A DNA stretch of 64,000 bases from Cellvibrio zantedeschiae (GTDB lineage: Bacteria > Pseudomonadota > Gammaproteobacteria > Pseudomonadales > Cellvibrionaceae), in contig NZ_BMYZ01000001.1 in the NCBI RefSeq assembly GCF_014652535.1, forward strand, positions 2,232,001 through 2,296,000, read 5' to 3'. Shown here one piece after another: positions 1-64,000 of this stretch (the first letter of the stretch is position 1; each line of letters starts with the position of its first letter). A program made the position numbers and the translations under genes. Below the pieces are notes generated by a model. It saw nothing but the letters and a program-made list of their open reading frames with translations, ran no database searches and was not told the DNA's origin.

Positions 1-739
<739 letters not shown>

Positions 740-754
740 TTAATTTACTGAAGA

Positions 755-1360
755 CTATTTGTCTTCATCTATTTCATTAAACAAATGCCCGAGCTTACCA
801 GCTTTTGTTTCAAGATATTTTGCATTGTGTGGATTGCGACCTGTCTGATGCGGCATACGCTCAACCACATTGATACCCATATCTTGTAGCGCTTTTACTT
901 TGCGCGGATTATTGGTAAGTAACTTTAGCGATTTAATATTTAAATGTTCGAGCATTGGTTTCAAAATGCTGTAGTCGCGCATATCTGCACCAAAACCTAA
1001 CTGCTCATTGGCCTCAACGGTATCTGCACCGCAATCCTGCAATGAGTAAGCACGAATTTTATTCACCAAACCAATACCGCGACCTTCCTGACGCAAGTAA
1101 AAAATAACACCGCGCCCTACCAAACCAATTTTATGCATGGCAGCTTGCAATTGCGGGCCACAATCACAACGCAAACTAAACAGTGCATCGCCCGTTAAAC
1201 ATTCCGAATGAACGCGCGCGAGCAAAGGTTCGCAACCACTGATATCGCCCATGGTGAGTACCACATGCTCTTTTTCGGTCTTGTCATCTTCAAAACCGTG
1301 CATTACAAACATGCCAAAGGGTGTCGGCAATTTGCAAGATTCTATAAAACGAATTGTCAC
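755..1360 (-). CDS. ribA: GTP cyclohydrolase II
   Basis: This 201-residue protein is stand-alone RibA. It opens the imidazole ring of GTP to give the diaminopyrimidine precursor of riboflavin. The zinc-binding cysteines are all present in [18 protein letters not shown] (C54, C65, C67), followed by the [12 protein letters not shown]-binding and catalytic segment and LLTNNPRK. The start is a GTG at 1360. It matters that this copy is intact, because the ribB homologue at 4682-5800 carries a RibA-like domain that lacks every zinc cysteine. This gene must then supply the activity unless another copy exists elsewhere. Confidence 0.96.
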
Positions 1361-1397
1361 TGAACGACCTCAATAATTGTGAAAAATAAAATCAGTT

Positions 1398-2027
1398 TTA
1401 TTTTTCTTTTAGTACCAACACGCCTTGATCAATTTTTAAATCCACTTTACTGAGATAACTATTACCCAATAAAACAACCGATGGCGAATCTGTACTGCTT
1501 ACTGCTGCGGGCACCTGGTGTATAACAATATTGCCAACCGACACGCTCGACAAGGTAACGAGGAATGCTTTTGCAATACCATTAGCCGTGTTGACGTTAA
1601 TCGGGGTTCCGGCGCGATAATCAATTCCCAAGCGTTCTGCCTCAAAGTGATTCATCGCAATTGTAGTCGCGCCCGTATCCACTAAAAAATCAACTGCGCT
1701 TCCGTTGATTAAACCTTTTGTTTGGTAATGCCCACCAAGACTACTGGCAATGCGTATTTCAGTTTTTTCCGCTGTTTTAAACTGGTTGACTATGCCACGC
1801 GATAAAGAAATCGTTTTACGCTTTCCTTCAATTTCCAATACAGCTTGTGTGCCATCAGCAGAAACCAGCAACACGCCTTCGGGGCTTTTGGTGCCTGCAC
1901 GCAACATACGTTGCTTGCCATCAATCAGTAATATAGCGCTACCCTGCGCGAGCATCTTGGCTTCAATTTCAAAACCAAAACATATAGGCGCTAGTACAGC
2001 AAATATTATGGCCACCAATGCTTTCAT
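1398..2027 (-). CDS. secreted retropepsin-like aspartic protease (clan AA)
   Basis: The 209-residue product starts with a hydrophobic signal segment (residues 1-18). It has an N-terminal domain of about 90 residues and then a retropepsin-type fold with the active-site sequence VDTGATT (Asp117) and the later LLGNSYL segment that usually marks the second half of this single-lobed family. Such proteins act as dimers in the periplasm or at the membrane; the substrates are mostly unknown. The gene sits between pgpA and ribA on the same strand. I recognise the family (TIGR02281-type clan AA protease), not a specific function. Confidence 0.8.
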   Translation of the reverse strand: MKALVAIIFAVLAPICFGFEIEAKMLAQGSAILLIDGKQRMLRAGTKSPEGVLLVSADGTQAVLEIEGKRKTISLSRGIVNQFKTAEKTEIRIASSLGGHYQTKGLINGSAVDFLVDTGATTIAMNHFEAERLGIDYRAGTPINVNTANGIAKAFLVTLSSVSVGNIVIHQVPAAVSSTDSPSVVLLGNSYLSKVDLKIDQGVLVLKEK

Positions 2028-2042
2028 TTATCTTCCTTGATC

Positions 2043-2525
2043 TTAATATGGATAAAAGTAAACGCAGGTTTGTAAAACAACAAACGCGTAGATACCTGCC
2101 AACACATCATCAATCATAATGCCAAAGCCGCCATCGACTTTGCGATCCAGCCAATTTATTGGCCAGGGTTTAATGATGTCAAAAAAGCGAAACAGAACGA
2201 AGCCCAGCAATATCCAAAGCCAGCCTTTGGGAGCGAGGAACATGGTTATCCAATAACCAACAAATTCATCCCATACTATGCCGCCGTGATCGTGCACGCC
2301 TAGTTGCTTTGATGAACGATCACACCAATAAACACCGAGCGCAAAAGTCACAACTAACCAAGTGCCGTAAATCGGCCAAGCCAAATCTTGCAGCAACCAA
2401 TAAATAGGCACAGCGGCAAGCGTACCGAAGGTACCCGGTGCTTTGGGAGCCAAGCCACTACCAAAACCAAATGAAAAAAAATGATTGGGATTCGTCAACA
2501 GCTGCTTAAAGTTTGGTGTAGTCAT
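2043..2525 (-). CDS. pgpA: phosphatidylglycerophosphatase A
   Basis: PgpA removes the phosphate from phosphatidylglycerophosphate in the inner membrane to give phosphatidylglycerol. The 160-residue product has the family's GLAPKAPGTFGTL N-terminal motif, several membrane segments, DRSSKQLGVHDHGGIVWDE and a C-terminal IDDVLAG motif. The longer frame begins at a TTG (2531). The ATG at 2525, with AAGAA about eight bases upstream, is the better start. thiL-pgpA adjacency is typical of gammaproteobacteria, and the two genes are 27 bases apart here. Confidence 0.93.
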   Translation of the reverse strand: MTTPNFKQLLTNPNHFFSFGFGSGLAPKAPGTFGTLAAVPIYWLLQDLAWPIYGTWLVVTFALGVYWCDRSSKQLGVHDHGGIVWDEFVGYWITMFLAPKGWLWILLGFVLFRFFDIIKPWPINWLDRKVDGGFGIMIDDVLAGIYAFVVLQTCVYFYPY

Positions 2526-2552
2526 TTTCAAATTCTTAAAATTTAGCGACCA

Positions 2553-3542
2553 TTAAAAATGCTGGTAACCTTGCGCCGTTAATTCGTAGGCTTCGCCCTC
2601 TAGCTCACATTGCACACCAACACCTGCAACGATTTCGCCAACAACAGTCGCGTTAATTTTTTCTTGCGCGATTAACATGGCCAGCTCAGGCATTTTTTCC
2701 GGTGACACCGTAAAGCACAATTCATAATCATCACCGCCGCTCAATGCCCAAGTGCGCGCTTGTTGCAGATCGCCAACTGCAAGCAAGGCCGGAGAAAGCG
2801 GCAAATTTTCTACATCAATCACCGCTCCCAAATCGCTGGCTTCGCAAATGTGGTTTAAATCTGCCACCAAACCATCTGAAATATCGAGCGCCGCACTGGC
2901 GATTCCTTTTAATAAACCAGACTCAATTAAACGCGGTGTAGGACGATAAAAACGCTCGCGCAAATAATGTTCATGATCTGCGTTCAACGCTAGGCGGTTC
3001 TGCATAACCGCTAAAGCGGCCGCACCATCACCCAGTGAGTTGGTCACGCAAACAAAATCGCCAATGCTTGCACCATCGCGCCGCATAGCGTGATGCGACT
3101 CAACGGCGCCCATAACCTGAATAGTAATACTCAGTGGTCCAGATGTGGTATCACCGCCAACCAATACAATTTCATATTTATTAGCTGCACGAAACAAACC
3201 GCGACTAAAACCGCGCAGCCATTCTTCGCTAACATAATTAGAACTTTTGGGTAGAGTCAGTGCCAGCGTGAACCACAAAGGTTCTGCGCCCATGGCTGCC
3301 AAATCGCTAAGGTTTGTACGCAAGGCGCGCTCGGCGATATCTTCCGGTTTGGCGTCTGCGGGGAAATGCACATCAGCAACTAAAGTGTCCACCGAAGTTG
3401 CCAATTGTTGGTTTGCGGGAATTTGCAGGAGCGCGCAATCGTCACCTATACCCAGGATCACACTTGCTTGCGCTTTATCTTCCAGCAACAAATCAGCTTG
3501 TTCGCGCTGGAAAAACTCACGGATAAGTTCAAATTCGCGCAT
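2553..3542 (-). CDS. thiL: thiamine-monophosphate kinase
   Basis: ThiL phosphorylates thiamine monophosphate to the active cofactor thiamine diphosphate, using ATP in the cytosol. The 329-residue protein has the PurM-like metal/ATP motif GIGDDCALL near residue 32, DTLVADVHF, LVGGDTTSGPL and the C-terminal LDISDGL and SGGDDYEL motifs, all standard for the family, and the length is normal. It lies 29 bases downstream of nusB and upstream of pgpA in the same orientation, the common nusB-thiL-pgpA operon tail of riboflavin clusters. Confidence 0.96.
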   Translation of the reverse strand: MREFELIREFFQREQADLLLEDKAQASVILGIGDDCALLQIPANQQLATSVDTLVADVHFPADAKPEDIAERALRTNLSDLAAMGAEPLWFTLALTLPKSSNYVSEEWLRGFSRGLFRAANKYEIVLVGGDTTSGPLSITIQVMGAVESHHAMRRDGASIGDFVCVTNSLGDGAAALAVMQNRLALNADHEHYLRERFYRPTPRLIESGLLKGIASAALDISDGLVADLNHICEASDLGAVIDVENLPLSPALLAVGDLQQARTWALSGGDDYELCFTVSPEKMPELAMLIAQEKINATVVGEIVAGVGVQCELEGEAYELTAQGYQHF

Positions 3543-3571
3543 AGTAAATCGCGTGCGACAAGCGCGTGCGA

Positions 3572-4051
3572 TTAATCTCCCCGATTGGCTTTCACTTCAA
3601 CGGCACGAACCACAGCAGCGGTTTTATCCAACACGCCGTTGATAAATTTGTGGCTATCTTCTGCGCCAAATTTTTTGGCTAGCGAAACTGATTCGTTGAT
3701 AACAACTTTGTAGGGAACATCGATACGGAATTTTAATTCGTAGGTAGACAGACGCAACAAGGCTTCCGTCACTGGGTCCAACTCAGTAAGCGCGCGTTCA
3801 ACCAAAAATGGTTCAAAGGTCGCTTCAAGGTCGGATAAATGTTCAGGCACTCCGTGCAATATTTCGTGGAAATATTCCAAATCTACATTACTCATATCAT
3901 TATCAACGCGAAACTCTGCTTCAATTGCGTTGATACTGGCACCCGCCATTTTCCATTGATAGAGCGCTTGCATGGCATAGTGGCGAGCCATACGGCGAGT
4001 GGCGGCAACGTGGCCTTTTTGAGCAGTGCCTTTTTGATTCTGGGAAGTCAT
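3572..4051 (-). CDS. nusB: transcription antitermination factor NusB
   Basis: NusB pairs with NusE (ribosomal protein S10) on boxA RNA to support rRNA antitermination. The product of 159 residues is all-helical, with the [16 protein letters not shown]-terminal signature and the [18 protein letters not shown] and FINGVLDK segments near the C terminus that define the family. The open frame extends upstream to 4090. The ATG at 4051 has an AGGT about eight bases upstream and gives the usual length, so it is preferred. It follows ribH after an 120-base gap that contains a hairpin. Confidence 0.95.
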
Positions 4052-4112
4052 TACTTTTACCTGATAAAGAACATTGATTGCGCTGCGCAATCATTAAAAG
4101 CTATTTCAATCT

Positions 4113-4142
4113 GCAACCTCTCCTATTAGTAAAAGAGGTTGC
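4113..4142 (-). other. intercistronic hairpin between ribH and nusB
   Basis: There is a perfect 9-bp inverted repeat (arms 4113-4121 and 4134-4142) with a 12-base loop in the ribH-nusB gap. No T tract follows on the minus strand, so it is not a canonical terminator. It could be a processing or mRNA-stability hairpin that sets nusB-thiL-pgpA expression relative to the rib genes. That role is inference. Confidence 0.55.
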
Positions 4143-4171
4143 TTACTACTTAAACTCAATACGCCAAGGCG

Positions 4172-4642
4172 TTAAATATTACCAATGAGCGAAACCATTT
4201 CCAGAGCAGTGGAGGCAGCTTCAACACCTTTATTACCTGCTTTGGTTCCAGAACGCTCGATAGCCTGCTCAATGGAATCTACAGTCAGTACACCAAAGGT
4301 AATGGGAACACCTGCATTCAATGACACTTGCGCCAAACCTTTGGTGCACTCGCCAGCAACATAATCAAAGTGTGGTGTACCACCGCGAATAACCGCACCC
4401 AAAGCGATGATTGCATCGAATTCTTTTTTGGCAGCGATTTTTTGTGCAACCAACGGAAATTCAAATGCACCCGGTGCGTAATAAATGGTGACATTAGCGT
4501 CTGGAATACCGTGACGACGCAAAGTATCCAAAGCGCCTTCTTTCAAACTTTCTACAACGAAACTATTCCAGCGGCTCACAATCAAGGCGTACTTGCCTTT
4601 TGACGCGGCGAAATTTCCTTCGATAACTTTGATGTTGCTCAT
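4172..4642 (-). CDS. ribH: 6,7-dimethyl-8-ribityllumazine synthase
   Basis: RibH condenses the ribityl-pyrimidinedione with 3,4-dihydroxybutanone phosphate to give lumazine, the penultimate step of riboflavin synthesis, usually as a capsid-like assembly. The 156-residue product shows the SRWNSFV substrate-binding start, the [11 protein letters not shown] motif, [16 protein letters not shown] and the [17 protein letters not shown] stretch with the expected conserved positions. The length is typical. It lies 39 bases downstream of the RibBX gene, consistent with one transcript. Confidence 0.96.
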
Positions 4643-4681
4643 AAATTTTTCTCTTTAAGATTCCAATAAATTATTATGCGC

Positions 4682-5800
4682 TCAGGCATCAGGGCAAACG
4701 TATTCAACCACTTCCAAATCAAAACCTGACAAGGCGGAGTAGCGCATAGGCGCAGACATGACGCGCATTTTACGCACCCCCAAGTCGCGCAGGATTTGCG
4801 AGCCGGTGCCGACTTGTTTGTATAAAACTTCCGGGCTGCGGCGCTGTTGTTTTCCGCTCAACAACCAATCAATACTTTCTTCAACTTCGCTGGTGGATTC
4901 GTCGTGACAAATCAGTAGCACCACGCCTTTGCCTTCATCATTCACACGTTTGAGTGCTTCCTGATAAGACCAGGCTTTGCCACCTGCAATAGAAGGACGC
5001 TGCAAGCTTAAAATATCCCGCGCAAGATCCATCACATGTACGCGCACCAAGGTTGGTTCAGCGGTAATTTCGCCTTTTACCATCACAAAGTGTAGATCGC
5101 CGCGCGCTAAATCGCGGTAGGTGCGCAGCTCAAATTCGCCGTAAAGGGTTTCCACTTTACGAGTGTTAATGCAGGCAACGGTTTTTTCTTTGGTGGCGCG
5201 ATAATGGATCAGGTCGGCAATGGTACCGATTTTTAAGTCATGTTGCTCGGCAAATTGCTCAAGATCTGGCCTGCGCGCCATGCTGCCGTCAGGGTTCATC
5301 ACCTCAACAATCACCGCTGCGGGTTCAAAACCTGCCAAACGAGCAAGATCACAACCTGCTTCAGTATGGCCAGCGCGGCTCATAACGCCGCCCGGTTGGC
5401 TCATCAAGGGGAAAATATGTCCTGGCTGTACTATGTCGCTCGCCTTGGCATTGGCACGCACCGCAGCGCGTACTGTTAAGGCGCGATCCGCTGCGGAAAT
5501 CCCCGTACTCACACCTTCTGCAGCCTCAATAGATACAGTGAAATTGGTAGTGTGTTGGGATTTGTTGTCGGTAACCATTAATGGCAAATCGAGCTGTTTG
5601 CAGCGCTCTTGGGTAAGGGTCAAACAAATCAGGCCGCGCGCGTGGGTGGCCATAAAATTAATATCTTCGGGGCGCACTTGCTCGGCAACCATAATCAGGT
5701 CGCCTTCATTTTCACGGTCTTCGTCATCCATCAGTATAACCATTTTACCGTGACGCATATCTTCAATCAGTTCTTCTATGGTGTTGAGTTGCATAGGCAT
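4682..5800 (-). CDS. ribB: 3,4-dihydroxy-2-butanone-4-phosphate synthase with degenerate GTP cyclohydrolase II-like domain (RibBX type)
   Basis: The N-terminal half (about residues 1-205) is a complete RibB, which converts ribulose 5-phosphate to the four-carbon riboflavin precursor. It has the acidic metal loop DDEDRENEGD at 25-34, THARGLICLTL, and HTEAGCDLARLAG at 145-157. The C-terminal half aligns with RibA, but where the zinc site should be (about 253-262) it reads RVHVMDLARD and has no cysteines, so it cannot be an active cyclohydrolase. This matches the RibBX architecture known in some Proteobacteria. An intact ribA lies at 755-1360. An internal ATG at 5794 is an equally plausible start. 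Confidence 0.92.
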   Translation of the reverse strand: MPMQLNTIEELIEDMRHGKMVILMDDEDRENEGDLIMVAEQVRPEDINFMATHARGLICLTLTQERCKQLDLPLMVTDNKSQHTTNFTVSIEAAEGVSTGISAADRALTVRAAVRANAKASDIVQPGHIFPLMSQPGGVMSRAGHTEAGCDLARLAGFEPAAVIVEVMNPDGSMARRPDLEQFAEQHDLKIGTIADLIHYRATKEKTVACINTRKVETLYGEFELRTYRDLARGDLHFVMVKGEITAEPTLVRVHVMDLARDILSLQRPSIAGGKAWSYQEALKRVNDEGKGVVLLICHDESTSEVEESIDWLLSGKQQRRSPEVLYKQVGTGSQILRDLGVRKMRVMSAPMRYSALSGFDLEVVEYVCPDA

Positions 5801-5817
5801 TCTCTGTATCGATTTTC

Positions 5818-6357
5818 TTAAATTTGCTGATTAAGACCAGAGTGGTCTTGTGGTTGGTGATTAAAAAAAGCAATCAAGTCACCAACCGTCAGTATTTTTC
5901 CAGCCAGGGGATTTGCGGCTGTATGCCTAATGCACCGCCCCGCTCTCAGCGCAACCCGCTCAATAAGGTCTTCCATTTCGTCACCTGTTAAAAGGAGATC
6001 TGAATAGAGATTATCGCTCCAGCGCAAAGGAAAGTTTTGCACGGGCAGATCCAACCGTATTTCTTCATACACGGCGCGAACAACGAAGGTATCAATCTCC
6101 CTTAAATTTTGCTCGCGTGCGAATGTAGATAAAGATTCACCCACTCGCTGACTGACCAAAATACCGAAGTGTCGGTAAGCCTTGAACCGTTCATAAACAA
6201 ACAGACCTAACACAATTGCTAACGCAGAAAGTGATACGAACGGGTGCACCCAAAAAATATACAAGCCCACAGACACCAATGCCAAAAGCACAAGCCAGCC
6301 CGCAACACCGAAAGGCTGCGGTTTGTACTTGGGCATAAGGCGTGAGGGAGTAGGCAC
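5818..6357 (-). CDS. small inner-membrane protein of unknown function in the rib operon
   Basis: I do not recognise this 179-residue protein. It has two adjacent hydrophobic segments (about residues 18-52, WLVLLALVSVGLYIFW and then SLSALAIVLGLFVY) followed by a soluble, charged domain of about 120 residues. The frame begins with a GTG that overlaps the ribE stop by one base (TAGTG); an ATG at 6336 is an alternative. The tight coupling to ribE and the 17-base gap to ribB indicate cotranscription with riboflavin genes. The C-terminal region (TVGDLIAFFNHQ) resembles an acyl-carrier-like helix segment only vaguely, and no function is claimed. Confidence 0.75.
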   Translation of the reverse strand: MPTPSRLMPKYKPQPFGVAGWLVLLALVSVGLYIFWVHPFVSLSALAIVLGLFVYERFKAYRHFGILVSQRVGESLSTFAREQNLREIDTFVVRAVYEEIRLDLPVQNFPLRWSDNLYSDLLLTGDEMEDLIERVALRAGRCIRHTAANPLAGKILTVGDLIAFFNHQPQDHSGLNQQI

Positions 6358-7016
6358 TACACAAATCCATTCCTGGCTAAAAATTCGAGCGTAACACCGC
6401 CCTGCTCTGTACTTTCGGCGGCTTTATCACCCAGCATCAAACGCTCCAAATAGCGCGCGAGCACATCAACTTCAAGGTTAACGCTTGAACCAGCTTGATA
6501 GCTGCCCATAATCGTTTCCTTAAGTGTATGAGGGACTATGTTTAATTCAAACTCCGCGCCATCAACTTTATTTATCGTGAGACTGGTCCCGTCGACAGTG
6601 ATTGAACCTTTATGGGCTATGTATTTGGCGAGCGCTTTGGGGGCGCGAATACGAAAGCGTTCTGAGCGGGCATCAGGGTGACGGCTAACCACCTCACCAA
6701 TTCCGTCTACATGGCCGCTAACAATGTGGCCACCCAGGCGAGTTTGTGGTGTAAGCGCTTTTTCCAGATTAACGCGCTGGCCAACTTTCCAATTTGGCAG
6801 ACTGGTGTTGTCGAGGGTTTCGCGCGACACATCGGCCCAGTAACCATCGCCCGGGAGATCTACAACCGTTAGGCAAACACCATTGGTAGCAATTGAATCG
6901 CCCAGACGAACATCACCTAAATCCAGACCATGGGTTTTAATACGCAAACGCAAATCGCCGTTTTTTGGCTGGAGCGCAACCACTTCGCCAATTGCTTCGA
7001 TGATGCCGGTAAACAT
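6357..7016 (-). CDS. ribE: riboflavin synthase, alpha subunit
   Basis: Riboflavin synthase dismutates two lumazine molecules into riboflavin and the pyrimidinedione. The 219-residue protein begins with the invariant MFTGIIEAIG and consists of two lumazine-binding repeats, each with a conserved GDSIATNGVCLTV or KGSITVDGTSLTIN block, plus GGHIVSGHVDG between them. The length is typical. Its stop overlaps the next gene by one base. It is named ribE here in the E. coli sense (ribC in some species). Confidence 0.96.
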   Translation of the reverse strand: MFTGIIEAIGEVVALQPKNGDLRLRIKTHGLDLGDVRLGDSIATNGVCLTVVDLPGDGYWADVSRETLDNTSLPNWKVGQRVNLEKALTPQTRLGGHIVSGHVDGIGEVVSRHPDARSERFRIRAPKALAKYIAHKGSITVDGTSLTINKVDGAEFELNIVPHTLKETIMGSYQAGSSVNLEVDVLARYLERLMLGDKAAESTEQGGVTLEFLARNGFV

Positions 7017-7163
7017 AGTTGGTCCTATTCCTGTGATCGCTGATATCTTGTGGTCGCTGAGGTCTTGAGTCGCTACAGCAACGAAGTAGCAAGTCTATAA
7101 GCCGTTACTACAAATTTCGAGAGTATCTTTAAACAGGTTTTGATCGAAAAATTTGATCTTCAC

Positions 7164-7727
7164 TTAAGCCACAAAACTATTGGGTGTAACAGCCACTTTT
7201 ACACTGAGATCAATTACCTTGGTTCGCGCTATCAAGTCGTGCAAGCAGCGCTTATCTCTGCGAAAAATCAACAGCACGTCGGCCAGACGCAATGCCACAC
7301 CAATGACAGGCACCATGCCCATAATCCATTGGGAAAAATAACGCTGGGCGATCAACGCCATAAATGCCGGTTTTTGGTTGTCGAGCGTCACTATGGCAAT
7401 TCCCATTACTTTCTTGCCGACGGTTTGACCCTGGTGATACAGCAAATAACCATGAAGCAGGAAAAAACTGATCATAGGCGAAAAGGTTAAAAGCATTTTT
7501 TGCGAATCAGAAAGTGCCGCCAGTTTTTTTATTAACTCTGCCTGGGCACTTTGCATATCAGCTGCTTGGCCGGGGTCGATACCCAAGTACTGCATAAAAA
7601 ACATAAGCATTACGGCAATCAAGAAAACGTCGATTACAAATGCCAAAAAGCGCTTGTTGTATGAAGCCGTATTGTCGCCGCCCGTAGCGGATGAAGGCTG
7701 GAAACCCTCGGGTTGTTGATCGTTCAA
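7164..7727 (-). CDS. RDD family membrane protein
   Basis: The 187-residue product has the RDD domain with the family's arginine/aspartate signature (YNKRFLAFVIDVFLI near residue 24), three or four membrane segments and the characteristic GQTVGKKVMGIAIV stretch. RDD proteins are poorly understood; some act in ion transport. The frame starts with a TTG at 7727 that has an AGG six to seven bases upstream. The gene sits between ribD and ribE on the same strand, an insertion into the usual ribD-ribE neighbourhood, with a 147-base gap before ribE. Confidence 0.85.
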   Translation of the reverse strand: MNDQQPEGFQPSSATGGDNTASYNKRFLAFVIDVFLIAVMLMFFMQYLGIDPGQAADMQSAQAELIKKLAALSDSQKMLLTFSPMISFFLLHGYLLYHQGQTVGKKVMGIAIVTLDNQKPAFMALIAQRYFSQWIMGMVPVIGVALRLADVLLIFRRDKRCLHDLIARTKVIDLSVKVAVTPNSFVA

Positions 7728-7788
7728 AGCTGTACCTATCTACAATGACTTAGTTAACGAGGGCTAACCAAGCTAAAAGCAAAACTCA

Positions 7789-8913
7789 TTAATATTCTGT
7801 ATCCGGAACGGCGGTAATGCGCCAATCCGTACCCACCGCGCGCATATCGCTAATTTTTAGGGGTAGCGCGGACGACATACTCACCAGGGGTAAATCAAAC
7901 AAAGGCCGCGCGCTGCTACCCAATAGTTTGGGCGCCATGTAAATAATCAACTCATCTACCAGGCCACGCCGTAAAAAATTGGCCGCCAGGGTAGCACCGG
8001 TTTCTACCAAAACTTCATTACATTGACGTTTAGCCAATTCGCTCAGCAAAGCGCCCAGATTAACGCGCCCATCATTGGCAGGCAGTGCGATAAATTCTAC
8101 ATGGTCCGGCCATCCGGTTAGCTTGTCAGCATCAGCGCTGCCATTATGGACAACTAGAATTGGCGTTTCTTGAGTAAGGATCTTGGCTTTGCGGCTCAAA
8201 CGCACATTGGAATCCAACACCACACGCAGCGGTTGCTTGGCTGCAGCCTGTTCTGCATCGGGCATTTCCAGCTCATCTATTCGTACCGTTAGGGATGAAT
8301 TATCCAGCAAAATGGAATCTATACCGCTGATAATCGCGCAGCTGCGAGCGCGTAAGCGCTGTACATCGCCACGCGCTTTTTTGCCTGTAACCCACTGGCT
8401 TTCACCGCTCGCCATGGCGGTGCGGCCGTCCAGACTCATACCCATTTTGCAGCGAACGAAGGGAAGTTTGCGCTCCATACGTTTAACAAAACCGGGATTA
8501 AGGGCTCGTGCGTCATCCTCCAACAACGGACCATCGACCTGAACATTGTGTTCGCGCAGATAATCGAGGCCACGACCGGCAACCAGAGGATTAGGATCTT
8601 CCATCGCGTAAACGACGCGGCTTATGCCTGCATCCACCAAAGCGTGGCTGCAAGGCCCGGTTTTACCGGTATGACTGCAGGGTTCAAGGGTAACGTAGGC
8701 GGTTACACCTTGGGCGTTATTGCCCGCCGCTGCGAGCGCGTTGACTTCCGCGTGGCCCTCGCCCGCGCGGATATGCCAGCCTTCAGCGACAACTGCACCG
8801 TTTTTTACCAAAACGCAACCAACTCGCGGATTGGGCATAGTGGTGTAGCGACCACGCTCCGCCAAACGAAGCGCTTGCGCCATAAAAGGATAATCGTCAG
8901 TGGTAATGGCCAT
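7789..8913 (-). CDS. ribD: bifunctional diaminohydroxyphosphoribosylaminopyrimidine deaminase / 5-amino-6-(5-phosphoribosylamino)uracil reductase
   Basis: RibD performs the second and third steps after GTP ring opening. Residues 1-145 form the cytidine-deaminase-like zinc domain, with HAEVNALAAAG and PCSHTGKTGPC providing the zinc ligands. The C-terminal domain is a dihydrofolate-reductase-like NADPH reductase with MGMSLDGRTAMASGESQWV and EVLVETGATLAANFL. The 374-residue length is normal. The start codon lies two bases after the nrdR stop, the frequent nrdR-ribD pairing. Confidence 0.96.
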   Translation of the reverse strand: MAITTDDYPFMAQALRLAERGRYTTMPNPRVGCVLVKNGAVVAEGWHIRAGEGHAEVNALAAAGNNAQGVTAYVTLEPCSHTGKTGPCSHALVDAGISRVVYAMEDPNPLVAGRGLDYLREHNVQVDGPLLEDDARALNPGFVKRMERKLPFVRCKMGMSLDGRTAMASGESQWVTGKKARGDVQRLRARSCAIISGIDSILLDNSSLTVRIDELEMPDAEQAAAKQPLRVVLDSNVRLSRKAKILTQETPILVVHNGSADADKLTGWPDHVEFIALPANDGRVNLGALLSELAKRQCNEVLVETGATLAANFLRRGLVDELIIYMAPKLLGSSARPLFDLPLVSMSSALPLKISDMRAVGTDWRITAVPDTEY

Positions 8914-8915
8914 GC

Positions 8916-9386
8916 TTAGAGTTTTTCTGATTCTGGCTGTTGTTCAAGGCGGTCGATTTCCTGACGGAATTCGTTCAAATCTTTGAAGCGGCGATATACG
9001 GAAGCAAAGCGCACATAGGCGACTTCGTCGAGCTTCTGCAATTGCTCCATAACCTTCTCGCCTACGGCAATAGATTTCACTTCGCGCTCACCGGTCGCTT
9101 GTAAAAAATGTTTGATGTGGTTGATGGAGGACTCAATCGCTTCAATACTGACCGGCCGTTTTTCCAGCGCACGCAATAAACCGGCGCGCAATTTGTTTTC
9201 GTCGAAAGGTTCACGCGTACCATTTTGTTTGATGATGCGCGGCATTACCAATTCAGCCACTTCAAAAGTGGTGAAACGCTCGTGGCAGGACAAGCATTCG
9301 CGACGGCGGCGCACCTGGTCGCCTTCAGCCACCAGGCGAGAATCTATAACTTTGGTATCTTCGGCACTACAAAAAGGACAATGCAT
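8916..9386 (-). CDS. nrdR: transcriptional repressor NrdR
   Basis: NrdR represses ribonucleotide reductase genes by sensing ATP/dATP. It has an N-terminal zinc ribbon (CPFC near residue 3, CLSC near 31, with RRRRECLSC) and then an ATP-cone domain of about 90 residues ([20 protein letters not shown]). The frame extends to a TTG at 9395. The ATG at 9386, preceded by AGGG about nine bases upstream, gives the canonical MHCPFC start and 156 residues. It lies directly upstream of ribD. Confidence 0.95.
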
Positions 9387-9494
9387 CTTGCGCAACCCTA
9401 AGCATTTTTAGAAAGGGGCACATCTTAGCATATTGGAGGTTCTTTGCTGTCACCTTAGGCCATTGGGATTGGCGTCAGGTTATTGCGATGCCCA

Positions 9495-9520
9495 AATAAA
9501 AAACCCAGCCGAAGCTGGGT
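9495..9520 (-). terminator. rho-independent terminator of the zincin gene
   Basis: A 7-bp stem (9503-9509 with 9514-9520) closed by a CGAA tetraloop is followed on the minus strand by a run of Ts (complement of 9495-9502). It lies about 90 bases beyond the stop of the metalloprotease gene and separates it from nrdR, so the protease is a separate transcript from the nrdR-rib operon. Confidence 0.85.
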
Positions 9521-9606
9521 AACAGGAGTAACTCAAACGTTGATTAACACTTCTTGTTCTTACCACTTACATCTACCACACACTACACACAGGTCTTACA
9601 CACTCG

Positions 9607-10920
9607 TTAAGGCGTTTTCTCATAAGCATCCGCTAAACCGGGAGCCGATCCATACCAGGGTTTGCCAGAGAAAAAGACTGCATCGCCAGAGCGGAATACG
9701 CCCTTAGCGCCCAAAGACATTTGCCCACCCTTGGTGATAAAGAAATAGGTAATTTTTGGATTGGCAGCTGCGATTGCTTTAGCTTGGTCAAGCGTTAAAG
9801 CTTTATCGCGACGCACTTCGTTTGCCCAATCTGCCCCCATGTATTGCGCCACATCGGCTACGCGAGTAAAAGCAACCGCTGCAGCTTTGGATGAGGCAGC
9901 AGAACTCACACTTGTTTTAACACTGCTTAGGCTGCTACTGCTTTTTGCACTGGATTTCGCTTCGCTTGATTTACTGCTGGCGATAATAATGGGTGTAACA
10001 CTGGAAGCTGCTTTTGAGCTGGCAACTGAAGATACAGGTTTGGTAACTGCAATTGATGAACTGGCCTTTGAGCTCACTTGTGATGAGCTGGCTTTTGAAC
10101 TCGAGCTGGAAGAAGGCGCTGAATAAAAATTAGCAATTTGCGGAGCCGTAATGCTTACTGCATAACGCGCATCGGCACCATTCACAGAATCTGTTCGGCT
10201 CACACCGCAGGGAACACCTTTGCAGGTTAATTCAGGGCTGGAAAATTTATAAATTTTTCCGCTCCAGTAATCTACATTGAATTCCGATTGGTATGCCATC
10301 ACAGTCGCAAACTGATTTACAACACCGTAACCCAAGGCGTAAGCATAGGTGCCACCACTACCATCTTGTTTGCGCGAATGTTTTAAACCCATGTTGTGAC
10401 CCAATTCGTGAGCAGTCACAAAATCACCGCAAGAATTTATGGCGATGTGCGAATACATATAATTTTTAATGTAGGGATTTGAAAAATCACCGTTGGTTCC
10501 CTGACCGCCAATCCAGGCCAAGCCACAACTGCCTTGAACAGATTTAAACTGACGATAAAAAATAACCATGTCTGCTTTGGCTTGTTCGCGCGCAGCCGCT
10601 ACGCCAGAAAACGCAGAATTTTTTGCGAAGGTAATATCATTTAAAGCAACGTCAGCCGTATTATCATCGGTGTAATTCACCATTAATGTTTTAGCAACGC
10701 GCAACTCAACATTCAGATTTGAATCTTTATAAATTTGATTCGTTACTTGGAAAATTTGATTAATGCGAGTGGTTGGATCGCCACCGTAAGCATCGGCTGT
10801 GCCTTTGGTATAGACCACAAGTACATCAATCACGGCATTCGCAGCAAAGGTTGCGGAAGTGAAAAGCATCGACATTAAACTGACGATGATCAACAGACTA
10901 TTTTTTAATAAAAGTTTCAT
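9607..10920 (-). CDS. secreted M12B/M72-like zinc metalloprotease (reprolysin-like) with polyserine linker
   Basis: This is a 437-residue exported metzincin. It has a signal peptide (residues 1-27) and a catalytic domain with the HELGHNMGLKH zinc motif (171-181) and Met-turn TVMAY (Met208), then a serine/alanine/lysine-rich linker (about 272-345) and a small C-terminal domain of about 90 residues. Homologous peptidyl-Asp-type proteases normally carry a propeptide before VDVLVVYT. Here VIDVLVVYT starts immediately after the signal peptide. The adjacent upstream gene encodes a propeptide-like domain. Polyserine linkers of this kind are common in secreted enzymes of Cellvibrio and relatives. The substrate is unknown. 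Confidence 0.85.
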   Translation of the reverse strand: MKLLLKNSLLIIVSLMSMLFTSATFAANAVIDVLVVYTKGTADAYGGDPTTRINQIFQVTNQIYKDSNLNVELRVAKTLMVNYTDDNTADVALNDITFAKNSAFSGVAAAREQAKADMVIFYRQFKSVQGSCGLAWIGGQGTNGDFSNPYIKNYMYSHIAINSCGDFVTAHELGHNMGLKHSRKQDGSGGTYAYALGYGVVNQFATVMAYQSEFNVDYWSGKIYKFSSPELTCKGVPCGVSRTDSVNGADARYAVSITAPQIANFYSAPSSSSSSKASSSQVSSKASSSIAVTKPVSSVASSKAASSVTPIIIASSKSSEAKSSAKSSSSLSSVKTSVSSAASSKAAAVAFTRVADVAQYMGADWANEVRRDKALTLDQAKAIAAANPKITYFFITKGGQMSLGAKGVFRSGDAVFFSGKPWYGSAPGLADAYEKTP

Positions 10921-11036
10921 AGGGTTTTCTCAATTGACTTTACATTAAACCCTCCGTGATTCACTAAATTGTGCGCGCATCCGTTAAAGCCAAACGCTAT
11001 CTATTATGTGCTCATCATTTATTTTCTCATGCTGTA

Positions 11037-11717
11037 TTAGTGGGGTTCATTGACTTCCAAAAAATCATTAGCGCCCGGATTTGATAATTCAATTTCTGCC
11101 GGGTTTTTATAAAGCCAGCCCAATCCATCAATTGATTCCATAGTAAAACTGCCTTGCGGTGTAGTAATTGTGGCGAAAATAGAATGCTCACCGTAAGTCA
11201 TAACGACCGGATAATCGGTACCATAACCTTGTAAATGTCCGCTCCAGGTGTAATCGCCATTAGGATTTGTTGTAGTCGATTCCACGTTTGCAACTACACT
11301 TTGCCCATTCAACATAGGCAACTGAATTTGCTGGCCAACCGCAGGAAGCTGCTCAGGGTTTTGCTCCAATTGCACAATCGCGTAATCAGAAATTTTTTCA
11401 CTTAAGGGGATTTTTGGTGTGTCGGTTTTTACATCACCCATTGTCCATGACTTCACATCTGCATTTACCGCAACGGCCGTAGCAGATTGTGGTGAAAACT
11501 TTTGTACAGATTGAGCAGGAACAACGGTCGGCATTTCTGCTTTCATCGTGGGAGACGAGTTAACAGTCTGAGGAACAGGAATGGATTCGGCAGTCCACAT
11601 ATGTGCACCCTTCTCCGATTGAGGTACCTGAACCAACAGCATGCTCGCGCAAGCAACAACCACGAGTACTGCAATAGCGAAGATTTTTTGTTTATCAGTC
11701 AGCTTTTGAATTTGCAT
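11037..11717 (-). CDS. membrane-anchored propeptide-like protein paired with the metalloprotease
   Basis: The 226-residue product has an N-terminal membrane segment (about 12-30), a proline/serine-rich spacer to about residue 90, and a C-terminal domain (about 105-215). That domain reads like the propeptide found at the front of peptidyl-Asp metalloproteases: a basic pattern of a hydrophobic LNGQSVVANVE strand, NPNGDYTWSGHL, VVMTYGEHSIFATI and GLGWLYKNP. The family comparison is from memory and not computed. The gene ends 117 bases upstream of the protease gene on the same strand. The likely role is as a separately encoded inhibitor or foldase for that protease; this is inference. Confidence 0.6.
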   Translation of the reverse strand: MQIQKLTDKQKIFAIAVLVVVACASMLLVQVPQSEKGAHMWTAESIPVPQTVNSSPTMKAEMPTVVPAQSVQKFSPQSATAVAVNADVKSWTMGDVKTDTPKIPLSEKISDYAIVQLEQNPEQLPAVGQQIQLPMLNGQSVVANVESTTTNPNGDYTWSGHLQGYGTDYPVVMTYGEHSIFATITTPQGSFTMESIDGLGWLYKNPAEIELSNPGANDFLEVNEPH

Positions 11718-12024
11718 ACAGACCTCGCTCAGAAATGAATCTCTCTGTACAAAAATAGATCACCAATTGGCCCTACACTATTTTTATTTCAGTTTTAGCG
11801 AAGAAAATCTAAATTCTTTTTTATTAGCTATTTTCGGTTCTAATGAGAACTGGTTCGCACAAATTTTACGGGCAAAAGCACGGGTTGGCGGGTCGTAAAC
11901 TTGACGCATTTACACATAACGAACGCTAGGTTTTTCAATACGTCATAAACAAGGCGAGCACTAAAATCCAGGAATAAAAAAAGGCAGCCCTAAGGCTGCC
12001 TCTTGCAAGCGAAGACGGAACAGA
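11718..12024. other. intergenic region between glyA and the propeptide-like gene
   Basis: This stretch of about 300 bases contains the glyA terminator at 11974-12001 and presumably the promoter of the protease pair. Apart from A/T-rich sequence around 11780-11830 I see no gene or recognisable operator. Confidence 0.6.
11974..12001 (-). terminator. rho-independent terminator of glyA
   Basis: An 8-bp stem (11982-11989 with 11994-12001) with a CTAA loop is followed on the minus strand by a seven-T run (complement of 11974-11981). It lies 24 bases after the glyA stop codon. Confidence 0.92.
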
Positions 12025-13290
12025 TTATTCAGCGTAAACTGGGAAGTCTTTGCACAAGGCAGCCACTTTGGTTTTTACGCTTGCGATGACTTCATCCGCA
12101 TTGCCCGCTTCCAGCGCTGCAAAAATATCGCAGATCCAATTGGTCAACTGAACGCACTCAGCTTCTTTAAAACCGCGAGTGGTTACTGCTGGCGTACCAA
12201 CACGAATACCAGAGGTCACAAAAGGTGAACGTGGGTCGTTAGGAACGGCGTTTTTGTTTACGGTGATGTGCGCCTTGCCCAAAGCTTCGTCAGCATCTTT
12301 ACCTGAATAGGATTTTCCGATCAGGTCAACCAGCATCAAATGGTTTTCAGTACCGCCGGAAACGATATTGATACCGCGCTCAATAAAGGTTTTGGCCATA
12401 GCTTTGGCGTTTTTAGCCACTTGGGTTTGATAAGCCTTGTACTCTGGAGTCATAGCTTCTTTGAAGCAAATCGCTTTAGCCGCAATAACGTGCATTAAAG
12501 GACCACCCTGACCACCTGGGAATACCGCAGAGTTCAGTTTTTTCTCAATCTCTTCATTGGCTTTGGCCAAAATCAAGCCACCGCGAGGACCGCGCAGGGT
12601 TTTGTGAGTAGTGGTAGTGGTTACGTCAGCAATTTGCACCGGGTTTGGGTACAAACCAGCAGCAACCAAACCTGCAACGTGCGCCATATCTACAAACAGG
12701 TAAGCGCCAACTTTGTCCGCGATTTCGCGGAAACGCTGCCAATCTACAACTTGTGAGTAGGCAGAGAAGCCCGCTACAACAACTTTTGGCTTGTGCTCCA
12801 AAGCCAAACGCTCTACTTCGTCGTAATCGATCAAGCCAGTGGCTGGATTCAAACCGTACTGGATTGCATTGTAATACTTGCCTGACGAGCTTACTTTGGC
12901 GCCGTGGGTCAAGTGACCACCGTGAGCCAGGCTCATACCCAAAATAGTATCGCCCGGAGCACAAAGCGCTGCGTATACCGCTTGGTTAGCTTGCGAACCT
13001 GCGTGTGGTTGCACGTTAGCGTAGTCGGCACCGAACAATTGCTTGGCGCGCTCAATCGCCAAAGATTCAGTTACGTCTACATATTCGCAGCCGCCGTAGT
13101 AACGCTTGCCCGGATAACCTTCGGCGTACTTGTTGGTCAACTTGGTGCCTTGAGCAGCAATCACCATTGGGCTGGTGTAGTTTTCAGAAGCAATCAACTC
13201 GATGTGTTCTTCCTGGCGTTTACCTTCATTTTGGATGGATGCCCAAATTTCCGGGTCGAAAGAAGCGATAGTTTGGTTTTTATCAAACAT
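12025..13290 (-). CDS. glyA: serine hydroxymethyltransferase
   Basis: GlyA interconverts serine and glycine with tetrahydrofolate and feeds one-carbon metabolism; it is a PLP enzyme of the cytosol. The 421-residue protein has the [14 protein letters not shown] motif with the PLP-binding lysine near residue 229, [19 protein letters not shown] at the N terminus and [15 protein letters not shown] near the C terminus. An AGGA lies upstream of the ATG. In related genomes glyA directly precedes nrdR; here the protease pair with its own terminator is inserted between them. Confidence 0.97.
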
Positions 13291-13798
13291 AGAAGAGTCC
13301 TAAGCTGCGCAAGACCCGAAACGGGCTGCCGGTTAATGGTAAGGAGGGAAAATTTAGGCGCGCATTGTACATCAAACGGCCAAACGCCTGCCACGCAAAA
13401 AACTCATGTAGAGCAAGAATTTGGCTCAAGATCAACAGACCGGCGTTAGCGATTGACTACGGATTGAGCAGAGGCCGATAGCCAGCGGATTAGTTGAATT
13501 GCCAACCCACTCACAAATTTAAACATCCCTTAACGGTAAGGCTAAATTCCAGTCGTCCTAACAAAAACTGCCACCGGTTTACGGTAGAAATCAATTAATA
13601 GACTTACTATATTAGCGCCCGATAATTTGCCGCTGCTCGTAATGGCTGCTCATTACAAAGTAGATATGTATCCCAGAAATAACGATAGCGTAAACACATT
13701 AAGAAATTGTTCAGTTTCGATTCTTTAGTCTCTGGCATTCGCTGGTGATTTAACTGGCAGCGCAAAACCTCCAACCGACCTAAAAGGACTGGCCTCAC
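13291..13798. other. intergenic region between divergent glyA and the DUF4892-like gene
   Basis: About 500 bases without a supported gene. It must hold the promoters of glyA (minus) and the plus-strand gene at 13799. A short minus-strand open frame at 13607-13798 has no recognisable features and no good ribosome binding site. I see no clear operator. Confidence 0.55.
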
Positions 13799-15073
13799 AT
13801 GATTAAACGCATATCCTTTATCTTGTTACTTAGCATATTTTCTATCCAACCCGCTTTGGCTGCTGATGGACTCGATTTTTTAAACAAAGCTAACAAACTC
13901 CTTGAAGAAAAAAAGCGACTGAAAGAAAAAGCTTCTGAAGGCAGCAGAAAAAATAGCCTGGAGGGCGCGCAAGAAAGCAGGCTCGTCGCCAAATATCCTG
14001 GCAGTATTTTAAACGCGCAACAAACAAATGATTTAACACGGGTTGTGCTGCCACTCTCTAGCAACTTAAGAAGCGATACCAAGAATTACAAAAAACTTAA
14101 ACTGAGCGGCGAGCAATCGGTTTACATTTACGATGTACCAACGGATGTTTCAAAATCTTATTTCAAAGTATTTAACACACTTAAAGAAAACTTGAAGGAA
14201 GCTGGCTTTAAAAATCTTTGGGAATGTGATTCTGCCGATAAAAACTGCGGGTACTTTTTCCCTCGACAATTTGTATTTACCGACCGCGGTGAAGATTCCA
14301 GCAAAATTTTCAACGCCTTTGATGGGCTCACTAACTTTGTCGATGGGAATTCGGATTACGCCATTTATACTGGCAAAACTCTGCACAGAAACCAGACTTA
14401 TTTTATAACCTTGATTGTTGGGCAATACAGTTCCAAGGTTCAATACTCATTTGAAATTGTGAAAGCAGATGATCCTATGCAAGATGCTGGCGACGACAGC
14501 ACTACCGGTGATACAGCTGCAGAAACACCAAGAGACGATAAACTGAAACCAGGACTTGGCGTTGCATTCTTCCCCGGAGCAAAAATCACAGCAGAACACA
14601 GCAATGACCTTACCCGCGTAGTTTTCCCAATTTCCGGCAATTTGCGCAACCAGGAAGAAAATTACAAAAAATTAAAGCTCACCGGTGTGCAGCAGGTTCA
14701 AATTTTCAACATACCTGCCAACGTCTCTAAATCTTATTTAAAAGTTTTAAGTCAAATGAAGCAAAATTTGGTGAGCTCAGGTTTTGAAATTCTTTGGCAA
14801 TGTGATTCTGCCGACAATAATTGCGGCTATTTCTTTCCAAGACGCTTTTTATTTACCGAACGCGGTAAGGATGCCAGCGACATCTACCACAAATTTAGTG
14901 GCGTAGATAACTTTACCGATGGCAACTCTGACTACGGCATAGTCACCGCCAAAGTGAAATATAATAATCAAACCTGTTTCGCTTTGTTAATTGTGGGCAG
15001 CTACAGTTCAGAGGTGCAATATTCACTGGAGTTTTTGGTTGGCGATGATCCTACAGCGCCTCTCAAAAAATAA
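13799..15073 (+). CDS. periplasmic protein with two tandem DUF4892-like domains
   Basis: The 424-residue protein has a signal peptide (residues 1-21), a short charged, probably coiled segment (about 26-55), and two clearly homologous domains of about 155 residues (about 63-230 and 258-420) joined by an acidic Asp/Thr-rich linker. Both copies contain NDLTRVV, YKKLKL, VSKSY, a CDSADxNCGYFFPR block with two cysteines, and DGNSDY. The cysteine block resembles DUF4892, a family of unknown function in Pseudomonas relatives. The high similarity of the halves points to a fairly recent internal duplication. The gene appears monocistronic, with its own terminator. Confidence 0.7.
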   Translation: MIKRISFILLLSIFSIQPALAADGLDFLNKANKLLEEKKRLKEKASEGSRKNSLEGAQESRLVAKYPGSILNAQQTNDLTRVVLPLSSNLRSDTKNYKKLKLSGEQSVYIYDVPTDVSKSYFKVFNTLKENLKEAGFKNLWECDSADKNCGYFFPRQFVFTDRGEDSSKIFNAFDGLTNFVDGNSDYAIYTGKTLHRNQTYFITLIVGQYSSKVQYSFEIVKADDPMQDAGDDSTTGDTAAETPRDDKLKPGLGVAFFPGAKITAEHSNDLTRVVFPISGNLRNQEENYKKLKLTGVQQVQIFNIPANVSKSYLKVLSQMKQNLVSSGFEILWQCDSADNNCGYFFPRRFLFTERGKDASDIYHKFSGVDNFTDGNSDYGIVTAKVKYNNQTCFALLIVGSYSSEVQYSLEFLVGDDPTAPLKK

Positions 15074-15093
15074 ATCTATGCTGTAAAAAAATT

Positions 15094-15119
15094 AAGGGCG
15101 CTTTATGCGCCCTTTTTCT
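15094..15119 (+). terminator. rho-independent terminator
   Basis: An 8-bp G/C-rich stem (15094-15101 with 15107-15114) with a TTTAT loop runs into a T-rich tract. It ends the transcript of the tandem DUF4892-like gene 20 bases after its stop. Confidence 0.9.
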
Positions 15120-15616
15120 TGCGTCATTACGAACTCTCCCGCATTTCAACGCCAATATCTCTCATTTAGATCTGCTGTTTTATTCACAATAGGGTTTCAT
15201 GTTCAGCGCCAAAAACAACCTAGGTTCGGTGCCGCACAGATTCTATGTGTGTCGTTTTGTTACAAAGTCCCTGCAAATTGAAATCGCAAAAAACGATTTG
15301 CACCATGAATGCGCAATACAAATTTTTGGCTCAAATTGTGAACGTTTTGGGAACAAAAATGCATTCGCTGGAAATCCTGGATTTAAAAAATTTTGTTGAG
15401 TTGGACGAAAAAAATTCTGTCATTGCTGCGTAAAAACTGCACCAAGCCCTTAAAACAAGAGGCTTTTATTCAATTTACCACTACAGAACTTTTTAACTCG
15501 CTCAACTTTAATAAACGCGAGTTTGCGGATTGGGTCTTGGTTTTGCATTAATCCAATACCTGCACAGCAAAAGGCCAGCTTGCGAGCTCGCCCCCAACTG
15601 AAAAGGAAGATGATGA
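15120..15616 (+). other. leader region of the exopolysaccharide locus
   Basis: About 500 bases precede the first eps/gum gene. Two overlapping short plus-strand frames (15199-15399 and 15245-15433) have no recognisable product and no convincing ribosome binding site. I found no JUMPstart element and no recognisable c-di-GMP riboswitch. The promoter of the locus is presumably here. A good AAGGAAG ribosome binding site ends the region just before 15617. Confidence 0.5.
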
Positions 15617-16417
15617 ATGAATAGCTTGCAACGATTGATATCGGGCTTGGCGATAATGTTAGTAGTGACGCCCTTTGCCCAAGCTCAGTCCAACTATTCA
15701 ATGGGTGCCGGGGATGAGGTTCGCATGACCGTTTATGGTCAGCCAGAACTCACTACCGAAGGTCAAATCAACACCGATGGTACCCTTGATGTTCCCCTGA
15801 TTGGCGTAGTTAAGGTGGCGGGTCGCTCCAGTGGTGATGCCGCAAAATTAATTGCCGAGCGCTACCAAAGCGGCAACTTCCTTAAAAGCGCACAAGTGAA
15901 TTTACTCGTCACTAAATATCGCAGCCAAGTCGTTTCGATCCTGGGCAAAGTAAACCGCCCGGGAATGCTGGTGCTTGAAGGTTCAACCTCCCTCACCCAA
16001 GCCATTGCCTGGGCAGGCGGTATTTCCGACGCGGGCAATGAACGCGTAATCCTGATTAGGACCGACGCTAACGGCCGCCAGGAGCGCCGTGAATATAACC
16101 TGCAAAAACAATTAGAGAGTGAAGCTAGCAGCAACTCGGTAGTCTGGTTGCAAAACGGCGACACGCTTTATATCCCAAATGCTGACCGCTTCTACGTGAG
16201 CGGTGAAGTACGCACGCCAGGTATGTACCCGCTAGACCGCCCGCTAAACGTTATGCAGGCCATTGGCGTAGCCGGTGGACCTACCGCCCGTGCGAGTGAT
16301 CGCTCGGCAAAACTCTATCGCAAACAAGCCGATGGTTCCGTCAAAGAGCTCAAAGCCAAACCCGATGACAAGGTGTTAGACGGCGATGTCATGGTCGTTC
16401 AGGAAAGCCTGTTTTAA
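15617..16417 (+). CDS. Wza/EpsE-type polysaccharide export protein
   Basis: This 266-residue protein forms the periplasmic or outer-membrane export channel component for the polymer. It has a signal peptide (about 1-23, ending AQAQ) without a lipobox, a poly_export domain (YSMGAGDEVRMTVYGQPEL with DGTLDVPLIG), and two SLBB-type domains (SILGKVNRPGMLVLEG and VSGEVRTPGMYPLDRPL). The length and double SLBB are as in EpsE/EpsA of the EpsB-L systems rather than the shorter GumB. The start ATG at 15617 has AAGGAAG upstream. It is the first gene of the locus. Confidence 0.9.
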   Translation: MNSLQRLISGLAIMLVVTPFAQAQSNYSMGAGDEVRMTVYGQPELTTEGQINTDGTLDVPLIGVVKVAGRSSGDAAKLIAERYQSGNFLKSAQVNLLVTKYRSQVVSILGKVNRPGMLVLEGSTSLTQAIAWAGGISDAGNERVILIRTDANGRQERREYNLQKQLESEASSNSVVWLQNGDTLYIPNADRFYVSGEVRTPGMYPLDRPLNVMQAIGVAGGPTARASDRSAKLYRKQADGSVKELKAKPDDKVLDGDVMVVQESLF

Positions 16418-16441
16418 CAGCTCCAATGTGAAGGAATTTAT

Positions 16442-17842
16442 ATGATGACCCTCAATAGTTTGCTCCGTATTTTGTACGCACGCCGAGCCACTATCGGCAG
16501 TATTGCCCTTGCTGTTATTGCCTTGGCGATTGTGATTACCTTCCTGACGCCCAAGCTGTACATGGCGACTACCAATTTAATTATTGATGGCAAAGGACAA
16601 GATCCTGTGAGTGGCCAATCCATGCCAGCACGCATGATGACGGGCTACTTAACGACCCAGGCTGAGATTATTCGCAGCCGCAACGTTGCCAACAAAGTGA
16701 TTGACCAACTCAAACTCACGACCAAAGAAGATGTTGCGAATGAGCTAGGTTTGCCCGATAACGAAACCGAACGTCGCAAGGCATTACTGACTTATTTGGA
16801 TAAAGGTTTGGTGGTGGATACCGAACGTGAAAGCAACGTGCTCAACATCAGCTTTAAAGCTAAAAACCCGTTATTTGCTGCTCAACTTGCCGATGCATTT
16901 GCCCAGGCTTATATCAACACCAACCTTGAATTACGCATTGAGCCTGCCAAGCAGACTGCCCGCTGGTACGACCAGCAATTGGCGAGCATGCGCACCTCAT
17001 TGGTGGAAAAACAAAATGCCCTCTCTTCCTATCAGGAAAAGCACGACATTCTGGCAACCTCGGATCGGCTTGACCTGGAATCTGCAAAATTAGCTGAACT
17101 CTCATCCATGTTAATTGCAGCTCAAAACGAGCGCCTTAACAACACCACGCGCAATAACCAAATTTCTGGCAACCGTGGCGCACTGCCAGCCCAAGCGCTT
17201 GATAATCCCCAGGTACAACGCTTATCTGGCGAGCTTGCCCAAGCCCAAGCGAGGTTAGCTGACTTGCTCACCCGCGTAGGTGAAAACCACCCCCAATATC
17301 GCCAGGCGCAAGGTGAGGTAGATTCGCTGAACCAGCAACTCGGCCAAGCCTTGCGGTTTATCAACGGTAGCGTGCGCTCGTCTGTAGAGCTTTCGCAAAG
17401 CCGTGAGGAGCAACTGAAAGCCGAATTAGCAGCCCAAAAAGAGCGTGTTTTGCAGTTCAGCCGTAACCGCAACGAGCTGACCTTGCTGAAACAGGAGGTC
17501 GACAACTCACAGGCGGCTTATGACGCTGCTTTAGCGCGCGCCACCCAAACCAAACTTGAAAGCCAGGTAGCGCTTACCGACATTTCCATCCTCAACATTG
17601 CCCCGGTTCCTACCCGCGCAACTACCCCGCGCACGGCCATGAACCTGATGCTCGGCGTATTAACCGGATTGCTATTGGGTGTTGCAGTTGCGCTTGCGCG
17701 TGAGTGGATGGATAGACGTGTGCGCACTCCATTAGATATTGAACAGGGCTTGGGCTTGCCTGTTCTCGCCCGCATTCCCGCACTTACTGTGGGCCGCAGC
17801 GGCTTTGCTAACAAACGCTTCCTCACTCGTAACTTTTCATAG
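16442..17842 (+). CDS. chain-length determinant protein, Wzz/EpsF (GumC) type
   Basis: This is an inner-membrane polysaccharide copolymerase of 466 residues. It has one membrane segment near the N terminus (about 14-36), a large periplasmic domain rich in coiled coil (about 170-375, with many Gln/Ala heptads), the proline-rich PVPTRATTPRTAMNL motif, a second membrane segment (about 400-420) and a short basic tail. There is no fused kinase; the cognate kinase-like protein is encoded by the next gene. The layout matches EpsF and GumC, which control chain length together with the export channel. It follows the first gene after 24 bases. Confidence 0.9.
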   Translation: MMTLNSLLRILYARRATIGSIALAVIALAIVITFLTPKLYMATTNLIIDGKGQDPVSGQSMPARMMTGYLTTQAEIIRSRNVANKVIDQLKLTTKEDVANELGLPDNETERRKALLTYLDKGLVVDTERESNVLNISFKAKNPLFAAQLADAFAQAYINTNLELRIEPAKQTARWYDQQLASMRTSLVEKQNALSSYQEKHDILATSDRLDLESAKLAELSSMLIAAQNERLNNTTRNNQISGNRGALPAQALDNPQVQRLSGELAQAQARLADLLTRVGENHPQYRQAQGEVDSLNQQLGQALRFINGSVRSSVELSQSREEQLKAELAAQKERVLQFSRNRNELTLLKQEVDNSQAAYDAALARATQTKLESQVALTDISILNIAPVPTRATTPRTAMNLMLGVLTGLLLGVAVALAREWMDRRVRTPLDIEQGLGLPVLARIPALTVGRSGFANKRFLTRNFS

Positions 17843-17871
17843 CTCGTAACTTTTCCTAAATAGGTGATGAA

Positions 17872-18762
17872 ATGAACGAACTCGCACAAGCTGTACCCGT
17901 CGCCAACGCGCGCCAGGAAGCTACCAGCAAAGAACTTGTGAACAAAATTGGCAGAATGCTGGAGAGCCGCGGCAAAATTACCCGCGAAGAATTTAAATCC
18001 ATCATCTCTGTACAAAACGAACAAAACTTGCGTTTTGGCGATGCCGCCCTGCAACTGGGTTTAGTTGAGCGCGAAGATATTGATGCGATTCTCGCGGAGC
18101 AGTTTGCCTACACAGCTCCGCCTGATCGCAACACCACGCTCGATTCCAGACTGGTTGTAGCCTTTCAACCAGACAGTGCGGAAGCTGAGGCATTGCGCAG
18201 CCTGCGCAGCGAACTTTTACTGCGTTACTTCAATCGCGGTGAACACTTGAGCCTTGCTATTGTGGGCGCAGAAGATGCCAAAGGCATCGCCCTCACCGCC
18301 GCCAATCTCGCCATTAGTTTTGCGCAATTGGGCAAACGCACTTTGTTGGTAGATGCAAATTTGCGTTCACCACAATTGCACAAGCTTTTTGGTCACAACG
18401 AGCGCAATCCGGGCCTTACTGATTTAATCGCATCGCGCACCCTGGTTGAACCTATTGCCGTTCCCGATTTGGGCTCGCTCTGGGTAGTTGCTGCAGGAAC
18501 CCAGGCGCCTAACCCGCAAGAGTTGCTTGCTAGCCAAAATTACGCAGAGCGCCTACAAGATTTATCGGCGCATTTTGAAGTCATCATCATCAATACCCCG
18601 CCCCTTAATCACATTGTGGATGCCCAACTAATTTCGGCCCATTCGGGTGCAGCGCTCCTGGTGGTGCAAGAAAATGTTTCGCGTGTGCAAGACCTGGAAA
18701 CCATTTGCAACACATTGCACGGCGTGGGCGTTCGTTTGCTCGGCGCGGCTTTGCGGCAGTAA
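17872..18762 (+). CDS. EpsG-like BY-kinase homologue with degenerate nucleotide-binding motifs
   Basis: The 296-residue protein has the EpsG layout: an N-terminal helical domain like the type II secretion ATPase N domain (about 20-80, GKITREEFKSII and LRFGDAALQLGLV), then a ParA/MinD-fold tyrosine-kinase domain. The motifs are altered. The Walker A region (132-142) reads GAEDAKGIALT where the family has a GEGRS-type loop, the A' motif is DANLR (161-165) instead of DADLR, and Walker B is IIINTPP (238-244) with Asn replacing the catalytic Asp. There is no C-terminal tyrosine cluster. It probably acts as a structural regulator of the EpsF partner; loss of kinase activity is inference. Confidence 0.85.
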   Translation: MNELAQAVPVANARQEATSKELVNKIGRMLESRGKITREEFKSIISVQNEQNLRFGDAALQLGLVEREDIDAILAEQFAYTAPPDRNTTLDSRLVVAFQPDSAEAEALRSLRSELLLRYFNRGEHLSLAIVGAEDAKGIALTAANLAISFAQLGKRTLLVDANLRSPQLHKLFGHNERNPGLTDLIASRTLVEPIAVPDLGSLWVVAAGTQAPNPQELLASQNYAERLQDLSAHFEVIIINTPPLNHIVDAQLISAHSGAALLVVQENVSRVQDLETICNTLHGVGVRLLGAALRQ

Positions 18763-18783
18763 TTCAGCAATCATGAGGTTAGG

Positions 18784-20160
18784 ATGAAATACTCGCACCC
18801 TCACTCATGGACTGAGACTGTGGGTTCACCGGAAATAAAAAATTCGGCACTCGAATCAGGTTCGGTTAGTAACCGTTTTGATGACCGGATGATTATTGCA
18901 ATTGTGGTAGCCACGGTTGCCTACCAAGCTATCTTGTGCCTGCTCAATACTTACGGGCTGCATGCCTCGCGTACGCTTTTGGGGTTTTCCGAGGCCATTA
19001 TCCTCACCGCTTGCCTACCCTTTATTACACGCCGCTTATTGCCCGGTGTTATCACGATTATTGCGCTTTCCGGTGCGATGTTTTGTTTGCAATCCCTGGT
19101 TAGCGGCCAGGTCAATATCAAAACCTTCCGCGACCTTGCCATTCCACTCTGTTACTTGTGGGTGGGGTGCAATATTGGCCGCGTAGACCTGGCCAGCCGT
19201 GCGCTTACCTGGGCCATCTGGGTTGTATTGGTGATGGGGGCCATGGAGCTGTTCTTTATCGACCAATACACCAACTTCTTCGACATTTTCAGTTACTACG
19301 TCAATACCGGTAACCTCGACCCGGTACCAACCTACAACAACAGCAAGCTGCAACTTAACGGTATACGCCCGGAAGGCATAGGCCGCACTTTGCTACCTGA
19401 ATTGTTGGGCGCCCACCGTGTCTCCTCTGTATTTTTGGAACCCGTATCCCTTGGCAATTTCGCCACCATTTGCGCCGCATGGGGGTTGAGCCTGAATAAA
19501 ACCGAACTGCGCAAAACTGTATTTTTTGTGGTTATGGCGGTGGTGATGATTGTGATCTCGGATTCTCGTTTTGCCTTAACCACCGTAAGCTTGATGATTG
19601 CCATGCGGTTGGCGATTCACGGCCGCGCGCTCTACTTGCCTGTGCTAGCGCCCTTCGCAGCCATTGCACTGCTAATCGCCCTTGGCGAAAACGGCGGCAA
19701 ATTTGTGGAAGATAGTTTTTACGGAAGGCTGGCACTTTCTGGTAATGCGCTACACGAATTCGATATTCCCATGCTGTTTGCCATGACCGTTTCCAGCCCC
19801 TACGCAGATATGGGCTACGCCCATTTAATTTCAGCCTTCGGATTACCTATTTCGCTGCTGCTCTGGTTTGGTCTTTGGCTTTTGCCCATGCCCGACGAGC
19901 AAGGCCAGCGCTTCCGCGCCTTTGCGGCCATCTACATCGTTTTAATTTTATGCGTGAGCGGCTACTCGCTCTATGCACTCAAAACCTCTGGTGTGCTCTG
20001 GTTTCTGGTCGGCTGCTGCCTGAAAAACCCAGCACCTATTCCAAGTCGCCCCGGCATTAACGATTACAAGCGCGCAGCTGATGCACGCGCTGAAATGACC
20101 CTTGAGCCCATTTTGCTCGATGTAGGTAATCAGATCAGGAGAAGAACGGATGTCTATTAA
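18784..20160 (+). CDS. polysaccharide polymerase, Wzy/GumE-like
   Basis: This 458-residue integral membrane protein has about ten to twelve hydrophobic helices and a large periplasmic loop (about 175-225, containing RPEGIGRTLLPELLGAHRVSS). It is followed by SVFLEPVSLGNF and SDSRFAL, segments typical of putative EPS polymerases of the O-antigen ligase/polymerase type. It would join undecaprenyl-linked repeating units in the periplasm. Its place directly before the GumH homologue supports a GumE-like role. Its stop region overlaps the next start by 11 bases. Polymerases of this kind diverge fast, so the exact orthology is uncertain. Confidence 0.75.
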   Translation: MKYSHPHSWTETVGSPEIKNSALESGSVSNRFDDRMIIAIVVATVAYQAILCLLNTYGLHASRTLLGFSEAIILTACLPFITRRLLPGVITIIALSGAMFCLQSLVSGQVNIKTFRDLAIPLCYLWVGCNIGRVDLASRALTWAIWVVLVMGAMELFFIDQYTNFFDIFSYYVNTGNLDPVPTYNNSKLQLNGIRPEGIGRTLLPELLGAHRVSSVFLEPVSLGNFATICAAWGLSLNKTELRKTVFFVVMAVVMIVISDSRFALTTVSLMIAMRLAIHGRALYLPVLAPFAAIALLIALGENGGKFVEDSFYGRLALSGNALHEFDIPMLFAMTVSSPYADMGYAHLISAFGLPISLLLWFGLWLLPMPDEQGQRFRAFAAIYIVLILCVSGYSLYALKTSGVLWFLVGCCLKNPAPIPSRPGINDYKRAADARAEMTLEPILLDVGNQIRRRTDVY

Positions 20161-21310
20161 AGTTACTCACATAGTTCGCCAATACTTACCGTCGATTGGT
20201 GGAATGGAAGAAGTCGTGCGCAATATTGCCATGCACCAATTGCGTCATAGCAATCAGCAAACCCGCATCATTACGCTCAACCGCCTGTTCCGGAATGCGA
20301 ATACCGAGCTGCCCGAGCGCGAAATAATCGACGGCATAGAGGTTATCCGCCTGCCTTTTTACGGCTCCAGTCGTTACCCCATCTGCCCCACAGTTTTGCG
20401 CGAGCTTGGTGACACCGATGTGATCCACGTTCACGGTGTGGATTTCTTTTACGATTTCCTCGCGGCCACCAAATGGCTGCACAAACGCCCTCTGGTTTTG
20501 TCTACACACGGTGGATTTTTCCACACCCAATTTGCGTCGCGTGCAAAACAAACCTATTTCAAAACAATCACTCGGTTGTCGTCCTTTGCTTACGACAGTG
20601 TGGTCGCTACCAGCGCTAATGACGGCGAGTTGTTCAGCCAAATTATGCGCAAGCCAAAACTGCAGGTGATTGAAAATGGTGTGGATACTGAAAAATACGC
20701 CGATGATGCTGCACTCGAATTACAACCCACCCTGATTTATTTTGGCCGCTGGTCGTCCAATAAAGGTTTGCTTGAAGCATTGGATTTATTCGCCCAATTG
20801 CGCGAGCGCGACGACCGCTGGCATTTGATTATTGCGGGGCGCGAATACGATCACAGCCTTGCGGAACTTCGTGCACAAGTTGAAGCACTGCGCCTTAACG
20901 GTCACGTCACTCTCGCTGCTAATCCTAGCGACGAGGAAATTAAAGATCTCATCCAACAGGCCAGCTATTTTCTTTGCTTGTCGCATCATGAAGGTTTTGG
21001 TATAGCACCCATTGAAGGTATGAGTGCGGGTTTAACGCCGGTGCTGAGCGATATTCCACCCTTTAAACGCTTGGTAGGTAATTCCGGTTTGGGTTTCAAC
21101 ATCAGTAATGAAACCAGCGCATCCGACGTGATTGATCAGCTTTTGCAGCTGCATGAACAAGGCGAATCAGCCTATGCAAAACGTCGCAGCGCCGCTATGG
21201 CATTCGCTAAACACTATGCCTGGTCTAAAGTCGCAGACCGCTACCTTGAAATTTATGAAGACCTCGCGGGCTCTGACAAGGGCCAGCTGCAGGGAGAATT
21301 TCAACCATGA
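20150..21310 (+). CDS. gumH: GumH-type GT4 alpha-1,3-mannosyltransferase
   Basis: This 386-residue GT-B glycosyltransferase matches xanthan GumH along its whole length: HIVRQYLPSIGGMEEVV at the N terminus, YGSSRYPICP, VHGVDFFYDFLA, STHGGFFHT, IENGVDTEKY, LIYFGRWSSNKGL, IIAGREYD and the catalytic-site HEGFGIAPIEGMSAGL. GumH transfers the first mannose from GDP-mannose onto the cellobiosyl-diphospho-undecaprenol at the cytosolic face. It overlaps both neighbours (11 bases with the polymerase, ATGA with GH5), so it lies within one operon. Recognition is from remembered family sequences. Confidence 0.9.
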   Translation: MSIKVTHIVRQYLPSIGGMEEVVRNIAMHQLRHSNQQTRIITLNRLFRNANTELPEREIIDGIEVIRLPFYGSSRYPICPTVLRELGDTDVIHVHGVDFFYDFLAATKWLHKRPLVLSTHGGFFHTQFASRAKQTYFKTITRLSSFAYDSVVATSANDGELFSQIMRKPKLQVIENGVDTEKYADDAALELQPTLIYFGRWSSNKGLLEALDLFAQLRERDDRWHLIIAGREYDHSLAELRAQVEALRLNGHVTLAANPSDEEIKDLIQQASYFLCLSHHEGFGIAPIEGMSAGLTPVLSDIPPFKRLVGNSGLGFNISNETSASDVIDQLLQLHEQGESAYAKRRSAAMAFAKHYAWSKVADRYLEIYEDLAGSDKGQLQGEFQP

Positions 21311-22386
21311 ACCAGCTCCTCAAATCCGGCTGGGTGAAGCTGATACTTTTCAGTTTTATAACAAGCCCCTTACTAGCCGCAGCGCACTGCTTAAATCAGG
21401 AGCGTTTGACGGGCGTTAATTTGAGTGGTGCTGAATTTAATTCATCAAAACTGCCCGGCACGCCTTACAAAGATTACACATTTCCCACCGAAGCAGAACT
21501 CACCTATGTAGCAGCGCAAGGTGCAAATGTTATTCGCTTGCCGTTTCGTTGGGAGCGCGTACAACCTAGTGCAATGGGGGCATTGGCATCTGCAGAACTG
21601 AAGCGAATTCAAGGCACAGTTGCATCCGCTAGCGCAAAAGGTTTGTGCGTGATTTTGGATGTACACAACTACGCAAAATATTACAGCCAAACTTTAAATG
21701 GCGATGCAGCACTGCAAAATGCTTTTGTAGATTTGTGGCAACGCATGGCCATTGTATTTAGCGATCCCAAACAAACCGCGTTTGGTTTGATGAACGAGCC
21801 CAGCTACATGCCACGTGAAGAATGGGCAAGTCTCGCTAAACGCACTTTGTCCGAACTGCGCAATGCCGGTTCAACCAATATGGTGTTTATTGCTGGCGGC
21901 CATTGGAGCGGATTGCACGATTGGTTCTCCCCTGCGGTGGGTTTGTCGAACGCCAATCTTTTTGCAGACGTTAACGATCCGCTCAAACGCACTGTATTAG
22001 AAGTTCACCAATATGCCGACAAAGATTTTTCCGGCTCGGGTAGCACCTGTCGCGCCGTAAATGAATTCGATCCATTTTTTACCAAAGTCACCGAGTGGGC
22101 AAAGGTAAACCGTCAGAAATTCTTTTTGGGTGAATTTGGTATGCCACAAACGCCCGAGTGCATGCTGGCGCTTGAACGCTTTCTTAGCCTTATGACCGGC
22201 CCCGAATGGAAAGGTTGGACTTATTGGGCCGCAGGCGGTTGGTGGGGCAAATATCCCTTAGCAGTCAACACTGGCTCTGCTACGCCCTCACAACAATGGC
22301 CCATTATGCAGAAATATTTTTATCGCGGCGCGCCGGCGAAAAAAGGTCCGCCCATAGCACCACTACCACGCACCCGCAAAAATTAA
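21307..22386 (+). CDS. secreted GH5 family glycanase within the exopolysaccharide operon
   Basis: The 359-residue product has a signal peptide (about 1-26) and a full GH5 (beta/alpha)8 domain: NVIRLPFRWERVQP near 75, ILDVHNYA at 116, the acid/base glutamate in LMNEPSY (Glu164), HQYAD at 234 and the nucleophile in FLGEFGMP (Glu276). GH5 enzymes of this type cleave beta-1,4-glucans. The start overlaps the gumH stop (ATGA), and a glucuronosyltransferase gene follows at once. It therefore belongs to the assembly operon and probably trims or releases the beta-glucan-backboned polymer in the periplasm. Xanthomonas gum operons have no such gene. There is no carbohydrate-binding module. Confidence 0.9.
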   Translation: MNQLLKSGWVKLILFSFITSPLLAAAHCLNQERLTGVNLSGAEFNSSKLPGTPYKDYTFPTEAELTYVAAQGANVIRLPFRWERVQPSAMGALASAELKRIQGTVASASAKGLCVILDVHNYAKYYSQTLNGDAALQNAFVDLWQRMAIVFSDPKQTAFGLMNEPSYMPREEWASLAKRTLSELRNAGSTNMVFIAGGHWSGLHDWFSPAVGLSNANLFADVNDPLKRTVLEVHQYADKDFSGSGSTCRAVNEFDPFFTKVTEWAKVNRQKFFLGEFGMPQTPECMLALERFLSLMTGPEWKGWTYWAAGGWWGKYPLAVNTGSATPSQQWPIMQKYFYRGAPAKKGPPIAPLPRTRKN

Positions 22387-22416
22387 TGCTTTGTGTTTTC
22401 TTGGGGAGAAAATTTT

Positions 22417-23589
22417 ATGAACTTGAAAGATGAATTAAATGAGATCACTGCTAACAGCCCAAACTACACGGACGATAATGTTTATTTAGTCTTGTCTGCG
22501 CATGATTATCGCTCACCGCGCCGCGCAAATATTCATTTTATTACGTCGGAACTTGCCAAACGCGGACGCACGCGTTTTTTCTCGTTGCGTTACAGCCATC
22601 TTTCAAAATACACGTCTGACCCGCGCATTTCACTCGACTATGCAGCCAACCAAGTTGGAATTTATCAGGGCGTGGAATGTTATTTGTGGAAAACAACTAT
22701 TCATCCATTCAACACTCGTCGCCGCTGGTTGCGCCCGCTCGAAACCGCCATGTACAACTGGTACAGCAATGGCTACAACCAGGTACTGCGCAATTGGATT
22801 GAAGAAGCTACGGTTATTTTATTAGAGAGCGGTGTTGCGCCCGTGTTTTTTGATCTCATTAAAGAATTGAATCCCAACGCAAAAATTCTCTATCGCGCAT
22901 CAGATGCATTGGAAACAATCAATGTGGCCGAATACGTGAACAAAACCTTTGCACGCATCGCGAGCCAATTAAATACAATTGCACTGCCTTCCAAAGCACT
23001 CGCAGAAACGATTCCCAGTAAACACAATCTAGCCTTTGTTCCTCATGGAATTGATCATTCTGTTGCGCAACAAGCAGATCCTTCACCCTACGAATCAGGT
23101 ATTAATGCGGTGTCTGTGGGCTCCATGTTATTTGACCCGGATTTTTTTGTGCATGCGGCAAAACGGTTTCCCAATATTACATTTCATATTATTGGTTCGG
23201 GCCAAGCCACTCACCCCGATTATGGTGACAACGTAAAAATCTACGGCGAAATGCCATTCAACAAAACTTTGTGTTACATCAAACACGCGGATCTTGGTAT
23301 TGCCCCCTATTCCAGTGACAACATGCCCGCCTATTTACGTGATACCTCAATGAAATTAATTCAATATGATTTTTTTGAGATTCCGGCAATTTGCCCATTC
23401 TTTATTGCAGCGGATTATCCCAACCGTTTTGGTTACGAAATTGGCAATGGCGATTCCATTGAGCATGCGATCAAGCGCGCCCTAAATCCTAGCAAACCTT
23501 TAATTGCACAACGGGTTTTAAGTTGGAGCGAAGTTACTGAACGTATGTTGCAACCGCAACTCTATCGCGACACGGAGATGAGTCTATGA
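22417..23589 (+). CDS. gumK: GumK-type glucuronosyltransferase (GT70)
   Basis: GumK adds glucuronic acid from UDP-GlcA to the mannose of the lipid-linked trisaccharide. The 390-residue protein has the family's features along its length: SAHDYRSPRRANIHFI near the N terminus, CYLWKTTIHPFNTRRRW, YRASDALETI, VPHGIDHS, SVGSMLFDPDFF, YGEMPFNKT and SMKLIQYDFFEIPAICP. A GTG at 22393 opens the frame, but GGGGAGA lies inside that extension at the right distance from the ATG at 22417, which decides the start. The stop overlaps the gumM homologue by ATGA. Confidence 0.92.
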   Translation: MNLKDELNEITANSPNYTDDNVYLVLSAHDYRSPRRANIHFITSELAKRGRTRFFSLRYSHLSKYTSDPRISLDYAANQVGIYQGVECYLWKTTIHPFNTRRRWLRPLETAMYNWYSNGYNQVLRNWIEEATVILLESGVAPVFFDLIKELNPNAKILYRASDALETINVAEYVNKTFARIASQLNTIALPSKALAETIPSKHNLAFVPHGIDHSVAQQADPSPYESGINAVSVGSMLFDPDFFVHAAKRFPNITFHIIGSGQATHPDYGDNVKIYGEMPFNKTLCYIKHADLGIAPYSSDNMPAYLRDTSMKLIQYDFFEIPAICPFFIAADYPNRFGYEIGNGDSIEHAIKRALNPSKPLIAQRVLSWSEVTERMLQPQLYRDTEMSL

Positions 23590-24365
23590 CGGCCTATGCA
23601 CTCGCAGACAAAGAAATTTCCGACACTCTGATACTTGGTGGTTTTCCGTTACTGCGAACCACCTCGTCAGATTTATCAAAACAATTAGGACAAGTATTGG
23701 ATACGAATGAACAGCACCTGCTTTTCTTTGCCAACACTAATTTTATTGTTAAGTGCCAGCCCCTGCAAAAAAGTATGAGTGCGGTTAACACACTTATCGT
23801 AAACGACGGCATAGGTGTCGATATAGGCACCTGGCTAATCCACCGCAAAAAATTTCCAGAAAACCTTAACGGAACAGATTTTATTCCCCAGTATTTAAAT
23901 AGTGTACGGGATAAGGCACGGGTATTTTTATTTGGCGCCAAGCCAGGCATTGCGCAGCGAGCCGCAGAAACCTTACGTAAAGTTCACGGCGTAAATGTAG
24001 TTGGGACTTGCGATGGCTATGAACAGGCTAAAAGTTCCAACCAACTAATTAGCGATATGAATGCCGCAAATGCCAATGTGATTTTGGTGGCTATGGGAAA
24101 TCCTGCGCAGGAAAAATGGATTTTGGAACATCATCATCAATTAAATGCATCAGTTTTTATTGGTGTTGGCGCGTTGCTGGATTTCCTGGCGGGCGACAAG
24201 CCGCGTGCGCCACGAATAGTTCAGAAGCTTCGCCTGGAATGGTTCTATCGTTTGTGCCTTGAGCCCTCCCGGTTAATGCGTCGCTACACATTCGACATAG
24301 CCATCTTTCTGGCCTTGTGCTTAAGCACTGCAAAAGTACGAAAGACGGATTCACCGCTTAATTAA
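23586..24365 (+). CDS. gumM: GumM-type WecG/TagA/CpsF glycosyltransferase (GT26)
   Basis: The 259-residue protein has the WecG/TagA/CpsF family pattern: NDGIGVDIGTWLIH followed by NGTDFIPQYL, FLFGAKPGIAQ, VAMGNPAQEKWI, GVGALLDFLAGDKPRAP and a C-terminal LRLEWFYRLCLEPSRL. In xanthan synthesis GumM adds the second glucose (beta-1,4) to glucosyl-diphospho-undecaprenol. The start is the ATG overlapping the gumK stop. The specific sugar is inferred from the gum context; other members of the family use ManNAcA or other donors. Confidence 0.85.
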   Translation: MTAYALADKEISDTLILGGFPLLRTTSSDLSKQLGQVLDTNEQHLLFFANTNFIVKCQPLQKSMSAVNTLIVNDGIGVDIGTWLIHRKKFPENLNGTDFIPQYLNSVRDKARVFLFGAKPGIAQRAAETLRKVHGVNVVGTCDGYEQAKSSNQLISDMNAANANVILVAMGNPAQEKWILEHHHQLNASVFIGVGALLDFLAGDKPRAPRIVQKLRLEWFYRLCLEPSRLMRRYTFDIAIFLALCLSTAKVRKTDSPLN

Positions 24366-24382
24366 ATGATCAGGTAAAAATT

Positions 24383-25465
24383 ATGCGAATTCTAGCCTCA
24401 CCTGCTTTTGCAAATAAAAAAGTAAACCCCTACAACGCCCTGCTTTACAGCAACATGAAAGCTTTTACACGTGCGCACACCAAAAATTTGGTGCACGAAT
24501 ATTCACACAAAAAAGCCATTTTGGAAAAATTCGATATAGTGCACTTCCACTGGCCCGATGGTTACATCAATCAGAAAAATATTTTTAAAGCATTGCAAAG
24601 ATCTATTTTGCTGAGCTTTATTCTGATGATAGTCAAATTAAAAGGTAGCAAAATTGTATGGACCGTTCACAACGTTGCGCCACACGATGCATTTCACCCT
24701 CGCTATTCGCAAGCTTTTATGCGCTGGTTTGCCAGGCAATGCGACGGTTTGATTTTTATGAGCGAAGAAAGTAAAGCAACCTTCTTCAGCTTGTACAACT
24801 GCAAAGAGAATATTCACTACGCGATTATTCCCCACGGTCATTACCGCAATTCCTACCCTGACCCGATTGACCAGGCAGCAGCAAAAAACCATTTGGGATT
24901 GCCACAAAATAAGCAAGTGCTACTTTTTTTTGGCATGATCAAGCCCTACAAAAACATTGATTTGCTTATGGAGTTATTCACCCAGGCAAAACTCTTTGAT
25001 TATGTATTGGTTGTAGCAGGCAACACTGATTCACCAGAATTAAAAGAACGATTGAAACAGCATGCCAAAAATCCAAACATCCATTTGCTTTTGCAGTTTA
25101 TTCCCGACGACAGATTGCATATATATCTCAGCGCTGCTGATGCGGTAATTCTGCCTTACAAATCCATTTTAAATTCTGGCGCATTGCTGTTAGCCCTGTC
25201 TTTCAACAAACCTGTAATCGCTCCACATATTGGCGCGTTTGTTTCGTTGCAGCAAGAATTAGGGCGAAAATGGATTTATAGCTATGCGGAAGATTTGGAA
25301 GTCGGTGCATTAAAAAATGCATTGCGACATTTGGAAGCGCAAGACCGCAGCAGCCCTTGTCCATTGGAAAATTATGATTGGGACAAAATCGCGGCGTCGA
25401 CCCTCGCGTTTTATCGACAACTTTTTCCTATTTCATCCAGCTCGGAACAAGCATTGAGTTCATGA
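24383..25465 (+). CDS. gumI: GumI-type beta-mannosyltransferase (GT94)
   Basis: The 360-residue protein shows the GumI features as I know them: KVNPYNALLYSNM near the N terminus, FDIVHFHWPDG, WTVHNVAPHDAF, IIPHGHYRNS, FFGMIKPYKNIDL and, most telling, ILPYKSILNSGALLLALSF. GumI adds the terminal beta-mannose of the xanthan side chain to glucuronic acid. With gumD, gumM, gumH and gumK it completes the five-transferase set. Its stop overlaps the flippase start (ATGA at 25462). The donor sugar is inferred by homology. Confidence 0.85.
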   Translation: MRILASPAFANKKVNPYNALLYSNMKAFTRAHTKNLVHEYSHKKAILEKFDIVHFHWPDGYINQKNIFKALQRSILLSFILMIVKLKGSKIVWTVHNVAPHDAFHPRYSQAFMRWFARQCDGLIFMSEESKATFFSLYNCKENIHYAIIPHGHYRNSYPDPIDQAAAKNHLGLPQNKQVLLFFGMIKPYKNIDLLMELFTQAKLFDYVLVVAGNTDSPELKERLKQHAKNPNIHLLLQFIPDDRLHIYLSAADAVILPYKSILNSGALLLALSFNKPVIAPHIGAFVSLQQELGRKWIYSYAEDLEVGALKNALRHLEAQDRSSPCPLENYDWDKIAASTLAFYRQLFPISSSSEQALSS

Positions 25466-26952
25466 ATCTTAAGCAGAATTTAGGTAGAAGCACCGCATGG
25501 ATGAGCCTTGCCGCAAGTGGCAATAGCATCATCAGCTTCATTATTTTTATTGTACTGTCACGCATCCTGAGCGCGACTGATATAGGCTTGGTGGCATTTG
25601 CACTTATTGTTGTGGAAATTGGCAAACTTATTGTCAACGCGGGTATCACACAAGCCGTTATCCAACGGGCAGAATGGGACAATACCTATGCATCCACGTG
25701 TTTTTATTTAAACGTATTTTTTTCGGTTATTGTTACTTTCGTCACCATGTTCGTCGCAGCGCCCATACTTGCCCACTACTATGAACCCGCAGCTGCACCC
25801 ATCTTAAAAGTCTTGGCGATCATATTTTTCCTGGAAGGTTTAAAGGCAGTTCATGAAGGAAAATTAAAACGCGAATTTTCATTCCGCGTGATAGCCCTAA
25901 GAACCATTGTGGGCAGTTTGGCTTCTGGCGTGCTGGGAATTTATTTGGCCTTCAACGGTTTTGGTGTATGGGCACTGGTATGGCAACAGATTGTTTGCCA
26001 ATTATTAATCAGCTACATCACCATCAGCTCAGCCAAATGGATGCCAAATTTTTCCTACTCATGGAATTACTCCAAACAAATTCTCAGCTTTTCAACCCCG
26101 CTCACGGGCGCACAAATTATTGGCAACATAGGTTCAAAAATTTTTGAAATGCTCGTTGGCATTATGATGGGGCCCGCTGCATTGGGTTTCTTTCGCGTTG
26201 GCGGAAGAGCGCTTTATATCTTACAGGACGTCGTCTTAAAGCCGCTTGAAACCACCATTCTGTCTGCGCTTTCGCGTATTGAACAACCGCAACAACAGGC
26301 CTTGGGAGTTATGCGAATTATTCGCATGAGCTGTTACATCACCTTCCCGATTTTCTTTGGCGCTGCTGCCATAGGCCCGGAATTTATTACCTTTGCATTC
26401 GGTGAAAAATGGGAAATGAGCGGCTACATAATGACTGCGCTCGCTATTGGAATTGCTCCACTAGTCGTTAGCCAGCAAATTAATGCCGTACTCACCGCCA
26501 GCGGAAACTCACATCTTGTTATGGTGCTGGCGTCTATCACCTTTGTTGCCAATTGCGTGTTTGGGTCAATCGCAATTCCATTTGGGCTTATTGCAACCGC
26601 CTTGGCGTTTTCGCTGAGAAGCTATCTAACGCTATTTTTTAATTTGCAATTTTTTAAACGTGTTTATGGTTTCGGCATCCTGCATGTTTTAAAAATAGCT
26701 GCCCCCTCTTTTATATCTTCACTTCTAATGTTTGCAGGTTTATTTGCGATTAAGTTATTTGTTACCAACAGCCTGCCTCCCGTTCTGGCATTAATTATTC
26801 TGTGTGCAAGCGGTGCAGTTATATACGCCCTGTGTGTGCGCATTATTTTCAAGCAGGAGACAAAAATATTTCTGCTAGAAACAATTGATCTTGTTCCTTT
26901 AAAACTAAAACCCGTATTGGGGAATATACAGCGCTTGATTAAATTGACCTAA
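25462..26952 (+). CDS. gumJ: GumJ-type lipid-linked oligosaccharide flippase (Wzx, MOP superfamily)
   Basis: This 496-residue integral membrane protein has about twelve to fourteen hydrophobic helices and the polysaccharide-transporter pattern near the N terminus (GRSTAWMSLAASGNSIISF), then IAPLVVSQQINAVLTASG in the second half. It would flip the finished undecaprenyl-linked unit to the periplasm. The open frame reaches back to 25378 inside gumI. The ATG at 25462, which overlaps the gumI stop by ATGA, is the natural start. Confidence 0.85.
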   Translation: MNLKQNLGRSTAWMSLAASGNSIISFIIFIVLSRILSATDIGLVAFALIVVEIGKLIVNAGITQAVIQRAEWDNTYASTCFYLNVFFSVIVTFVTMFVAAPILAHYYEPAAAPILKVLAIIFFLEGLKAVHEGKLKREFSFRVIALRTIVGSLASGVLGIYLAFNGFGVWALVWQQIVCQLLISYITISSAKWMPNFSYSWNYSKQILSFSTPLTGAQIIGNIGSKIFEMLVGIMMGPAALGFFRVGGRALYILQDVVLKPLETTILSALSRIEQPQQQALGVMRIIRMSCYITFPIFFGAAAIGPEFITFAFGEKWEMSGYIMTALAIGIAPLVVSQQINAVLTASGNSHLVMVLASITFVANCVFGSIAIPFGLIATALAFSLRSYLTLFFNLQFFKRVYGFGILHVLKIAAPSFISSLLMFAGLFAIKLFVTNSLPPVLALIILCASGAVIYALCVRIIFKQETKIFLLETIDLVPLKLKPVLGNIQRLIKLT

Positions 26953-26988
26953 ATTCTCGACAAGCGTTTTTCCATAGGAGTAGTACAT

Positions 26989-27780
26989 ATGAAGTCCTAT
27001 CTTATCAATCTCGATAAGGATACTCACCGGCTTGGCTTTTTCAAATCCAACTTTGAACGTTTAGGGATTCCCTTTGAGCGAATTTCTGCTGTCGATGGTC
27101 GCACCTACAGCGATCAGGATTATCAAAATTTCATGAGCACTCGCCCGAGAAATTATAACCGCGACAAGCCAAAAACCTGGCTGCGCGGCCAAATGGGGTG
27201 CTTTCTTAGTCATTACTGCGTGTGGAAAAAAATTGCCGAAGGGAGAGAAAATTTCTGTGCAGTCTTTGAAGATGATATCCACATCTCTGATGACCTGAAA
27301 TATGTATTGCAAAGTGATAGCTGGATTCCGCAAAACATCGATGTCATTCGCCTGGAAACTTCAACCAATAGAATTCGCCTGACAACACAGCCAGTGCTCA
27401 GCTATAAAAAGCGAAATTTGTATGGTGTAAAATCCACCAGCTGGTGCGCTGGCGCCTATATTATTAATCGTAAAACGGCACAACGCTTAGTCGCCTTGTC
27501 TGAAAAATATCACGAGCCAGCCGATGTCATGCTCTATCATTTTGATGAATCGGTTATCGCCAAGGATTTAAATATCCTGCAATTTAATCCAGCCTTGTGT
27601 ACGCAGGACAAACACCTGGCCGACAGTAAGCTTGAAGGCAAGGTTAAATTTTCCAGCAATATAGAATTTGATAACGTGCCTAAAACAGGTCTTACCGGTA
27701 AGCTAAAAAAATACTCACCCGTGGCTATCCTTACTGCAATAAGCCGTTCGTTAAATGGCTATAGACGTATAAGTTTTTAA
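26989..27780 (+). CDS. glycosyltransferase family 25
   Basis: The 263-residue protein begins with the GT25 signature YLINLDKDTHRLGFF and has FERISAVDGR, GQMGCFLSHYCVWKKI and the acidic VFEDDIHIS motif expected to bind the metal and donor sugar. GT25 members add galactose, glucose or other sugars in LPS and glycoprotein synthesis. It is the last plus-strand gene of the locus, 36 bases after the flippase. It has no counterpart in the xanthan pathway, so it may add a further sugar, standing in for the missing acetyl and pyruvyl decorations. That role is inference. Confidence 0.85.
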   Translation: MKSYLINLDKDTHRLGFFKSNFERLGIPFERISAVDGRTYSDQDYQNFMSTRPRNYNRDKPKTWLRGQMGCFLSHYCVWKKIAEGRENFCAVFEDDIHISDDLKYVLQSDSWIPQNIDVIRLETSTNRIRLTTQPVLSYKKRNLYGVKSTSWCAGAYIINRKTAQRLVALSEKYHEPADVMLYHFDESVIAKDLNILQFNPALCTQDKHLADSKLEGKVKFSSNIEFDNVPKTGLTGKLKKYSPVAILTAISRSLNGYRRISF

Positions 27781-27784
27781 CTCG

Positions 27785-27808
27785 CGACTGGTGTGTATTC
27801 ACCAGTCG
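27785..27808. repeat. palindromic hairpin between convergent GT25 and epsL genes
   Basis: A perfect 9-bp inverted repeat (27785-27793 with 27800-27808) with a 6-base loop lies in the short gap between convergent genes. Neither strand has a T tract beyond it, so it is a weak terminator at best. The core (CTGGT, four variable bases, ATTCACCAG) recurs at 30764-30781, beyond the other end of the epsL-gumD block. Confidence 0.6.
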
Positions 27809-27864
27809 GAATTAAATATGAGAGGGAACATTTTAAGCAGGGGAAATGATTCGGCACCAAATAT

Positions 27865-29022
27865 CTAATAATAAAAGAATAAACCCGCACTCACCTGCCG
27901 CGAGAGATAATTACGAACCGCTATACGCGAATCATTTTTTCGCCACCCCGAATCCAGCCGCACTTTCCAATGATGCCCGGAATCGAAAACAATTGTTAGA
28001 GGCATAAAATTATGCAGTTTTTCTTTTCTGATTAAATCCGGACTCAAATTTCCGTAATCAATAACCGAGTAAGCGGCAGAAGATCCAATACTCCACTTAC
28101 TTGAATACTGCCAAAGCGCACTTACAAAAACTGTTTTTACACGCGATGGCGAATCCGACGTTTCACCTATAGCGGGTTCATTTAAGGTATATCCACCCTT
28201 AAGATTAATTTTCTCGGTTGCTTGCCATTCCACACCAAGGCTCGCTACAGAACCCGTGGCGTCATTAATACTGCCATCGCGTTTATAGCGTGCAACCAAT
28301 GCAGAAAAAGTTGTTTTTGGTGAAAGAACCCACTGGCTATCAAGTTCAAGTTGTTGATAATCAAAATCCAGGTCAACATTTACCGGACTTCCCGTTAAGG
28401 GATCAATAAGGGGATTGGTATAAGCACGATTACCGGATTTGTAACGCAAAAACACATTGGACTTGTTGCTTGTTTGGTAGCCTACATCTGCAAAGCCCTC
28501 TTCCTCTTCAAAGTCCAAAGAATTGCGCTGGTAATTTGAGTGCTCTTGAGTAGATTTGCGACCACCGACGTGGAATGACAATCGTCTGTCATTGCCATAG
28601 CCAATTTTTGCGACCAGATCGTCACGAGTGACTATATCTTTTCCAAAGAACTCTAGCCGATCCACTTGATACGAGTTGCGAGAAAAATCAACATCCGTAT
28701 TAAATTGTTCACCGAACAATCCTTTCCAGCTCAACTGGCCGGTATCAGTCGTTGCATCAAAATCCGGATGCTTATCATATTCATAATGACGTGCTTGCCA
28801 TTTTGCAATGAGCCGCTGACGACCAAAAGTATCATCAAAACTTATACCGGCAGATGATAAGACTGTACGCTCGGAATCATTCAGCGGAGTGCGGGAGAAA
28901 TTGCTGTCCCACACACCTTGCACTGAAGCATTTAATTGAAGTGGACCATCATCAGCAGCCAAACATTGGGTGCTGGCAAGGCTCAGTAGAAGTAAAGATT
29001 TTTTGTACAAATGTTTACGCAT
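27865..29022 (-). CDS. epsL: EpsL-type outer-membrane beta-barrel protein of exopolysaccharide export
   Basis: The 385-residue protein has a signal peptide (about 1-22, ending CLAADD) and then alternating aromatic/polar strands throughout (for example ASVQGVWDSNFSRTPL, WQARHYEYDK, YQQLELDSQWVL) ending in an aromatic C terminus (GLFFYY), as in outer-membrane barrels. The WDSNFSRTP start and overall pattern fit the EpsL family found next to EpsE/EpsF/EpsG systems. It probably helps carry the polymer across or along the outer membrane. It is on the minus strand just downstream of gumD and could be cotranscribed with it. Confidence 0.8.
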   Translation of the reverse strand: MRKHLYKKSLLLLSLASTQCLAADDGPLQLNASVQGVWDSNFSRTPLNDSERTVLSSAGISFDDTFGRQRLIAKWQARHYEYDKHPDFDATTDTGQLSWKGLFGEQFNTDVDFSRNSYQVDRLEFFGKDIVTRDDLVAKIGYGNDRRLSFHVGGRKSTQEHSNYQRNSLDFEEEEGFADVGYQTSNKSNVFLRYKSGNRAYTNPLIDPLTGSPVNVDLDFDYQQLELDSQWVLSPKTTFSALVARYKRDGSINDATGSVASLGVEWQATEKINLKGGYTLNEPAIGETSDSPSRVKTVFVSALWQYSSKWSIGSSAAYSVIDYGNLSPDLIRKEKLHNFMPLTIVFDSGHHWKVRLDSGWRKNDSRIAVRNYLSRQVSAGLFFYY

Positions 29023-29084
29023 TCATCGTCATTCCTTTTCAATGTATCCGATTCATATATCCCGGTTTCACTTGTGTCCGCAAA

Positions 29085-30545
29085 TCAATAAGCATGTTGC
29101 CCTACAAAACCTCTGAACAAGGTTCCCCAAAGAATTTTCAAATCAAGCAGCAAAGACCAATTGCGGATGTATTCCAAATCGTAAGCAATACGCCCTGACA
29201 TTTTATCGAGCGTTTCAGTTTCACCGCGGTAACCATTAATTTGCGCAAGCCCGGTAATACCTGGTTTAACTTTGTGGCGCAGCATATAGCCTTTAATTTG
29301 TCCGCGATAAAACTCATTGTGCGCAACCGCATGCGGACGAGGCCCAACTAAAGACATACTGCCCGACAGAACATTAAACAGTTGCGGTAATTCATCCAAT
29401 GAAGTGCGACGTAAAAAATTTCCAAAAGGCGTAACACGCATATCACCTTTTTTTGCCTGGGTCACACTATCGCCATCTTCACACACGGTCATGGAGCGAA
29501 ACTTCCAGACTTTAATATGCTCACCGCCCATACCGTAGCGCGTCTGTTTAAAAAAGATTGGGCCTTTTGATGTCAACTTCACGCCTATTGCAATAAGCAA
29601 CATAGGAATTGAAAGTGCGATTAGCATACCAAGGCCAATCACCACGTCTTCAAGACGTTTTGCAAGGCTGTTATCAACTAAAGGAGAGTCGTAAATACTT
29701 AGCGCAGGAATACCCTGGATGCAGGTCAAACGCGAATGCAACAAATCAAAATTAAACACATCCGGAATAACATAGGGAGTCACGGTTGTATCAGCAAGGC
29801 GATTAATAACGGCGTGAATGCGGAACTCGGCGCGCATTGGCAATGTCACAAAAACAATATCAATTTTTCCATCGCGAGCATCCTCATAAAGCTGATCGAG
29901 ATCGCCATTTACCGGCACGCTTTGCTCTTCTACATCCAAACGACGCTCGTCATCGTTGGTGATGCGGTCATCGTAAAAACCCACCACGCGGTAACCAAGC
30001 CAGGGAGTATCTGCAAGAGAATTAATCATGCGTACACCCAACTCATTTGCACCTACGATGGCTACACGACGGGGCTCAGAGGGACTTGAGCGCAATTTTG
30101 CGAGCACAACCCGGCGTGCCCAGTGCAAGCTAATCATCACTTCCGGTGTAATTGCCAACCACAAGATGACCGATTGCAAATCTATTTTTGCAAATGGCAG
30201 AACCGATATGAGTGCCACCGCAATTAGCAAAGCGGTAAGCAACCATGAAAAAATCAATCGCGAGGCCAAACTTGTCATCGAATAACCGCGCCACAAATAA
30301 TAGACTTCATTACCCTCAGCAAAAAAACCAAAAATAATGACTGCACCAATTGCAAGGATTGTGTAACCGTTATCCCACTCTATTTGCAATACACGCAGAA
30401 TAACCCACAACACACATACTATAAGCACACTATCCAAAGCACGAAACAAGGCGAGGATTTTAGAATGATGAAGTCGAATAACTTGCGGTTGGGTTGACAA
30501 ATTTGCAGGATACAAGGGTCCATTTGGCGTCATAGGACTGTTCAT
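29085..30545 (-). CDS. gumD: undecaprenyl-phosphate glucose phosphotransferase (GumD/WcaJ type)
   Basis: This initiating enzyme places glucose 1-phosphate on undecaprenyl phosphate. The 486-residue protein has four to five N-terminal membrane helices, a CoA-binding-like central domain (RRVAIVGANELGVRMINSL near 165), and the C-terminal bacterial sugar transferase domain with KQTRYGMGGEHIKVWKFRSM, RRTSLDELPQLFNVL, MSLVGPRPHA and GITGLAQINGYRG. The length and three-part layout fit GumD and WcaJ. It starts the pathway whose later transferases are on the opposite strand at 20150-25465. Confidence 0.92.
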   Translation of the reverse strand: MNSPMTPNGPLYPANLSTQPQVIRLHHSKILALFRALDSVLIVCVLWVILRVLQIEWDNGYTILAIGAVIIFGFFAEGNEVYYLWRGYSMTSLASRLIFSWLLTALLIAVALISVLPFAKIDLQSVILWLAITPEVMISLHWARRVVLAKLRSSPSEPRRVAIVGANELGVRMINSLADTPWLGYRVVGFYDDRITNDDERRLDVEEQSVPVNGDLDQLYEDARDGKIDIVFVTLPMRAEFRIHAVINRLADTTVTPYVIPDVFNFDLLHSRLTCIQGIPALSIYDSPLVDNSLAKRLEDVVIGLGMLIALSIPMLLIAIGVKLTSKGPIFFKQTRYGMGGEHIKVWKFRSMTVCEDGDSVTQAKKGDMRVTPFGNFLRRTSLDELPQLFNVLSGSMSLVGPRPHAVAHNEFYRGQIKGYMLRHKVKPGITGLAQINGYRGETETLDKMSGRIAYDLEYIRNWSLLLDLKILWGTLFRGFVGQHAY

Positions 30546-30760
30546 TTACTACCTCCAGTCAGCAATAGCATTTTCACTCATTAACGTCTGCATTATTCAG
30601 ACCACAAACAATATTTATCGCGATTTTTAGATAAAGATGTCGTGATATTCCGCAACAACTTATAAAAACAGCAGCTCTACGCAAGTTTTAACGACAAAAA
30701 AATTCAGCCGATCTTTCCGGCTTAATTTCATTGCCTGCATTTAATGCAAAAAAGCAAACA

Positions 30761-30784
30761 CTTCTGGTAGGAATTCACCAGAAG
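30761..30784. repeat. palindrome upstream of gumD, similar to the one beyond epsL
   Basis: A perfect 8-bp inverted repeat (30761-30768 with 30777-30784) with an 8-base spacer. Its 18-base core at 30764-30781 matches 27788-27805 at 14 of 18 positions. Placed about 220 bases upstream of gumD, it could be a regulator site or a repeated hairpin element. Confidence 0.5.
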
Positions 30785-31038
30785 ATGGCGAGACTCTACA
30801 AGATTAAATTTTGTAAATTGGTTCGCTGCCGAACATAGATCTTGCCACTTGTCGGGAATGAGAACAGCGCACATAAAAGTTAATTTTTTATTAAATAAAA
30901 AGCCATTTTGATACAGAGTTGATCTCAAATTATTATTTTTGCACTATCTAAATGCATAAGCCTATGAATTAAAAAACGACATATTTTAAAATTAATAATG
31001 GAATTAATTAAAAATGGTGCATAAAAACTACACCGCTG

Positions 31039-31065
31039 TTGCAAGGAAGATTTAAGCGCTATAAT
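31039..31065 (+). promoter_or_regulatory. putative sigma-70 promoter for the YgjP-like gene
   Basis: A perfect TATAAT (31060-31065) is preceded by TTGCAA at 31039-31044. The 15-base spacer is short, but CTGTTG at 31037-31042 would give 17. It lies 45 bases before the gene start at 31110. Confidence 0.45.
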
Positions 31066-31109
31066 GCGCGCTAATTAGTCAGCCATTTCATTGTCAATTC
31101 GGGTATGTC

Positions 31110-31616
31110 ATGTCCACCCTCAAATATCTCACCGGATATCCCGCTGAAACTATTAACCAGGTTCAACAAGTTATTACTGACGAACGTTTAAGCGAAATTT
31201 TGCGAAAAAAATACCCTCAATGCCATTCTGTACGCACAGATAAGCAACTTTATGAATTTACGGTAGCACTGAAAAATCAATTTATGAGTAAAGCCCAACC
31301 ATTAAGCCGGGCACAATACGACTCAAAAATCAAAGTTATCCAACACGCGCTTGGCCAGCATCACTACATAACACGTGTACAGGGCAATAAAACCAAAACC
31401 GTCAATGAAATTAAAATCGCCAGTGTTTTTCGCATTGCGCCGGAAGCTTTTTTAAAAATGATAGTCGTGCACGAGCTGGCGCATTTTAGAGAAAAAGAAC
31501 ACAACAAAAGTTTTTATCAACTTTGTCGTCATATGGAACCTAACTACCATCAATACGAATTTGATTTGCGTTTGTATTTAACGCATCTGGATTTGTATGG
31601 AGAACTTTATTCGTGA
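31110..31616 (+). CDS. YgjP-like (DUF45, M48-type) metallopeptidase-fold protein
   Basis: The 168-residue protein carries the zincin motif HELAHFREKEH near residue 127 and the following SFYQLCRHMEPNYHQYEFDLRLYL stretch in two parts, which is diagnostic of the YgjP/DUF45 family. The first 60 residues are helical and variable. Family members are annotated as predicted metal-dependent hydrolases, and the physiological substrate is unclear. It has no signal peptide, so it is cytosolic. Its stop overlaps the start of the transporter gene (GTGA at 31613). Confidence 0.85.
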   Translation: MSTLKYLTGYPAETINQVQQVITDERLSEILRKKYPQCHSVRTDKQLYEFTVALKNQFMSKAQPLSRAQYDSKIKVIQHALGQHHYITRVQGNKTKTVNEIKIASVFRIAPEAFLKMIVVHELAHFREKEHNKSFYQLCRHMEPNYHQYEFDLRLYLTHLDLYGELYS

Positions 31617-32515
31617 AATCTGAACACATGGAGAACTACACAAAAGGCATTATCTGCATTCTTCTTGGAACCTGTTGTTTCGCGGCCAAAGGAATTTTAA
31701 TAAAACTCGCCTACCGCTACGGGGTTACAGCAACGCCATTGCTGATGTTGCGCATGCTATTTTCCCTGCCTTTTTATGCCGGCGTAGCTATTTGGCTGCA
31801 AACGCAACAACAAAGCGCACTCAGCAAAACGGAAGTCTGGCAAATCATTGGCTTGGGGTTACTCAGCTATTATGTATCCAGCTTGTTTGATTTTATGGGG
31901 CTGCAATACATATCAGCGGGACTGGAGCGCCTGATTTTGTACGTGTACCCCACGCTGGTCTTATTGATTCTCGCATTTATAAAACATCAAAAAATTTCGG
32001 CTAAGGAAAAACTTGCGCTGGCCATTGCTTACACCGGCATGCTGCTGGTTTTCGTCCACGACATAAAATTGGGTAACTCATGGGAAGTTACAACGCTGGG
32101 CAGTGGATTGGTTTTATTAAGTACCATTTCTTTTGCCATATTTATTGTGTTGGCTGGCGATATGATTCCACGGGTGGGCTCACTGCGCTTCACAGCATAT
32201 GGAATGCTATCGGCTTGTGCAGGAGTTATTGCCCATAATCTAGCGATTGAAGGTGTAGATAGTATTCAACAACCCCTGCCCGTTTATGCTTTAGCCTTTG
32301 CGTTGGCGATATTTTGCACGGTCATCCCGTCGTTTCTTATGAATGAAGGCATTCGAATCATAGGCAGTGGGCGCGCTGCAATTCTTGGTATATTCGGGCC
32401 GGTTGTTACCTTATTTTTAGGTGCACTGGTGTTGAGTGAAAGCCTTAGCTTTATCCAACTCGCTGGAGCCGCATTAGTGATTGGCGGTGTAATATTAACA
32501 AGCCGTAAGAAGTAG
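31613..32515 (+). CDS. EamA/DMT-family exporter
   Basis: The 300-residue inner-membrane protein has ten predicted hydrophobic helices arranged as two EamA repeats (about 12-145 and 160-295), with GTCCFAAKGILIKLAYRYG at the start of the first and GPVVTLFLGALVLSESL in the second. This is typical of drug/metabolite exporters. The first start is a GTG overlapping the upstream stop; an ATG at 31628 is an alternative. The substrate cannot be told from sequence. Confidence 0.85.
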   Translation: MKSEHMENYTKGIICILLGTCCFAAKGILIKLAYRYGVTATPLLMLRMLFSLPFYAGVAIWLQTQQQSALSKTEVWQIIGLGLLSYYVSSLFDFMGLQYISAGLERLILYVYPTLVLLILAFIKHQKISAKEKLALAIAYTGMLLVFVHDIKLGNSWEVTTLGSGLVLLSTISFAIFIVLAGDMIPRVGSLRFTAYGMLSACAGVIAHNLAIEGVDSIQQPLPVYALAFALAIFCTVIPSFLMNEGIRIIGSGRAAILGIFGPVVTLFLGALVLSESLSFIQLAGAALVIGGVILTSRKK

Positions 32516-32935
32516 ATTTTGTTCACTAAATAGCCAATCCCTCTGGGTTTAAAAAAGCAACTTTTAACCCCGAGCTATAAGTCATATAATTGGGATAAGT
32601 ACTTTAACTTTTCTTATCTATCATTCAAAGCAAATCCGCGTTACTTTTTGCACCAGTAAAATGTCTTCTATGGGCTAAAAGCATCGATTAAGAAGGTGGG
32701 ATTTTGTTCCACTCGCCAAAAACTGCGGAATGGCGACATTAAACAGTCTGATGAAATACATTTTTCATTGAGAAATAAGATGATTCGCTCATCCAAACAT
32801 CGATTTGATAACTAGAATTAGCTGCATCTGAGTGCATCTCAGCATCCAGGCTACTTTAGCTACAAACAGAGAAACACAAAAATTAACTTCAAACAATAAC
32901 TGCTTTCAAGTACGAGAGCCCAGCAGGAGAATCCC
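32516..32935 (+). other. intergenic region upstream of the DUF1080 gene
   Basis: About 420 bases with no supported gene. It presumably contains the promoter of the DUF1080 gene and the end of the exporter transcript. I see no clear terminator, operator or riboswitch in it. Confidence 0.5.
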
Positions 32936-33712
32936 ATGAAAAAGATCAAACCACTTGCACTTACTATTATTGCTACTCTCCCCCTAACTGCTCTGGCTGC
33001 GTCCAGCAGCTCCAGCAAAATACCGGACTGGAAATTAGCGGAAGCCACCGAAGTATGGTCACCGGTACCGGCCGTAGTAACAGCCAATGAAAACACCCCA
33101 CCCTCTGATGCTATCGTTTTGTTCGACGGCAAATCTCTCAGCCAATGGCAAGGTGTTGAAGGTGGCGATGCAAAATGGACCGTGCAAAACGGTAGCTTCA
33201 CAGTAGCGCCAAAAACTGGCGATATTAAAACCAAAGAATCTTTTTGCGATGTGCAATTGCACGTTGAATGGGCGACACCCACCAAAGTTACCGGCGATGA
33301 TGGCAAAGAATTAACCAGTCAGGGCCGCAATAACAGCGGTATTTTCTTGCAGGAACAATATGAAGTACAAGTATTGGATTCCTACAACAACAAAACTTAT
33401 TCCAATGGCCAAGCGGGTTCTATTTATAAGCAACATATTCCACTGGTTAACCCAACCCGCGCACCGGGCGTATGGCAAACCTACGATATTATTTTTACCG
33501 CGCCAAAATTCAGCAGCGATAAAAAATTAACTTCACCAGGCCGCGCTACCGTGTTGTTAAACGGTGTGCTGGTGCAAAACAATGTTGAAATCCAGGGTGC
33601 TACCGGTTGGATTGGAAAACCTGTTTACACCGCTCATGGCTGCGCGCCATTGCGTTTACAAGATCACGGTAACCCAGTGAGCTTCCGTAACATCTGGGTT
33701 AGAAAATTGTAA
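32936..33712 (+). CDS. secreted DUF1080 (3-keto-disaccharide hydrolase-like) protein
   Basis: The 258-residue protein has a signal peptide (about 1-21) and one DUF1080 concanavalin-like domain: [21 protein letters not shown] near residue 60, [33 protein letters not shown], and a C-terminal [16 protein letters not shown], all standard for the family. Characterised relatives hydrolyse 3-keto-glycosides or bind sugars. It is followed after a terminator hairpin by a larger protein that also contains a DUF1080-type domain, suggesting a shared periplasmic sugar pathway. Confidence 0.9.
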
Positions 33713-33739
33713 TTATCGATACATCTTTATACCTTCCTG

Positions 33740-33791
33740 CGCCGCAGCTTTTGCATTAGTAGATGCATTTTAAAAAGCTGCGGCGTATTTT
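33740..33791 (+). terminator. terminator-like hairpin after the DUF1080 gene
   Basis: A 13-bp inverted repeat (33740-33752 with 33773-33785), with a nested GCAT/ATGC stem in its loop, is followed by TATTTTT. It probably ends or weakens transcription between the two DUF1080 genes. Confidence 0.75.
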
Positions 33792-33820
33792 TAAATCTTT
33801 TTACAGTGAGAGCGAAGATT

Positions 33821-36800
33821 ATGTCTTTCTCTAAATTTATGTATTTTTCCAGGTTAGCGGGAATTAGCCTTGCACTAATTAGTTTTACATCCAGCGCGCT
33901 TGTTGCAGCCGCTGAAAGCCCCTTAACAGCATTTAAAGAAAGCCCCGAATGGACAAGCGCTGCAGCTGTTAGTGCTATAGGCAAAAAATTCCAAATCGAC
34001 AAAAAGCCCCAAGCCGAACTCAATACAATTTTGGTTAATACGGGTGATGTAACCAAAAGCAAACATCTCGTCGGAAAAAACGTTTTTGGTGATACCGTTT
34101 TAAGCATGGAGTACCTGGTTGCCCAAGGTACTACCGCAAAAATATTTTTGCATGGCCACTACTCTATTGAACTAAAAAACAAAAATAATGAATGGCAAAG
34201 CTTAAGTGTAAAATTCCGCGCTCCACGTTTTAATGAAGCCAGCGAGAAAGCACAGAATGCAATGTTTTTGGAAATCCGTATCAATGGCGAAGTTGTTAGC
34301 ACTAATCAGCTTATTGCAACTTACAATGAAAACGCATTGACTAATTGGGAAAGCGAGGCAGGGGTAACCAGTATTCTTGCCAACCAGGGCCAATTTGCTT
34401 TCCGCAATTTTAAAGTTGAACCGGCAGATTATTCCAAGATCACGCCACCCGCACAAAGCAGCGGAGCAACCAATGAAGCAGAATTGGTTGACTATGTAGC
34501 CTTAGGTAAAGAAAGTTTTGAATCTTTCGGCTGTAATGTTTGTCACTCAACCGCAAAAGATGATCCAACAGTAACAACCGGCCCTAACCTGTTCGGTTTA
34601 TTTACGCGCGAGCCTCGTTCACGTGAAGTCGTTGAAGGCGGCGAAGGTCATCGTTTTAATATCAAAGCAGATCGCGAATATTTACACCGCAGCATTCGCT
34701 CACCCACAGATCAAATTGCAATCGGCGAAAAAGGCGCTAAAAAAGGCGAAGTTTATCCACCGATTATGCCGCCCTTCAGTGCCCAAATTATTAGCGACAT
34801 GCAAATCGAAGCAATTGGCTCTTATCTTTCAACTTTGAATGATCTGCAAAACCGTGGCCCGGTTGTTAAATTAATGACTCAAGGTCCGGTTGAAAAATAC
34901 AATCCTGTAGAAGACAGATTGCAATTGTTAGTTGATGACCAAGTGCGCATTCAACGTGGTCCTATCCTGGGCGTTTCAGGTCGCGCAATTCACGTAGGTA
35001 ACGTAAACGGAGTGAATTATTCGTTTGATCCTCGCATTCTCGCTATTGCAAAAATCTGGCAAGGCGGATTTTTGGATATGACCGGCGAATTTACTAATCG
35101 CGGCGGCAAAGGTTTGAAAATGGGTTTTGAAAGCCGTGAAATCAGTTTGGGCGATAAAGAATATTTATTCGCGCCTTTAAACGCAGCAGGTTCAATTGTA
35201 GATTTCTCTTTTAAAGACGCGAAATTTGGCGATCTCGAAACCGTTAAAAAATCTCTTTATAGCAAAGAAGATCACCTCACTAGATTGGCAGCGGTTGATG
35301 CGCAATTTTTAGGTTACACCCGCAACTCAAAAGACAAAGCCCAAGCGCCCAGCTTTAATTATCGCGTAGGTCAAAACACTCTCGCTGTTCAAACAACCTT
35401 TGCAGCTGACGGTAAGGTTACAATTAATGTCACGGGCGAATTAAAAACTGAACAAGCATTTGCAATTAACACGAGTTCATTAACACAGCCGCAAGCCACC
35501 GCTGGCAAAATTGAAAATGCTGTGTGGAAATTACCGGCCGGAAAAATTAATGCGACCTTGAATGCAAAAATTGCATTGGCAAATAATGTGTGGCACGCGC
35601 CAAAATCAACGTTTGATAATCGCAAGCAGCCGCTTAAGATCACTGCGTCAAAAGCGGATATGCCTGCAGGTTACAGCATTGAAAGTTACTATCCACCTAA
35701 AGATAATTTTGGCCGCGAACAATTGTTTGAAGCGCTCGGCACTGCAATTGCTCCCGATGGAACTATCGTAGTAGCAACTCGCACCGCTGGTATTTGGCGC
35801 CTCGTGAAAGATAAATCGGGTAAAAGCGAATGGCAATTATTTGCTGAAGGTACTTTCGACAGCCTTGGCGTTTTGGTAGAAGATAAAAAAGGCCTCACAG
35901 TCGTTGCCGGACAAAAAGCAGAACTCACTCGCATTAGCGACACCAACGGCGATGGCATAGCTGACAGCTACCAAACATTATTCGACGCCCATTCCTATCA
36001 CGGCAACTATCACTCTTATATGCACGGCCCTGTTCGCGGCGCCGACGGTGCCTATTACCTCAGCATTAATCTTGGTGATGGTGGCGATGGTTCGCTTTAT
36101 AACGCTGGCGGAAAATATATGGGCAGCGCAGGCGGATTCGCTGGCTGGAATATTCGTGTTGATGCAAGTAATAAAAATGGCATCGCCAAATTCACTCCGT
36201 GGGCATACGGTTTACGCAGCCCGGCTGGTCTTGCACTGAGTCCGGATGGTCGTTTGTGGTATTCCGATAACCAGGGTGAATATGTAGGTACCTCGAAAAT
36301 TTTTGTGATCGAGCAAGATAAATTTTATGGTCACCCTTCAAGCCTCGTTGATCTGCCGGGAATGACTCCAGATTCGCCAGAAATTCAATGGCCGAAGTTT
36401 GCAGACAAACGCCCGACAGCTGCGATTCTTTTACCGCACAATAAAGTGGCAAACTCACCCGGCAATCCAGCGTGGGATACCACCAAAGGAAAATTCGGTG
36501 TATTCGCTGGCCAAATGTTAATTGGCGACCAAACCCAATCGAATTTGCTGCGCGTAAATACTGAAGTTGTGGATGGTGTTGAGCAAGGCGGCGTAATGCC
36601 ATTTATCGACGGGCTTGAGTCCGGCGTTATGCGTCCTGTATTCCTTCCTGATGGAAGTTTATTACTCGGCCAAACAGGTCGTGGCTGGCAAGCTAAAGGT
36701 GGCCACGTAGCGAGCATGCAGCGTATTGTGTGGGATGGTAAAACCGTAGCGCCAGCAATTCACAGCGCACACGCAACCAGCTCAGGTTTTACATTGCAAC

Positions 36801-37123
36801 TTACTCAACCACTCAATGACAATATTGATGCGACAAAATTGCAATCTTTGCTGTCAGTGCAATCATGGGTATATCGTGATGCGCCAGATTATGGTTCTGA
36901 TGAGTTAGGTAAAGCTTTGGAAAGAATTACAAACATCAGTATCAGCGCAGATCGCAAACAAATTACAATGAACCTGGCAGAACTTGGTCATGCTTCTGTT
37001 CATCCGCAGCAAACCGCGCGTGTTTATCACATCACTTTAAACAACCAAAATTTGTTTAAAGATGCAGCATCCGCACAACTGCAGGCTTATTACACCTTGT
37101 ATAAATTCGCAAAACCGAATTAA
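33821..37123 (+). CDS. multidomain periplasmic DUF1080 / cytochrome c / sorbosone-dehydrogenase-like protein
   Basis: The 1100-residue exported protein has a signal peptide (about 1-30) and then a DUF1080-type domain (about 35-215, ending FAFRNFKVEPADY). A cytochrome c domain follows, with the haem motif CNVCH at about 238-242 and a methionine-containing PPIMPPFS near 317. Next is a beta-rich region (about 350-600), then a glucose/sorbosone-dehydrogenase-like beta-propeller (about 610-975: LGTAIAPDGTIVVATRTAGIW, NYHSYMHGPVRGADG, YGLRSPAGLALSPDGR) and a C-terminal domain. A periplasmic sugar oxidase passing electrons to its own haem is the likely function. The ATG at 33821 is preferred to the GTG at 33806. 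Confidence 0.8.
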   Translation: MSFSKFMYFSRLAGISLALISFTSSALVAAAESPLTAFKESPEWTSAAAVSAIGKKFQIDKKPQAELNTILVNTGDVTKSKHLVGKNVFGDTVLSMEYLVAQGTTAKIFLHGHYSIELKNKNNEWQSLSVKFRAPRFNEASEKAQNAMFLEIRINGEVVSTNQLIATYNENALTNWESEAGVTSILANQGQFAFRNFKVEPADYSKITPPAQSSGATNEAELVDYVALGKESFESFGCNVCHSTAKDDPTVTTGPNLFGLFTREPRSREVVEGGEGHRFNIKADREYLHRSIRSPTDQIAIGEKGAKKGEVYPPIMPPFSAQIISDMQIEAIGSYLSTLNDLQNRGPVVKLMTQGPVEKYNPVEDRLQLLVDDQVRIQRGPILGVSGRAIHVGNVNGVNYSFDPRILAIAKIWQGGFLDMTGEFTNRGGKGLKMGFESREISLGDKEYLFAPLNAAGSIVDFSFKDAKFGDLETVKKSLYSKEDHLTRLAAVDAQFLGYTRNSKDKAQAPSFNYRVGQNTLAVQTTFAADGKVTINVTGELKTEQAFAINTSSLTQPQATAGKIENAVWKLPAGKINATLNAKIALANNVWHAPKSTFDNRKQPLKITASKADMPAGYSIESYYPPKDNFGREQLFEALGTAIAPDGTIVVATRTAGIWRLVKDKSGKSEWQLFAEGTFDSLGVLVEDKKGLTVVAGQKAELTRISDTNGDGIADSYQTLFDAHSYHGNYHSYMHGPVRGADGAYYLSINLGDGGDGSLYNAGGKYMGSAGGFAGWNIRVDASNKNGIAKFTPWAYGLRSPAGLALSPDGRLWYSDNQGEYVGTSKIFVIEQDKFYGHPSSLVDLPGMTPDSPEIQWPKFADKRPTAAILLPHNKVANSPGNPAWDTTKGKFGVFAGQMLIGDQTQSNLLRVNTEVVDGVEQGGVMPFIDGLESGVMRPVFLPDGSLLLGQTGRGWQAKGGHVASMQRIVWDGKTVAPAIHSAHATSSGFTLQLTQPLNDNIDATKLQSLLSVQSWVYRDAPDYGSDELGKALERITNISISADRKQITMNLAELGHASVHPQQTARVYHITLNNQNLFKDAASAQLQAYYTLYKFAKPN

Positions 37124-37148
37124 TACTTTTAGTAGTAAGTTGATTCTC

Positions 37149-37181
37149 AATGGCCACCCTGAAAAGTGGCCATTATTTTTT
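37149..37181 (+). terminator. rho-independent terminator
   Basis: A 9-bp stem (37149-37157 with 37166-37174) with an 8-base loop is followed by a T run. It lies 25 bases after the multidomain oxidase stop and before the TonB receptor. Confidence 0.9.
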
Positions 37182-37209
37182 AATGCACCCGTTTAAATGA
37201 AGGTATCGC

Positions 37210-39069
37210 ATGAAGTTAAAAACCCTCCCCCTCCTCATTAGCACCCTTATTGCAACACAAGTATTTGCAGCTACCGATGAAGTTGTAGTCACCGGCACAT
37301 ACAGCCCGGTAACCAGTGAGCAATTAGCTTCTTCTGTTACGGTTATTAGCCAGGAACAATTAGCCGCGTTAAGCAGCCACAGCCTCGTGGATGCATTACG
37401 CCAAGTGCCCAGCATCTGGGTTGAAGAACAAGGTGGCCCGGGTGGCCTTACTGCTATTGCATTGCGCGGTGCAGAAGCAAATCACACCTTGGTATTGCTG
37501 GACGGCGTGCAATTGAATGACCCAACAAATACTCGCGGTGGCGCATTTGATGTTAATAACATCAACATAGATTCTATTAAACGCATTGAAATTATTCGCG
37601 GAGCACAATCTGCCATTTACGGCTCAGATGCACTCGCCGGCGTTATTCATATCATCACCGTTGAAGCCACTGAAACTGCACAACAAAATCTTTCTGTTGC
37701 AGTAGGTGAAGACGGTTATAAAACAGCAAGCCTGACTGCAACAGGCACTGCCGGTAATTTGGGTTACGCGGTAAAAGTGCAAGGTAAAGATGCAGGCGAA
37801 CCTATTGAAGGTAGCAGCGCGGAAAACAAAGAAGCTTTAGTGAAATTGAATTGGAAACAAGACGCTCACAACCTGGATTTTTCATACCGTTATTTAGACG
37901 GTGAAAAAACTACCTTCCCGGAACAAAGCGGTGGCTCACTGTTTGCGCAACTGCGTGATCTCGACCAAAGTGAGTTTACCGACCAAAATGCTGCGCTTGC
38001 ATGGCAATGGCAAGTTAATGATTTTTGGCGTAGCAAGCTGCAAGGCGCATGGTTTAATCGTCAGGAAAATTTAACCTCACCGGGTATTGTTCCCTTTGAT
38101 GCAGTACCTGCGAATGGTGCGGATACAGATTTCACTCGCACTAATTTCAGCTGGACCAACACTCTTGGCAATGAAAAATCTGTGTGGGGAAATATTGGTG
38201 TAGAAACCAAACACGAATCTGGCGATAGCGTAGGCTATTTGGATTTTGGTTTTAAAATGCCAACTGATTTTAGTTTGGATCGCCGTATTGATAGCGTCTT
38301 CGTAAACATTAACGGTTACATCAATGAAGATTTGCTCGTGCAAGCAAGTGCTCGCCGCGATGACGCAGAAAATCTTGCACCTAAAGATAGCGTGCAAGGC
38401 GGAGTTCGCTATCAAATCAACGACAACTTAAGTTGGTTTGCAAATGCCGGCCAAGGCTTTAAATTGCCCAGCTTCCTCGCATTGGGTCACCCGCTCGTTG
38501 GCAATAAAAATTTGAAACCAGAACGTGCCACCACTCGCGACACAGGTTTGGAATGGTCTGCCAATAACACTAGTATTAATTTCAGTGTTTTTAGAAATAC
38601 CTACCTGGACCTGATTGATTTTGATGCTGAATTATTCACCAACGTAAACCGTAACCAAGTTGACACTCGCGGTGTTGAAACTGAAATCCATTGGCACTCG
38701 CAAGATAACCAATGGCAATTGGGCGCGCACGCTAGCTATGCCGATATTGATGCAGAAAATCCACTTATGGGTAGGCCACAAGTTAAGGCAGGCGCAACCG
38801 CAACTTATAACCTGAATGATAGTTGGCAATTCAATGCCAATTACTTATGGGTAGATGATCGCCTTGCCGCTAGCCGTTATACGGGTGATACCGTGGTTGA
38901 AACTTTGGATAAGTACAATCGTTTTGACTTGGGCGCGAAGTGGACAGTGAATTCACAACTCACCATCAACCTCAGCATTGAAAATATTACTGACGAAGAT
39001 TACATGAACGACATAGGTTTCCCGGCAATTGGCCGCACCGGTTTTGTGGGTGCTAATTTTAGTTTTTAA
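37210..39069 (+). CDS. BtuB-like TonB-dependent outer-membrane receptor
   Basis: The 619-residue receptor has a signal peptide (1-20), a TonB box (DEVVVTG at 23-29), a plug domain with ALRGAEANHTLVLLDG and IKRIEIIRGAQSAIYGSDALAGVI, and a 22-strand barrel ending in aromatic GFVGANFSF. The short length and plug sequence resemble BtuB. The gene has no cobalamin riboswitch in its short upstream gap, unlike the receptor at 56392-58347. It follows two sugar-related genes, so a ligand other than B12 is possible. The specificity is open. Confidence 0.85.
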   Translation: MKLKTLPLLISTLIATQVFAATDEVVVTGTYSPVTSEQLASSVTVISQEQLAALSSHSLVDALRQVPSIWVEEQGGPGGLTAIALRGAEANHTLVLLDGVQLNDPTNTRGGAFDVNNINIDSIKRIEIIRGAQSAIYGSDALAGVIHIITVEATETAQQNLSVAVGEDGYKTASLTATGTAGNLGYAVKVQGKDAGEPIEGSSAENKEALVKLNWKQDAHNLDFSYRYLDGEKTTFPEQSGGSLFAQLRDLDQSEFTDQNAALAWQWQVNDFWRSKLQGAWFNRQENLTSPGIVPFDAVPANGADTDFTRTNFSWTNTLGNEKSVWGNIGVETKHESGDSVGYLDFGFKMPTDFSLDRRIDSVFVNINGYINEDLLVQASARRDDAENLAPKDSVQGGVRYQINDNLSWFANAGQGFKLPSFLALGHPLVGNKNLKPERATTRDTGLEWSANNTSINFSVFRNTYLDLIDFDAELFTNVNRNQVDTRGVETEIHWHSQDNQWQLGAHASYADIDAENPLMGRPQVKAGATATYNLNDSWQFNANYLWVDDRLAASRYTGDTVVETLDKYNRFDLGAKWTVNSQLTINLSIENITDEDYMNDIGFPAIGRTGFVGANFSF

Positions 39070-39130
39070 TTGATCTGGATTTTTCGGTATCAAATTGGGA
39101 GTTATATTTTTAACCGCTCCCGCAATAAAA

Positions 39131-39160
39131 AAGCTCCCGTTAATCGGGAGCTTTTTTATT
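39131..39160 (+). terminator. bidirectional rho-independent terminator
   Basis: A 9-bp stem (39131-39139 with 39145-39153) with a TTAAT loop is flanked by an A run on the left and T run on the right. It can serve the TonB receptor on the plus strand and the convergent RDD gene on the minus strand. Confidence 0.92.
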
Positions 39161-39193
39161 TAAAGTACGGCAATTTCATTTTCGTATCAATCA

Positions 39194-39739
39194 CTACTCA
39201 TCAATCACCAGCGTGCTTGCAATCAAATCATGTAAGGCCTGCTTCTTAGCCGTGAAAGCGGCCATGATATAACCCAGGCACAAAAATAATCCGGATAATA
39301 TTTTGCTCCAGTAACGGCCATTTGCACGAGCTAAAGATATACGTCTACCTTGATCATCAGTCACCACTATACCCAGTGCCATTTTGCCTAGCGTTGCCTG
39401 TTTAGCTGAAGACTCAAGCAAGGTGTAATAAAGCCAGTTAAGTGCAAAGCTCATGGCTATAAAACCAAATGCCATACTTAATCCAAAAGGAATTGCGCCA
39501 ATACTGCCTGAAAAAATAGCTGCACCAAAACTCAGGGCGAAAAAGCCAATACAAATTCCGTTCAAAATGGAAAGTATCATCCAATCAATCACAAAAGCAC
39601 CAAAGCGCTTCCAAAAACCTGCGTGATTTTTATAGACCACCTGAGCAGCGGCAACCTCAGAGAATGCAAATGCATTCCCGCACGCCGAACAATAACTGGC
39701 ATTATTAGCGTTTTGCGCCCCACACTTTAAACACTGCAT
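39194..39739 (-). CDS. RDD family membrane protein with N-terminal zinc ribbon
   Basis: The 181-residue protein starts with a zinc ribbon (MQCLKCGAQNANNASYCSACG, two CxxC pairs) and continues with an RDD domain (HAGFWKRFGAFVIDWMIL, then KQATLGKMALGIVV) containing three to four membrane segments. The function of this combination is unknown; regulation or transport at the inner membrane is conceivable. It is the last gene of a minus-strand group with a di-haem cytochrome and YceI, 40 bases after the cytochrome gene. A second RDD protein is at 7164-7727. Confidence 0.85.
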   Translation of the reverse strand: MQCLKCGAQNANNASYCSACGNAFAFSEVAAAQVVYKNHAGFWKRFGAFVIDWMILSILNGICIGFFALSFGAAIFSGSIGAIPFGLSMAFGFIAMSFALNWLYYTLLESSAKQATLGKMALGIVVTDDQGRRISLARANGRYWSKILSGLFLCLGYIMAAFTAKKQALHDLIASTLVIDE

Positions 39740-39779
39740 TACGCACTCCTTATTTTTTGATCATTATTATGCAAAGCAA

Positions 39780-41459
39780 CTATAAGCTTTTTATATACTC
39801 CAGCAAAGCCATGCGTTCTTGCTCATTTAATTGCGTACCGTATTCATGCCCTACATTCGAGTTACCGGTTGAGCGGGTATCAAACAAACTAGCATTCGCC
39901 ACTTCCAGGGTTTGATTGCCGAGCTTCACTCGGTCAAGCTCGCGGTTACCTACAAAAAATTGTGCAGGACGCTGTGCAGCGGGCAGCAACAAATCGTAAA
40001 CTGTCGGCACAGAACCATTGTGTAAATAAGGTGCAGATGCCCAGATGCCATTAATAGGTCGCGCTTTGTAGTAACGGACAGTATTATCAGCATGGCTCAT
40101 TTTATTTGTAGCGAATTCCTGAACAACAGAACAAAATGAATCCCAAGGATGATCCAACAGAGATCCGGTAACTACATGCATTACAACATCCAAACGCGTA
40201 GCTTCTGCCTTAAATTTTTGGCCGAACCAAAGCGCAAAATGTTTCCCTTCCAGCTCCCCGGTTTTTACAGTACCTTCCGTAAAATTATTCACCATTAGCA
40301 TATCCGTGCCCACTTCATTTGCTGGAACTAACACAGCTGATAATTTGCGATCCGCATCCTCAGAATTCACCAGACTATGACATTGCAAACAATGCTGTTT
40401 ATAAATTGTTTCGCCTTTTTCAATTAGTTTTTTATCCAAACGGCCAGCTAAATCTTTCGGCCATTTAGGTGAACTCAACTTATAATATTTGCGCTGGATG
40501 TAACCCAAATTTTTAATTTGAATGCTGGAAGGATAGGTTTTTCCATGACCCAAAACATCCACAGTTCCGTAAACAGCTAAAGCAGTTGTCGCATTTTGCG
40601 CTAAAGGCCCGGGCTCCATATTGGGTGCAGAGGCATTCCACTGAACCACATCCAAATGGGATGCATCCCATAACACAGGAAAACTGGTAGGCGCATTAGG
40701 CGAGCGCGCGTTCGCTGGTATATTTAAAGCTTCCGCTGCAACCGCATTAAAAATTTGCCCGAATGCATCCAGGCGCCCGTGACCATAGGGAACTTGTGTC
40801 GCATTAATTGCATAACGCGTTTCTAACTCCTGAATACGCGTTTCGATCTGCTGCTTAACAAGGTCTGGTTTAATTTTTTGCGTTTGCTGCAAGCGCGCTG
40901 TAAATCTTTGCCACTTTTCCGGCTGGGAAATTGTTGCTTTTAGTGCGGCTAATAATTCGGTTTCAAATTGCGTGTAATTTATTAAACTCTGCCCACCATC
41001 AATGCGAACAGGCTTACTATTAATAGTAACTTGGCCCGTATGGCATGCAGCGCAACTTAAGCCAACCCAGGCGTTACCCTTATCATCCTGATCACGCACA
41101 ACACCTACAGGTAAAGCATCCGGGTTAAATTTATTTGCCGAATCGGTGACAAATCCCAAATCAGCCATATGCGAATTGTTGCGAAATAATTGTTCGCCTT
41201 CAGCATTTTCTAATGAGAGAAACCAGCTGTAATTTAAAATTCGCGATCCGAAGGATGTATAGGATAATTGTTGGCGCTCCGCCATGCTCCAACCCTGCCC
41301 TAAATAAGTCACACCGTCTTTAGTCAAGGTGGTGTGTGCATCGGGAGCAAAGGGATCTTGTCGCAAATGGCGCAACAAAAGAAAGATCGCGGCAATAATC
41401 AAAACTAAAATGAGCAGGCAAGTAACTAGTTTATAACTTTTCTTTTTCATATCATCCAT
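39780..41459 (-). CDS. RoxA-like di-haem cytochrome c (cytochrome c peroxidase-related)
   Basis: This protein of about 559 residues has an N-terminal membrane anchor or signal (about 10-30) and two haem c motifs, CAACH (136-140) and CLQCH (357-361). The WFLSLENAEGE, LPVGVVRDQD, RIDGGQSL, YGHGRLDAFGQIFN, FPVLWDASHLDVVQWN and ASAPNMEPGPLAQN blocks are typical of the RoxA-like di-haem group, whose best-known members are rubber oxygenases. Its own substrate is unknown. The frame opens at a TTG (41486); the ATG at 41459 has an AGG upstream, and 41450 is also possible. It lies downstream of a YceI gene. Confidence 0.8.
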   Translation of the reverse strand: MDDMKKKSYKLVTCLLILVLIIAAIFLLLRHLRQDPFAPDAHTTLTKDGVTYLGQGWSMAERQQLSYTSFGSRILNYSWFLSLENAEGEQLFRNNSHMADLGFVTDSANKFNPDALPVGVVRDQDDKGNAWVGLSCAACHTGQVTINSKPVRIDGGQSLINYTQFETELLAALKATISQPEKWQRFTARLQQTQKIKPDLVKQQIETRIQELETRYAINATQVPYGHGRLDAFGQIFNAVAAEALNIPANARSPNAPTSFPVLWDASHLDVVQWNASAPNMEPGPLAQNATTALAVYGTVDVLGHGKTYPSSIQIKNLGYIQRKYYKLSSPKWPKDLAGRLDKKLIEKGETIYKQHCLQCHSLVNSEDADRKLSAVLVPANEVGTDMLMVNNFTEGTVKTGELEGKHFALWFGQKFKAEATRLDVVMHVVTGSLLDHPWDSFCSVVQEFATNKMSHADNTVRYYKARPINGIWASAPYLHNGSVPTVYDLLLPAAQRPAQFFVGNRELDRVKLGNQTLEVANASLFDTRSTGNSNVGHEYGTQLNEQERMALLEYIKSL

Positions 41460-41499
41460 TTCCGGCCTGTGAACAGACCCAAGCAAAGTTAATCAGTCA

Positions 41500-42126
41500 T
41501 TAGCGTTTTTGAAATTCTGCGAACACTTCTACATTGACTTCATCGCCTACCGCAGGAACCAAATAATCCATTCCAAATTGCGAGCGTTTAAAACTGGTTG
41601 TAGCGGTGAAACCAATGGTATAGCGGCCGGTTAACATATTTTCACCACCCCCATTAAAAACCACGTCCAGCACTATAGGGGCGACCACACCGTGCAAGGT
41701 TAAATTGCCGCTAAATTTTGCGTGAGATTGGTCAACCAATTGCACACTGGTAGTTTTGAAAAAGGCCTGCGGATATTTTTCCGCATCGAACCAGCTACTA
41801 CCGCGCAGCGTTTCAGCAAGCTCAGCGTTGTTAACGTCGATGCTGGCAATACTAATTACAGCAGATAAGTTGGCATTTTCCATATGTGCCGGATCAAATT
41901 CCAATGAGGCATCAACGCTATTAAAGCGACCGACAAAAGTAGACATACCCATGTGATTAATTTTGAAAAGCACAGTCGTGTGCTGCTTATCGATTTGGTA
42001 GGCGCCGGGCTTGAGGTTTACTATCCCGGTTTTTACTTTGGGTTGGATTAAATATCCACAGGCGCTGAGCAAAAGCGTAAGGGAAATCAGCAATATTTTT
42101 TTGTAATCAACGCTAAAGTACGGCAT
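41500..42126 (-). CDS. YceI family lipoprotein
   Basis: The protein of about 208 residues has a lipoprotein signal with lipobox LLSAC at about residues 19-23 and then a YceI lipocalin-like beta-barrel: PGAYQIDKQHTTVLFKINHMGMSTFVGRF, SIDVNNAELAETLRG, KYPQAFFKTTSV and FKRSQFGMDYLVPAVGDEVNV. YceI proteins bind isoprenoid lipids such as ubiquinone in the periplasm. The first ATG is at 42138; the second at 42126 has GAGGGA upstream and is preferred. It precedes the di-haem cytochrome gene in an apparent operon, hinting at a quinone- or isoprenoid-linked redox role (inference). Confidence 0.88.
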   Translation of the reverse strand: MPYFSVDYKKILLISLTLLLSACGYLIQPKVKTGIVNLKPGAYQIDKQHTTVLFKINHMGMSTFVGRFNSVDASLEFDPAHMENANLSAVISIASIDVNNAELAETLRGSSWFDAEKYPQAFFKTTSVQLVDQSHAKFSGNLTLHGVVAPIVLDVVFNGGGENMLTGRYTIGFTATTSFKRSQFGMDYLVPAVGDEVNVEVFAEFQKR

Positions 42127-42175
42127 AGATTCCCTCATTAACTGATTTCAAAAAGCAGTAATACACCGCGAAGCT

Positions 42176-42218
42176 GAAAAAAAAAGGAAGGCTACCAAAA
42201 CGGCAACCTTCCTTTTGA
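42176..42218 (-). terminator. terminator of the min operon
   Basis: An imperfect stem of about 13 bp (arms near 42184-42196 and 42204-42216, AAGGAAGG against CCTTCCTT) is followed on the minus strand by a long T run. It lies 20 bases beyond the minE stop. Confidence 0.85.
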
Positions 42219-42237
42219 GAAACAATAACACCTGCTC

Positions 42238-42495
42238 TTATTCTGGCAAGGTGATATTCAATTCCAATACCGAGCAATTATCCGTGTTATCCAAATTGAC
42301 AACCACTTGGTCTGATTCAATATGAATATACTTACGGATAACCGCAATAATTTCCTGCTGCATTTGCGGCAAGAAATCTGGTTGCTTTAAATTTCTTTTA
42401 TTGCGTTCGTGCGCAACAATAATTTGCAAACGCTCTTTTGCAGTGGATGCAGATGTTGGTGCACTTTTCTTTTTAAAGTAGTCAAAAAGGCTCAC
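42238..42495 (-). CDS. minE: cell division topological specificity factor MinE
   Basis: MinE drives MinD off the membrane and confines MinCD to the poles. The 85-residue protein has the N-terminal amphipathic SLFDYFKKK, the [15 protein letters not shown] MinD-contact helix and the [14 protein letters not shown] dimerisation helix. It starts with a GTG that overlaps the minD stop by one base (TAGTG) and has a strong GGAGG six bases upstream, supporting translational coupling. Confidence 0.96.
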
Positions 42496-43307
42496 TATTT
42501 ACCTCCCAGCAAACGCGCTAAGAAACCCTTCTTTTCCGCTTCAAGGAAGCGATGTGGAAGATCACTGCCCAACAATCTATCTACAGCATCGTTATAGGCT
42601 TGGCCAGCTTGCGTCTCTTCATCAAGAATTACTGGCGTGCCCTGGTTAGAGGCTTTGAGTACAGCTTCTGATTCTGGAATTACACCCAGCAAAGGAATTG
42701 CCAAAATTTCTTCTACGTCACCCACGCTTAACATTTCACCAGCGGCAACACGAGTTGGGTTGTAGCGAGTCAACAACAAATGTTCTTTGATTGGCTCAAG
42801 ATTTTGTTCTGCACGGCGCGATTTGGATTGCAGGATTCCGATAATACGATCTGAGTCGCGAACAGAAGAAACCTCAGGGTTTGTTACTACAATCGCGATA
42901 TCGGCAAAGTACAATGCCATTTGCGCGCCCTGCTCAATGCCCGCAGGTGAATCACAAACGATGTAATCAAAATCTTTTGATAAATCATTTAACACCGCTT
43001 CAACGCCTTCTTTGGTTAAAGCATCTTTATCGCGAGTTTGTGAAGCCGGTAAAACGTATAAGTTATCTGTACGCTTATCTTTAATCAGTGATTGGCTGAG
43101 ATTGGATTCGCCTTTAATGACGTTTACAAAATCGTAAACTACACGGCGCTCACAGCCCATAATCAAATCGAGATTACGTAAACCCACGTCGAAATCAATA
43201 ACCACAGTTTTGTGGCCACGCATTGCCAAACCTGTACTGATTGCTGCGCTGGAAGTAGTTTTACCTACACCGCCTTTACCCGATGTAACAACAATAATCT
43301 TAGCCAA
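42495..43307 (-). CDS. minD: septum-site determining ATPase MinD
   Basis: MinD is the membrane-cycling ATPase that recruits MinC and responds to MinE. The 270-residue protein has the deviant Walker [45 protein letters not shown] (Walker B) and a C-terminal amphipathic membrane helix ([11 protein letters not shown]). The length and motifs are canonical. It lies 108 bases after minC. Confidence 0.97.
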
Positions 43308-43415
43308 GGTAGGCTCCTTAAATTTTCTATGGTCTTAAAGTGAAAAAAATAATTTTAATTTTTAAATGGATTACGAACTAGTTTTTATGAGCTATTGGAT
43401 TACACACTCAACAGT

Positions 43416-44186
43416 TTATGCACTAACAAGGGCTTCAACGGCAACCTTCTCGCCCTTAAGCGAAATTTGCACCGGCTTTTTTAATAATTCTTTTGGTAAG
43501 GCATCTTGCAACATAAAATTGCCCGCGACTGAAACCAATTCGGCCTCGATATTCTGGCAAAAAATTCGCGCGCTTTCATCGCCTTTCACACCAGCCAAAG
43601 CACGACCGCGCAAAGTGCCATAAATGTGGATATGACCATCCGCTAAGACTTCCGCACCTTCACTTACCTGGGCGAGCACAATTAAATCGGCTCCCTCGGC
43701 GTAAATCTGTTGGCCAGACCGCACAGGACGTGTGACAACACGGCTCATACGCTGCACTACACGCTCTTCAATAACAGTTTCTACTACGGTTTCAACACGG
43801 GTTTCAACGATAGTTTCCGGCGCTTTCGTTTTGGCTGCAGCAGGAATTTTTAAAGCGCGCTCAGATGGTGTTGGCAAAATCGCCAAACCGGTTTTTTGAA
43901 CGCTTGCTAAAAGTGCTTCCGGTACAGCGGTAAAACCTAAAGGCTGCAAATCCAGCTTTCGGCAAATTTGAATCAAGCTATCGGCATTGGCAAGTAACGC
44001 TGTGCAATTTTCAGGGTTTTCCAAACGCTCCAAACTGATCAGTACCGGCGAATTCACAAAAAAATGCGGTGCCTGGTCAATCTTTTCTTTCAATTCTACC
44101 GCGAGCGTATCGGGGTTATATTCAACCAGAGCCAGCACCACCACGGTCAGGGCACTGCCTTTAAGCTGAAAACTCACATCTATCAT
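43416..44186 (-). CDS. minC: septum-site determining protein MinC
   Basis: MinC inhibits FtsZ assembly away from mid-cell. The 256-residue protein has an N-terminal FtsZ-binding domain (SFQLKGSALTVVVLALVEY), a variable Thr/Glu/Val-rich linker (about 110-150) and the C-terminal beta-helix (IYAEGADLIVLAQVSEGAEVLADG, HIYGTLRGRALAG) that dimerises and binds MinD. The frame opens at 44207. The ATG at 44186, with GAGAG about six bases upstream, gives the more typical start. Confidence 0.95.
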   Translation of the reverse strand: MIDVSFQLKGSALTVVVLALVEYNPDTLAVELKEKIDQAPHFFVNSPVLISLERLENPENCTALLANADSLIQICRKLDLQPLGFTAVPEALLASVQKTGLAILPTPSERALKIPAAAKTKAPETIVETRVETVVETVIEERVVQRMSRVVTRPVRSGQQIYAEGADLIVLAQVSEGAEVLADGHIHIYGTLRGRALAGVKGDESARIFCQNIEAELVSVAGNFMLQDALPKELLKKPVQISLKGEKVAVEALVSA

Positions 44187-44460
44187 TAGGGACTCTCTTG
44201 CCTGCATTCAATCTGTATAAGGCCGCCATTATCAAGCTGCTGGAGTTTTAGTCAAGATAAAGCGCTTGCTGATTAGCATGGCTTATTCCATGATTCTGCC
44301 CCGCATGCAGCCTGGGTTTCATTCAGGCCGGATTAAGGCGTCGCAACTTATAAAGAGCCTAAGGTGTCAGAGTCCCAAGTTGGGCTTAACGCCTTTGCCT
44401 CGCAGCGTTTATCCTGATAAGGCAGCGAGCCCGCCAACTGGACATAAGACGAGAAATCAC

Positions 44461-46056
44461 ATGAAATTCCCGATGAGTTTGGCAAAATCTTTACACAAAG
44501 CTGTTCTGGCTTTGCTGACTGTCATTCCCCTTCTGATGATGGCGCCTGTAAGCCAGGCTGCAAATCAAGAGGACGTAGAATTCAGCCAAGCTGAACTCGA
44601 CCAAATGCTCGCACCAATCGCTCTTTACCCCGATGCACTGCTTTCGCAAGTTCTCATTGCTGCAACTTATCCGTTGGAAATTATCCAGGCTGACCGTTGG
44701 GTGCGCAGCAATAAAGATCTCAAAACTGAAGATGCCCTCAAATTTGCTCAAAATAAAGATTGGGACCCTAGCGTAAAAGCACTGGTCGCGTTTCCCGACA
44801 TTTTGAAGCGCATGAGCGAAGACGTAGATTGGACTCAACGTTTGGGCGACGCATTTTTAAGTGACGAAGAAGCCGTTATGGATGCAGTACAAAGACTGCG
44901 CAAACGCGCTTATGCCACAGGCAATTTGGAAAAAGCACAGCACATTACCGTTGAGCGTGATGACAACAACATCATTATTGAACCGGCAGAGGAACGCATA
45001 GTTTACGTGCCCGTGTACGACACCCGTGTTGTTTATGGCAACTGGTGGTGGCCGGATTATCCACCGGTTTTTTGGCACTACCCAAGCAGCTATACCTACG
45101 TGTCCGGCTTTTACTGGGGCACCAGTATTTACCTTGGCCCAACCTACTTTTATAGTTCGTGCCGCTGGCGTGACCGTCGCGTAGTGGTTGTAGATCATCA
45201 CCATCATTACGACGGACACACACGTTTTTACACCGGCAGAAGCATTGTGGGTCATTCAAGTGCACGCCTCTGGCGTCACGAGCCCGCGCATAGACATGGT
45301 GTGGCTTATTACAACAACAATTTGCGTGAGACTTATGGCAGCCGCCGCCAGTCCTATCAAAACGACCGCGACTATCGTCAACAACATCGCGATAACAGCG
45401 TGAATCAAAACCCACGTATTAGCGACGGCTGGAAGCGCGACAACGACAGGCGAGATGATGACAACCGCTGGGATAACAACGGTAATCATGACCGCAATAA
45501 CAGAAATGAAAACCGCAATCCTAACGGCCACTATGATCGTGCTGATCAAGTACGCGAGCGTTTGAACCGCGATAGTAATGATCGCGATAACAACATCAAC
45601 AATCGTCCGTTGCGAGGCAATACCGACGCGCGCGGTGTTCGCGTGCAAAATCAGGCACAGCAACAAGTAACCACGGAGAATAATATCTCTCCCTCATTCA
45701 ATCGCACCGAGGAAAACGGTCGCAACCGTGGCAACGTGGAGCAAGGCAGACAATCTGAACGAGGCATTGATGTAAACAACAATAACCGGCTCAATATTGA
45801 TCAAGAGCGCCGGATCGTGACGGATGATGCTGATCGCCGCCCCAATTTCTCTGGCCCCGTGCAACGTGCACAAGAGCAGCGCATCAGCGAACCGCAACCC
45901 AGAGTTGAGCGCCAAATGGAGCGGCAGGAAGTGCGAAGAGCTGAGTTTTCGCCACCCCGGAATGACAATGAAGGGCGCGGTCAGCCTCAGCAAAGAGCCG
46001 AACGAGCACACAATAACCCGCGCTTTTCACGCGATAAAAATGACGACAACAAATAA
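44461..46056 (+). CDS. secreted DUF3300 protein with low-complexity Asn/Arg/Asp-rich tail
   Basis: The 531-residue protein has a signal peptide (about 1-37, ending SQAANQ) and a DUF3300 domain (about 40-180: ELDQMLAPIALYPDALLSQVL, ATYPLEIIQADRW, IIEPAEERIVYVPVYDTRVVYG). An aromatic/histidine-rich segment follows (about 195-285), and then a long hydrophilic tail rich in Asn, Arg, Asp and Gln (about 290-531) that is likely disordered. DUF3300 has no known function. The open frame extends to 44266, but the ATG at 44461 directly precedes the signal peptide. It is monocistronic, with a terminator after it. Confidence 0.85.
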   Translation: MKFPMSLAKSLHKAVLALLTVIPLLMMAPVSQAANQEDVEFSQAELDQMLAPIALYPDALLSQVLIAATYPLEIIQADRWVRSNKDLKTEDALKFAQNKDWDPSVKALVAFPDILKRMSEDVDWTQRLGDAFLSDEEAVMDAVQRLRKRAYATGNLEKAQHITVERDDNNIIIEPAEERIVYVPVYDTRVVYGNWWWPDYPPVFWHYPSSYTYVSGFYWGTSIYLGPTYFYSSCRWRDRRVVVVDHHHHYDGHTRFYTGRSIVGHSSARLWRHEPAHRHGVAYYNNNLRETYGSRRQSYQNDRDYRQQHRDNSVNQNPRISDGWKRDNDRRDDDNRWDNNGNHDRNNRNENRNPNGHYDRADQVRERLNRDSNDRDNNINNRPLRGNTDARGVRVQNQAQQQVTTENNISPSFNRTEENGRNRGNVEQGRQSERGIDVNNNNRLNIDQERRIVTDDADRRPNFSGPVQRAQEQRISEPQPRVERQMERQEVRRAEFSPPRNDNEGRGQPQQRAERAHNNPRFSRDKNDDNK

Positions 46057-46070
46057 GCAATAGAAGATAA

Positions 46071-46099
46071 AAACCTCGCCCAGTGCGAGGTTTTTTTAT
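46071..46099 (+). terminator. rho-independent terminator of the DUF3300 gene
   Basis: A 9-bp stem (46071-46079 with 46085-46093) with a CCAGT loop runs into a T-rich tract. Confidence 0.93.
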
Positions 46100-46200
46100 T
46101 TGTGCTGCAGCCTATCCCTACCCGCTTAGCTTCCTTCTCGCCCCCGCATTCTTTATAGTACGCGCTTTATAAAATCCCCTGCCCGAACGAGGTTAGCCCC

Positions 46201-47865
46201 ATGGCTCAATACGTATTTAGCATGCACAGGCTTGGCAAAATTGTCCCGCCCAAGCGTGAAATTCTTAAAGATATTTCCCTCTCCTTCTTCCCCGGCGCCA
46301 AAATCGGTGTACTAGGTTTGAACGGATCAGGTAAGTCAACGCTTCTGAAAATCATGGCAGGTGTAGATCAGGATTTTAACGGCGAAGCCCGCCCAATGCC
46401 GGGAATCAAAATCGGTTACCTGCCACAAGAACCACAACTCGACCCAGCTAAAGACGTATTAGGCAACGTACAAGACGGCGTGCGTGAAGCTGTAGATGCT
46501 TTGGCTGAACTTGACCGTATCTATGCAGCTTACGCTGAACCCGATGCAGACTTTGATGACTTGGCAAAGAAACAAGCCAAGTGCGAAGACATCATCCAAG
46601 CCTGGGATGCCCATAACCTGCAACACACCTTGGAAGTTGCTGCCGACGCATTGCGTCTCCCACCATGGGATGCTGACGTAACCGTATTGTCTGGTGGTGA
46701 GCGCCGCCGTGTAGCCCTATGCCGTTTGCTCCTGTCGCGCCCAGACATGCTGCTCCTCGACGAACCAACCAACCACTTGGACGCTGAATCTGTTTACTGG
46801 CTGGAACAATTCCTTCACAGCTTTACCGGCACCGTAGTGGCCATTACCCACGACCGTTACTTCCTCGATAACGCCGCAGGCTGGATTCTGGAACTTGACC
46901 GTGGCCACGGTATTCCATATGAAGGCAACTACACCAGCTGGCTGGAGCAAAAAGATGCCCGTTTAGAGCAAGAAGCCCGCTCAGAAGCCGCTCACCAAAA
47001 AGCATTGAAAACCGAATTGGAATGGGTTCGCCAGAATCCAAAAGGCCGCCAAGCCAAGAGCAAGGCGCGTCTCGCTCGCTTCGATGAATTGCAATCGCAA
47101 GAATTCCAGGCGCGTAACGAAACCAACGAGATCTACATTCCGCCAGGTGAGCGCTTGGGCGATAAAGTGATCGAGCTGCAAAACGTGAGCAAAGGTTACG
47201 GCGACCGTTTGTTGATCGACAATCTCTCCATCAGCATTCCAAAAGGTGCAGTAGTCGGGATTGTGGGCGGTAACGGTGCAGGTAAATCAACCCTCTTCCG
47301 CATGATCTCCGGTACTGAGAAGCCAGATAGCGGAACCGTGACTTTGGGCGATACCGTAAAAGTGGCTTACGTTGAACAGAGCCGCGAAAACCTGGACGAT
47401 AAAAAGTCTGTATGGGAAGCAGTTTCTGACGGCGCCGATATTTTGAAAATCGGTAACTACGAAGTAAGCTCGCGCTCTTATTTGGGCCGCTTCAACTTTA
47501 AAGGTTCTGACCAACAAAAACGCGTAAGCGAATTGTCTGGTGGTGAGCGCGGCCGTTTGCATTTGGCCAATACTTTAAAACAAGGCGCAAACGTACTCTT
47601 ACTCGACGAACCCTCAAACGATTTGGATATTGAAACCTTACGTGCACTGGAAGATGCAATCCTCGCATTCCCAGGCTGTGTACTGGTAATCTCGCATGAT
47701 CGCTGGTTCCTCGACCGTATCGCGACTCATATCCTCGCGTATGAAGGAGAATCAGATATCGTTTTCTTTGAAGGCAACTACACCGACTACCACGAAGATT
47801 TGGTAAAACGTAAAGGCAATGATTCCCAGCCGAAGCGTATGAAGTACAAACCGCTTAAGGCCTAA
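46201..47865 (+). CDS. ettA: energy-dependent translational throttle protein EttA (ABC-F)
   Basis: EttA is a ribosome-binding ABC-F ATPase that gates the first elongation steps according to ATP/ADP level. The 554-residue protein has two ABC domains, with P-loops GLNGSGKST (about 42-50) and GGNGAGKST (about 356-364) and signatures LSGGERRRVAL and LSGGERGRLHL. Between them is the charged P-site interaction linker (AHQKALKTELEWVRQNPKGRQAKSK in two parts). It has no membrane segments. The length is that of EttA. It forms a single transcription unit with a strong terminator. Confidence 0.96.
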   Translation: MAQYVFSMHRLGKIVPPKREILKDISLSFFPGAKIGVLGLNGSGKSTLLKIMAGVDQDFNGEARPMPGIKIGYLPQEPQLDPAKDVLGNVQDGVREAVDALAELDRIYAAYAEPDADFDDLAKKQAKCEDIIQAWDAHNLQHTLEVAADALRLPPWDADVTVLSGGERRRVALCRLLLSRPDMLLLDEPTNHLDAESVYWLEQFLHSFTGTVVAITHDRYFLDNAAGWILELDRGHGIPYEGNYTSWLEQKDARLEQEARSEAAHQKALKTELEWVRQNPKGRQAKSKARLARFDELQSQEFQARNETNEIYIPPGERLGDKVIELQNVSKGYGDRLLIDNLSISIPKGAVVGIVGGNGAGKSTLFRMISGTEKPDSGTVTLGDTVKVAYVEQSRENLDDKKSVWEAVSDGADILKIGNYEVSSRSYLGRFNFKGSDQQKRVSELSGGERGRLHLANTLKQGANVLLLDEPSNDLDIETLRALEDAILAFPGCVLVISHDRWFLDRIATHILAYEGESDIVFFEGNYTDYHEDLVKRKGNDSQPKRMKYKPLKA

Positions 47866-47892
47866 TCTTTTTCTAAATAAATCCTTGGCGTA

Positions 47893-47932
47893 AAAAATGC
47901 ACAGCTCACGTAAGTGTCTGTGCATTTTTTTT
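47893..47932 (+). terminator. rho-independent terminator of ettA
   Basis: A long 12-bp stem (47893-47904 with 47918-47929), with a nested small CAC/GTG stem in the loop, ends in a T run. It is A/T-flanked and could act in both directions. Confidence 0.92.
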
Positions 47933-48027
47933 GGTTGTAATTTTGAGTAAACAATTGGCGCCTGTTTCAAAACTGTAACAATTCCTACATAAACTCGGAG
48001 CATCAGCAACAGTGCCGAGGCTTTCCT

Positions 48028-48945
48028 ATGAGCTTTATTGATGCAGAACTTGTACAGCGAATCCATAACGACTTTCTCGATAGCTACGATGAGGAGCTTG
48101 AGTTGGAGATGGAGGATCGTATTTATTTTCAAGACAACGATCTGGATTCACCCACTCAGTCACCGGAATCCAAAGAATATCGTCAACTTTATTTTCGCGA
48201 ACTCTTTCGCCTGCAAGCCGAGCTGGTGAAATTGCAAGATTGGGTAGCGGCCACGGGCCACAAAGTTGTTGTTATTTTTGAGGGGCGCGACGCTGCCGGT
48301 AAAGGTGGCGTTATAAAGCGCATAACCCAGCGACTCAATCCGCGCATTTGTCGCGTTGCTGCGTTGCCAGCACCCAACGAACGTGAACGCACACAATGGT
48401 ATTTTCAGCGTTATGTATCGCACCTACCGGCGGCGGGCGAAATCGTATTATTTGACCGTAGCTGGTACAACCGCGCCGGCGTTGAACGCGTCATGGGTTT
48501 TTGCACCGACGAGCAATACGAAGAATTTTTTAGATCAGTACCCGAATTCGAAAAAATGCTCGTTCGCTCCGGCATTCAAGTTATCAAATATTGGTTTTCG
48601 ATTTCTGACGAGGAACAAAATTTACGCTTCCTTGGCCGCATTCACGATCCTTTAAAGCAATGGAAGCTAAGCCCCATGGATCTGGAATCGCGTAGGCGCT
48701 GGGAGCACTACACCAAAGCCAAAGAAATTATGCTGGAGCGGACTCATATTGAAGAGGCGCCTTGGTGGGTTGTTGAAGCGGTCGATAAGAAAAAGGCTCG
48801 CTTGAATTGCATACATCATTTGTTGCAACAAATGCCTTATGAAGAAATAAAACGCCCCACAATTGATTTACCTGAGCGCGAATATCATGAAGATTATGCC
48901 CGCAGGCCCGTTCCCAAAGATATGTTTGTACCCGATATTTATTAA
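48028..48945 (+). CDS. ppk2: polyphosphate kinase 2
   Basis: PPK2 transfers phosphate between polyphosphate and nucleotides, usually making GTP or ATP from the diphosphate. The 305-residue one-domain protein has Walker A GRDAAGKGGVIKRI near residue 88, RTQWYFQRYVSHLP, Walker B FDRSWYNRAGVE and lid-region WKLSPMDLESRRRWEHY, ending VPKDMFVPDIY. Its acidic N-terminal extension (DSYDEELELEMEDR) is common in proteobacterial members. It begins about 100 bases after the ettA terminator. Confidence 0.95.
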   Translation: MSFIDAELVQRIHNDFLDSYDEELELEMEDRIYFQDNDLDSPTQSPESKEYRQLYFRELFRLQAELVKLQDWVAATGHKVVVIFEGRDAAGKGGVIKRITQRLNPRICRVAALPAPNERERTQWYFQRYVSHLPAAGEIVLFDRSWYNRAGVERVMGFCTDEQYEEFFRSVPEFEKMLVRSGIQVIKYWFSISDEEQNLRFLGRIHDPLKQWKLSPMDLESRRRWEHYTKAKEIMLERTHIEEAPWWVVEAVDKKKARLNCIHHLLQQMPYEEIKRPTIDLPEREYHEDYARRPVPKDMFVPDIY

Positions 48946-48977
48946 TCTTTTACTCAACAGCTGACGAAGGAATTACT

Positions 48978-49607
48978 GTGCCCGAACTTATTGCTCCCCC
49001 CGACAAACACACGCTTGGTGCTTACGGCATTTGGTTGTTTAACGAAAAGCATCCACAAATTAAAAAAATTAAAAAGGAAGTTTCGCCCAGCGTGCACGGC
49101 GACCGACACTGGGATTCAAGTTATCTACTCATGGATTATTTTACCTACCACGCGCCTACAAAAAAAATGCGCGTTCTGGATGTAGGCTGTGGCTGGGGAC
49201 CAACGTCAATTTTCTTTGCCAGCAAAGGCTGCAAGGTTACAGGTATGGATGTTGATGCCGATGTGTTTGCGTTTTTAGATGCGCAGGCAGAATTCAACGA
49301 TGTAAAAGTTTCCAAACTGACTTGCGCCATGAAGGACATGAAGAAAAAAGATTTGGAGAACTTTGATGTGATTGTCGGCGGCGATATTTGCTTTTGGGAT
49401 GAACTCGCCGACGAATGGTTTGCCATGCTCAAACGTGCCGCACAAGCAGGCGTAAAAAAAGTTGTATTGGCTGACCCAGGCCGCAGCCCCTTTTTAGCCT
49501 TGATTGATAAGTGTGAAAAACGTTGGCCAACCGATTTATTGATGTGGTATGCGATTGAACCGAAAAAGTTTGAAGGCAGTCTAATGGTAGTTACACTTAA
49601 TAAGTAA
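48978..49607 (+). CDS. class I SAM-dependent methyltransferase
   Basis: The 209-residue protein has a Rossmann methyltransferase domain: motif I VLDVGCGWGPTSIFFASKG near residue 55, acidic motif II GMDVDADVF, and motif IV VIVGGDICFWDEL. The pattern resembles small protein-lysine methyltransferase-like enzymes, but the target is unknown. It starts with a GTG at 48978 with AAGG about seven bases upstream, 32 bases after ppk2, so cotranscription is likely. Confidence 0.85.
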   Translation: MPELIAPPDKHTLGAYGIWLFNEKHPQIKKIKKEVSPSVHGDRHWDSSYLLMDYFTYHAPTKKMRVLDVGCGWGPTSIFFASKGCKVTGMDVDADVFAFLDAQAEFNDVKVSKLTCAMKDMKKKDLENFDVIVGGDICFWDELADEWFAMLKRAAQAGVKKVVLADPGRSPFLALIDKCEKRWPTDLLMWYAIEPKKFEGSLMVVTLNK

Positions 49608-49619
49608 TTCAGTTACGAA

Positions 49620-50849
49620 CTAGTGAACCTGGGACAAGGCCTTATCAATATCCACACCCAAAGTAATTGCACCAATCGATTTTTGGGTTTGTGGATGCAA
49701 CAAAGGTGCGCTCACCTGAACCTGAAAGCGTTTGGAAGAAGCATCGTACTTAATCTTATCAAAATAAATAGTTTGCGCAGGCATGTTGAATACCTGCGTA
49801 AACTTTTCTTCATCTCCCTGCCAGTAATCTGACGTCATATCGGCAACGGCTACATTGTAACCCCGTTCATCCATTACAATAATTTCAGATAACAAATCTT
49901 TTGAACTCGCGGTAAATTGTCCCAACAAATGCGATATAGTTTGGTTAACCACAGCTTTGGGGAAATTTAAATTATTAACTTTAAAGGCAAGCTGCCACTG
50001 CTCATCAATTAGCTTTAACTGATTCACTGGTTTGCTTTTATTGGCCGCATTTTGTTGGATAACCGCCGCAATAATATCTTTATTGCCCCTAATTTTTTGC
50101 AGCCAGGGAAAAATCATTTTTTGGATACCATCTTTTTCGCTAGCAGACAAATCAAATCCCTGGGTTGAACAAGAGCTGATACGATTGTTAAAAGCGCTTA
50201 AAAAATCTGGCTGCTGGCTTAAAAAAGGCACACCAAAATAAACACCTAAAGGCATGTAGCGAAAGAAACGCGATTTATAATCGCGGGAAGATACATTCAT
50301 TTTTTCTGTTGTTTTTTCAAAAATCTCTTTATCCAGCAGCACTGCATCAATTCGCTTGCTAAATAAAAGTTTTACCAGCTGCTCAATATTATTAGCCGTT
50401 ACAAAATCGCTATAGCCTTCGTTACTCAAAATCGCTTCCTGCTGGCTACCCAGAATCACGCCTATTTGAAAATGCTCTTTCCACGAAGTTGGCGCCGTCA
50501 TATCGGTTCGCCAAAACCAATACCAGTTTTCCAAAACAAGGGGGGCAGAAAACGTAGCAAAATCGCTGGCATCATCAATAGCAACGGCGGTAAAGAAGCC
50601 ATCAATTACACTGGAATGAACATCTTGCCGTGCGCGACGCCACGGCAAAGAACGGATTTCGTATTTAACTTGCATCTTTTCTAAAATGCATTTTACGTGA
50701 TCAACAGAACCACCCTGAACCAAATCGCCAGCTTGCTGCGTTTTCTTTTGCAACACATTAGTACCCAAAACCACAAAGGGTTTTTCTACTTCAGCCGCGT
50801 AGACCGAGTTAGCCAATAATAATGCTGTCAAGATGTACAGAAGTTTCAT
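49620..50849 (-). CDS. periplasmic protein with solute-binding and PDC/Cache-like domains
   Basis: This 409-residue exported protein has a signal peptide (1-18) and an N-terminal SBP_bac_3-like solute-binding domain (about 25-250: VKYEIRSLPWRRARQDVHSS, FSAPLVLENWYWFWR, SKRIDAVLLDKEIF). A C-terminal domain (about 285-409) reads like a single Cache/PDC sensor (IIVMDERGYNVAVADMTSDYW, FDKIKYDASSKRFQVQVSAPLL, IGAITLGVDI). No membrane anchor, kinase or cyclase follows, so it is a free periplasmic double sensor. The ligand and partner are unknown. It is convergent with the methyltransferase gene and stands alone. Confidence 0.7.
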   Translation of the reverse strand: MKLLYILTALLLANSVYAAEVEKPFVVLGTNVLQKKTQQAGDLVQGGSVDHVKCILEKMQVKYEIRSLPWRRARQDVHSSVIDGFFTAVAIDDASDFATFSAPLVLENWYWFWRTDMTAPTSWKEHFQIGVILGSQQEAILSNEGYSDFVTANNIEQLVKLLFSKRIDAVLLDKEIFEKTTEKMNVSSRDYKSRFFRYMPLGVYFGVPFLSQQPDFLSAFNNRISSCSTQGFDLSASEKDGIQKMIFPWLQKIRGNKDIIAAVIQQNAANKSKPVNQLKLIDEQWQLAFKVNNLNFPKAVVNQTISHLLGQFTASSKDLLSEIIVMDERGYNVAVADMTSDYWQGDEEKFTQVFNMPAQTIYFDKIKYDASSKRFQVQVSAPLLHPQTQKSIGAITLGVDIDKALSQVH

Positions 50850-51000
50850 AGCAAGGCGTCCGTATATCCATTAAATGCGTAGCTCAGAAGAACTTATTTA
50901 TTCTAGTGTAGATAAGGTTTAGAGCAACATTACACTCTATTGCGAGTTTTTATTCTTAGGTTTACAAATTTATGTAACGGATTGTTAATGTGCAGTTTTA

Positions 51001-52470
51001 TTATAAGCCTAAGACTTCCATATTTAGGGCTTCCATATTGATGGATTCCAATACACAGGCGGCAAGCTTATCCAATGCCTGTTCACGCAGCTGATTAAGA
51101 TCAATAACCACAATATTTTCAGCACCACACCAACCTAAAATTGCACTGCAAGCCTCTTTCGAATCAAAAAGCCCATGCAAGTAGGTTCCCATTACTTGCT
51201 CATCTACACTTACTGCACCGTCAGGAACCTTCAAGTTGTCAACTGTTTTAAAATAAACTGCAGGACGTGAAAGTGCAGCGCCGCTACTGACACCACAATG
51301 AATTTCATAACCTTGAATGGGTGTAGTTAAATCCCACAGAACACCCTCCTGTTGACGCAATATTTTTTCTGCAGTCAATTCAGTGCTTAATTCCAAATAT
51401 CCCAACCCCGGAGTGTCACCGGGAATATCTTCCACACCCAATGGATCATCAATCGATTCGCCCAACATCTGCATACCACCACAAATACCAATTACTTTTC
51501 CACCGTAACGCAAATGTTTGGCGATTGATTTATCCCAGCCTTGAGCACGCAAAAAATGTAAATCCGCACGCACATTTTTACTGCCGGGCAAAATAATTAA
51601 ATCAACAGGCGGAATTACTTGCTCTGGCCCAACCCAAAAAAACTCAACATCGGGATGCAAGCGCAACACATCAAAATCATTGTGGTTGGAAATACGTGGG
51701 AATACTAAAACCGCAACGCGAATTTTAGTGTTGGCTTTAGTCGCGACATTTCGCTCAAGTGCGTCTTCAGCATCCAACACTAAACCGTGAATATAGGGAA
51801 TGACACCCAACACAGGTTTTCCCGTTTTTTGTTCCAGCCAATCCAATCCCGATTGCAACAAACTTAGGTCGCCGCGAAAACGATTGATCACAAAACCTAT
51901 TACGCGATTTTGCTCAGAGGGACTTAGCAAATCCAAAGTGCCAACCAAATGCGCAAATACACCGCCGCGATCTATATCCGCAATAATAATGACGGGGCAA
52001 TCAACAGCTTCAGCAAAACCCATATTGGCAATATCACGGTCGCGTAAATTAATTTCTGCCGGGCTGCCCGCTCCTTCTACCACAATTACATCATATTGGT
52101 TTTGCAAACGTCGGTAAGAATCCAACACTGCATCCATGGCGCGGGTTTTATAGTCATGATAAACCGCTGCGTCCATATCACTGACGGCTCGCCCCTGAAT
52201 AATAATTTGCGCCTTGGTATCACTTGTAGGCTTAATTAAAATCGGATTCATGTCCGTGTGCGGCTGCAAACCTGCTGCTTGCGCCTGCAAAGCTTGTGCA
52301 CGGCCAATTTCGCCCCCATCGATAGTCACTGCAGAATTCAAAGCCATATTTTGCGGTTTGAACGGAACAACTGAAACACCGCGATTTTTTAATATGCGAC
52401 AGAGCGCAGCCACTAGCGTTGTTTTGCCAGCATCTGAAGTGGTGCCCTGAATCATGATAGAATTAGACAT
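51001..52470 (-). CDS. cobQ: cobyric acid synthase
   Basis: CobQ amidates four carboxyl groups of adenosyl-cobyrinic diamide, using glutamine and ATP, to give cobyric acid. The 489-residue protein has the P-loop-like N-terminal domain [37 protein letters not shown], and the C-terminal glutamine amidotransferase domain with nucleophile Cys in [12 protein letters not shown] and [10 protein letters not shown]. The length is normal. It is transcribed divergently from cobT with only 66 bases between the starts, suggesting shared control. Confidence 0.95.
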
Positions 52471-52536
52471 CGTTATACAAAACCAATTTCTACAAACCTA
52501 AAATAACTGACCCAACTCGTATTAGCTGGAAATATT

Positions 52537-53574
52537 ATGACAAGCTCGTGGGATATAAAGCCGTTAAACACTACTAACACAACTGTCATTACCGGGAATA
52601 TCAATCAAAAAACTAAACCGCTTGGCGCATTGGGCGATTTGGAAATATTGGCAACACAAATTGCACTTATCCAGCAAACACCAAAAATTAATATTAACCC
52701 AGTGATGGTTGTTTTTGCAGCGGATCACGGCATTGCCGACGAAGGCGTGAGCATAGCACCGAGTATTGTCACCCAACAAATGGTGTTGAATTTTTTGCAG
52801 GGTGGCGCCGCTATCAATTGTTTTTGTCGCACACAAAACCTGCCGCTATTTGTAGTTGATGCAGGCATAAAATATCCCATAGAGCCTTACCCCAAGGATT
52901 TAATTAGCCAGCGCATTGGCTCAGGCACAAATAATTTTGCGCATACATCGGCAATGAGTATTGCAGATGCAGAACGTGCACTTGATTTAGGTACGAACCT
53001 GGCCAATGATTTTATCCAACGTGGATTTAATACACTTGCCTTCGGTGAAATGGGCATTGGCAATTCAAGTTCAGCTGCCGCTTTATTAGCCGCCATTACT
53101 GGCGAACCTGTCGAACATTGTTGCGGCAGAGGCACGGGTATTAGCGATGAACAATTGATGAAAAAAATCCAGTTAATTACACAGGGTTTAAAACGTATTT
53201 CATCTAAAGCACCCCTATATCTTTTAAGTGAAGTCGGCGGATTTGAAATTGCACAAATCTGCGGCGCTATGCTAGCAACTGCTCAAGCAGGAAAAACTAT
53301 TGTCGTGGATGGCTTTATTGCATCTACCGCTGCTTTGGTTGCAATAGAAATAAATCCCGCTGCCAGGGATTACATGATTTTTGCACATAAATCCCACGAA
53401 CAGGGACACCAGATATTGCTTAAAAAACTTAATGCCAAACCCTTACTGGACTTAGGCTTGCGTTTAGGTGAAGGCACTGGCGCTGCTTTGGCGCTGCCGT
53501 TATTAAAAGCTGCCGAAAGTTTTTACAACGACATGGCAACCTTTGCGAGCACTGGAATCACCGTTGATGCTTAA
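52537..53574 (+). CDS. cobT: nicotinate-nucleotide:dimethylbenzimidazole phosphoribosyltransferase
   Basis: CobT activates the lower ligand dimethylbenzimidazole to alpha-ribazole phosphate. The 345-residue protein has KPLGALGDLE near residue 27, VFAADHGIADEGVS, GEMGIGNSSSAAALL, the CCGRGTGI stretch and the catalytic glutamate in LRLGEGTGAAL (about residue 315). The length is typical. Its end overlaps cobS by eight bases, showing a coupled operon cobT-cobS-cobU-cobC. Confidence 0.96.
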   Translation: MTSSWDIKPLNTTNTTVITGNINQKTKPLGALGDLEILATQIALIQQTPKININPVMVVFAADHGIADEGVSIAPSIVTQQMVLNFLQGGAAINCFCRTQNLPLFVVDAGIKYPIEPYPKDLISQRIGSGTNNFAHTSAMSIADAERALDLGTNLANDFIQRGFNTLAFGEMGIGNSSSAAALLAAITGEPVEHCCGRGTGISDEQLMKKIQLITQGLKRISSKAPLYLLSEVGGFEIAQICGAMLATAQAGKTIVVDGFIASTAALVAIEINPAARDYMIFAHKSHEQGHQILLKKLNAKPLLDLGLRLGEGTGAALALPLLKAAESFYNDMATFASTGITVDA

Positions 53575-54328
53575 AGCCATACAAGATGAATTCAATTTAT
53601 TTTTTCTGGCGTTGGGTTATTTCAGCCGAATCCCTATGCCGAAATGGGTTGTGTACAGCACCGAAAATTTGAATCACGCCAGCCGCTATTTCACATTGGT
53701 CGGTTGGTTATTAGGTTTATGTGTTGGTGGAATTTATTTTCTCAGCCATCAATTTTTTTCTACCAACATCAGTATTTGGCTGTGCATGTTATTTAGTCTT
53801 TTATTGACCGGTGCGTTTCACGAGGATGGATTAGCTGATACTGCCGACGGATTAGGCGGCGGATTTACCCGTGAACGCAAATTGGAAATCATGAAAGACA
53901 GCCGCATTGGCACTTACGGTACTTGTGCGCTACTGATGGCATTAGTGGGTAAATTCATTCTGTTGCAAGAAACAACCCAGATTATCCTTTGTTTATGTAT
54001 TGCTTATGCATTAAGCCGCATGCTCGCCAGCAGTTTATTGTTCACCATGCCCAGCGCCAGCTCGCCCGAAAACGAAAAAGTAAAACCACTTGCGAAAACC
54101 CAGTCGCGTTTAGATATGCTGGTGTTGATAGCCTGCGGCCTTCCCGTTATTTTTCTAATCAGCATCAAAACCTTTTTATTATTGTTATTGCTGCTGGTTG
54201 TTTTACGCTATCTCTTACAGATCTATTTCAATCGTCATTTAGGTGGCGTTACCGGTGATTGCCTGGGAGCATCGCAACAGGTTACGGAATTGTGTATTTA
54301 TTTATTATTAGTCAGTCAAGGCTACTAA
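53567..54328 (+). CDS. cobS: adenosylcobinamide-GDP ribazoletransferase (cobalamin synthase)
   Basis: CobS joins GDP-cobinamide and alpha-ribazole (phosphate) in the inner membrane. The 253-residue protein has the family's FLALGYFSRIPMP start, five or more membrane segments, the HEDGLADTADGLGGG metal motif (about 84-98), MKDSRIGTYG and the C-terminal GGVTGDCLGASQQ. The frame opens at a TTG (53543); the ATG at 53567 overlapping the cobT stop is the sensible start. Confidence 0.95.
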   Translation: MLKAIQDEFNLFFLALGYFSRIPMPKWVVYSTENLNHASRYFTLVGWLLGLCVGGIYFLSHQFFSTNISIWLCMLFSLLLTGAFHEDGLADTADGLGGGFTRERKLEIMKDSRIGTYGTCALLMALVGKFILLQETTQIILCLCIAYALSRMLASSLLFTMPSASSPENEKVKPLAKTQSRLDMLVLIACGLPVIFLISIKTFLLLLLLLVVLRYLLQIYFNRHLGGVTGDCLGASQQVTELCIYLLLVSQGY

Positions 54329-54350
54329 TTTAAAACCCAAAGAGATAAAC

Positions 54351-54869
54351 ATGAGCATAACATTGGTGATAGGTGGCGCCCGCTCGGGAAAATCTAAATA
54401 CGCGGAACAGCTTGCGATAAATAGTCAGCTCCCGGTAACTTATGTGGCCACGGCAACAGCGTTAGATGCCGAAATGGAAGCACGTATTATTCACCATCAA
54501 ACTCGCCGCCCTGTAGATTGGGCGCTCCATGAATGCCCGCTCGATTTGGCTAACTTATTAGAAAACGAAGCCCAAAAAGAACATACCATTTTAGTGGACT
54601 GCCTGACACTCTGGCTTAACAACCAACTCTATAAAGACTCCACGCAAAACTTTTCTCTGCTATTCTCAGAATTAGTAGAAGCCATTAAAGATTCGCCAGC
54701 AAAAATTATTTTAGTTAGCAATGAGGTGGGTTTGGGCATAATTCCTTTGGGGGAGGTCACTCGCCAATTTGTGGATGAAGCCGGGCGTTTGAACCAGTTC
54801 TTGGCACAAGTTGCCGATCAAGTCATTTTTACGGTTGCAGGTTTGCCGCTAGTATTGAAACAAGCCTAA
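54351..54869 (+). CDS. cobU: bifunctional adenosylcobinamide kinase / adenosylcobinamide-phosphate guanylyltransferase
   Basis: CobU phosphorylates adenosylcobinamide and then adds GMP to form the GDP-activated intermediate used by CobS. The 172-residue protein has the Walker A GGARSGKSKYAEQLA at residues 7-21, YVATATALDAEM, IHHQTRRP with the guanylylated histidine region, LVDCLTLWLNN and LVSNEVGLGIIP. The length is normal. It lies 22 bases after cobS. Confidence 0.95.
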   Translation: MSITLVIGGARSGKSKYAEQLAINSQLPVTYVATATALDAEMEARIIHHQTRRPVDWALHECPLDLANLLENEAQKEHTILVDCLTLWLNNQLYKDSTQNFSLLFSELVEAIKDSPAKIILVSNEVGLGIIPLGEVTRQFVDEAGRLNQFLAQVADQVIFTVAGLPLVLKQA

Positions 54870-54918
54870 TGAAAAATTATTCGCAAACATGTTTCAGCGG
54901 TTCCCGAGGAAGACTGCT

Positions 54919-55530
54919 ATGAAAGCACGCTATTTCAGTTTTGTTCGCCACGGCAAGGTCGAGGGCCCGGCAGCGCTTTATGGCAAAACTGATATAGCTT
55001 CCAGTATTCGCGGGCGGCAAGAATTAATAGCAGGGCTGGAACGATTGCATCAAGAAACGCCCATAGATTTTATTTTTAGCTCGCCACTACAGCGTTGCGC
55101 ACAAACGGCAGAAGAATTCGCCACCCACCATTTACTGCCCATATTCCTGGAACCTGATTTACAAGAATGTGATTTTGGCGATTGGGATGGAGTAGATTTC
55201 AATGCATTACAAAACCAATGGCCTGCATTGGAAAAATTTTGGCAATCACCATTAGATATCTCACCGCCTCAGGGTGAAAACTTGCAAACATTTTATAACC
55301 GAATTAATACAAGTTGGCAGGATATTCAAACACAGCAATACTGTGATCACACATTAATTCTGTGCCACGGTGGCACTATACGTATGGTGCTAGCAGCGTT
55401 GTTAAAAATTCCGCTGGAGTCGCCGCTGTTTGCACAACTACGAATTGATTATTGTTCACATACACGGATAGAAGTTAGCGATGCTGCGGGGGCAAAACCT
55501 ATTGTTCGCTGGATAGGTGCACCGCTTTAA
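54919..55530 (+). CDS. cobC: alpha-ribazole phosphatase-like histidine phosphatase
   Basis: This histidine phosphatase of 203 residues would remove the 5'-phosphate from alpha-ribazole phosphate or cobalamin phosphate. It has the catalytic FVRHGKVEGPA motif near the N terminus (RHG), IFSSPLQRCAQTAE, LQECDFGDWDG and LCHGGTIRMVL with the second histidine. The frame opens at 54889. The ATG at 54919, with AGGAAG upstream, fits the family start. Assignment as CobC rests on the phosphatase family plus its place after cobTSU. Confidence 0.88.
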   Translation: MKARYFSFVRHGKVEGPAALYGKTDIASSIRGRQELIAGLERLHQETPIDFIFSSPLQRCAQTAEEFATHHLLPIFLEPDLQECDFGDWDGVDFNALQNQWPALEKFWQSPLDISPPQGENLQTFYNRINTSWQDIQTQQYCDHTLILCHGGTIRMVLAALLKIPLESPLFAQLRIDYCSHTRIEVSDAAGAKPIVRWIGAPL

Positions 55531-55582
55531 CAAGCATTAATTTATTATTGTTATGTTGAATTGTTGAAAGTCTACTATGAGT

Positions 55583-55687
55583 GGGAGTCGTCATCCTCGC
55601 GTAGCGGGGATCCACGGGGCTGGCCACCCAGTTGTTAAAAATCTAAATCAAAAGCTGGATCCCCGCTACGCGAGGATGACGACTCCC
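55583..55687. repeat. long inverted repeat (REP/MITE-like hairpin) between convergent cobC and cobO
   Basis: Two perfect 32-base inverted arms (55583-55614 and 55656-55687) flank a 41-base centre. The arms include GTCATCCTCGCGTAGCGGGG, a palindromic-looking, G/C-rich motif that stands out from the A/T-rich surroundings. It would fold into a very stable stem on either strand and may act as a bidirectional terminator for the convergent cob genes. Dispersed elements with similar 'CGTCAT-CC-CGCG' ends exist in many Proteobacteria. Copy number cannot be judged here. Confidence 0.85.
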
Positions 55688-55698
55688 TACTAAATAAA

Positions 55699-56319
55699 CT
55701 ACCACTCAATTCCCTTCTGCGCTTTCACACCAGAATCAAACGCGTGCTTGATAGCTTTCACTTCACTAAATGTATCTGCCAAATCTTCCAAATATTTTTT
55801 AGCACCACGCCCGGTGATAATGACATTTTGACTAATGGGACGATTCTCAATTGCGCTGACTACTTTGTCTTTGTCGAGATATTTATAGTTGAGCATATAA
55901 GTTAATTCATCCATCAAGACCAAATGAATTTCCGGATCATTAAATATATGTTCACATTCAGCCCATACTTGCTCTGCCGCCGCTTTATCCTGCTCGGCAT
56001 TTTGGGTTTCCCAGGTAAAGCCTGTGCCCATGACAAAATATTCGAGTTTTGGATTTTCTCCACGAAAAACACTTTCCGTTAGAAAATTCTTTTCGCCACA
56101 TTCCCAAGTACCTTTAATAAATTGCACTATGGCGACTTTATAGCCATGACCTAAACAGCGCAAAGCCGTACCAAAACCGGAACTACTTTTTCCTTTGCCA
56201 TCGCCAGTCAACACAATTACTACACCGCGATCCTCTGTAGCGCGAGCAATTTTTGCATCCACAATTTCTTTGCGCTGCTGCATACGCTCCTGATGGCGTT
56301 TAGCTTTTTCGTCGGTCAT
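55699..56319 (-). CDS. cobO: cob(I)yrinic acid a,c-diamide adenosyltransferase
   Basis: CobO/BtuR adds the adenosyl group to reduced corrinoids. The 206-residue protein has the P-loop VIVLTGDGKGKSSSGFGTALR in two parts near residue 33, VAIVQFIKGTWECGE, LVLMDELTYMLNYKYL and VIITGRGAKKYL, all canonical. It is downstream of the riboswitch-controlled TonB receptor on the same strand, but a terminator hairpin lies between them. Confidence 0.95.
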   Translation of the reverse strand: MTDEKAKRHQERMQQRKEIVDAKIARATEDRGVVIVLTGDGKGKSSSGFGTALRCLGHGYKVAIVQFIKGTWECGEKNFLTESVFRGENPKLEYFVMGTGFTWETQNAEQDKAAAEQVWAECEHIFNDPEIHLVLMDELTYMLNYKYLDKDKVVSAIENRPISQNVIITGRGAKKYLEDLADTFSEVKAIKHAFDSGVKAQKGIEW

Positions 56320-56344
56320 GGAATAGCTCCTGAAAAATCACATT

Positions 56345-56369
56345 ATAAAAAAGGCGCGATAAACGCGCC
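56345..56369 (-). terminator. rho-independent terminator after the cobalamin receptor gene
   Basis: A 6-bp G/C stem (56353-56358 with 56364-56369) with an ATAAA loop is followed on the minus strand by a T run (complement of 56346-56352). It lies 22 bases beyond the receptor stop and before cobO, so it may attenuate rather than fully separate the two. Confidence 0.85.
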
Positions 56370-56391
56370 CTTAGTTTTACGCTGCTAAAAC

Positions 56392-58347
56392 TTAAAAACG
56401 GTAAGTTGCATGCGCGCTGTAGGTCTGTTTAGGTTGCGGATACAAATAAGTACCTCTCCAACTTGTACCTTCGTAATCTGAATATTTTTCACCGGTCAGG
56501 TTCTTAACACGCAAACCTAATTCCAGCGCATTAATGTCCCACAAAATATTAAGATTAAACAAGGTTACAGGGTCAACCTGATCTTGGCTATTGGCATTAT
56601 CACCCACTAAATAACGGCTGCCGATGTAATTGGCATCAATACTGACGTTAATGTTTTTAATAAAAGTAAATACAATACCTAAGTTCGCAGTGTTTTTGGC
56701 AACATAGGGAACAGCTTTATCTTTAAAGCTACCCGAGGTTAATTCTGCATCGGTGTAAGTGTAGTTACCGTGCAAGCCGACTTGTTCGCTTAATTGCACC
56801 TCACCATCAAACAACAAACCCTGACGCTCAGATTCTGGCAAGTTGATATTGGCACCATATGCGCCCGCCATAGGGTCATACATAATTTCGTTATCAACCA
56901 CCATATTGAACAAACTGTATTTTACGCTGGCAGATTCTGCTGTCCACGCCAAACCCAATTCTTGTGATTTACTGGTTTGCACTTCAAGGAAATCTACATC
57001 TGGCTCAACAAAACCATTTTCATCTGCATTTGCAAAACGGAAACCATCTGCATAGCGGCCAAACACACGCCAATTAGAATCAATTTGATAATTAATACCA
57101 AACTCGCCGATATTGACTGAATCGCTATGCTTGTTCGACAAAGCACGATTTTTATCATCAACACTCGCGTGACGCAAACCAGCATTCAAAGTTACCGTTT
57201 TAGTCGCGGGATAAATAACCTGGGCATAAACGTCTTGCTGTTTTTGTGAAATGTCAGTGTAGCCATCTTCAGTAGAGTAATCCGCATCTACCTGATCATA
57301 ACCGAAAGTAATGACTGCATTACCATTTGCGGTTGGCAATGAACCCACAAGACGCGGAGTAAGATTTTTTACGCGCATTTCATAGGCATTACCGTAAGGA
57401 TAATAACCGTCAGTTTTGTCGTAATCTTCGTAAAGGTATTCACCGGTTTCATCGCGATCTGAATATTCAGCTAACAATGACCAGTTATCCAAAAACTTAA
57501 CTTCGCCGCCAACGCGACTCAAATCTGTATCTTGATTCGAGTAATCGTCCGGAGTGTTAGAGTGACGTGGATTTTTAACTGCATCTTTTGCCAACAAATT
57601 ACCTGGTAAACCTAACTCATCTTCAATTTTTTGCTTTTCAATAAATACATTGCCGAGCTCAAAATCGTAAGCAATTTTTCCCAACACATTGGTCACTTCT
57701 GAACGGTTGTTTTCACGGTAGTTATCAAGCTCACGCTTTTGCGCACTCAGGTTATAGCTCAAACCATTATTAAAACCCTGGCTTACACTCGCCGTGTAAT
57801 TTTTCAAATCGTAATTGCCAGATTCTGCGCTAACAACTGCATTCAAATCGCCAGCTTTAGCTTTGCGCGTAATGATATTAATTACACCACCTACGGCTTG
57901 ATCACCGTAAAGAACGCCTGCACTACCCTGTACAATTTCAACGCGTTCAACATCCTTCACTGCGACTGTATTTAACGCAGGACCTGCAAGACTTGGATTA
58001 TTTAATTTACGTCCATCAACCAATACCAAGGTATTGCTGGATGCATTAGCGGAAAAACCACGCATAGCAACAGTTACGTTGCGGCCGCCACTGCCATCCA
58101 AATCCTGAATCTGAATCCCTGCTTGCGTGCGCAAAATTTCTGTAATCGTAGTTGCACCGCTCAAACGAATTTGCTCGGCATCAATCACTTTAATTTGCGT
58201 AGCCACGGGCATAGCTGGGCCTTCGCTACGGGTAGCACTCACCACAACCGTTTCGATTTTTTCATCGACAGCAAAAGCTGAGGGGATAAACGCGATTGAC
58301 AATAAAGCCGCGCTAATAGGCGTTAATGCGAAAGATTTGAAAGACAT
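56392..58347 (-). CDS. TonB-dependent corrinoid receptor (BtuB-like), riboswitch controlled
   Basis: The 651-residue outer-membrane receptor has a signal peptide (about 1-26, ending SAFAVDE), a TonB box ETVVVSATR, a plug domain with TVAMRGFSANASSNTLVLVDG and VERVEIVQGSAGVLYGDQAVGGVI, and a barrel ending in YSAHATYRF. The frame extends to 58464, but the ATG at 58347 precedes the signal peptide and follows a ribosome binding region. The cobalamin riboswitch upstream is the strongest evidence that it imports corrinoids. It works with the btuF-C-D type genes at 59146-61795. Confidence 0.9.
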   Translation of the reverse strand: MSFKSFALTPISAALLSIAFIPSAFAVDEKIETVVVSATRSEGPAMPVATQIKVIDAEQIRLSGATTITEILRTQAGIQIQDLDGSGGRNVTVAMRGFSANASSNTLVLVDGRKLNNPSLAGPALNTVAVKDVERVEIVQGSAGVLYGDQAVGGVINIITRKAKAGDLNAVVSAESGNYDLKNYTASVSQGFNNGLSYNLSAQKRELDNYRENNRSEVTNVLGKIAYDFELGNVFIEKQKIEDELGLPGNLLAKDAVKNPRHSNTPDDYSNQDTDLSRVGGEVKFLDNWSLLAEYSDRDETGEYLYEDYDKTDGYYPYGNAYEMRVKNLTPRLVGSLPTANGNAVITFGYDQVDADYSTEDGYTDISQKQQDVYAQVIYPATKTVTLNAGLRHASVDDKNRALSNKHSDSVNIGEFGINYQIDSNWRVFGRYADGFRFANADENGFVEPDVDFLEVQTSKSQELGLAWTAESASVKYSLFNMVVDNEIMYDPMAGAYGANINLPESERQGLLFDGEVQLSEQVGLHGNYTYTDAELTSGSFKDKAVPYVAKNTANLGIVFTFIKNINVSIDANYIGSRYLVGDNANSQDQVDPVTLFNLNILWDINALELGLRVKNLTGEKYSDYEGTSWRGTYLYPQPKQTYSAHATYRF

Positions 58348-58477
58348 AATTTCCTCAATCCAAAAAAATGGGATGAGGGAGGGGAAGCGGGAATAATGCG
58401 CGAGACTAATTTTACACAGCCCCGTAAAACACAGAATTTCCACCGATGTTGCCCTCCGCGACATCGTGAATATAGGG

Positions 58478-58612
58478 TTTTGAGGCTGGTATCGGACTTA
58501 TTACCTGAATAAAACAGGCCTATTTACCGTTGCGGGGGCAGTGTTGGCTTTGCTACATCTATGAGCGCACCAAACTTCCCATTTAATTTGACCCTTGCTG
58601 TCGCTGAAAAAA
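58478..58612 (-). promoter_or_regulatory. cobalamin riboswitch
   Basis: On the minus strand the 5' leader of the receptor gene contains the core elements of the cobalamin aptamer in order. These are AAATGGGAAGTTTGGTG (near 58571-58587), the B12 box CTGCCCCCGCAACGGTAA (near 58524-58541), a small hairpin, and AAGTCCGATACCAGCC (near 58484-58499). A hairpin with arms near 58444-58449 and 58460-58465 follows, which could be the expression platform. It lies about 130 bases upstream of the receptor start. Bound B12 would lower receptor expression. The exact 5' and 3' edges are approximate. Confidence 0.92.
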
Positions 58613-58684
58613 GCAGCGATTTGGCACGTCAAACACCTCGGCGCGCAGGGTAAGAGTTTGAAGAGAGCGAGTCAAGCAGAAATA

Positions 58685-59134
58685 CTATTTAGCCGGTTTG
58701 CGTTTTATATATACGGTTCGATGAACACGTGCCACCAACTTCTGATCGGCACCAAATATTTCTACCACAAATTCTGGCAGATATTTTTCTCCATCAGCAG
58801 TTGCTGCGCGGATTTCTGCAATTTTTTCTTCGGTGAGAGTGAATTTTGCGGTGACGTGTGTACGACCGGGGGAAATAAAATCAATCTCGGCTTTTTTATC
58901 CCACACATAATAATCGCGCCCCAGATTTTCCATGAGCATCAACATGTACCAAGGGTCGGTCATGGCGAATAAGTTGCCGCCAAATTGCGTGCGAACATTG
59001 TTGCGGTTGTACCAACGCAATTTTAAAGCAATTTCTATTTCGCGAAAGTTATTGGTGATGCGCGTTACTTTGATGGCGTTAAAAAACAAAGGTGGCCATA
59101 AATTAATGATGTGTCGCAGAGTATTGGCTTTCAT
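58685..59134 (-). CDS. DUF4442 (hot-dog thioesterase-like) protein
   Basis: The 149-residue protein belongs to the DUF4442 family of hot-dog fold proteins related to the YiiD C-terminal domain. It shows LWPPLFFNAIKVTRITNNF near the N terminus, RWYNRNNVRTQFGGNLFAMTDP (in two parts) and IDFISPGRTHVTAKF. Its activity is unproven; a thioesterase role is by fold only. It lies 11 bases after the btuD-type gene and before the riboswitch, so it seems to be the last gene of the ABC transporter operon. Confidence 0.8.
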   Translation of the reverse strand: MKANTLRHIINLWPPLFFNAIKVTRITNNFREIEIALKLRWYNRNNVRTQFGGNLFAMTDPWYMLMLMENLGRDYYVWDKKAEIDFISPGRTHVTAKFTLTEEKIAEIRAATADGEKYLPEFVVEIFGADQKLVARVHRTVYIKRKPAK

Positions 59135-59145
59135 ACTATTGGCCT

Positions 59146-59937
59146 TTATAAATGCGCAACGCGGTTAGTGGGAATAATAACGACGCCATCATCGCGGCAA
59201 TCCACATGAGCAGTTACACCATATACCTTTGCAAGATTTTCTGGTGTGAGTACCTTTACGGGCTCACCTTCTGCAACCAGCTTACCGTGATGCATTAAAA
59301 TCAAGCGCGAACAAAAACGCGCTGCCAAACTTAAATCATGTAGCGCTGCAATAACTGCCCCGCCCTGCTGCGCGTGGGATTGTAGCAATTCCATAATGTG
59401 CAATTGGTGATATACATCCAAGGCCGCAATGGGCTCATCTGCCAGAATCAATTTGGGATTGCCCGCAAAAACACGAGCCAATAATGCACGCTGTAATTCA
59501 CCGCCCGATAATTCTGTTACCGGGCGCTCCGCCAATGTGTGAATATCTGTCATGGTTAACGCATGTTGAATGGCAGCTTCATCTTCAGCACTGCTATTGA
59601 CCGCAGAATTCCAGGGCGAGCGGCCAAGTGCAACCAGATTTTTTACGCTCAAAGGCCACGCAGGTGTTTCATGCTGCGCGAGGTAAGCCATAAAACGCGC
59701 GCGAACTTGCGCGGGAATTTTTTCTACCAAGGTGGGAATATTTTGCGGTGCGAGACTGACCTCGCCTGATTTTGGTTTTACCAAAGCAGCAAGCATGCGC
59801 AAGAGCGAACTTTTGCCAGCACCGTTAGGGCCGATCAAACCAACAAACTCACCAGCCTCAACATGCATAGTCATGTGCTCAACAACTGTTTTGTTGCCAA
59901 GGCTCAGGGATAAATTACTTGCCGATAAATAATTCAT
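59146..59937 (-). CDS. corrinoid (FecCD-type) ABC transporter ATP-binding protein, BtuD-like
   Basis: The 263-residue ATPase has Walker A GPNGAGKSSLLRML near residue 36, Q-loop region AYLAQHE, signature LSGGELQRALLARVF, Walker B LILADEPIAALD and the switch histidine ALHDLSLAA. It is the energising subunit of a periplasmic-binding-protein-dependent importer. The start ATG is one base past the permease stop, so translation is coupled. The corrinoid substrate is inferred from the riboswitch-linked receptor and cob genes; iron-siderophore importers look similar. Confidence 0.88.
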   Translation of the reverse strand: MNYLSASNLSLSLGNKTVVEHMTMHVEAGEFVGLIGPNGAGKSSLLRMLAALVKPKSGEVSLAPQNIPTLVEKIPAQVRARFMAYLAQHETPAWPLSVKNLVALGRSPWNSAVNSSAEDEAAIQHALTMTDIHTLAERPVTELSGGELQRALLARVFAGNPKLILADEPIAALDVYHQLHIMELLQSHAQQGGAVIAALHDLSLAARFCSRLILMHHGKLVAEGEPVKVLTPENLAKVYGVTAHVDCRDDGVVIIPTNRVAHL

Positions 59938-59938
59938 G

Positions 59939-60937
59939 TTAAATCCAACGCGAACGCGTTTTTAAAATTAACATTAAAAAGAATGGCCCACCCACCAATG
60001 AAGTAACCACACCTAATTTTAATTCGCGTGCAACATCTAGTTGCCGCACTAAAATATCTGCACCTAGTACCAAAAGCGCACCGCCTAAAGCACTGGCAAT
60101 TAAAAGTCGCCCTGGTGTATGGCCAACCAATGGCCGCAATAAATGCGGCACCACCAAACCGACAAAACCAATACTGCCGCTCACAGCAACTGATGCGCCC
60201 ACACACAAGGCCAAACCCGCTAATAGTAAATTGCGTTCTCGCAATGGACTAAAGCCCAAGGTTGAAGCCGTTTCTTCGCCAAGACTTAGCGCATTTAAAA
60301 AACGGTAGCGACTTAATAATAAAACCCAACCCACAATAATAAAGGGCGCAGCTATGTAAACGTGATGTATGTTGCGATTGGCGAGCGAGCCCATCAACCA
60401 AAAAACAATTTCCTGCATGGCAAATAAACTGGGTGCAAAATTCAATGCAACGCCAATCATGGCCCCAGCGATTGCATTAATCGCAACGCCCGCCAAAATT
60501 AATGAAAGTACACTACTGCGAAAACCTGCTAATAAATACACCAGCACCAAGGCAACCAAAGCACCGAGAATGGCAGCAACAGGTAATAAATACCAAACGC
60601 TAGTTGCCAAACCAAAATACAACACTAATACAGCACCAAATGCGGCACCACTGGAAACACCTAAAATCCCTGGTTCCGCCAACGGGTTGCGCAAAAAGCC
60701 TTGCATAGCTGCGCCCGCCAAACCCAAAGTTGCACCCACCAAAATAGCCAGCAGAACACGGGGTAAGCGAATTTCCCACACAACGGTTTGATGCAACGAC
60801 GGTGTGTGACTCAACAAATCTTTTATCGCCTGAACGACTGATATTGATGCATTACCCATAGTGAGCGAAAAAATAAATGTCGCCACCACACCAAACGCAA
60901 GCAATGAAATCAAAATTGGAAATGAATTTTTTTGCAC
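59939..60937 (-). CDS. FecCD-family ABC transporter permease, BtuC-like
   Basis: This 332-residue inner-membrane permease has about ten membrane helices and the family landmarks: IRLPRVLLAILVGATLGLAGA near residue 58, GFLRNPLAEPGILGVSSGAAFGA, FWLMGSLANR and the ATPase-contacting IGFVGLVVPHLLRPLVGHTPGR stretch in two parts. It starts with a GTG at 60937 shortly after the binding-protein gene. It forms the channel of the presumed vitamin B12 importer. Confidence 0.9.
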   Translation of the reverse strand: MQKNSFPILISLLAFGVVATFIFSLTMGNASISVVQAIKDLLSHTPSLHQTVVWEIRLPRVLLAILVGATLGLAGAAMQGFLRNPLAEPGILGVSSGAAFGAVLVLYFGLATSVWYLLPVAAILGALVALVLVYLLAGFRSSVLSLILAGVAINAIAGAMIGVALNFAPSLFAMQEIVFWLMGSLANRNIHHVYIAAPFIIVGWVLLLSRYRFLNALSLGEETASTLGFSPLRERNLLLAGLALCVGASVAVSGSIGFVGLVVPHLLRPLVGHTPGRLLIASALGGALLVLGADILVRQLDVARELKLGVVTSLVGGPFFLMLILKTRSRWI

Positions 60938-60952
60938 GTGAGTTCCTTGTTA

Positions 60953-61795
60953 TCAGTAAGGCAAGCTTTTGCGCTGCTGCATTAGACTTTCAATCGCATC
61001 TGCCGCGACAGGTGCCACACAGGATAAGGTAGATGGCAAGCGAATAATTTTTACATGATTGCTGCGCAAGGCAGGATGCTCCACATACTCTTGCGCGAGC
61101 GAAAATGCCTGCACATCAGAGGCTTCAAGAATAATTACTTTAGGTTGGGCGAGAATAAGTTCTTCTAAATCCAGCTGCCGAAATCCAACAATATTTTTAT
61201 CGAGAGCGAGATTATGAAAACCGGCGCGCGTCATTAATTCATTTTCTACCGTATCGCTACCTATCACCACGCCATTGGATGAATACCAAAAACCGGGAAC
61301 AGGTTTTATTGTTTTCCGTGCTTCATCTAACTGTGCCAATTTTTGCTCCAGTTCTTGCGCCATAACTTCTGCTTCTGCTGGTCGGCTAACCAAATCGCCA
61401 AAACGACGAATGTGGGTGGATATATCATCCAGGTTGCGCGGCAAATCCAACAGCTCTACGCGAAAATTCAACTGTTTTAATAACGCCCTGAGATCAGACG
61501 ACGTAAAAGTGCCCGCCAAAACCAAATCAGGATTGCGCGGCACTATGTCTTCCGCAAGGCCACGATTTAAATTGTATTTTTTTGCTTGCTCAGCCACCGA
61601 TGAAAATTGTGGGTTCGCAGAGAGGTAATACAGTGAATCTACGCGTGCGGGCTCTACGAGCTTAATGAGCAGTGCATCTAAACAAAGATTGATAGAAACG
61701 ATACGTTGCGCGGTAACAACTTCCTCTGCACACGTAGCTTGAATGAAGGAAAAGAAGGTTAGCGCAAAAGCCAGTACAAAACGTATATTGCGCAT
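60953..61795 (-). CDS. periplasmic corrinoid-binding protein, BtuF-like
   Basis: The 280-residue protein has a signal peptide (about 1-22, ending ATCAEE) and a class III periplasmic binding fold: RIVSINLCLDALLIKLVEP, DIVPRNPDLVLAGTFTS, DLPRNLDDISTHIRRFG and VIILEASDVQAF. The frame opens at a GTG (61807); the ATG at 61795 gives a normal signal peptide. The order of binding protein, permease, ATPase is that of btuF-C-D type operons. Specificity is from context only. Confidence 0.85.
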   Translation of the reverse strand: MRNIRFVLAFALTFFSFIQATCAEEVVTAQRIVSINLCLDALLIKLVEPARVDSLYYLSANPQFSSVAEQAKKYNLNRGLAEDIVPRNPDLVLAGTFTSSDLRALLKQLNFRVELLDLPRNLDDISTHIRRFGDLVSRPAEAEVMAQELEQKLAQLDEARKTIKPVPGFWYSSNGVVIGSDTVENELMTRAGFHNLALDKNIVGFRQLDLEELILAQPKVIILEASDVQAFSLAQEYVEHPALRSNHVKIIRLPSTLSCVAPVAADAIESLMQQRKSLPY

Positions 61796-61826
61796 AAAAA
61801 GAATCACAGTGCAGGTGAGCGGTTAA

Positions 61827-61854
61827 TTCAAGGCTAGCAATCACCAGCCTTGAA
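61827..61854 (-). terminator. hairpin between the ROK kinase and btuF-like genes
   Basis: A perfect 9-bp stem (61827-61835 with 61846-61854) lies just after the kinase stop. The T tract on the minus strand is short (ATTAA), so termination strength is uncertain. Confidence 0.6.
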
Positions 61855-61869
61855 CTCATTTGCGCTGGA

Positions 61870-62778
61870 TTATAACGGATTCAACCAAGCTGCGCCGCGC
61901 ACTCCACTCGAATCACCGTGAACGGCTTGAACGATGGGTGTATCGCATTCAAAACCAAATACGTAATTACTCAGGAGTTGCGGAACGGTAGTGTAAATTT
62001 CTGCAATATTGGAAGCACCACCACCCAGCACGATAATGTCCGGATCCATAATATTGATCACTGCCGCCAAACCACGCGCAAGCTGATCAAAGTAAGCGTC
62101 CAATACCTGGCGGGCATGGATTTCTTCTTTCGCGGCGCGCTCGGCAATTTCGTGGCCTTTTAATTTCAAGCCAGTCACCATCTCGTAGGATTTGCACAAG
62201 CCAGTACCGGAAAGAAAAGTTTCCTGACAGCCGGATTTACCGCAGTAGCAAGGGCGCGCTTCCAATTCGGAGTCGTGCGTCCAAGGCAAGGAGTTGTGCC
62301 CCCACTCCCCCGCTACACCATTTGGCCCAACAATGGGTTGGCCTTTAAAGGCTACACCGGCGCCGCAGCCGGTTCCCAAAATCCCTGCAAAAACGAGGTC
62401 AGACCCGCGACCTGCACCGTCAGTCGCTTCGGAAACCGCAAGGCAGTTCGCATCGTTAGTGACTTTTACATCTCGGCTCAAATGCGCGGAGAGATCTTTT
62501 TGGAAGGGCATTCCATTCAACCAAGTCGAATTGGCATTCTTAACAAAACCGGTTTTGCGCGAAATGGTTCCTGGAATGCCGATGCCTACAGGAATATTCT
62601 TCTGACCAGCGGCAGCTTCTGCTTGGGTGACAAGACTCCCGATGTCGCGCAAGGTTGCGGCGTAGTCGTCGCGAACCGTAGGTATGCGGGTGCGGAACAG
62701 CTCCTGACTACTGCCATTCAGCAAAATCACCTCAGTTTTGGTACCACCAAGGTCTATTCCAATTCGAAAATCTGTCAT
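61870..62778 (-). CDS. ROK family sugar kinase (fructokinase/Mak-like)
   Basis: The 302-residue kinase has the ROK pattern: N-terminal phosphate loop [42 protein letters not shown] with the catalytic Asp, GTGCGAGVA, the [10 protein letters not shown] stretch and the zinc-binding [15 protein letters not shown]. It ends VLGGGASNI and GVRGAAWL. The sequence is closest in feel to Mak fructokinase, but N-acetylglucosamine or glucose as substrate cannot be excluded. It would feed cytosolic hexose into glycolysis. Confidence 0.85.
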
Positions 62779-62942
62779 TTTATGAAACCCGTTACATAGG
62801 AAAGGCGCGATTATAGGTTTTTGGCGTTACACAACGCAAATCACGGATTGCAAAGACCTTTTGCCTTTGCTGAATGGCCATTTAGATCATTTGCGCTACA
62901 CTCATAGAAATCTTATAGATCCCTGACTCGATGTAGAAGCCT

Positions 62943-63311
62943 ATGACTCAAGAACGCCGTCGCTTTAGCCGAATTGATTTTGATGCCCGCGTGGAAATCG
63001 CGCAAGGTGATAAAAACTGGCAAGCACAACTATTGGATGTTTCACTAAAAGGTTTGTTGCTCGCTAAACTTAGCCCCTACCAATTACAACCTAATACGCC
63101 CCTGCTCGTAAAAATTATATTGTCGGACCAAACCAGCATTGCCATGTCCACCCAAGTGGTGCATCAAACACTGGAGCAGTTGCATTTGGCTTGCGTGTCC
63201 ATTGATATAGATAGCATCAGCCATTTGCGCCGCCTTATCGAACTCAATATCGGCGACGCTGCGGCGGCTGAACGTGAATTATCTGAATTGATTGCCAGTG
63301 CTGATAACTAA
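62943..63311 (+). CDS. PilZ domain protein
   Basis: The 122-residue protein is essentially one PilZ domain, the c-di-GMP receptor fold. It has the RxxxR arm near the N terminus (ERRRFSRIDF) and the D-x-S-x-x-G motif in LLDVSLKGLLL. Both are complete, so c-di-GMP binding is likely. No output domain is fused. A second PilZ gene starts 47 bases further on. Confidence 0.9.
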   Translation: MTQERRRFSRIDFDARVEIAQGDKNWQAQLLDVSLKGLLLAKLSPYQLQPNTPLLVKIILSDQTSIAMSTQVVHQTLEQLHLACVSIDIDSISHLRRLIELNIGDAAAAERELSELIASADN

Positions 63312-63357
63312 GTTTAATTACTAACTCAGCCTAAGGTGGATTATTGAGGTTAACCGC

Positions 63358-63696
63358 ATGAACTATGATGACCGCAGAGCGAGCCCGCGCTACCCATTAC
63401 GCGCCTTTGCTGAATTAGGTAGCTCAGATAGAGAATGGGCTGCTCACGTTTTGGATATTTCTTATTACGGCGCGCGCATTGCTCTACTGGATGAATACAA
63501 TCTCTGCGCAGGCGATCCCATTCGTTTGCGTTTGGAAATTCCTGAAATGCAAGTTCCTGAAGGCATGCTGCCCTATTTGCATTTGGAGGGCACGCTCGTT
63601 CATCAACAAGAACATATGCTCGGCATTCAATACGAACCTGCAAGCGAATTGGACGCTGAATTGTTAAAACAAATTCTCGCCAACCTTAATAAATAA
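63358..63696 (+). CDS. PilZ domain protein
   Basis: The 112-residue protein is again a lone PilZ domain, with DRRASPRYPLRAF carrying RxxxR and VLDISYYGARI carrying D-x-S-x-x-G. Its similarity to the preceding protein is limited, so the pair is a family duplication of some age. The two are probably cotranscribed and could tune responses such as motility or polysaccharide output in response to c-di-GMP. Confidence 0.9.
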   Translation: MNYDDRRASPRYPLRAFAELGSSDREWAAHVLDISYYGARIALLDEYNLCAGDPIRLRLEIPEMQVPEGMLPYLHLEGTLVHQQEHMLGIQYEPASELDAELLKQILANLNK

Positions 63697-63754
63697 TAAC
63701 CATTCATAAATTACAGCTCATCCAACACATTTTACTCGCAGCGAGCGCGCAATT

Positions 63755-64000
63755 TTAACTTGCTACACGCACTGAAAATCGCCGCGCTAACGCAGTAACA
63801 ACCAATGCAATTGCAATCAGGATTGTTGCAAGGGTAAACACCCAATGCATACCCGCCACTACAGCTTCTGAATGAATATCGCCCGCCCTTTTAACCCCAT
63901 AGGCATAGACTGCGCCCATCACAGAAGCACCAGTGATCAACCCTAAATTACGCGAAAGATTCAACATGCCGGAAACCAAACCGCGTTGATCAGAAGTACC
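63755..64000 (-). CDS. MFS transporter, partial (C-terminal end; runs off right edge)
   Basis: The last 81 codons of a major facilitator superfamily transporter are visible. The segment SDQRGLVSGMLNLSRNLG, followed by a helix with GASVMGAVYAYG and a final helix ATILIAIALVVTALARRF, matches the last two helices of EmrB/QacA-like drug exporters. The start lies beyond the window. The substrate cannot be inferred. Confidence 0.8.
   Translation of the reverse strand, partial: GTSDQRGLVSGMLNLSRNLGLITGASVMGAVYAYGVKRAGDIHSEAVVAGMHWVFTLATILIAIALVVTALARRFSVRVAS

What the first reader, a model, noticed from the sequence alone, without database searches (positions are those of the whole stretch)
15617..30545. 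Hybrid xanthan-type exopolysaccharide locus: five Gum transferases on an Eps export chassis
The locus encodes homologues of GumD, GumM, GumH, GumK and GumI, the complete transferase set for the xanthan pentasaccharide, plus GumE- and GumJ-like proteins. Polymer handling is by EpsE/EpsF/EpsG/EpsL-type proteins instead of GumB/GumC alone. GumF/GumG acetyltransferases and the GumL pyruvyltransferase are absent, and a GT25 transferase and a GH5 glycanase are present. Gene order is fully reshuffled relative to Xanthomonas. This predicts a beta-1,4-glucan with Man-GlcA-Man side chains, possibly extended by one sugar and not acylated, in a plant-polysaccharide degrader.
Basis: partly seen in the sequence, partly recalled or inferred. 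Interest (0 to 1): 0.78.

Follow-up and report, generated by a model that had tools for sequence, protein, structure and literature searches.

The report
Xanthan-type slime locus of Cellvibrio
A bacterium of, or very near, the genus Cellvibrio carries a conserved gene cluster that should build a slime with the same repeating sugar unit as the food thickener xanthan, together with an enzyme likely to trim that slime, so xanthan-type assembly is probably not confined to Xanthomonas and its kin.

Summary
Confirmed and enlarged. The 13 genes at 15617-30545 are real: GumD, GumM, GumH, GumK and GumI relatives with Wzx/Wzy, EpsE/F/G/L-type export proteins, a GH5 and a GT25. GumK is 56% identical to Xanthomonas GumK and keeps its catalytic Asp. 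A profile of Xanthomonadaceae GumI hits one window ORF only.

It is no one-off hybrid. The core lies in the same order in 15 same-genus loci as far as their contigs reach, and variants lie in Marinobacter, Aromatoleum, Azoarcus, Halorhodospira and others. The core is stable; the side-chain end is swapped: 8 of 10 loci with gumI carry a GumL-type pyruvyl transferase, 0 of 6 without gumI, and the window lacks it.

The GH5 belongs to the locus: the next own-genome relative is 26% identical, and the 14 EPS-locus GH5s sampled group together beside GH5s found in 33 of 34 gum-bearing Xanthomonadaceae genomes. Best reading: a xanthan-type Wzx/Wzy polymer trimmed by its own endoglucanase. The product's chemistry is untested.

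The parts
15617..16417 (+). epsE: outer-membrane polysaccharide export protein (Poly_export + SLBB), GumB-like role
   Evidence: PF02563/PF10531; TIGR03028 219 bits, below cut-off 262.65
16442..17842 (+). epsF: chain-length determinant (Wzz/GNVR), GumC-like role
   Evidence: PF02706, PF13807; TIGR03017 427.5 bits over cut-off 422.75
17872..18762 (+). epsG: tyrosine-autokinase-like ATPase without a Walker A GK(S/T); MshEN-like N-terminal part
   Evidence: TIGR03029 255.8 bits, below cut-off 313.8; NF053729 34.1 bits, below cut-off 38; 22 homologues aligned, none with GK(S/T)
18784..20160 (+). Wzy/GumE-like polymerase
   Evidence: no Pfam or NCBIfam hit; profile of Xanthomonadaceae GumE 121.7 bits, E 1.1e-36
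20150..21310 (+). GumH-like GT4 alpha-mannosyltransferase
   Evidence: PF00534/PF13439; 42-53% identity in Xanthomonadaceae gum loci; profile 515 bits
21307..22386 (+). GH5 endo-beta-1,4-glucanase of the locus; signal-like N-terminus; NEP and GEFG motifs intact
   Evidence: PF00150 148 bits; nearest solved structures 4w7u/5hpc; alignment; groups with other EPS-locus GH5s
22393..23589 (+). GumK-like GT70 glucuronosyltransferase
   Evidence: GumK_N 220 bits; 2hy7 471 bits; 56% identity, catalytic Asp conserved
23586..24365 (+). GumM-like WecG/TagA-family glucosyltransferase
   Evidence: PF03808 187 bits; 44-50% identity in Xanthomonadaceae gum loci
24383..25465 (+). GumI-like terminal beta-mannosyltransferase
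   Evidence: profile of 48 Xanthomonadaceae GumI: 184 bits, only window ORF at E<1e-3; 25-29% identity
25462..26952 (+). Wzx/GumJ-like flippase
   Evidence: PF13440 228 bits; profile of Xanthomonadaceae GumJ 118.9 bits
26989..27780 (+). GT25 transferase, a variable gene of the side-chain end
   Evidence: PF01755 112 bits; in 5 of 16 same-genus loci, window included
27865..29022 (-). EpsL-like outer-membrane protein
   Evidence: TIGR03014 123 bits, below cut-off 275
29085..30545 (-). GumD/WcaJ undecaprenyl-phosphate glucose-1-phosphate transferase
   Evidence: TIGR03023 518.8 bits over cut-off 410.75

Best explanation
The locus makes a xanthan-type exopolysaccharide by the Wzx/Wzy route. GumD puts glucose-1-phosphate on undecaprenyl phosphate and GumM adds the second glucose. 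GumH adds an alpha-mannose branch, GumK a glucuronic acid and GumI a terminal beta-mannose. GT25 may add one more sugar or decorate another position. The Wzx flippase moves the unit across the inner membrane and the GumE-like Wzy joins units through the cellobiose backbone. EpsF with EpsG (probably regulatory rather than an active kinase) sets chain length, and EpsE and EpsL carry the chain across the outer membrane. [quoted passage not shown] Relatives keep the core and swap the side-chain end: GumI with a GumL pyruvyl transferase, another GT4, GT25, or none of these. Shown: gene content, homology, conservation, co-variation. Inferred: each reaction, the sugar order, the GH5 substrate, its export and where it acts.
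For: GumK: 471 bits to 2hy7 over residues 30-395; 56% identity; the residue matching catalytic Asp157 (role: passages of PMC12768416) is invariant in 14 of 14 aligned sequences (the match by numbering is mine). In 49 Xanthomonadaceae gum loci the window proteins hit in gum order: GumD 35-45%, GumH 42-53%, GumK 51-57%, GumM 44-50% (a few loci lack a gene at a contig end). GumI: 184 bits, sole window ORF. GumL-type pyruvyl transferase in 8 of 10 same-genus loci with gumI and 0 of 6 without; the three compared are 39-42% identical to a Xanthomonas GumL. This makes a xanthan-like pyruvylatable end likely where both genes are kept. GH5: next own-genome hit 26%; in 16 of 16 same-genus loci and 10 of 11 loci of other genera, 0 of 49 Xanthomonadaceae gum loci; the 14 sampled group together at 92/91 support; catalytic motifs intact in 12 of 12 aligned locus GH5s. 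Precedents in print: Xylella EngXCA2, a GH5, shortens that strain's xanthan-like EPS (PMC10653819, abstract and passages); acetan and Kozakia clusters contain a glycoside hydrolase/putative endoglucanase gene and gumK (PMC7961339 section 3; PMC5050591 section 13 part 1). gumH/GH5, gumK/gumM and gumI/wzx overlap by 4 bases.
Against: No sugar analysis exists. A gumK gene does not guarantee glucuronate: Ga. diazotrophicus has a gum-like cluster with gumK, yet its polysaccharide is reported without glucuronic acid (PMC5050591 section 13; PMC7961339 section 2). GumI is only 25-29% identical to the Xanthomonadaceae proteins, so donor or linkage may differ. The closest relative of the window locus (L026) has no gumI in the locus, so this lineage may be leaving the pentasaccharide. 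The gumI/GumL link rests on few independent events (4 pairs, 2 or 3 concordant, sign test p 0.25-0.5; with any PF04230 protein 3 or 4 of 4, p 0.125-0.25), and the window itself breaks it: gumI without GumL. Whether the gumI-less genomes have gumI elsewhere was not searched. Xylella EngXCA2 may not be the orthologue of this GH5; its sequence was not compared. The GH5 group is not sealed off: L116, from a genome without a GumK hit, is 44% identical to XacCel5A, as near as several EPS-locus GH5s. Gene expression was not examined.
Confidence: 0.72

Rival explanations
1. An acetan-like or otherwise divergent polymer: the core Glc-Glc-Man-GlcA is made, but GumI and GT25 have drifted to other sugars, so the side chain is not the xanthan one.
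For: Side-chain genes vary within the genus while D, M, H and K do not. GumI is 25-29% identical to the Xanthomonadaceae proteins against 51-57% for GumK. Acetan shares the core and differs at the end (PMC7961339 section 2).
Against: GumI matches the Xanthomonadaceae GumI profile and no other window ORF does; GumL-type genes occur with gumI in 8 relatives.
Confidence: 0.25
2. The GH5 is an ordinary plant-cell-wall cellulase that happens to sit in the operon.
For: It belongs to a cellulase family; the neighbouring group in the tree holds XacCel5A of Xanthomonas (92% identical to one of its members), and an X. citri endoglucanase, BglC3, is secreted and needed for full virulence (PMC4780785, passages; that BglC3 belongs to this group is recalled, not tested). 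The genus is known for plant-polymer degradation (recalled; PMC7232360 in the listing).
Against: It is kept in 16 of 16 same-genus loci and 10 of 11 loci of other genera, within 10 kb of gumK; the nearest own-genome GH5 is 26% identical; it overlaps gumH by 4 bases.
Confidence: 0.2
3. A recent hybrid: a Xanthomonas gum set dropped onto an unrelated Eps export set in this lineage.
For: Gene order differs from Xanthomonas, and four export proteins are best matched by the EpsE/F/G/L models.
Against: Same core order in 15 relatives and variants in other genera. In a GumK tree of 38 rows (11 of 49 Xanthomonadaceae chosen) the 16 same-genus sequences form one clade (100/100) and the Xanthomonadaceae another (100/99), neither inside the other.
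Confidence: 0.05

Closest known systems
Xanthan gum locus (gumB-M) of Xanthomonas
   Same: GumD, M, H, K, I, E and J homologues; 8 relatives of this locus also have a GumL-type gene
   Different: Other gene order; extra EpsG and EpsL; GH5 inside the locus; GT25; no GumF/G/L in the window locus; gumD at the far end on the other strand
Acetan and gum-like clusters of acetic acid bacteria (Komagataeibacter, Kozakia)
   Same: Kozakia: GumB, C, D, E, H, J, K and M relatives plus a putative endoglucanase; acetan cluster: GumE, GumK and a glycoside hydrolase Eg among others (PMC5050591 section 13 part 1; PMC7961339 section 3)
   Different: The Kozakia cluster lacks gumF, G, I and L and contains a ugd gene; the acetan side chain runs on through glucose to rhamnose; their export genes are called GumB/GumC or AceG/AceH. 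None of these sequences was compared here
Methanolan-type eps export proteins (NCBIfam EpsE/F/G/L)
   Same: Best NCBIfam matches for four window proteins
   Different: Only EpsF passes the curated cut-off; no exosortase gene was noticed among the locus genes (not searched genome-wide); the transferases are Gum-type
Xylella fastidiosa EngXCA2 with its xanthan-like EPS
   Same: A GH5 endoglucanase that shortens the strain's own beta-1,4-glucan EPS (PMC10653819, abstract and passages)
   Different: It has a cellulose-binding domain; its sequence was not compared here and it may belong to another GH5 group

Membership tests
Xanthan-type (Gum) biosynthesis locus | GumK (GT70) glucuronosyltransferase | tested here: met
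   471 bits to 2hy7; GumK_N 220 bits; catalytic Asp conserved
Xanthan-type (Gum) biosynthesis locus | GumD, GumM and GumH for the cellobiose-mannose core | tested here: met
   NCBIfam, tblastn and, for GumH, a profile
Xanthan-type (Gum) biosynthesis locus | GumI (GT94) terminal mannosyltransferase | tested here: met
   184 bits, only window ORF; 25-29% identity; homology only, activity untested
Xanthan-type (Gum) biosynthesis locus | GumL pyruvyl transferase | tested here: not met
   none in the window locus; one PF04230 protein elsewhere in the genome, 22% to the long type and no meaningful match to GumL; GumL-type in 8 relatives
Xanthan-type (Gum) biosynthesis locus | GumF/GumG acetyltransferases | tested here: not met
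   no Acyl_transf_3 protein among the locus genes; the rest of the genome was not searched
Xanthan-type (Gum) biosynthesis locus | Product is a beta-1,4-glucan with Man-GlcA-Man side chains | not testable with these tools
   needs EPS chemistry
Acetan-type locus | Gum core transferases plus an endoglucanase gene | tested here: met
   GH5 and D, M, H, K relatives in the locus; the unnamed locus L107 has gumK-GH5-wzy-gumH-gumM; the acetan eg gene itself was not compared
Acetan-type locus | AceQ/AceP/AceR glucosyl and rhamnosyl transferases | not tested
   no Ace sequences were in hand
Methanolan-type eps export (NCBIfam equivalogs EpsE, EpsF, EpsG, EpsL) | curated cut-offs reached by all four | tested here: not met
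   only EpsF passes
Active bacterial tyrosine autokinase (for EpsG) | Walker A Gly-Lys-Ser/Thr | tested here: not met
   absent from 22 of 22 homologues

The most novel reading that the evidence does not exclude
The locus defines a second, widespread kind of xanthan-type machine in Proteobacteria, made of a stable core and a swappable side-chain end. Its GH5 stands for a clade of endoglucanases dedicated to maturing xanthan-family polymers. On this reading the cellulases of the neighbouring clade in Xanthomonas and kin, usually counted as plant-cell-wall enzymes, are by origin EPS-processing enzymes.
Probability: 0.3. Interest if true: 0.78.

Novelty: new variant of a known kind. Interest (0 to 1): 0.58.

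Why it matters
Xanthan is an industrial polymer whose full transferase set is normally tied to Xanthomonas, a genus of crop pathogens. Here, relatives of the window, in or near a genus of cellulose degraders, carry D, M, H, K, I and a GumL-type gene in one conserved cassette, with natural variants of the side-chain end. That makes the side chain's effect on polymer properties testable by comparing natural strains. It also links one group of GH5 enzymes to xanthan-type polymers across several families, and so asks directly whether a group of bacterial cellulases evolved to trim the cell's own slime.

Tried and rejected
Recent hybrid with Xanthomonas genes: rejected on conserved order and the GumK tree. 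GH5 as one of many like cellulases of its own genome: rejected on own-genome identity. Own-genome PF04230 protein as the missing GumL: rejected; 22% identity to the long type and no meaningful match to GumL. First GumK tree with L033 and L108: their very long branches blurred its base; rebuilt without them and with 11 instead of 20 Xanthomonadaceae rows. GumK and GH5 co-occurrence in the Xanthomonas family looks near perfect, but a gyrB tree of 30 chosen genomes gives 3 independent contrasts on supported branches (4 on all), all concordant, which cannot reach significance; there I left out G877 (weak GumK), scored the weak G990 GH5 hit as absent and the G832 fragment as present, and G859 has the GH5 without GumK. 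Literature: no paper holds both Cellvibrio and gumK; other listings showed no report of this locus, but they are capped (18 of 18, 15 of 341, 1 of 1, 8 of 303, none of these eight with gumK) and cover openly licensed PMC papers only. XacCel5A gave no paper. Structure prediction was not used.
Full report
WHAT IS THERE. The window is G000:C1:2232001-2296000 of a 4.27 Mb genome. Thirteen genes lie at 15617-30545, eleven on the plus strand and two (epsL, gumD) on the minus strand at the far end. gumH/GH5, gumK/gumM and gumI/wzx overlap by four bases. Pfam and NCBIfam give: polysaccharide export (EpsE), Wzz/GNVR (EpsF, over its cut-off), EpsG-type ATPase, GT4 (gumH), GH5, GumK_N, WecG/TagA, a second GT4-like protein (gumI), a flippase, GT25, EpsL, and an undecaprenyl-phosphate glucose phosphotransferase over its cut-off; the Wzy-like protein has no hit.

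ORGANISM. The genus is therefore Cellvibrio or very near it. GumK_N occurs in 16 of 21 same-genus genomes (own one included) and 0 of 36 more distant relatives, in 2 of 369 genomes of the class draw (own included) and 4 of 398 of the phylum draw (own included, one below the family cut-off). Of the five same-genus genomes without it, two are 77-79% complete, one 92% and two 100%.

THE TRANSFERASES. GumK aligns over residues 30-395 with Xanthomonas GumK (2hy7, 471 bits) at 56% identity; the residue matching catalytic Asp157 is invariant in 14 of 14 aligned sequences, 13 of this genus plus 2hy7 (role of Asp157 from passages of PMC12768416; the numbering match is mine). In the 49 Xanthomonadaceae loci the window proteins hit in gum order: GumD 35-45%, GumH 42-53%, GumI 25-29%, GumJ 23-27%, GumK 51-57%, GumM 44-50% identity (truncated loci such as L085 lack some). 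Profiles built from the Xanthomonadaceae proteins each hit one window ORF at E below 1e-3: GumI 184 bits, GumH 515, GumJ 119, GumE 122. Those profiles were made from segments found with the window proteins, so the scores are not independent evidence of homology; the exclusiveness and the position in the Xanthomonas operon are. GumI was found in 48 of the 49 Xanthomonadaceae loci and in 0 of 11 loci of other genera.

A CONSERVED CASSETTE. The 15 other same-genus loci fetched show epsE-epsF-epsG-wzy-gumH-GH5-gumK-gumM-(gumI)-wzx-(end genes)-epsL-gumD as far as their contigs reach; L018 begins inside gumH, L026 inside epsE, and gumD of L027 reads in two frames. The named scan returned 70 loci: 10 of this genus (nine from genomes already seen), 49 Xanthomonadaceae gum loci, and 11 of other genera (Marinobacter, Aromatoleum, Azoarcus, Herbaspirillum, Glaciimonas, Halorhodospira, unnamed Betaproteobacteria). 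Of these 11, 10 have the GH5 and 8 have EpsG; the ones without are cut short by contig ends or the 10 kb flank, and in L092 only gumK was recognised. Order varies among them: Marinobacter, Aromatoleum, Azoarcus and Halorhodospira follow epsE-F-G-wzy-gumH-GH5-gumK-gumM, while L090 and L093 are rearranged and L103 has the GH5 on the other strand. No EpsG or GH5 hit is listed in any of the 49 (GH5 re-checked in 46 of them). In the GumK tree of 38 rows the same-genus sequences are one clade (100/100), the 11 Xanthomonadaceae rows another (100/99), and the other genera lie outside both.

A SWAPPABLE SIDE-CHAIN END. Among 16 same-genus loci (window included), gumI is present in 10 and absent from L021, L024, L026, L028, L029 and L030. 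A GumL-type pyruvyl transferase stands between wzx and epsL in 8 of the 10 and in 0 of the 6; three were compared directly with a Xanthomonas GumL, 39-42% identity. L027 has instead a longer, distant PF04230 protein, as does the fragment L101 (which has gumI); L019 has both kinds. A further GT4 follows wzx in L028-L030 and lies between gumI and wzx in L031 and L032. L024 has none of these end genes. GT25 is in the window, L021, L022, L026 and L027. Fisher p is 0.007 for GumL-type and 0.0009 for any PF04230 protein. On a ten-gene locus tree gumI changes 4 times, with 2 or 3 of 4 independent pairs concordant for GumL, 3 or 4 of 4 for any PF04230, none opposed: too few for significance. The window and L026 form one clade without GumL; L026 also lacks gumI. 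Other genera end differently: GT2 with a pyruvyl transferase in Aromatoleum, two sulfotransferases in Halorhodospira, acyltransferases in Glaciimonas and a betaproteobacterium.

THE GH5. Nearest solved structures are 4w7u/5hpc and relatives. NEP and GEFG motifs are intact in 12 of 12 locus GH5s aligned, and the window protein starts with a signal-like hydrophobic stretch (read by eye, no signal-peptide tool). In the own genome the next hit is 26% identical, whereas the Aromatoleum locus GH5 is 48% identical. In the class draw of 369 genomes, 4 besides the own one have a hit at E<=1e-30 with the window GH5 as query, at 30-34% identity; none of these is a GumK genome. With the L107 GH5 as query, 39 of 40 genomes have a hit: 33 of 34 Xanthomonadaceae gum genomes (34 of the 49 were given; G832 has only a fragment, L098's genome none), often three copies in tandem and outside the gum locus, and 6 of 6 others. 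In a draw of 217 genomes of that family, which overlaps the 34, 25 of 25 with a strong GumK have it; G877 with a weak GumK does not; 2 of 191 without GumK have a hit, one strong (G859, 49%) and one weak (G990, 37%). Much of this is shared ancestry: a gyrB tree of 30 chosen genomes gives 3 independent contrasts on well-supported branches (4 on all), all concordant (scoring choices under Tried and rejected). In a GH5 tree of 43 chosen rows the 14 EPS-locus GH5s group together (92/91) beside 23 from Xanthomonadaceae (90/92), but the root is not cleanly placed. XacCel5A falls in the Xanthomonadaceae group, 92% identical to one member; it is 39-51% identical to the EPS-locus GH5s, and one outside GH5 (L116) reaches 44%. 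The link of this GH5 with GumK is therefore strong but not exclusive.

HOW IT WORKS. See Best explanation. The core reactions follow from established roles of the Gum proteins. Clusters of the acetan type have core enzymes at lower identity to Xanthomonas (Kozakia GumK 44%, GumH 44%, GumM 29%; PMC5050591 Table 1), and acetan itself has the same Glc-Glc-Man-GlcA core (PMC7961339 section 2). Trimming by GH5 follows the Xylella precedent (PMC10653819, abstract and passages), in which a GH5 endoglucanase shortens a xanthan-like EPS; whether that enzyme is an orthologue was not tested. Precursors: two UDP-glucose/GDP-mannose dehydrogenase-family hits lie elsewhere in the own genome, so UDP-glucuronate supply is plausible; GDP-mannose genes were not searched.

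EPSG. None of 22 homologues from such loci has a Walker A Gly-Lys-Ser/Thr, so an active kinase is unlikely. The N-terminal part resembles the c-di-GMP-binding MshEN domain but below its cut-off (34.1 against 38 bits); PMC5013675 counts a Methylobacillus EPS protein among MshEN proteins (passage).

NOVELTY. Xanthan, acetan and gum-like clusters with an endoglucanase are known. I found no report of this cassette in the searches named under Tried and rejected, which are capped listings of openly licensed PMC papers. I rate it a new variant of a known kind, with a bolder reading for the GH5 group given in the section on the most novel reading.

Noticed in passing
window 17872-18762: EpsG lacks a Walker A GK(S/T), as do all 22 homologues checked, and its N-terminus resembles the c-di-GMP-binding MshEN domain below cut-off: a likely pseudokinase, perhaps c-di-GMP-responsive.
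   Followed up: partly
window 32936-33712: A 3-keto-disaccharide hydrolase/DUF1080 gene lies 2.4 kb beyond gumD, also in L026; a review lists a DUF1080 protein as a xanthanase (PMC10881899, passages).
   Followed up: no
L027, first 1.4 kb: gumD of genome G018 matches in two overlapping pieces in different frames: either a sequencing error or a broken initiating transferase in that strain.
   Followed up: partly
L095:16240-18063: The Halorhodospira neutriphila locus with the same core carries two sulfotransferases, hinting at a sulfated xanthan-type polymer.
   Followed up: no
L045:12032-15560 and L055: Aromatoleum loci carry a GT2 and a pyruvyl transferase where GumI and GumL-type genes would be.
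   Followed up: no
L093:2341-3435, 7060-9743, 11101-12207: Glaciimonas locus with two acyltransferases and two nucleotidyl-transferase genes, one with a mannose-6-phosphate isomerase domain.
   Followed up: no
L027:3898-4731: A DUF707-like protein just below the Pfam cut-off sits next to GT25 in one relative.
   Followed up: no
G000:C3:112345-113268 (L109): The own genome's single PF04230 protein lies on another contig, about 26 kb from a UDP-sugar dehydrogenase hit: perhaps a second polysaccharide locus.
   Followed up: partly
window 9607-10920, minus strand: A reprolysin-like metallopeptidase gene upstream of the locus.
   Followed up: no
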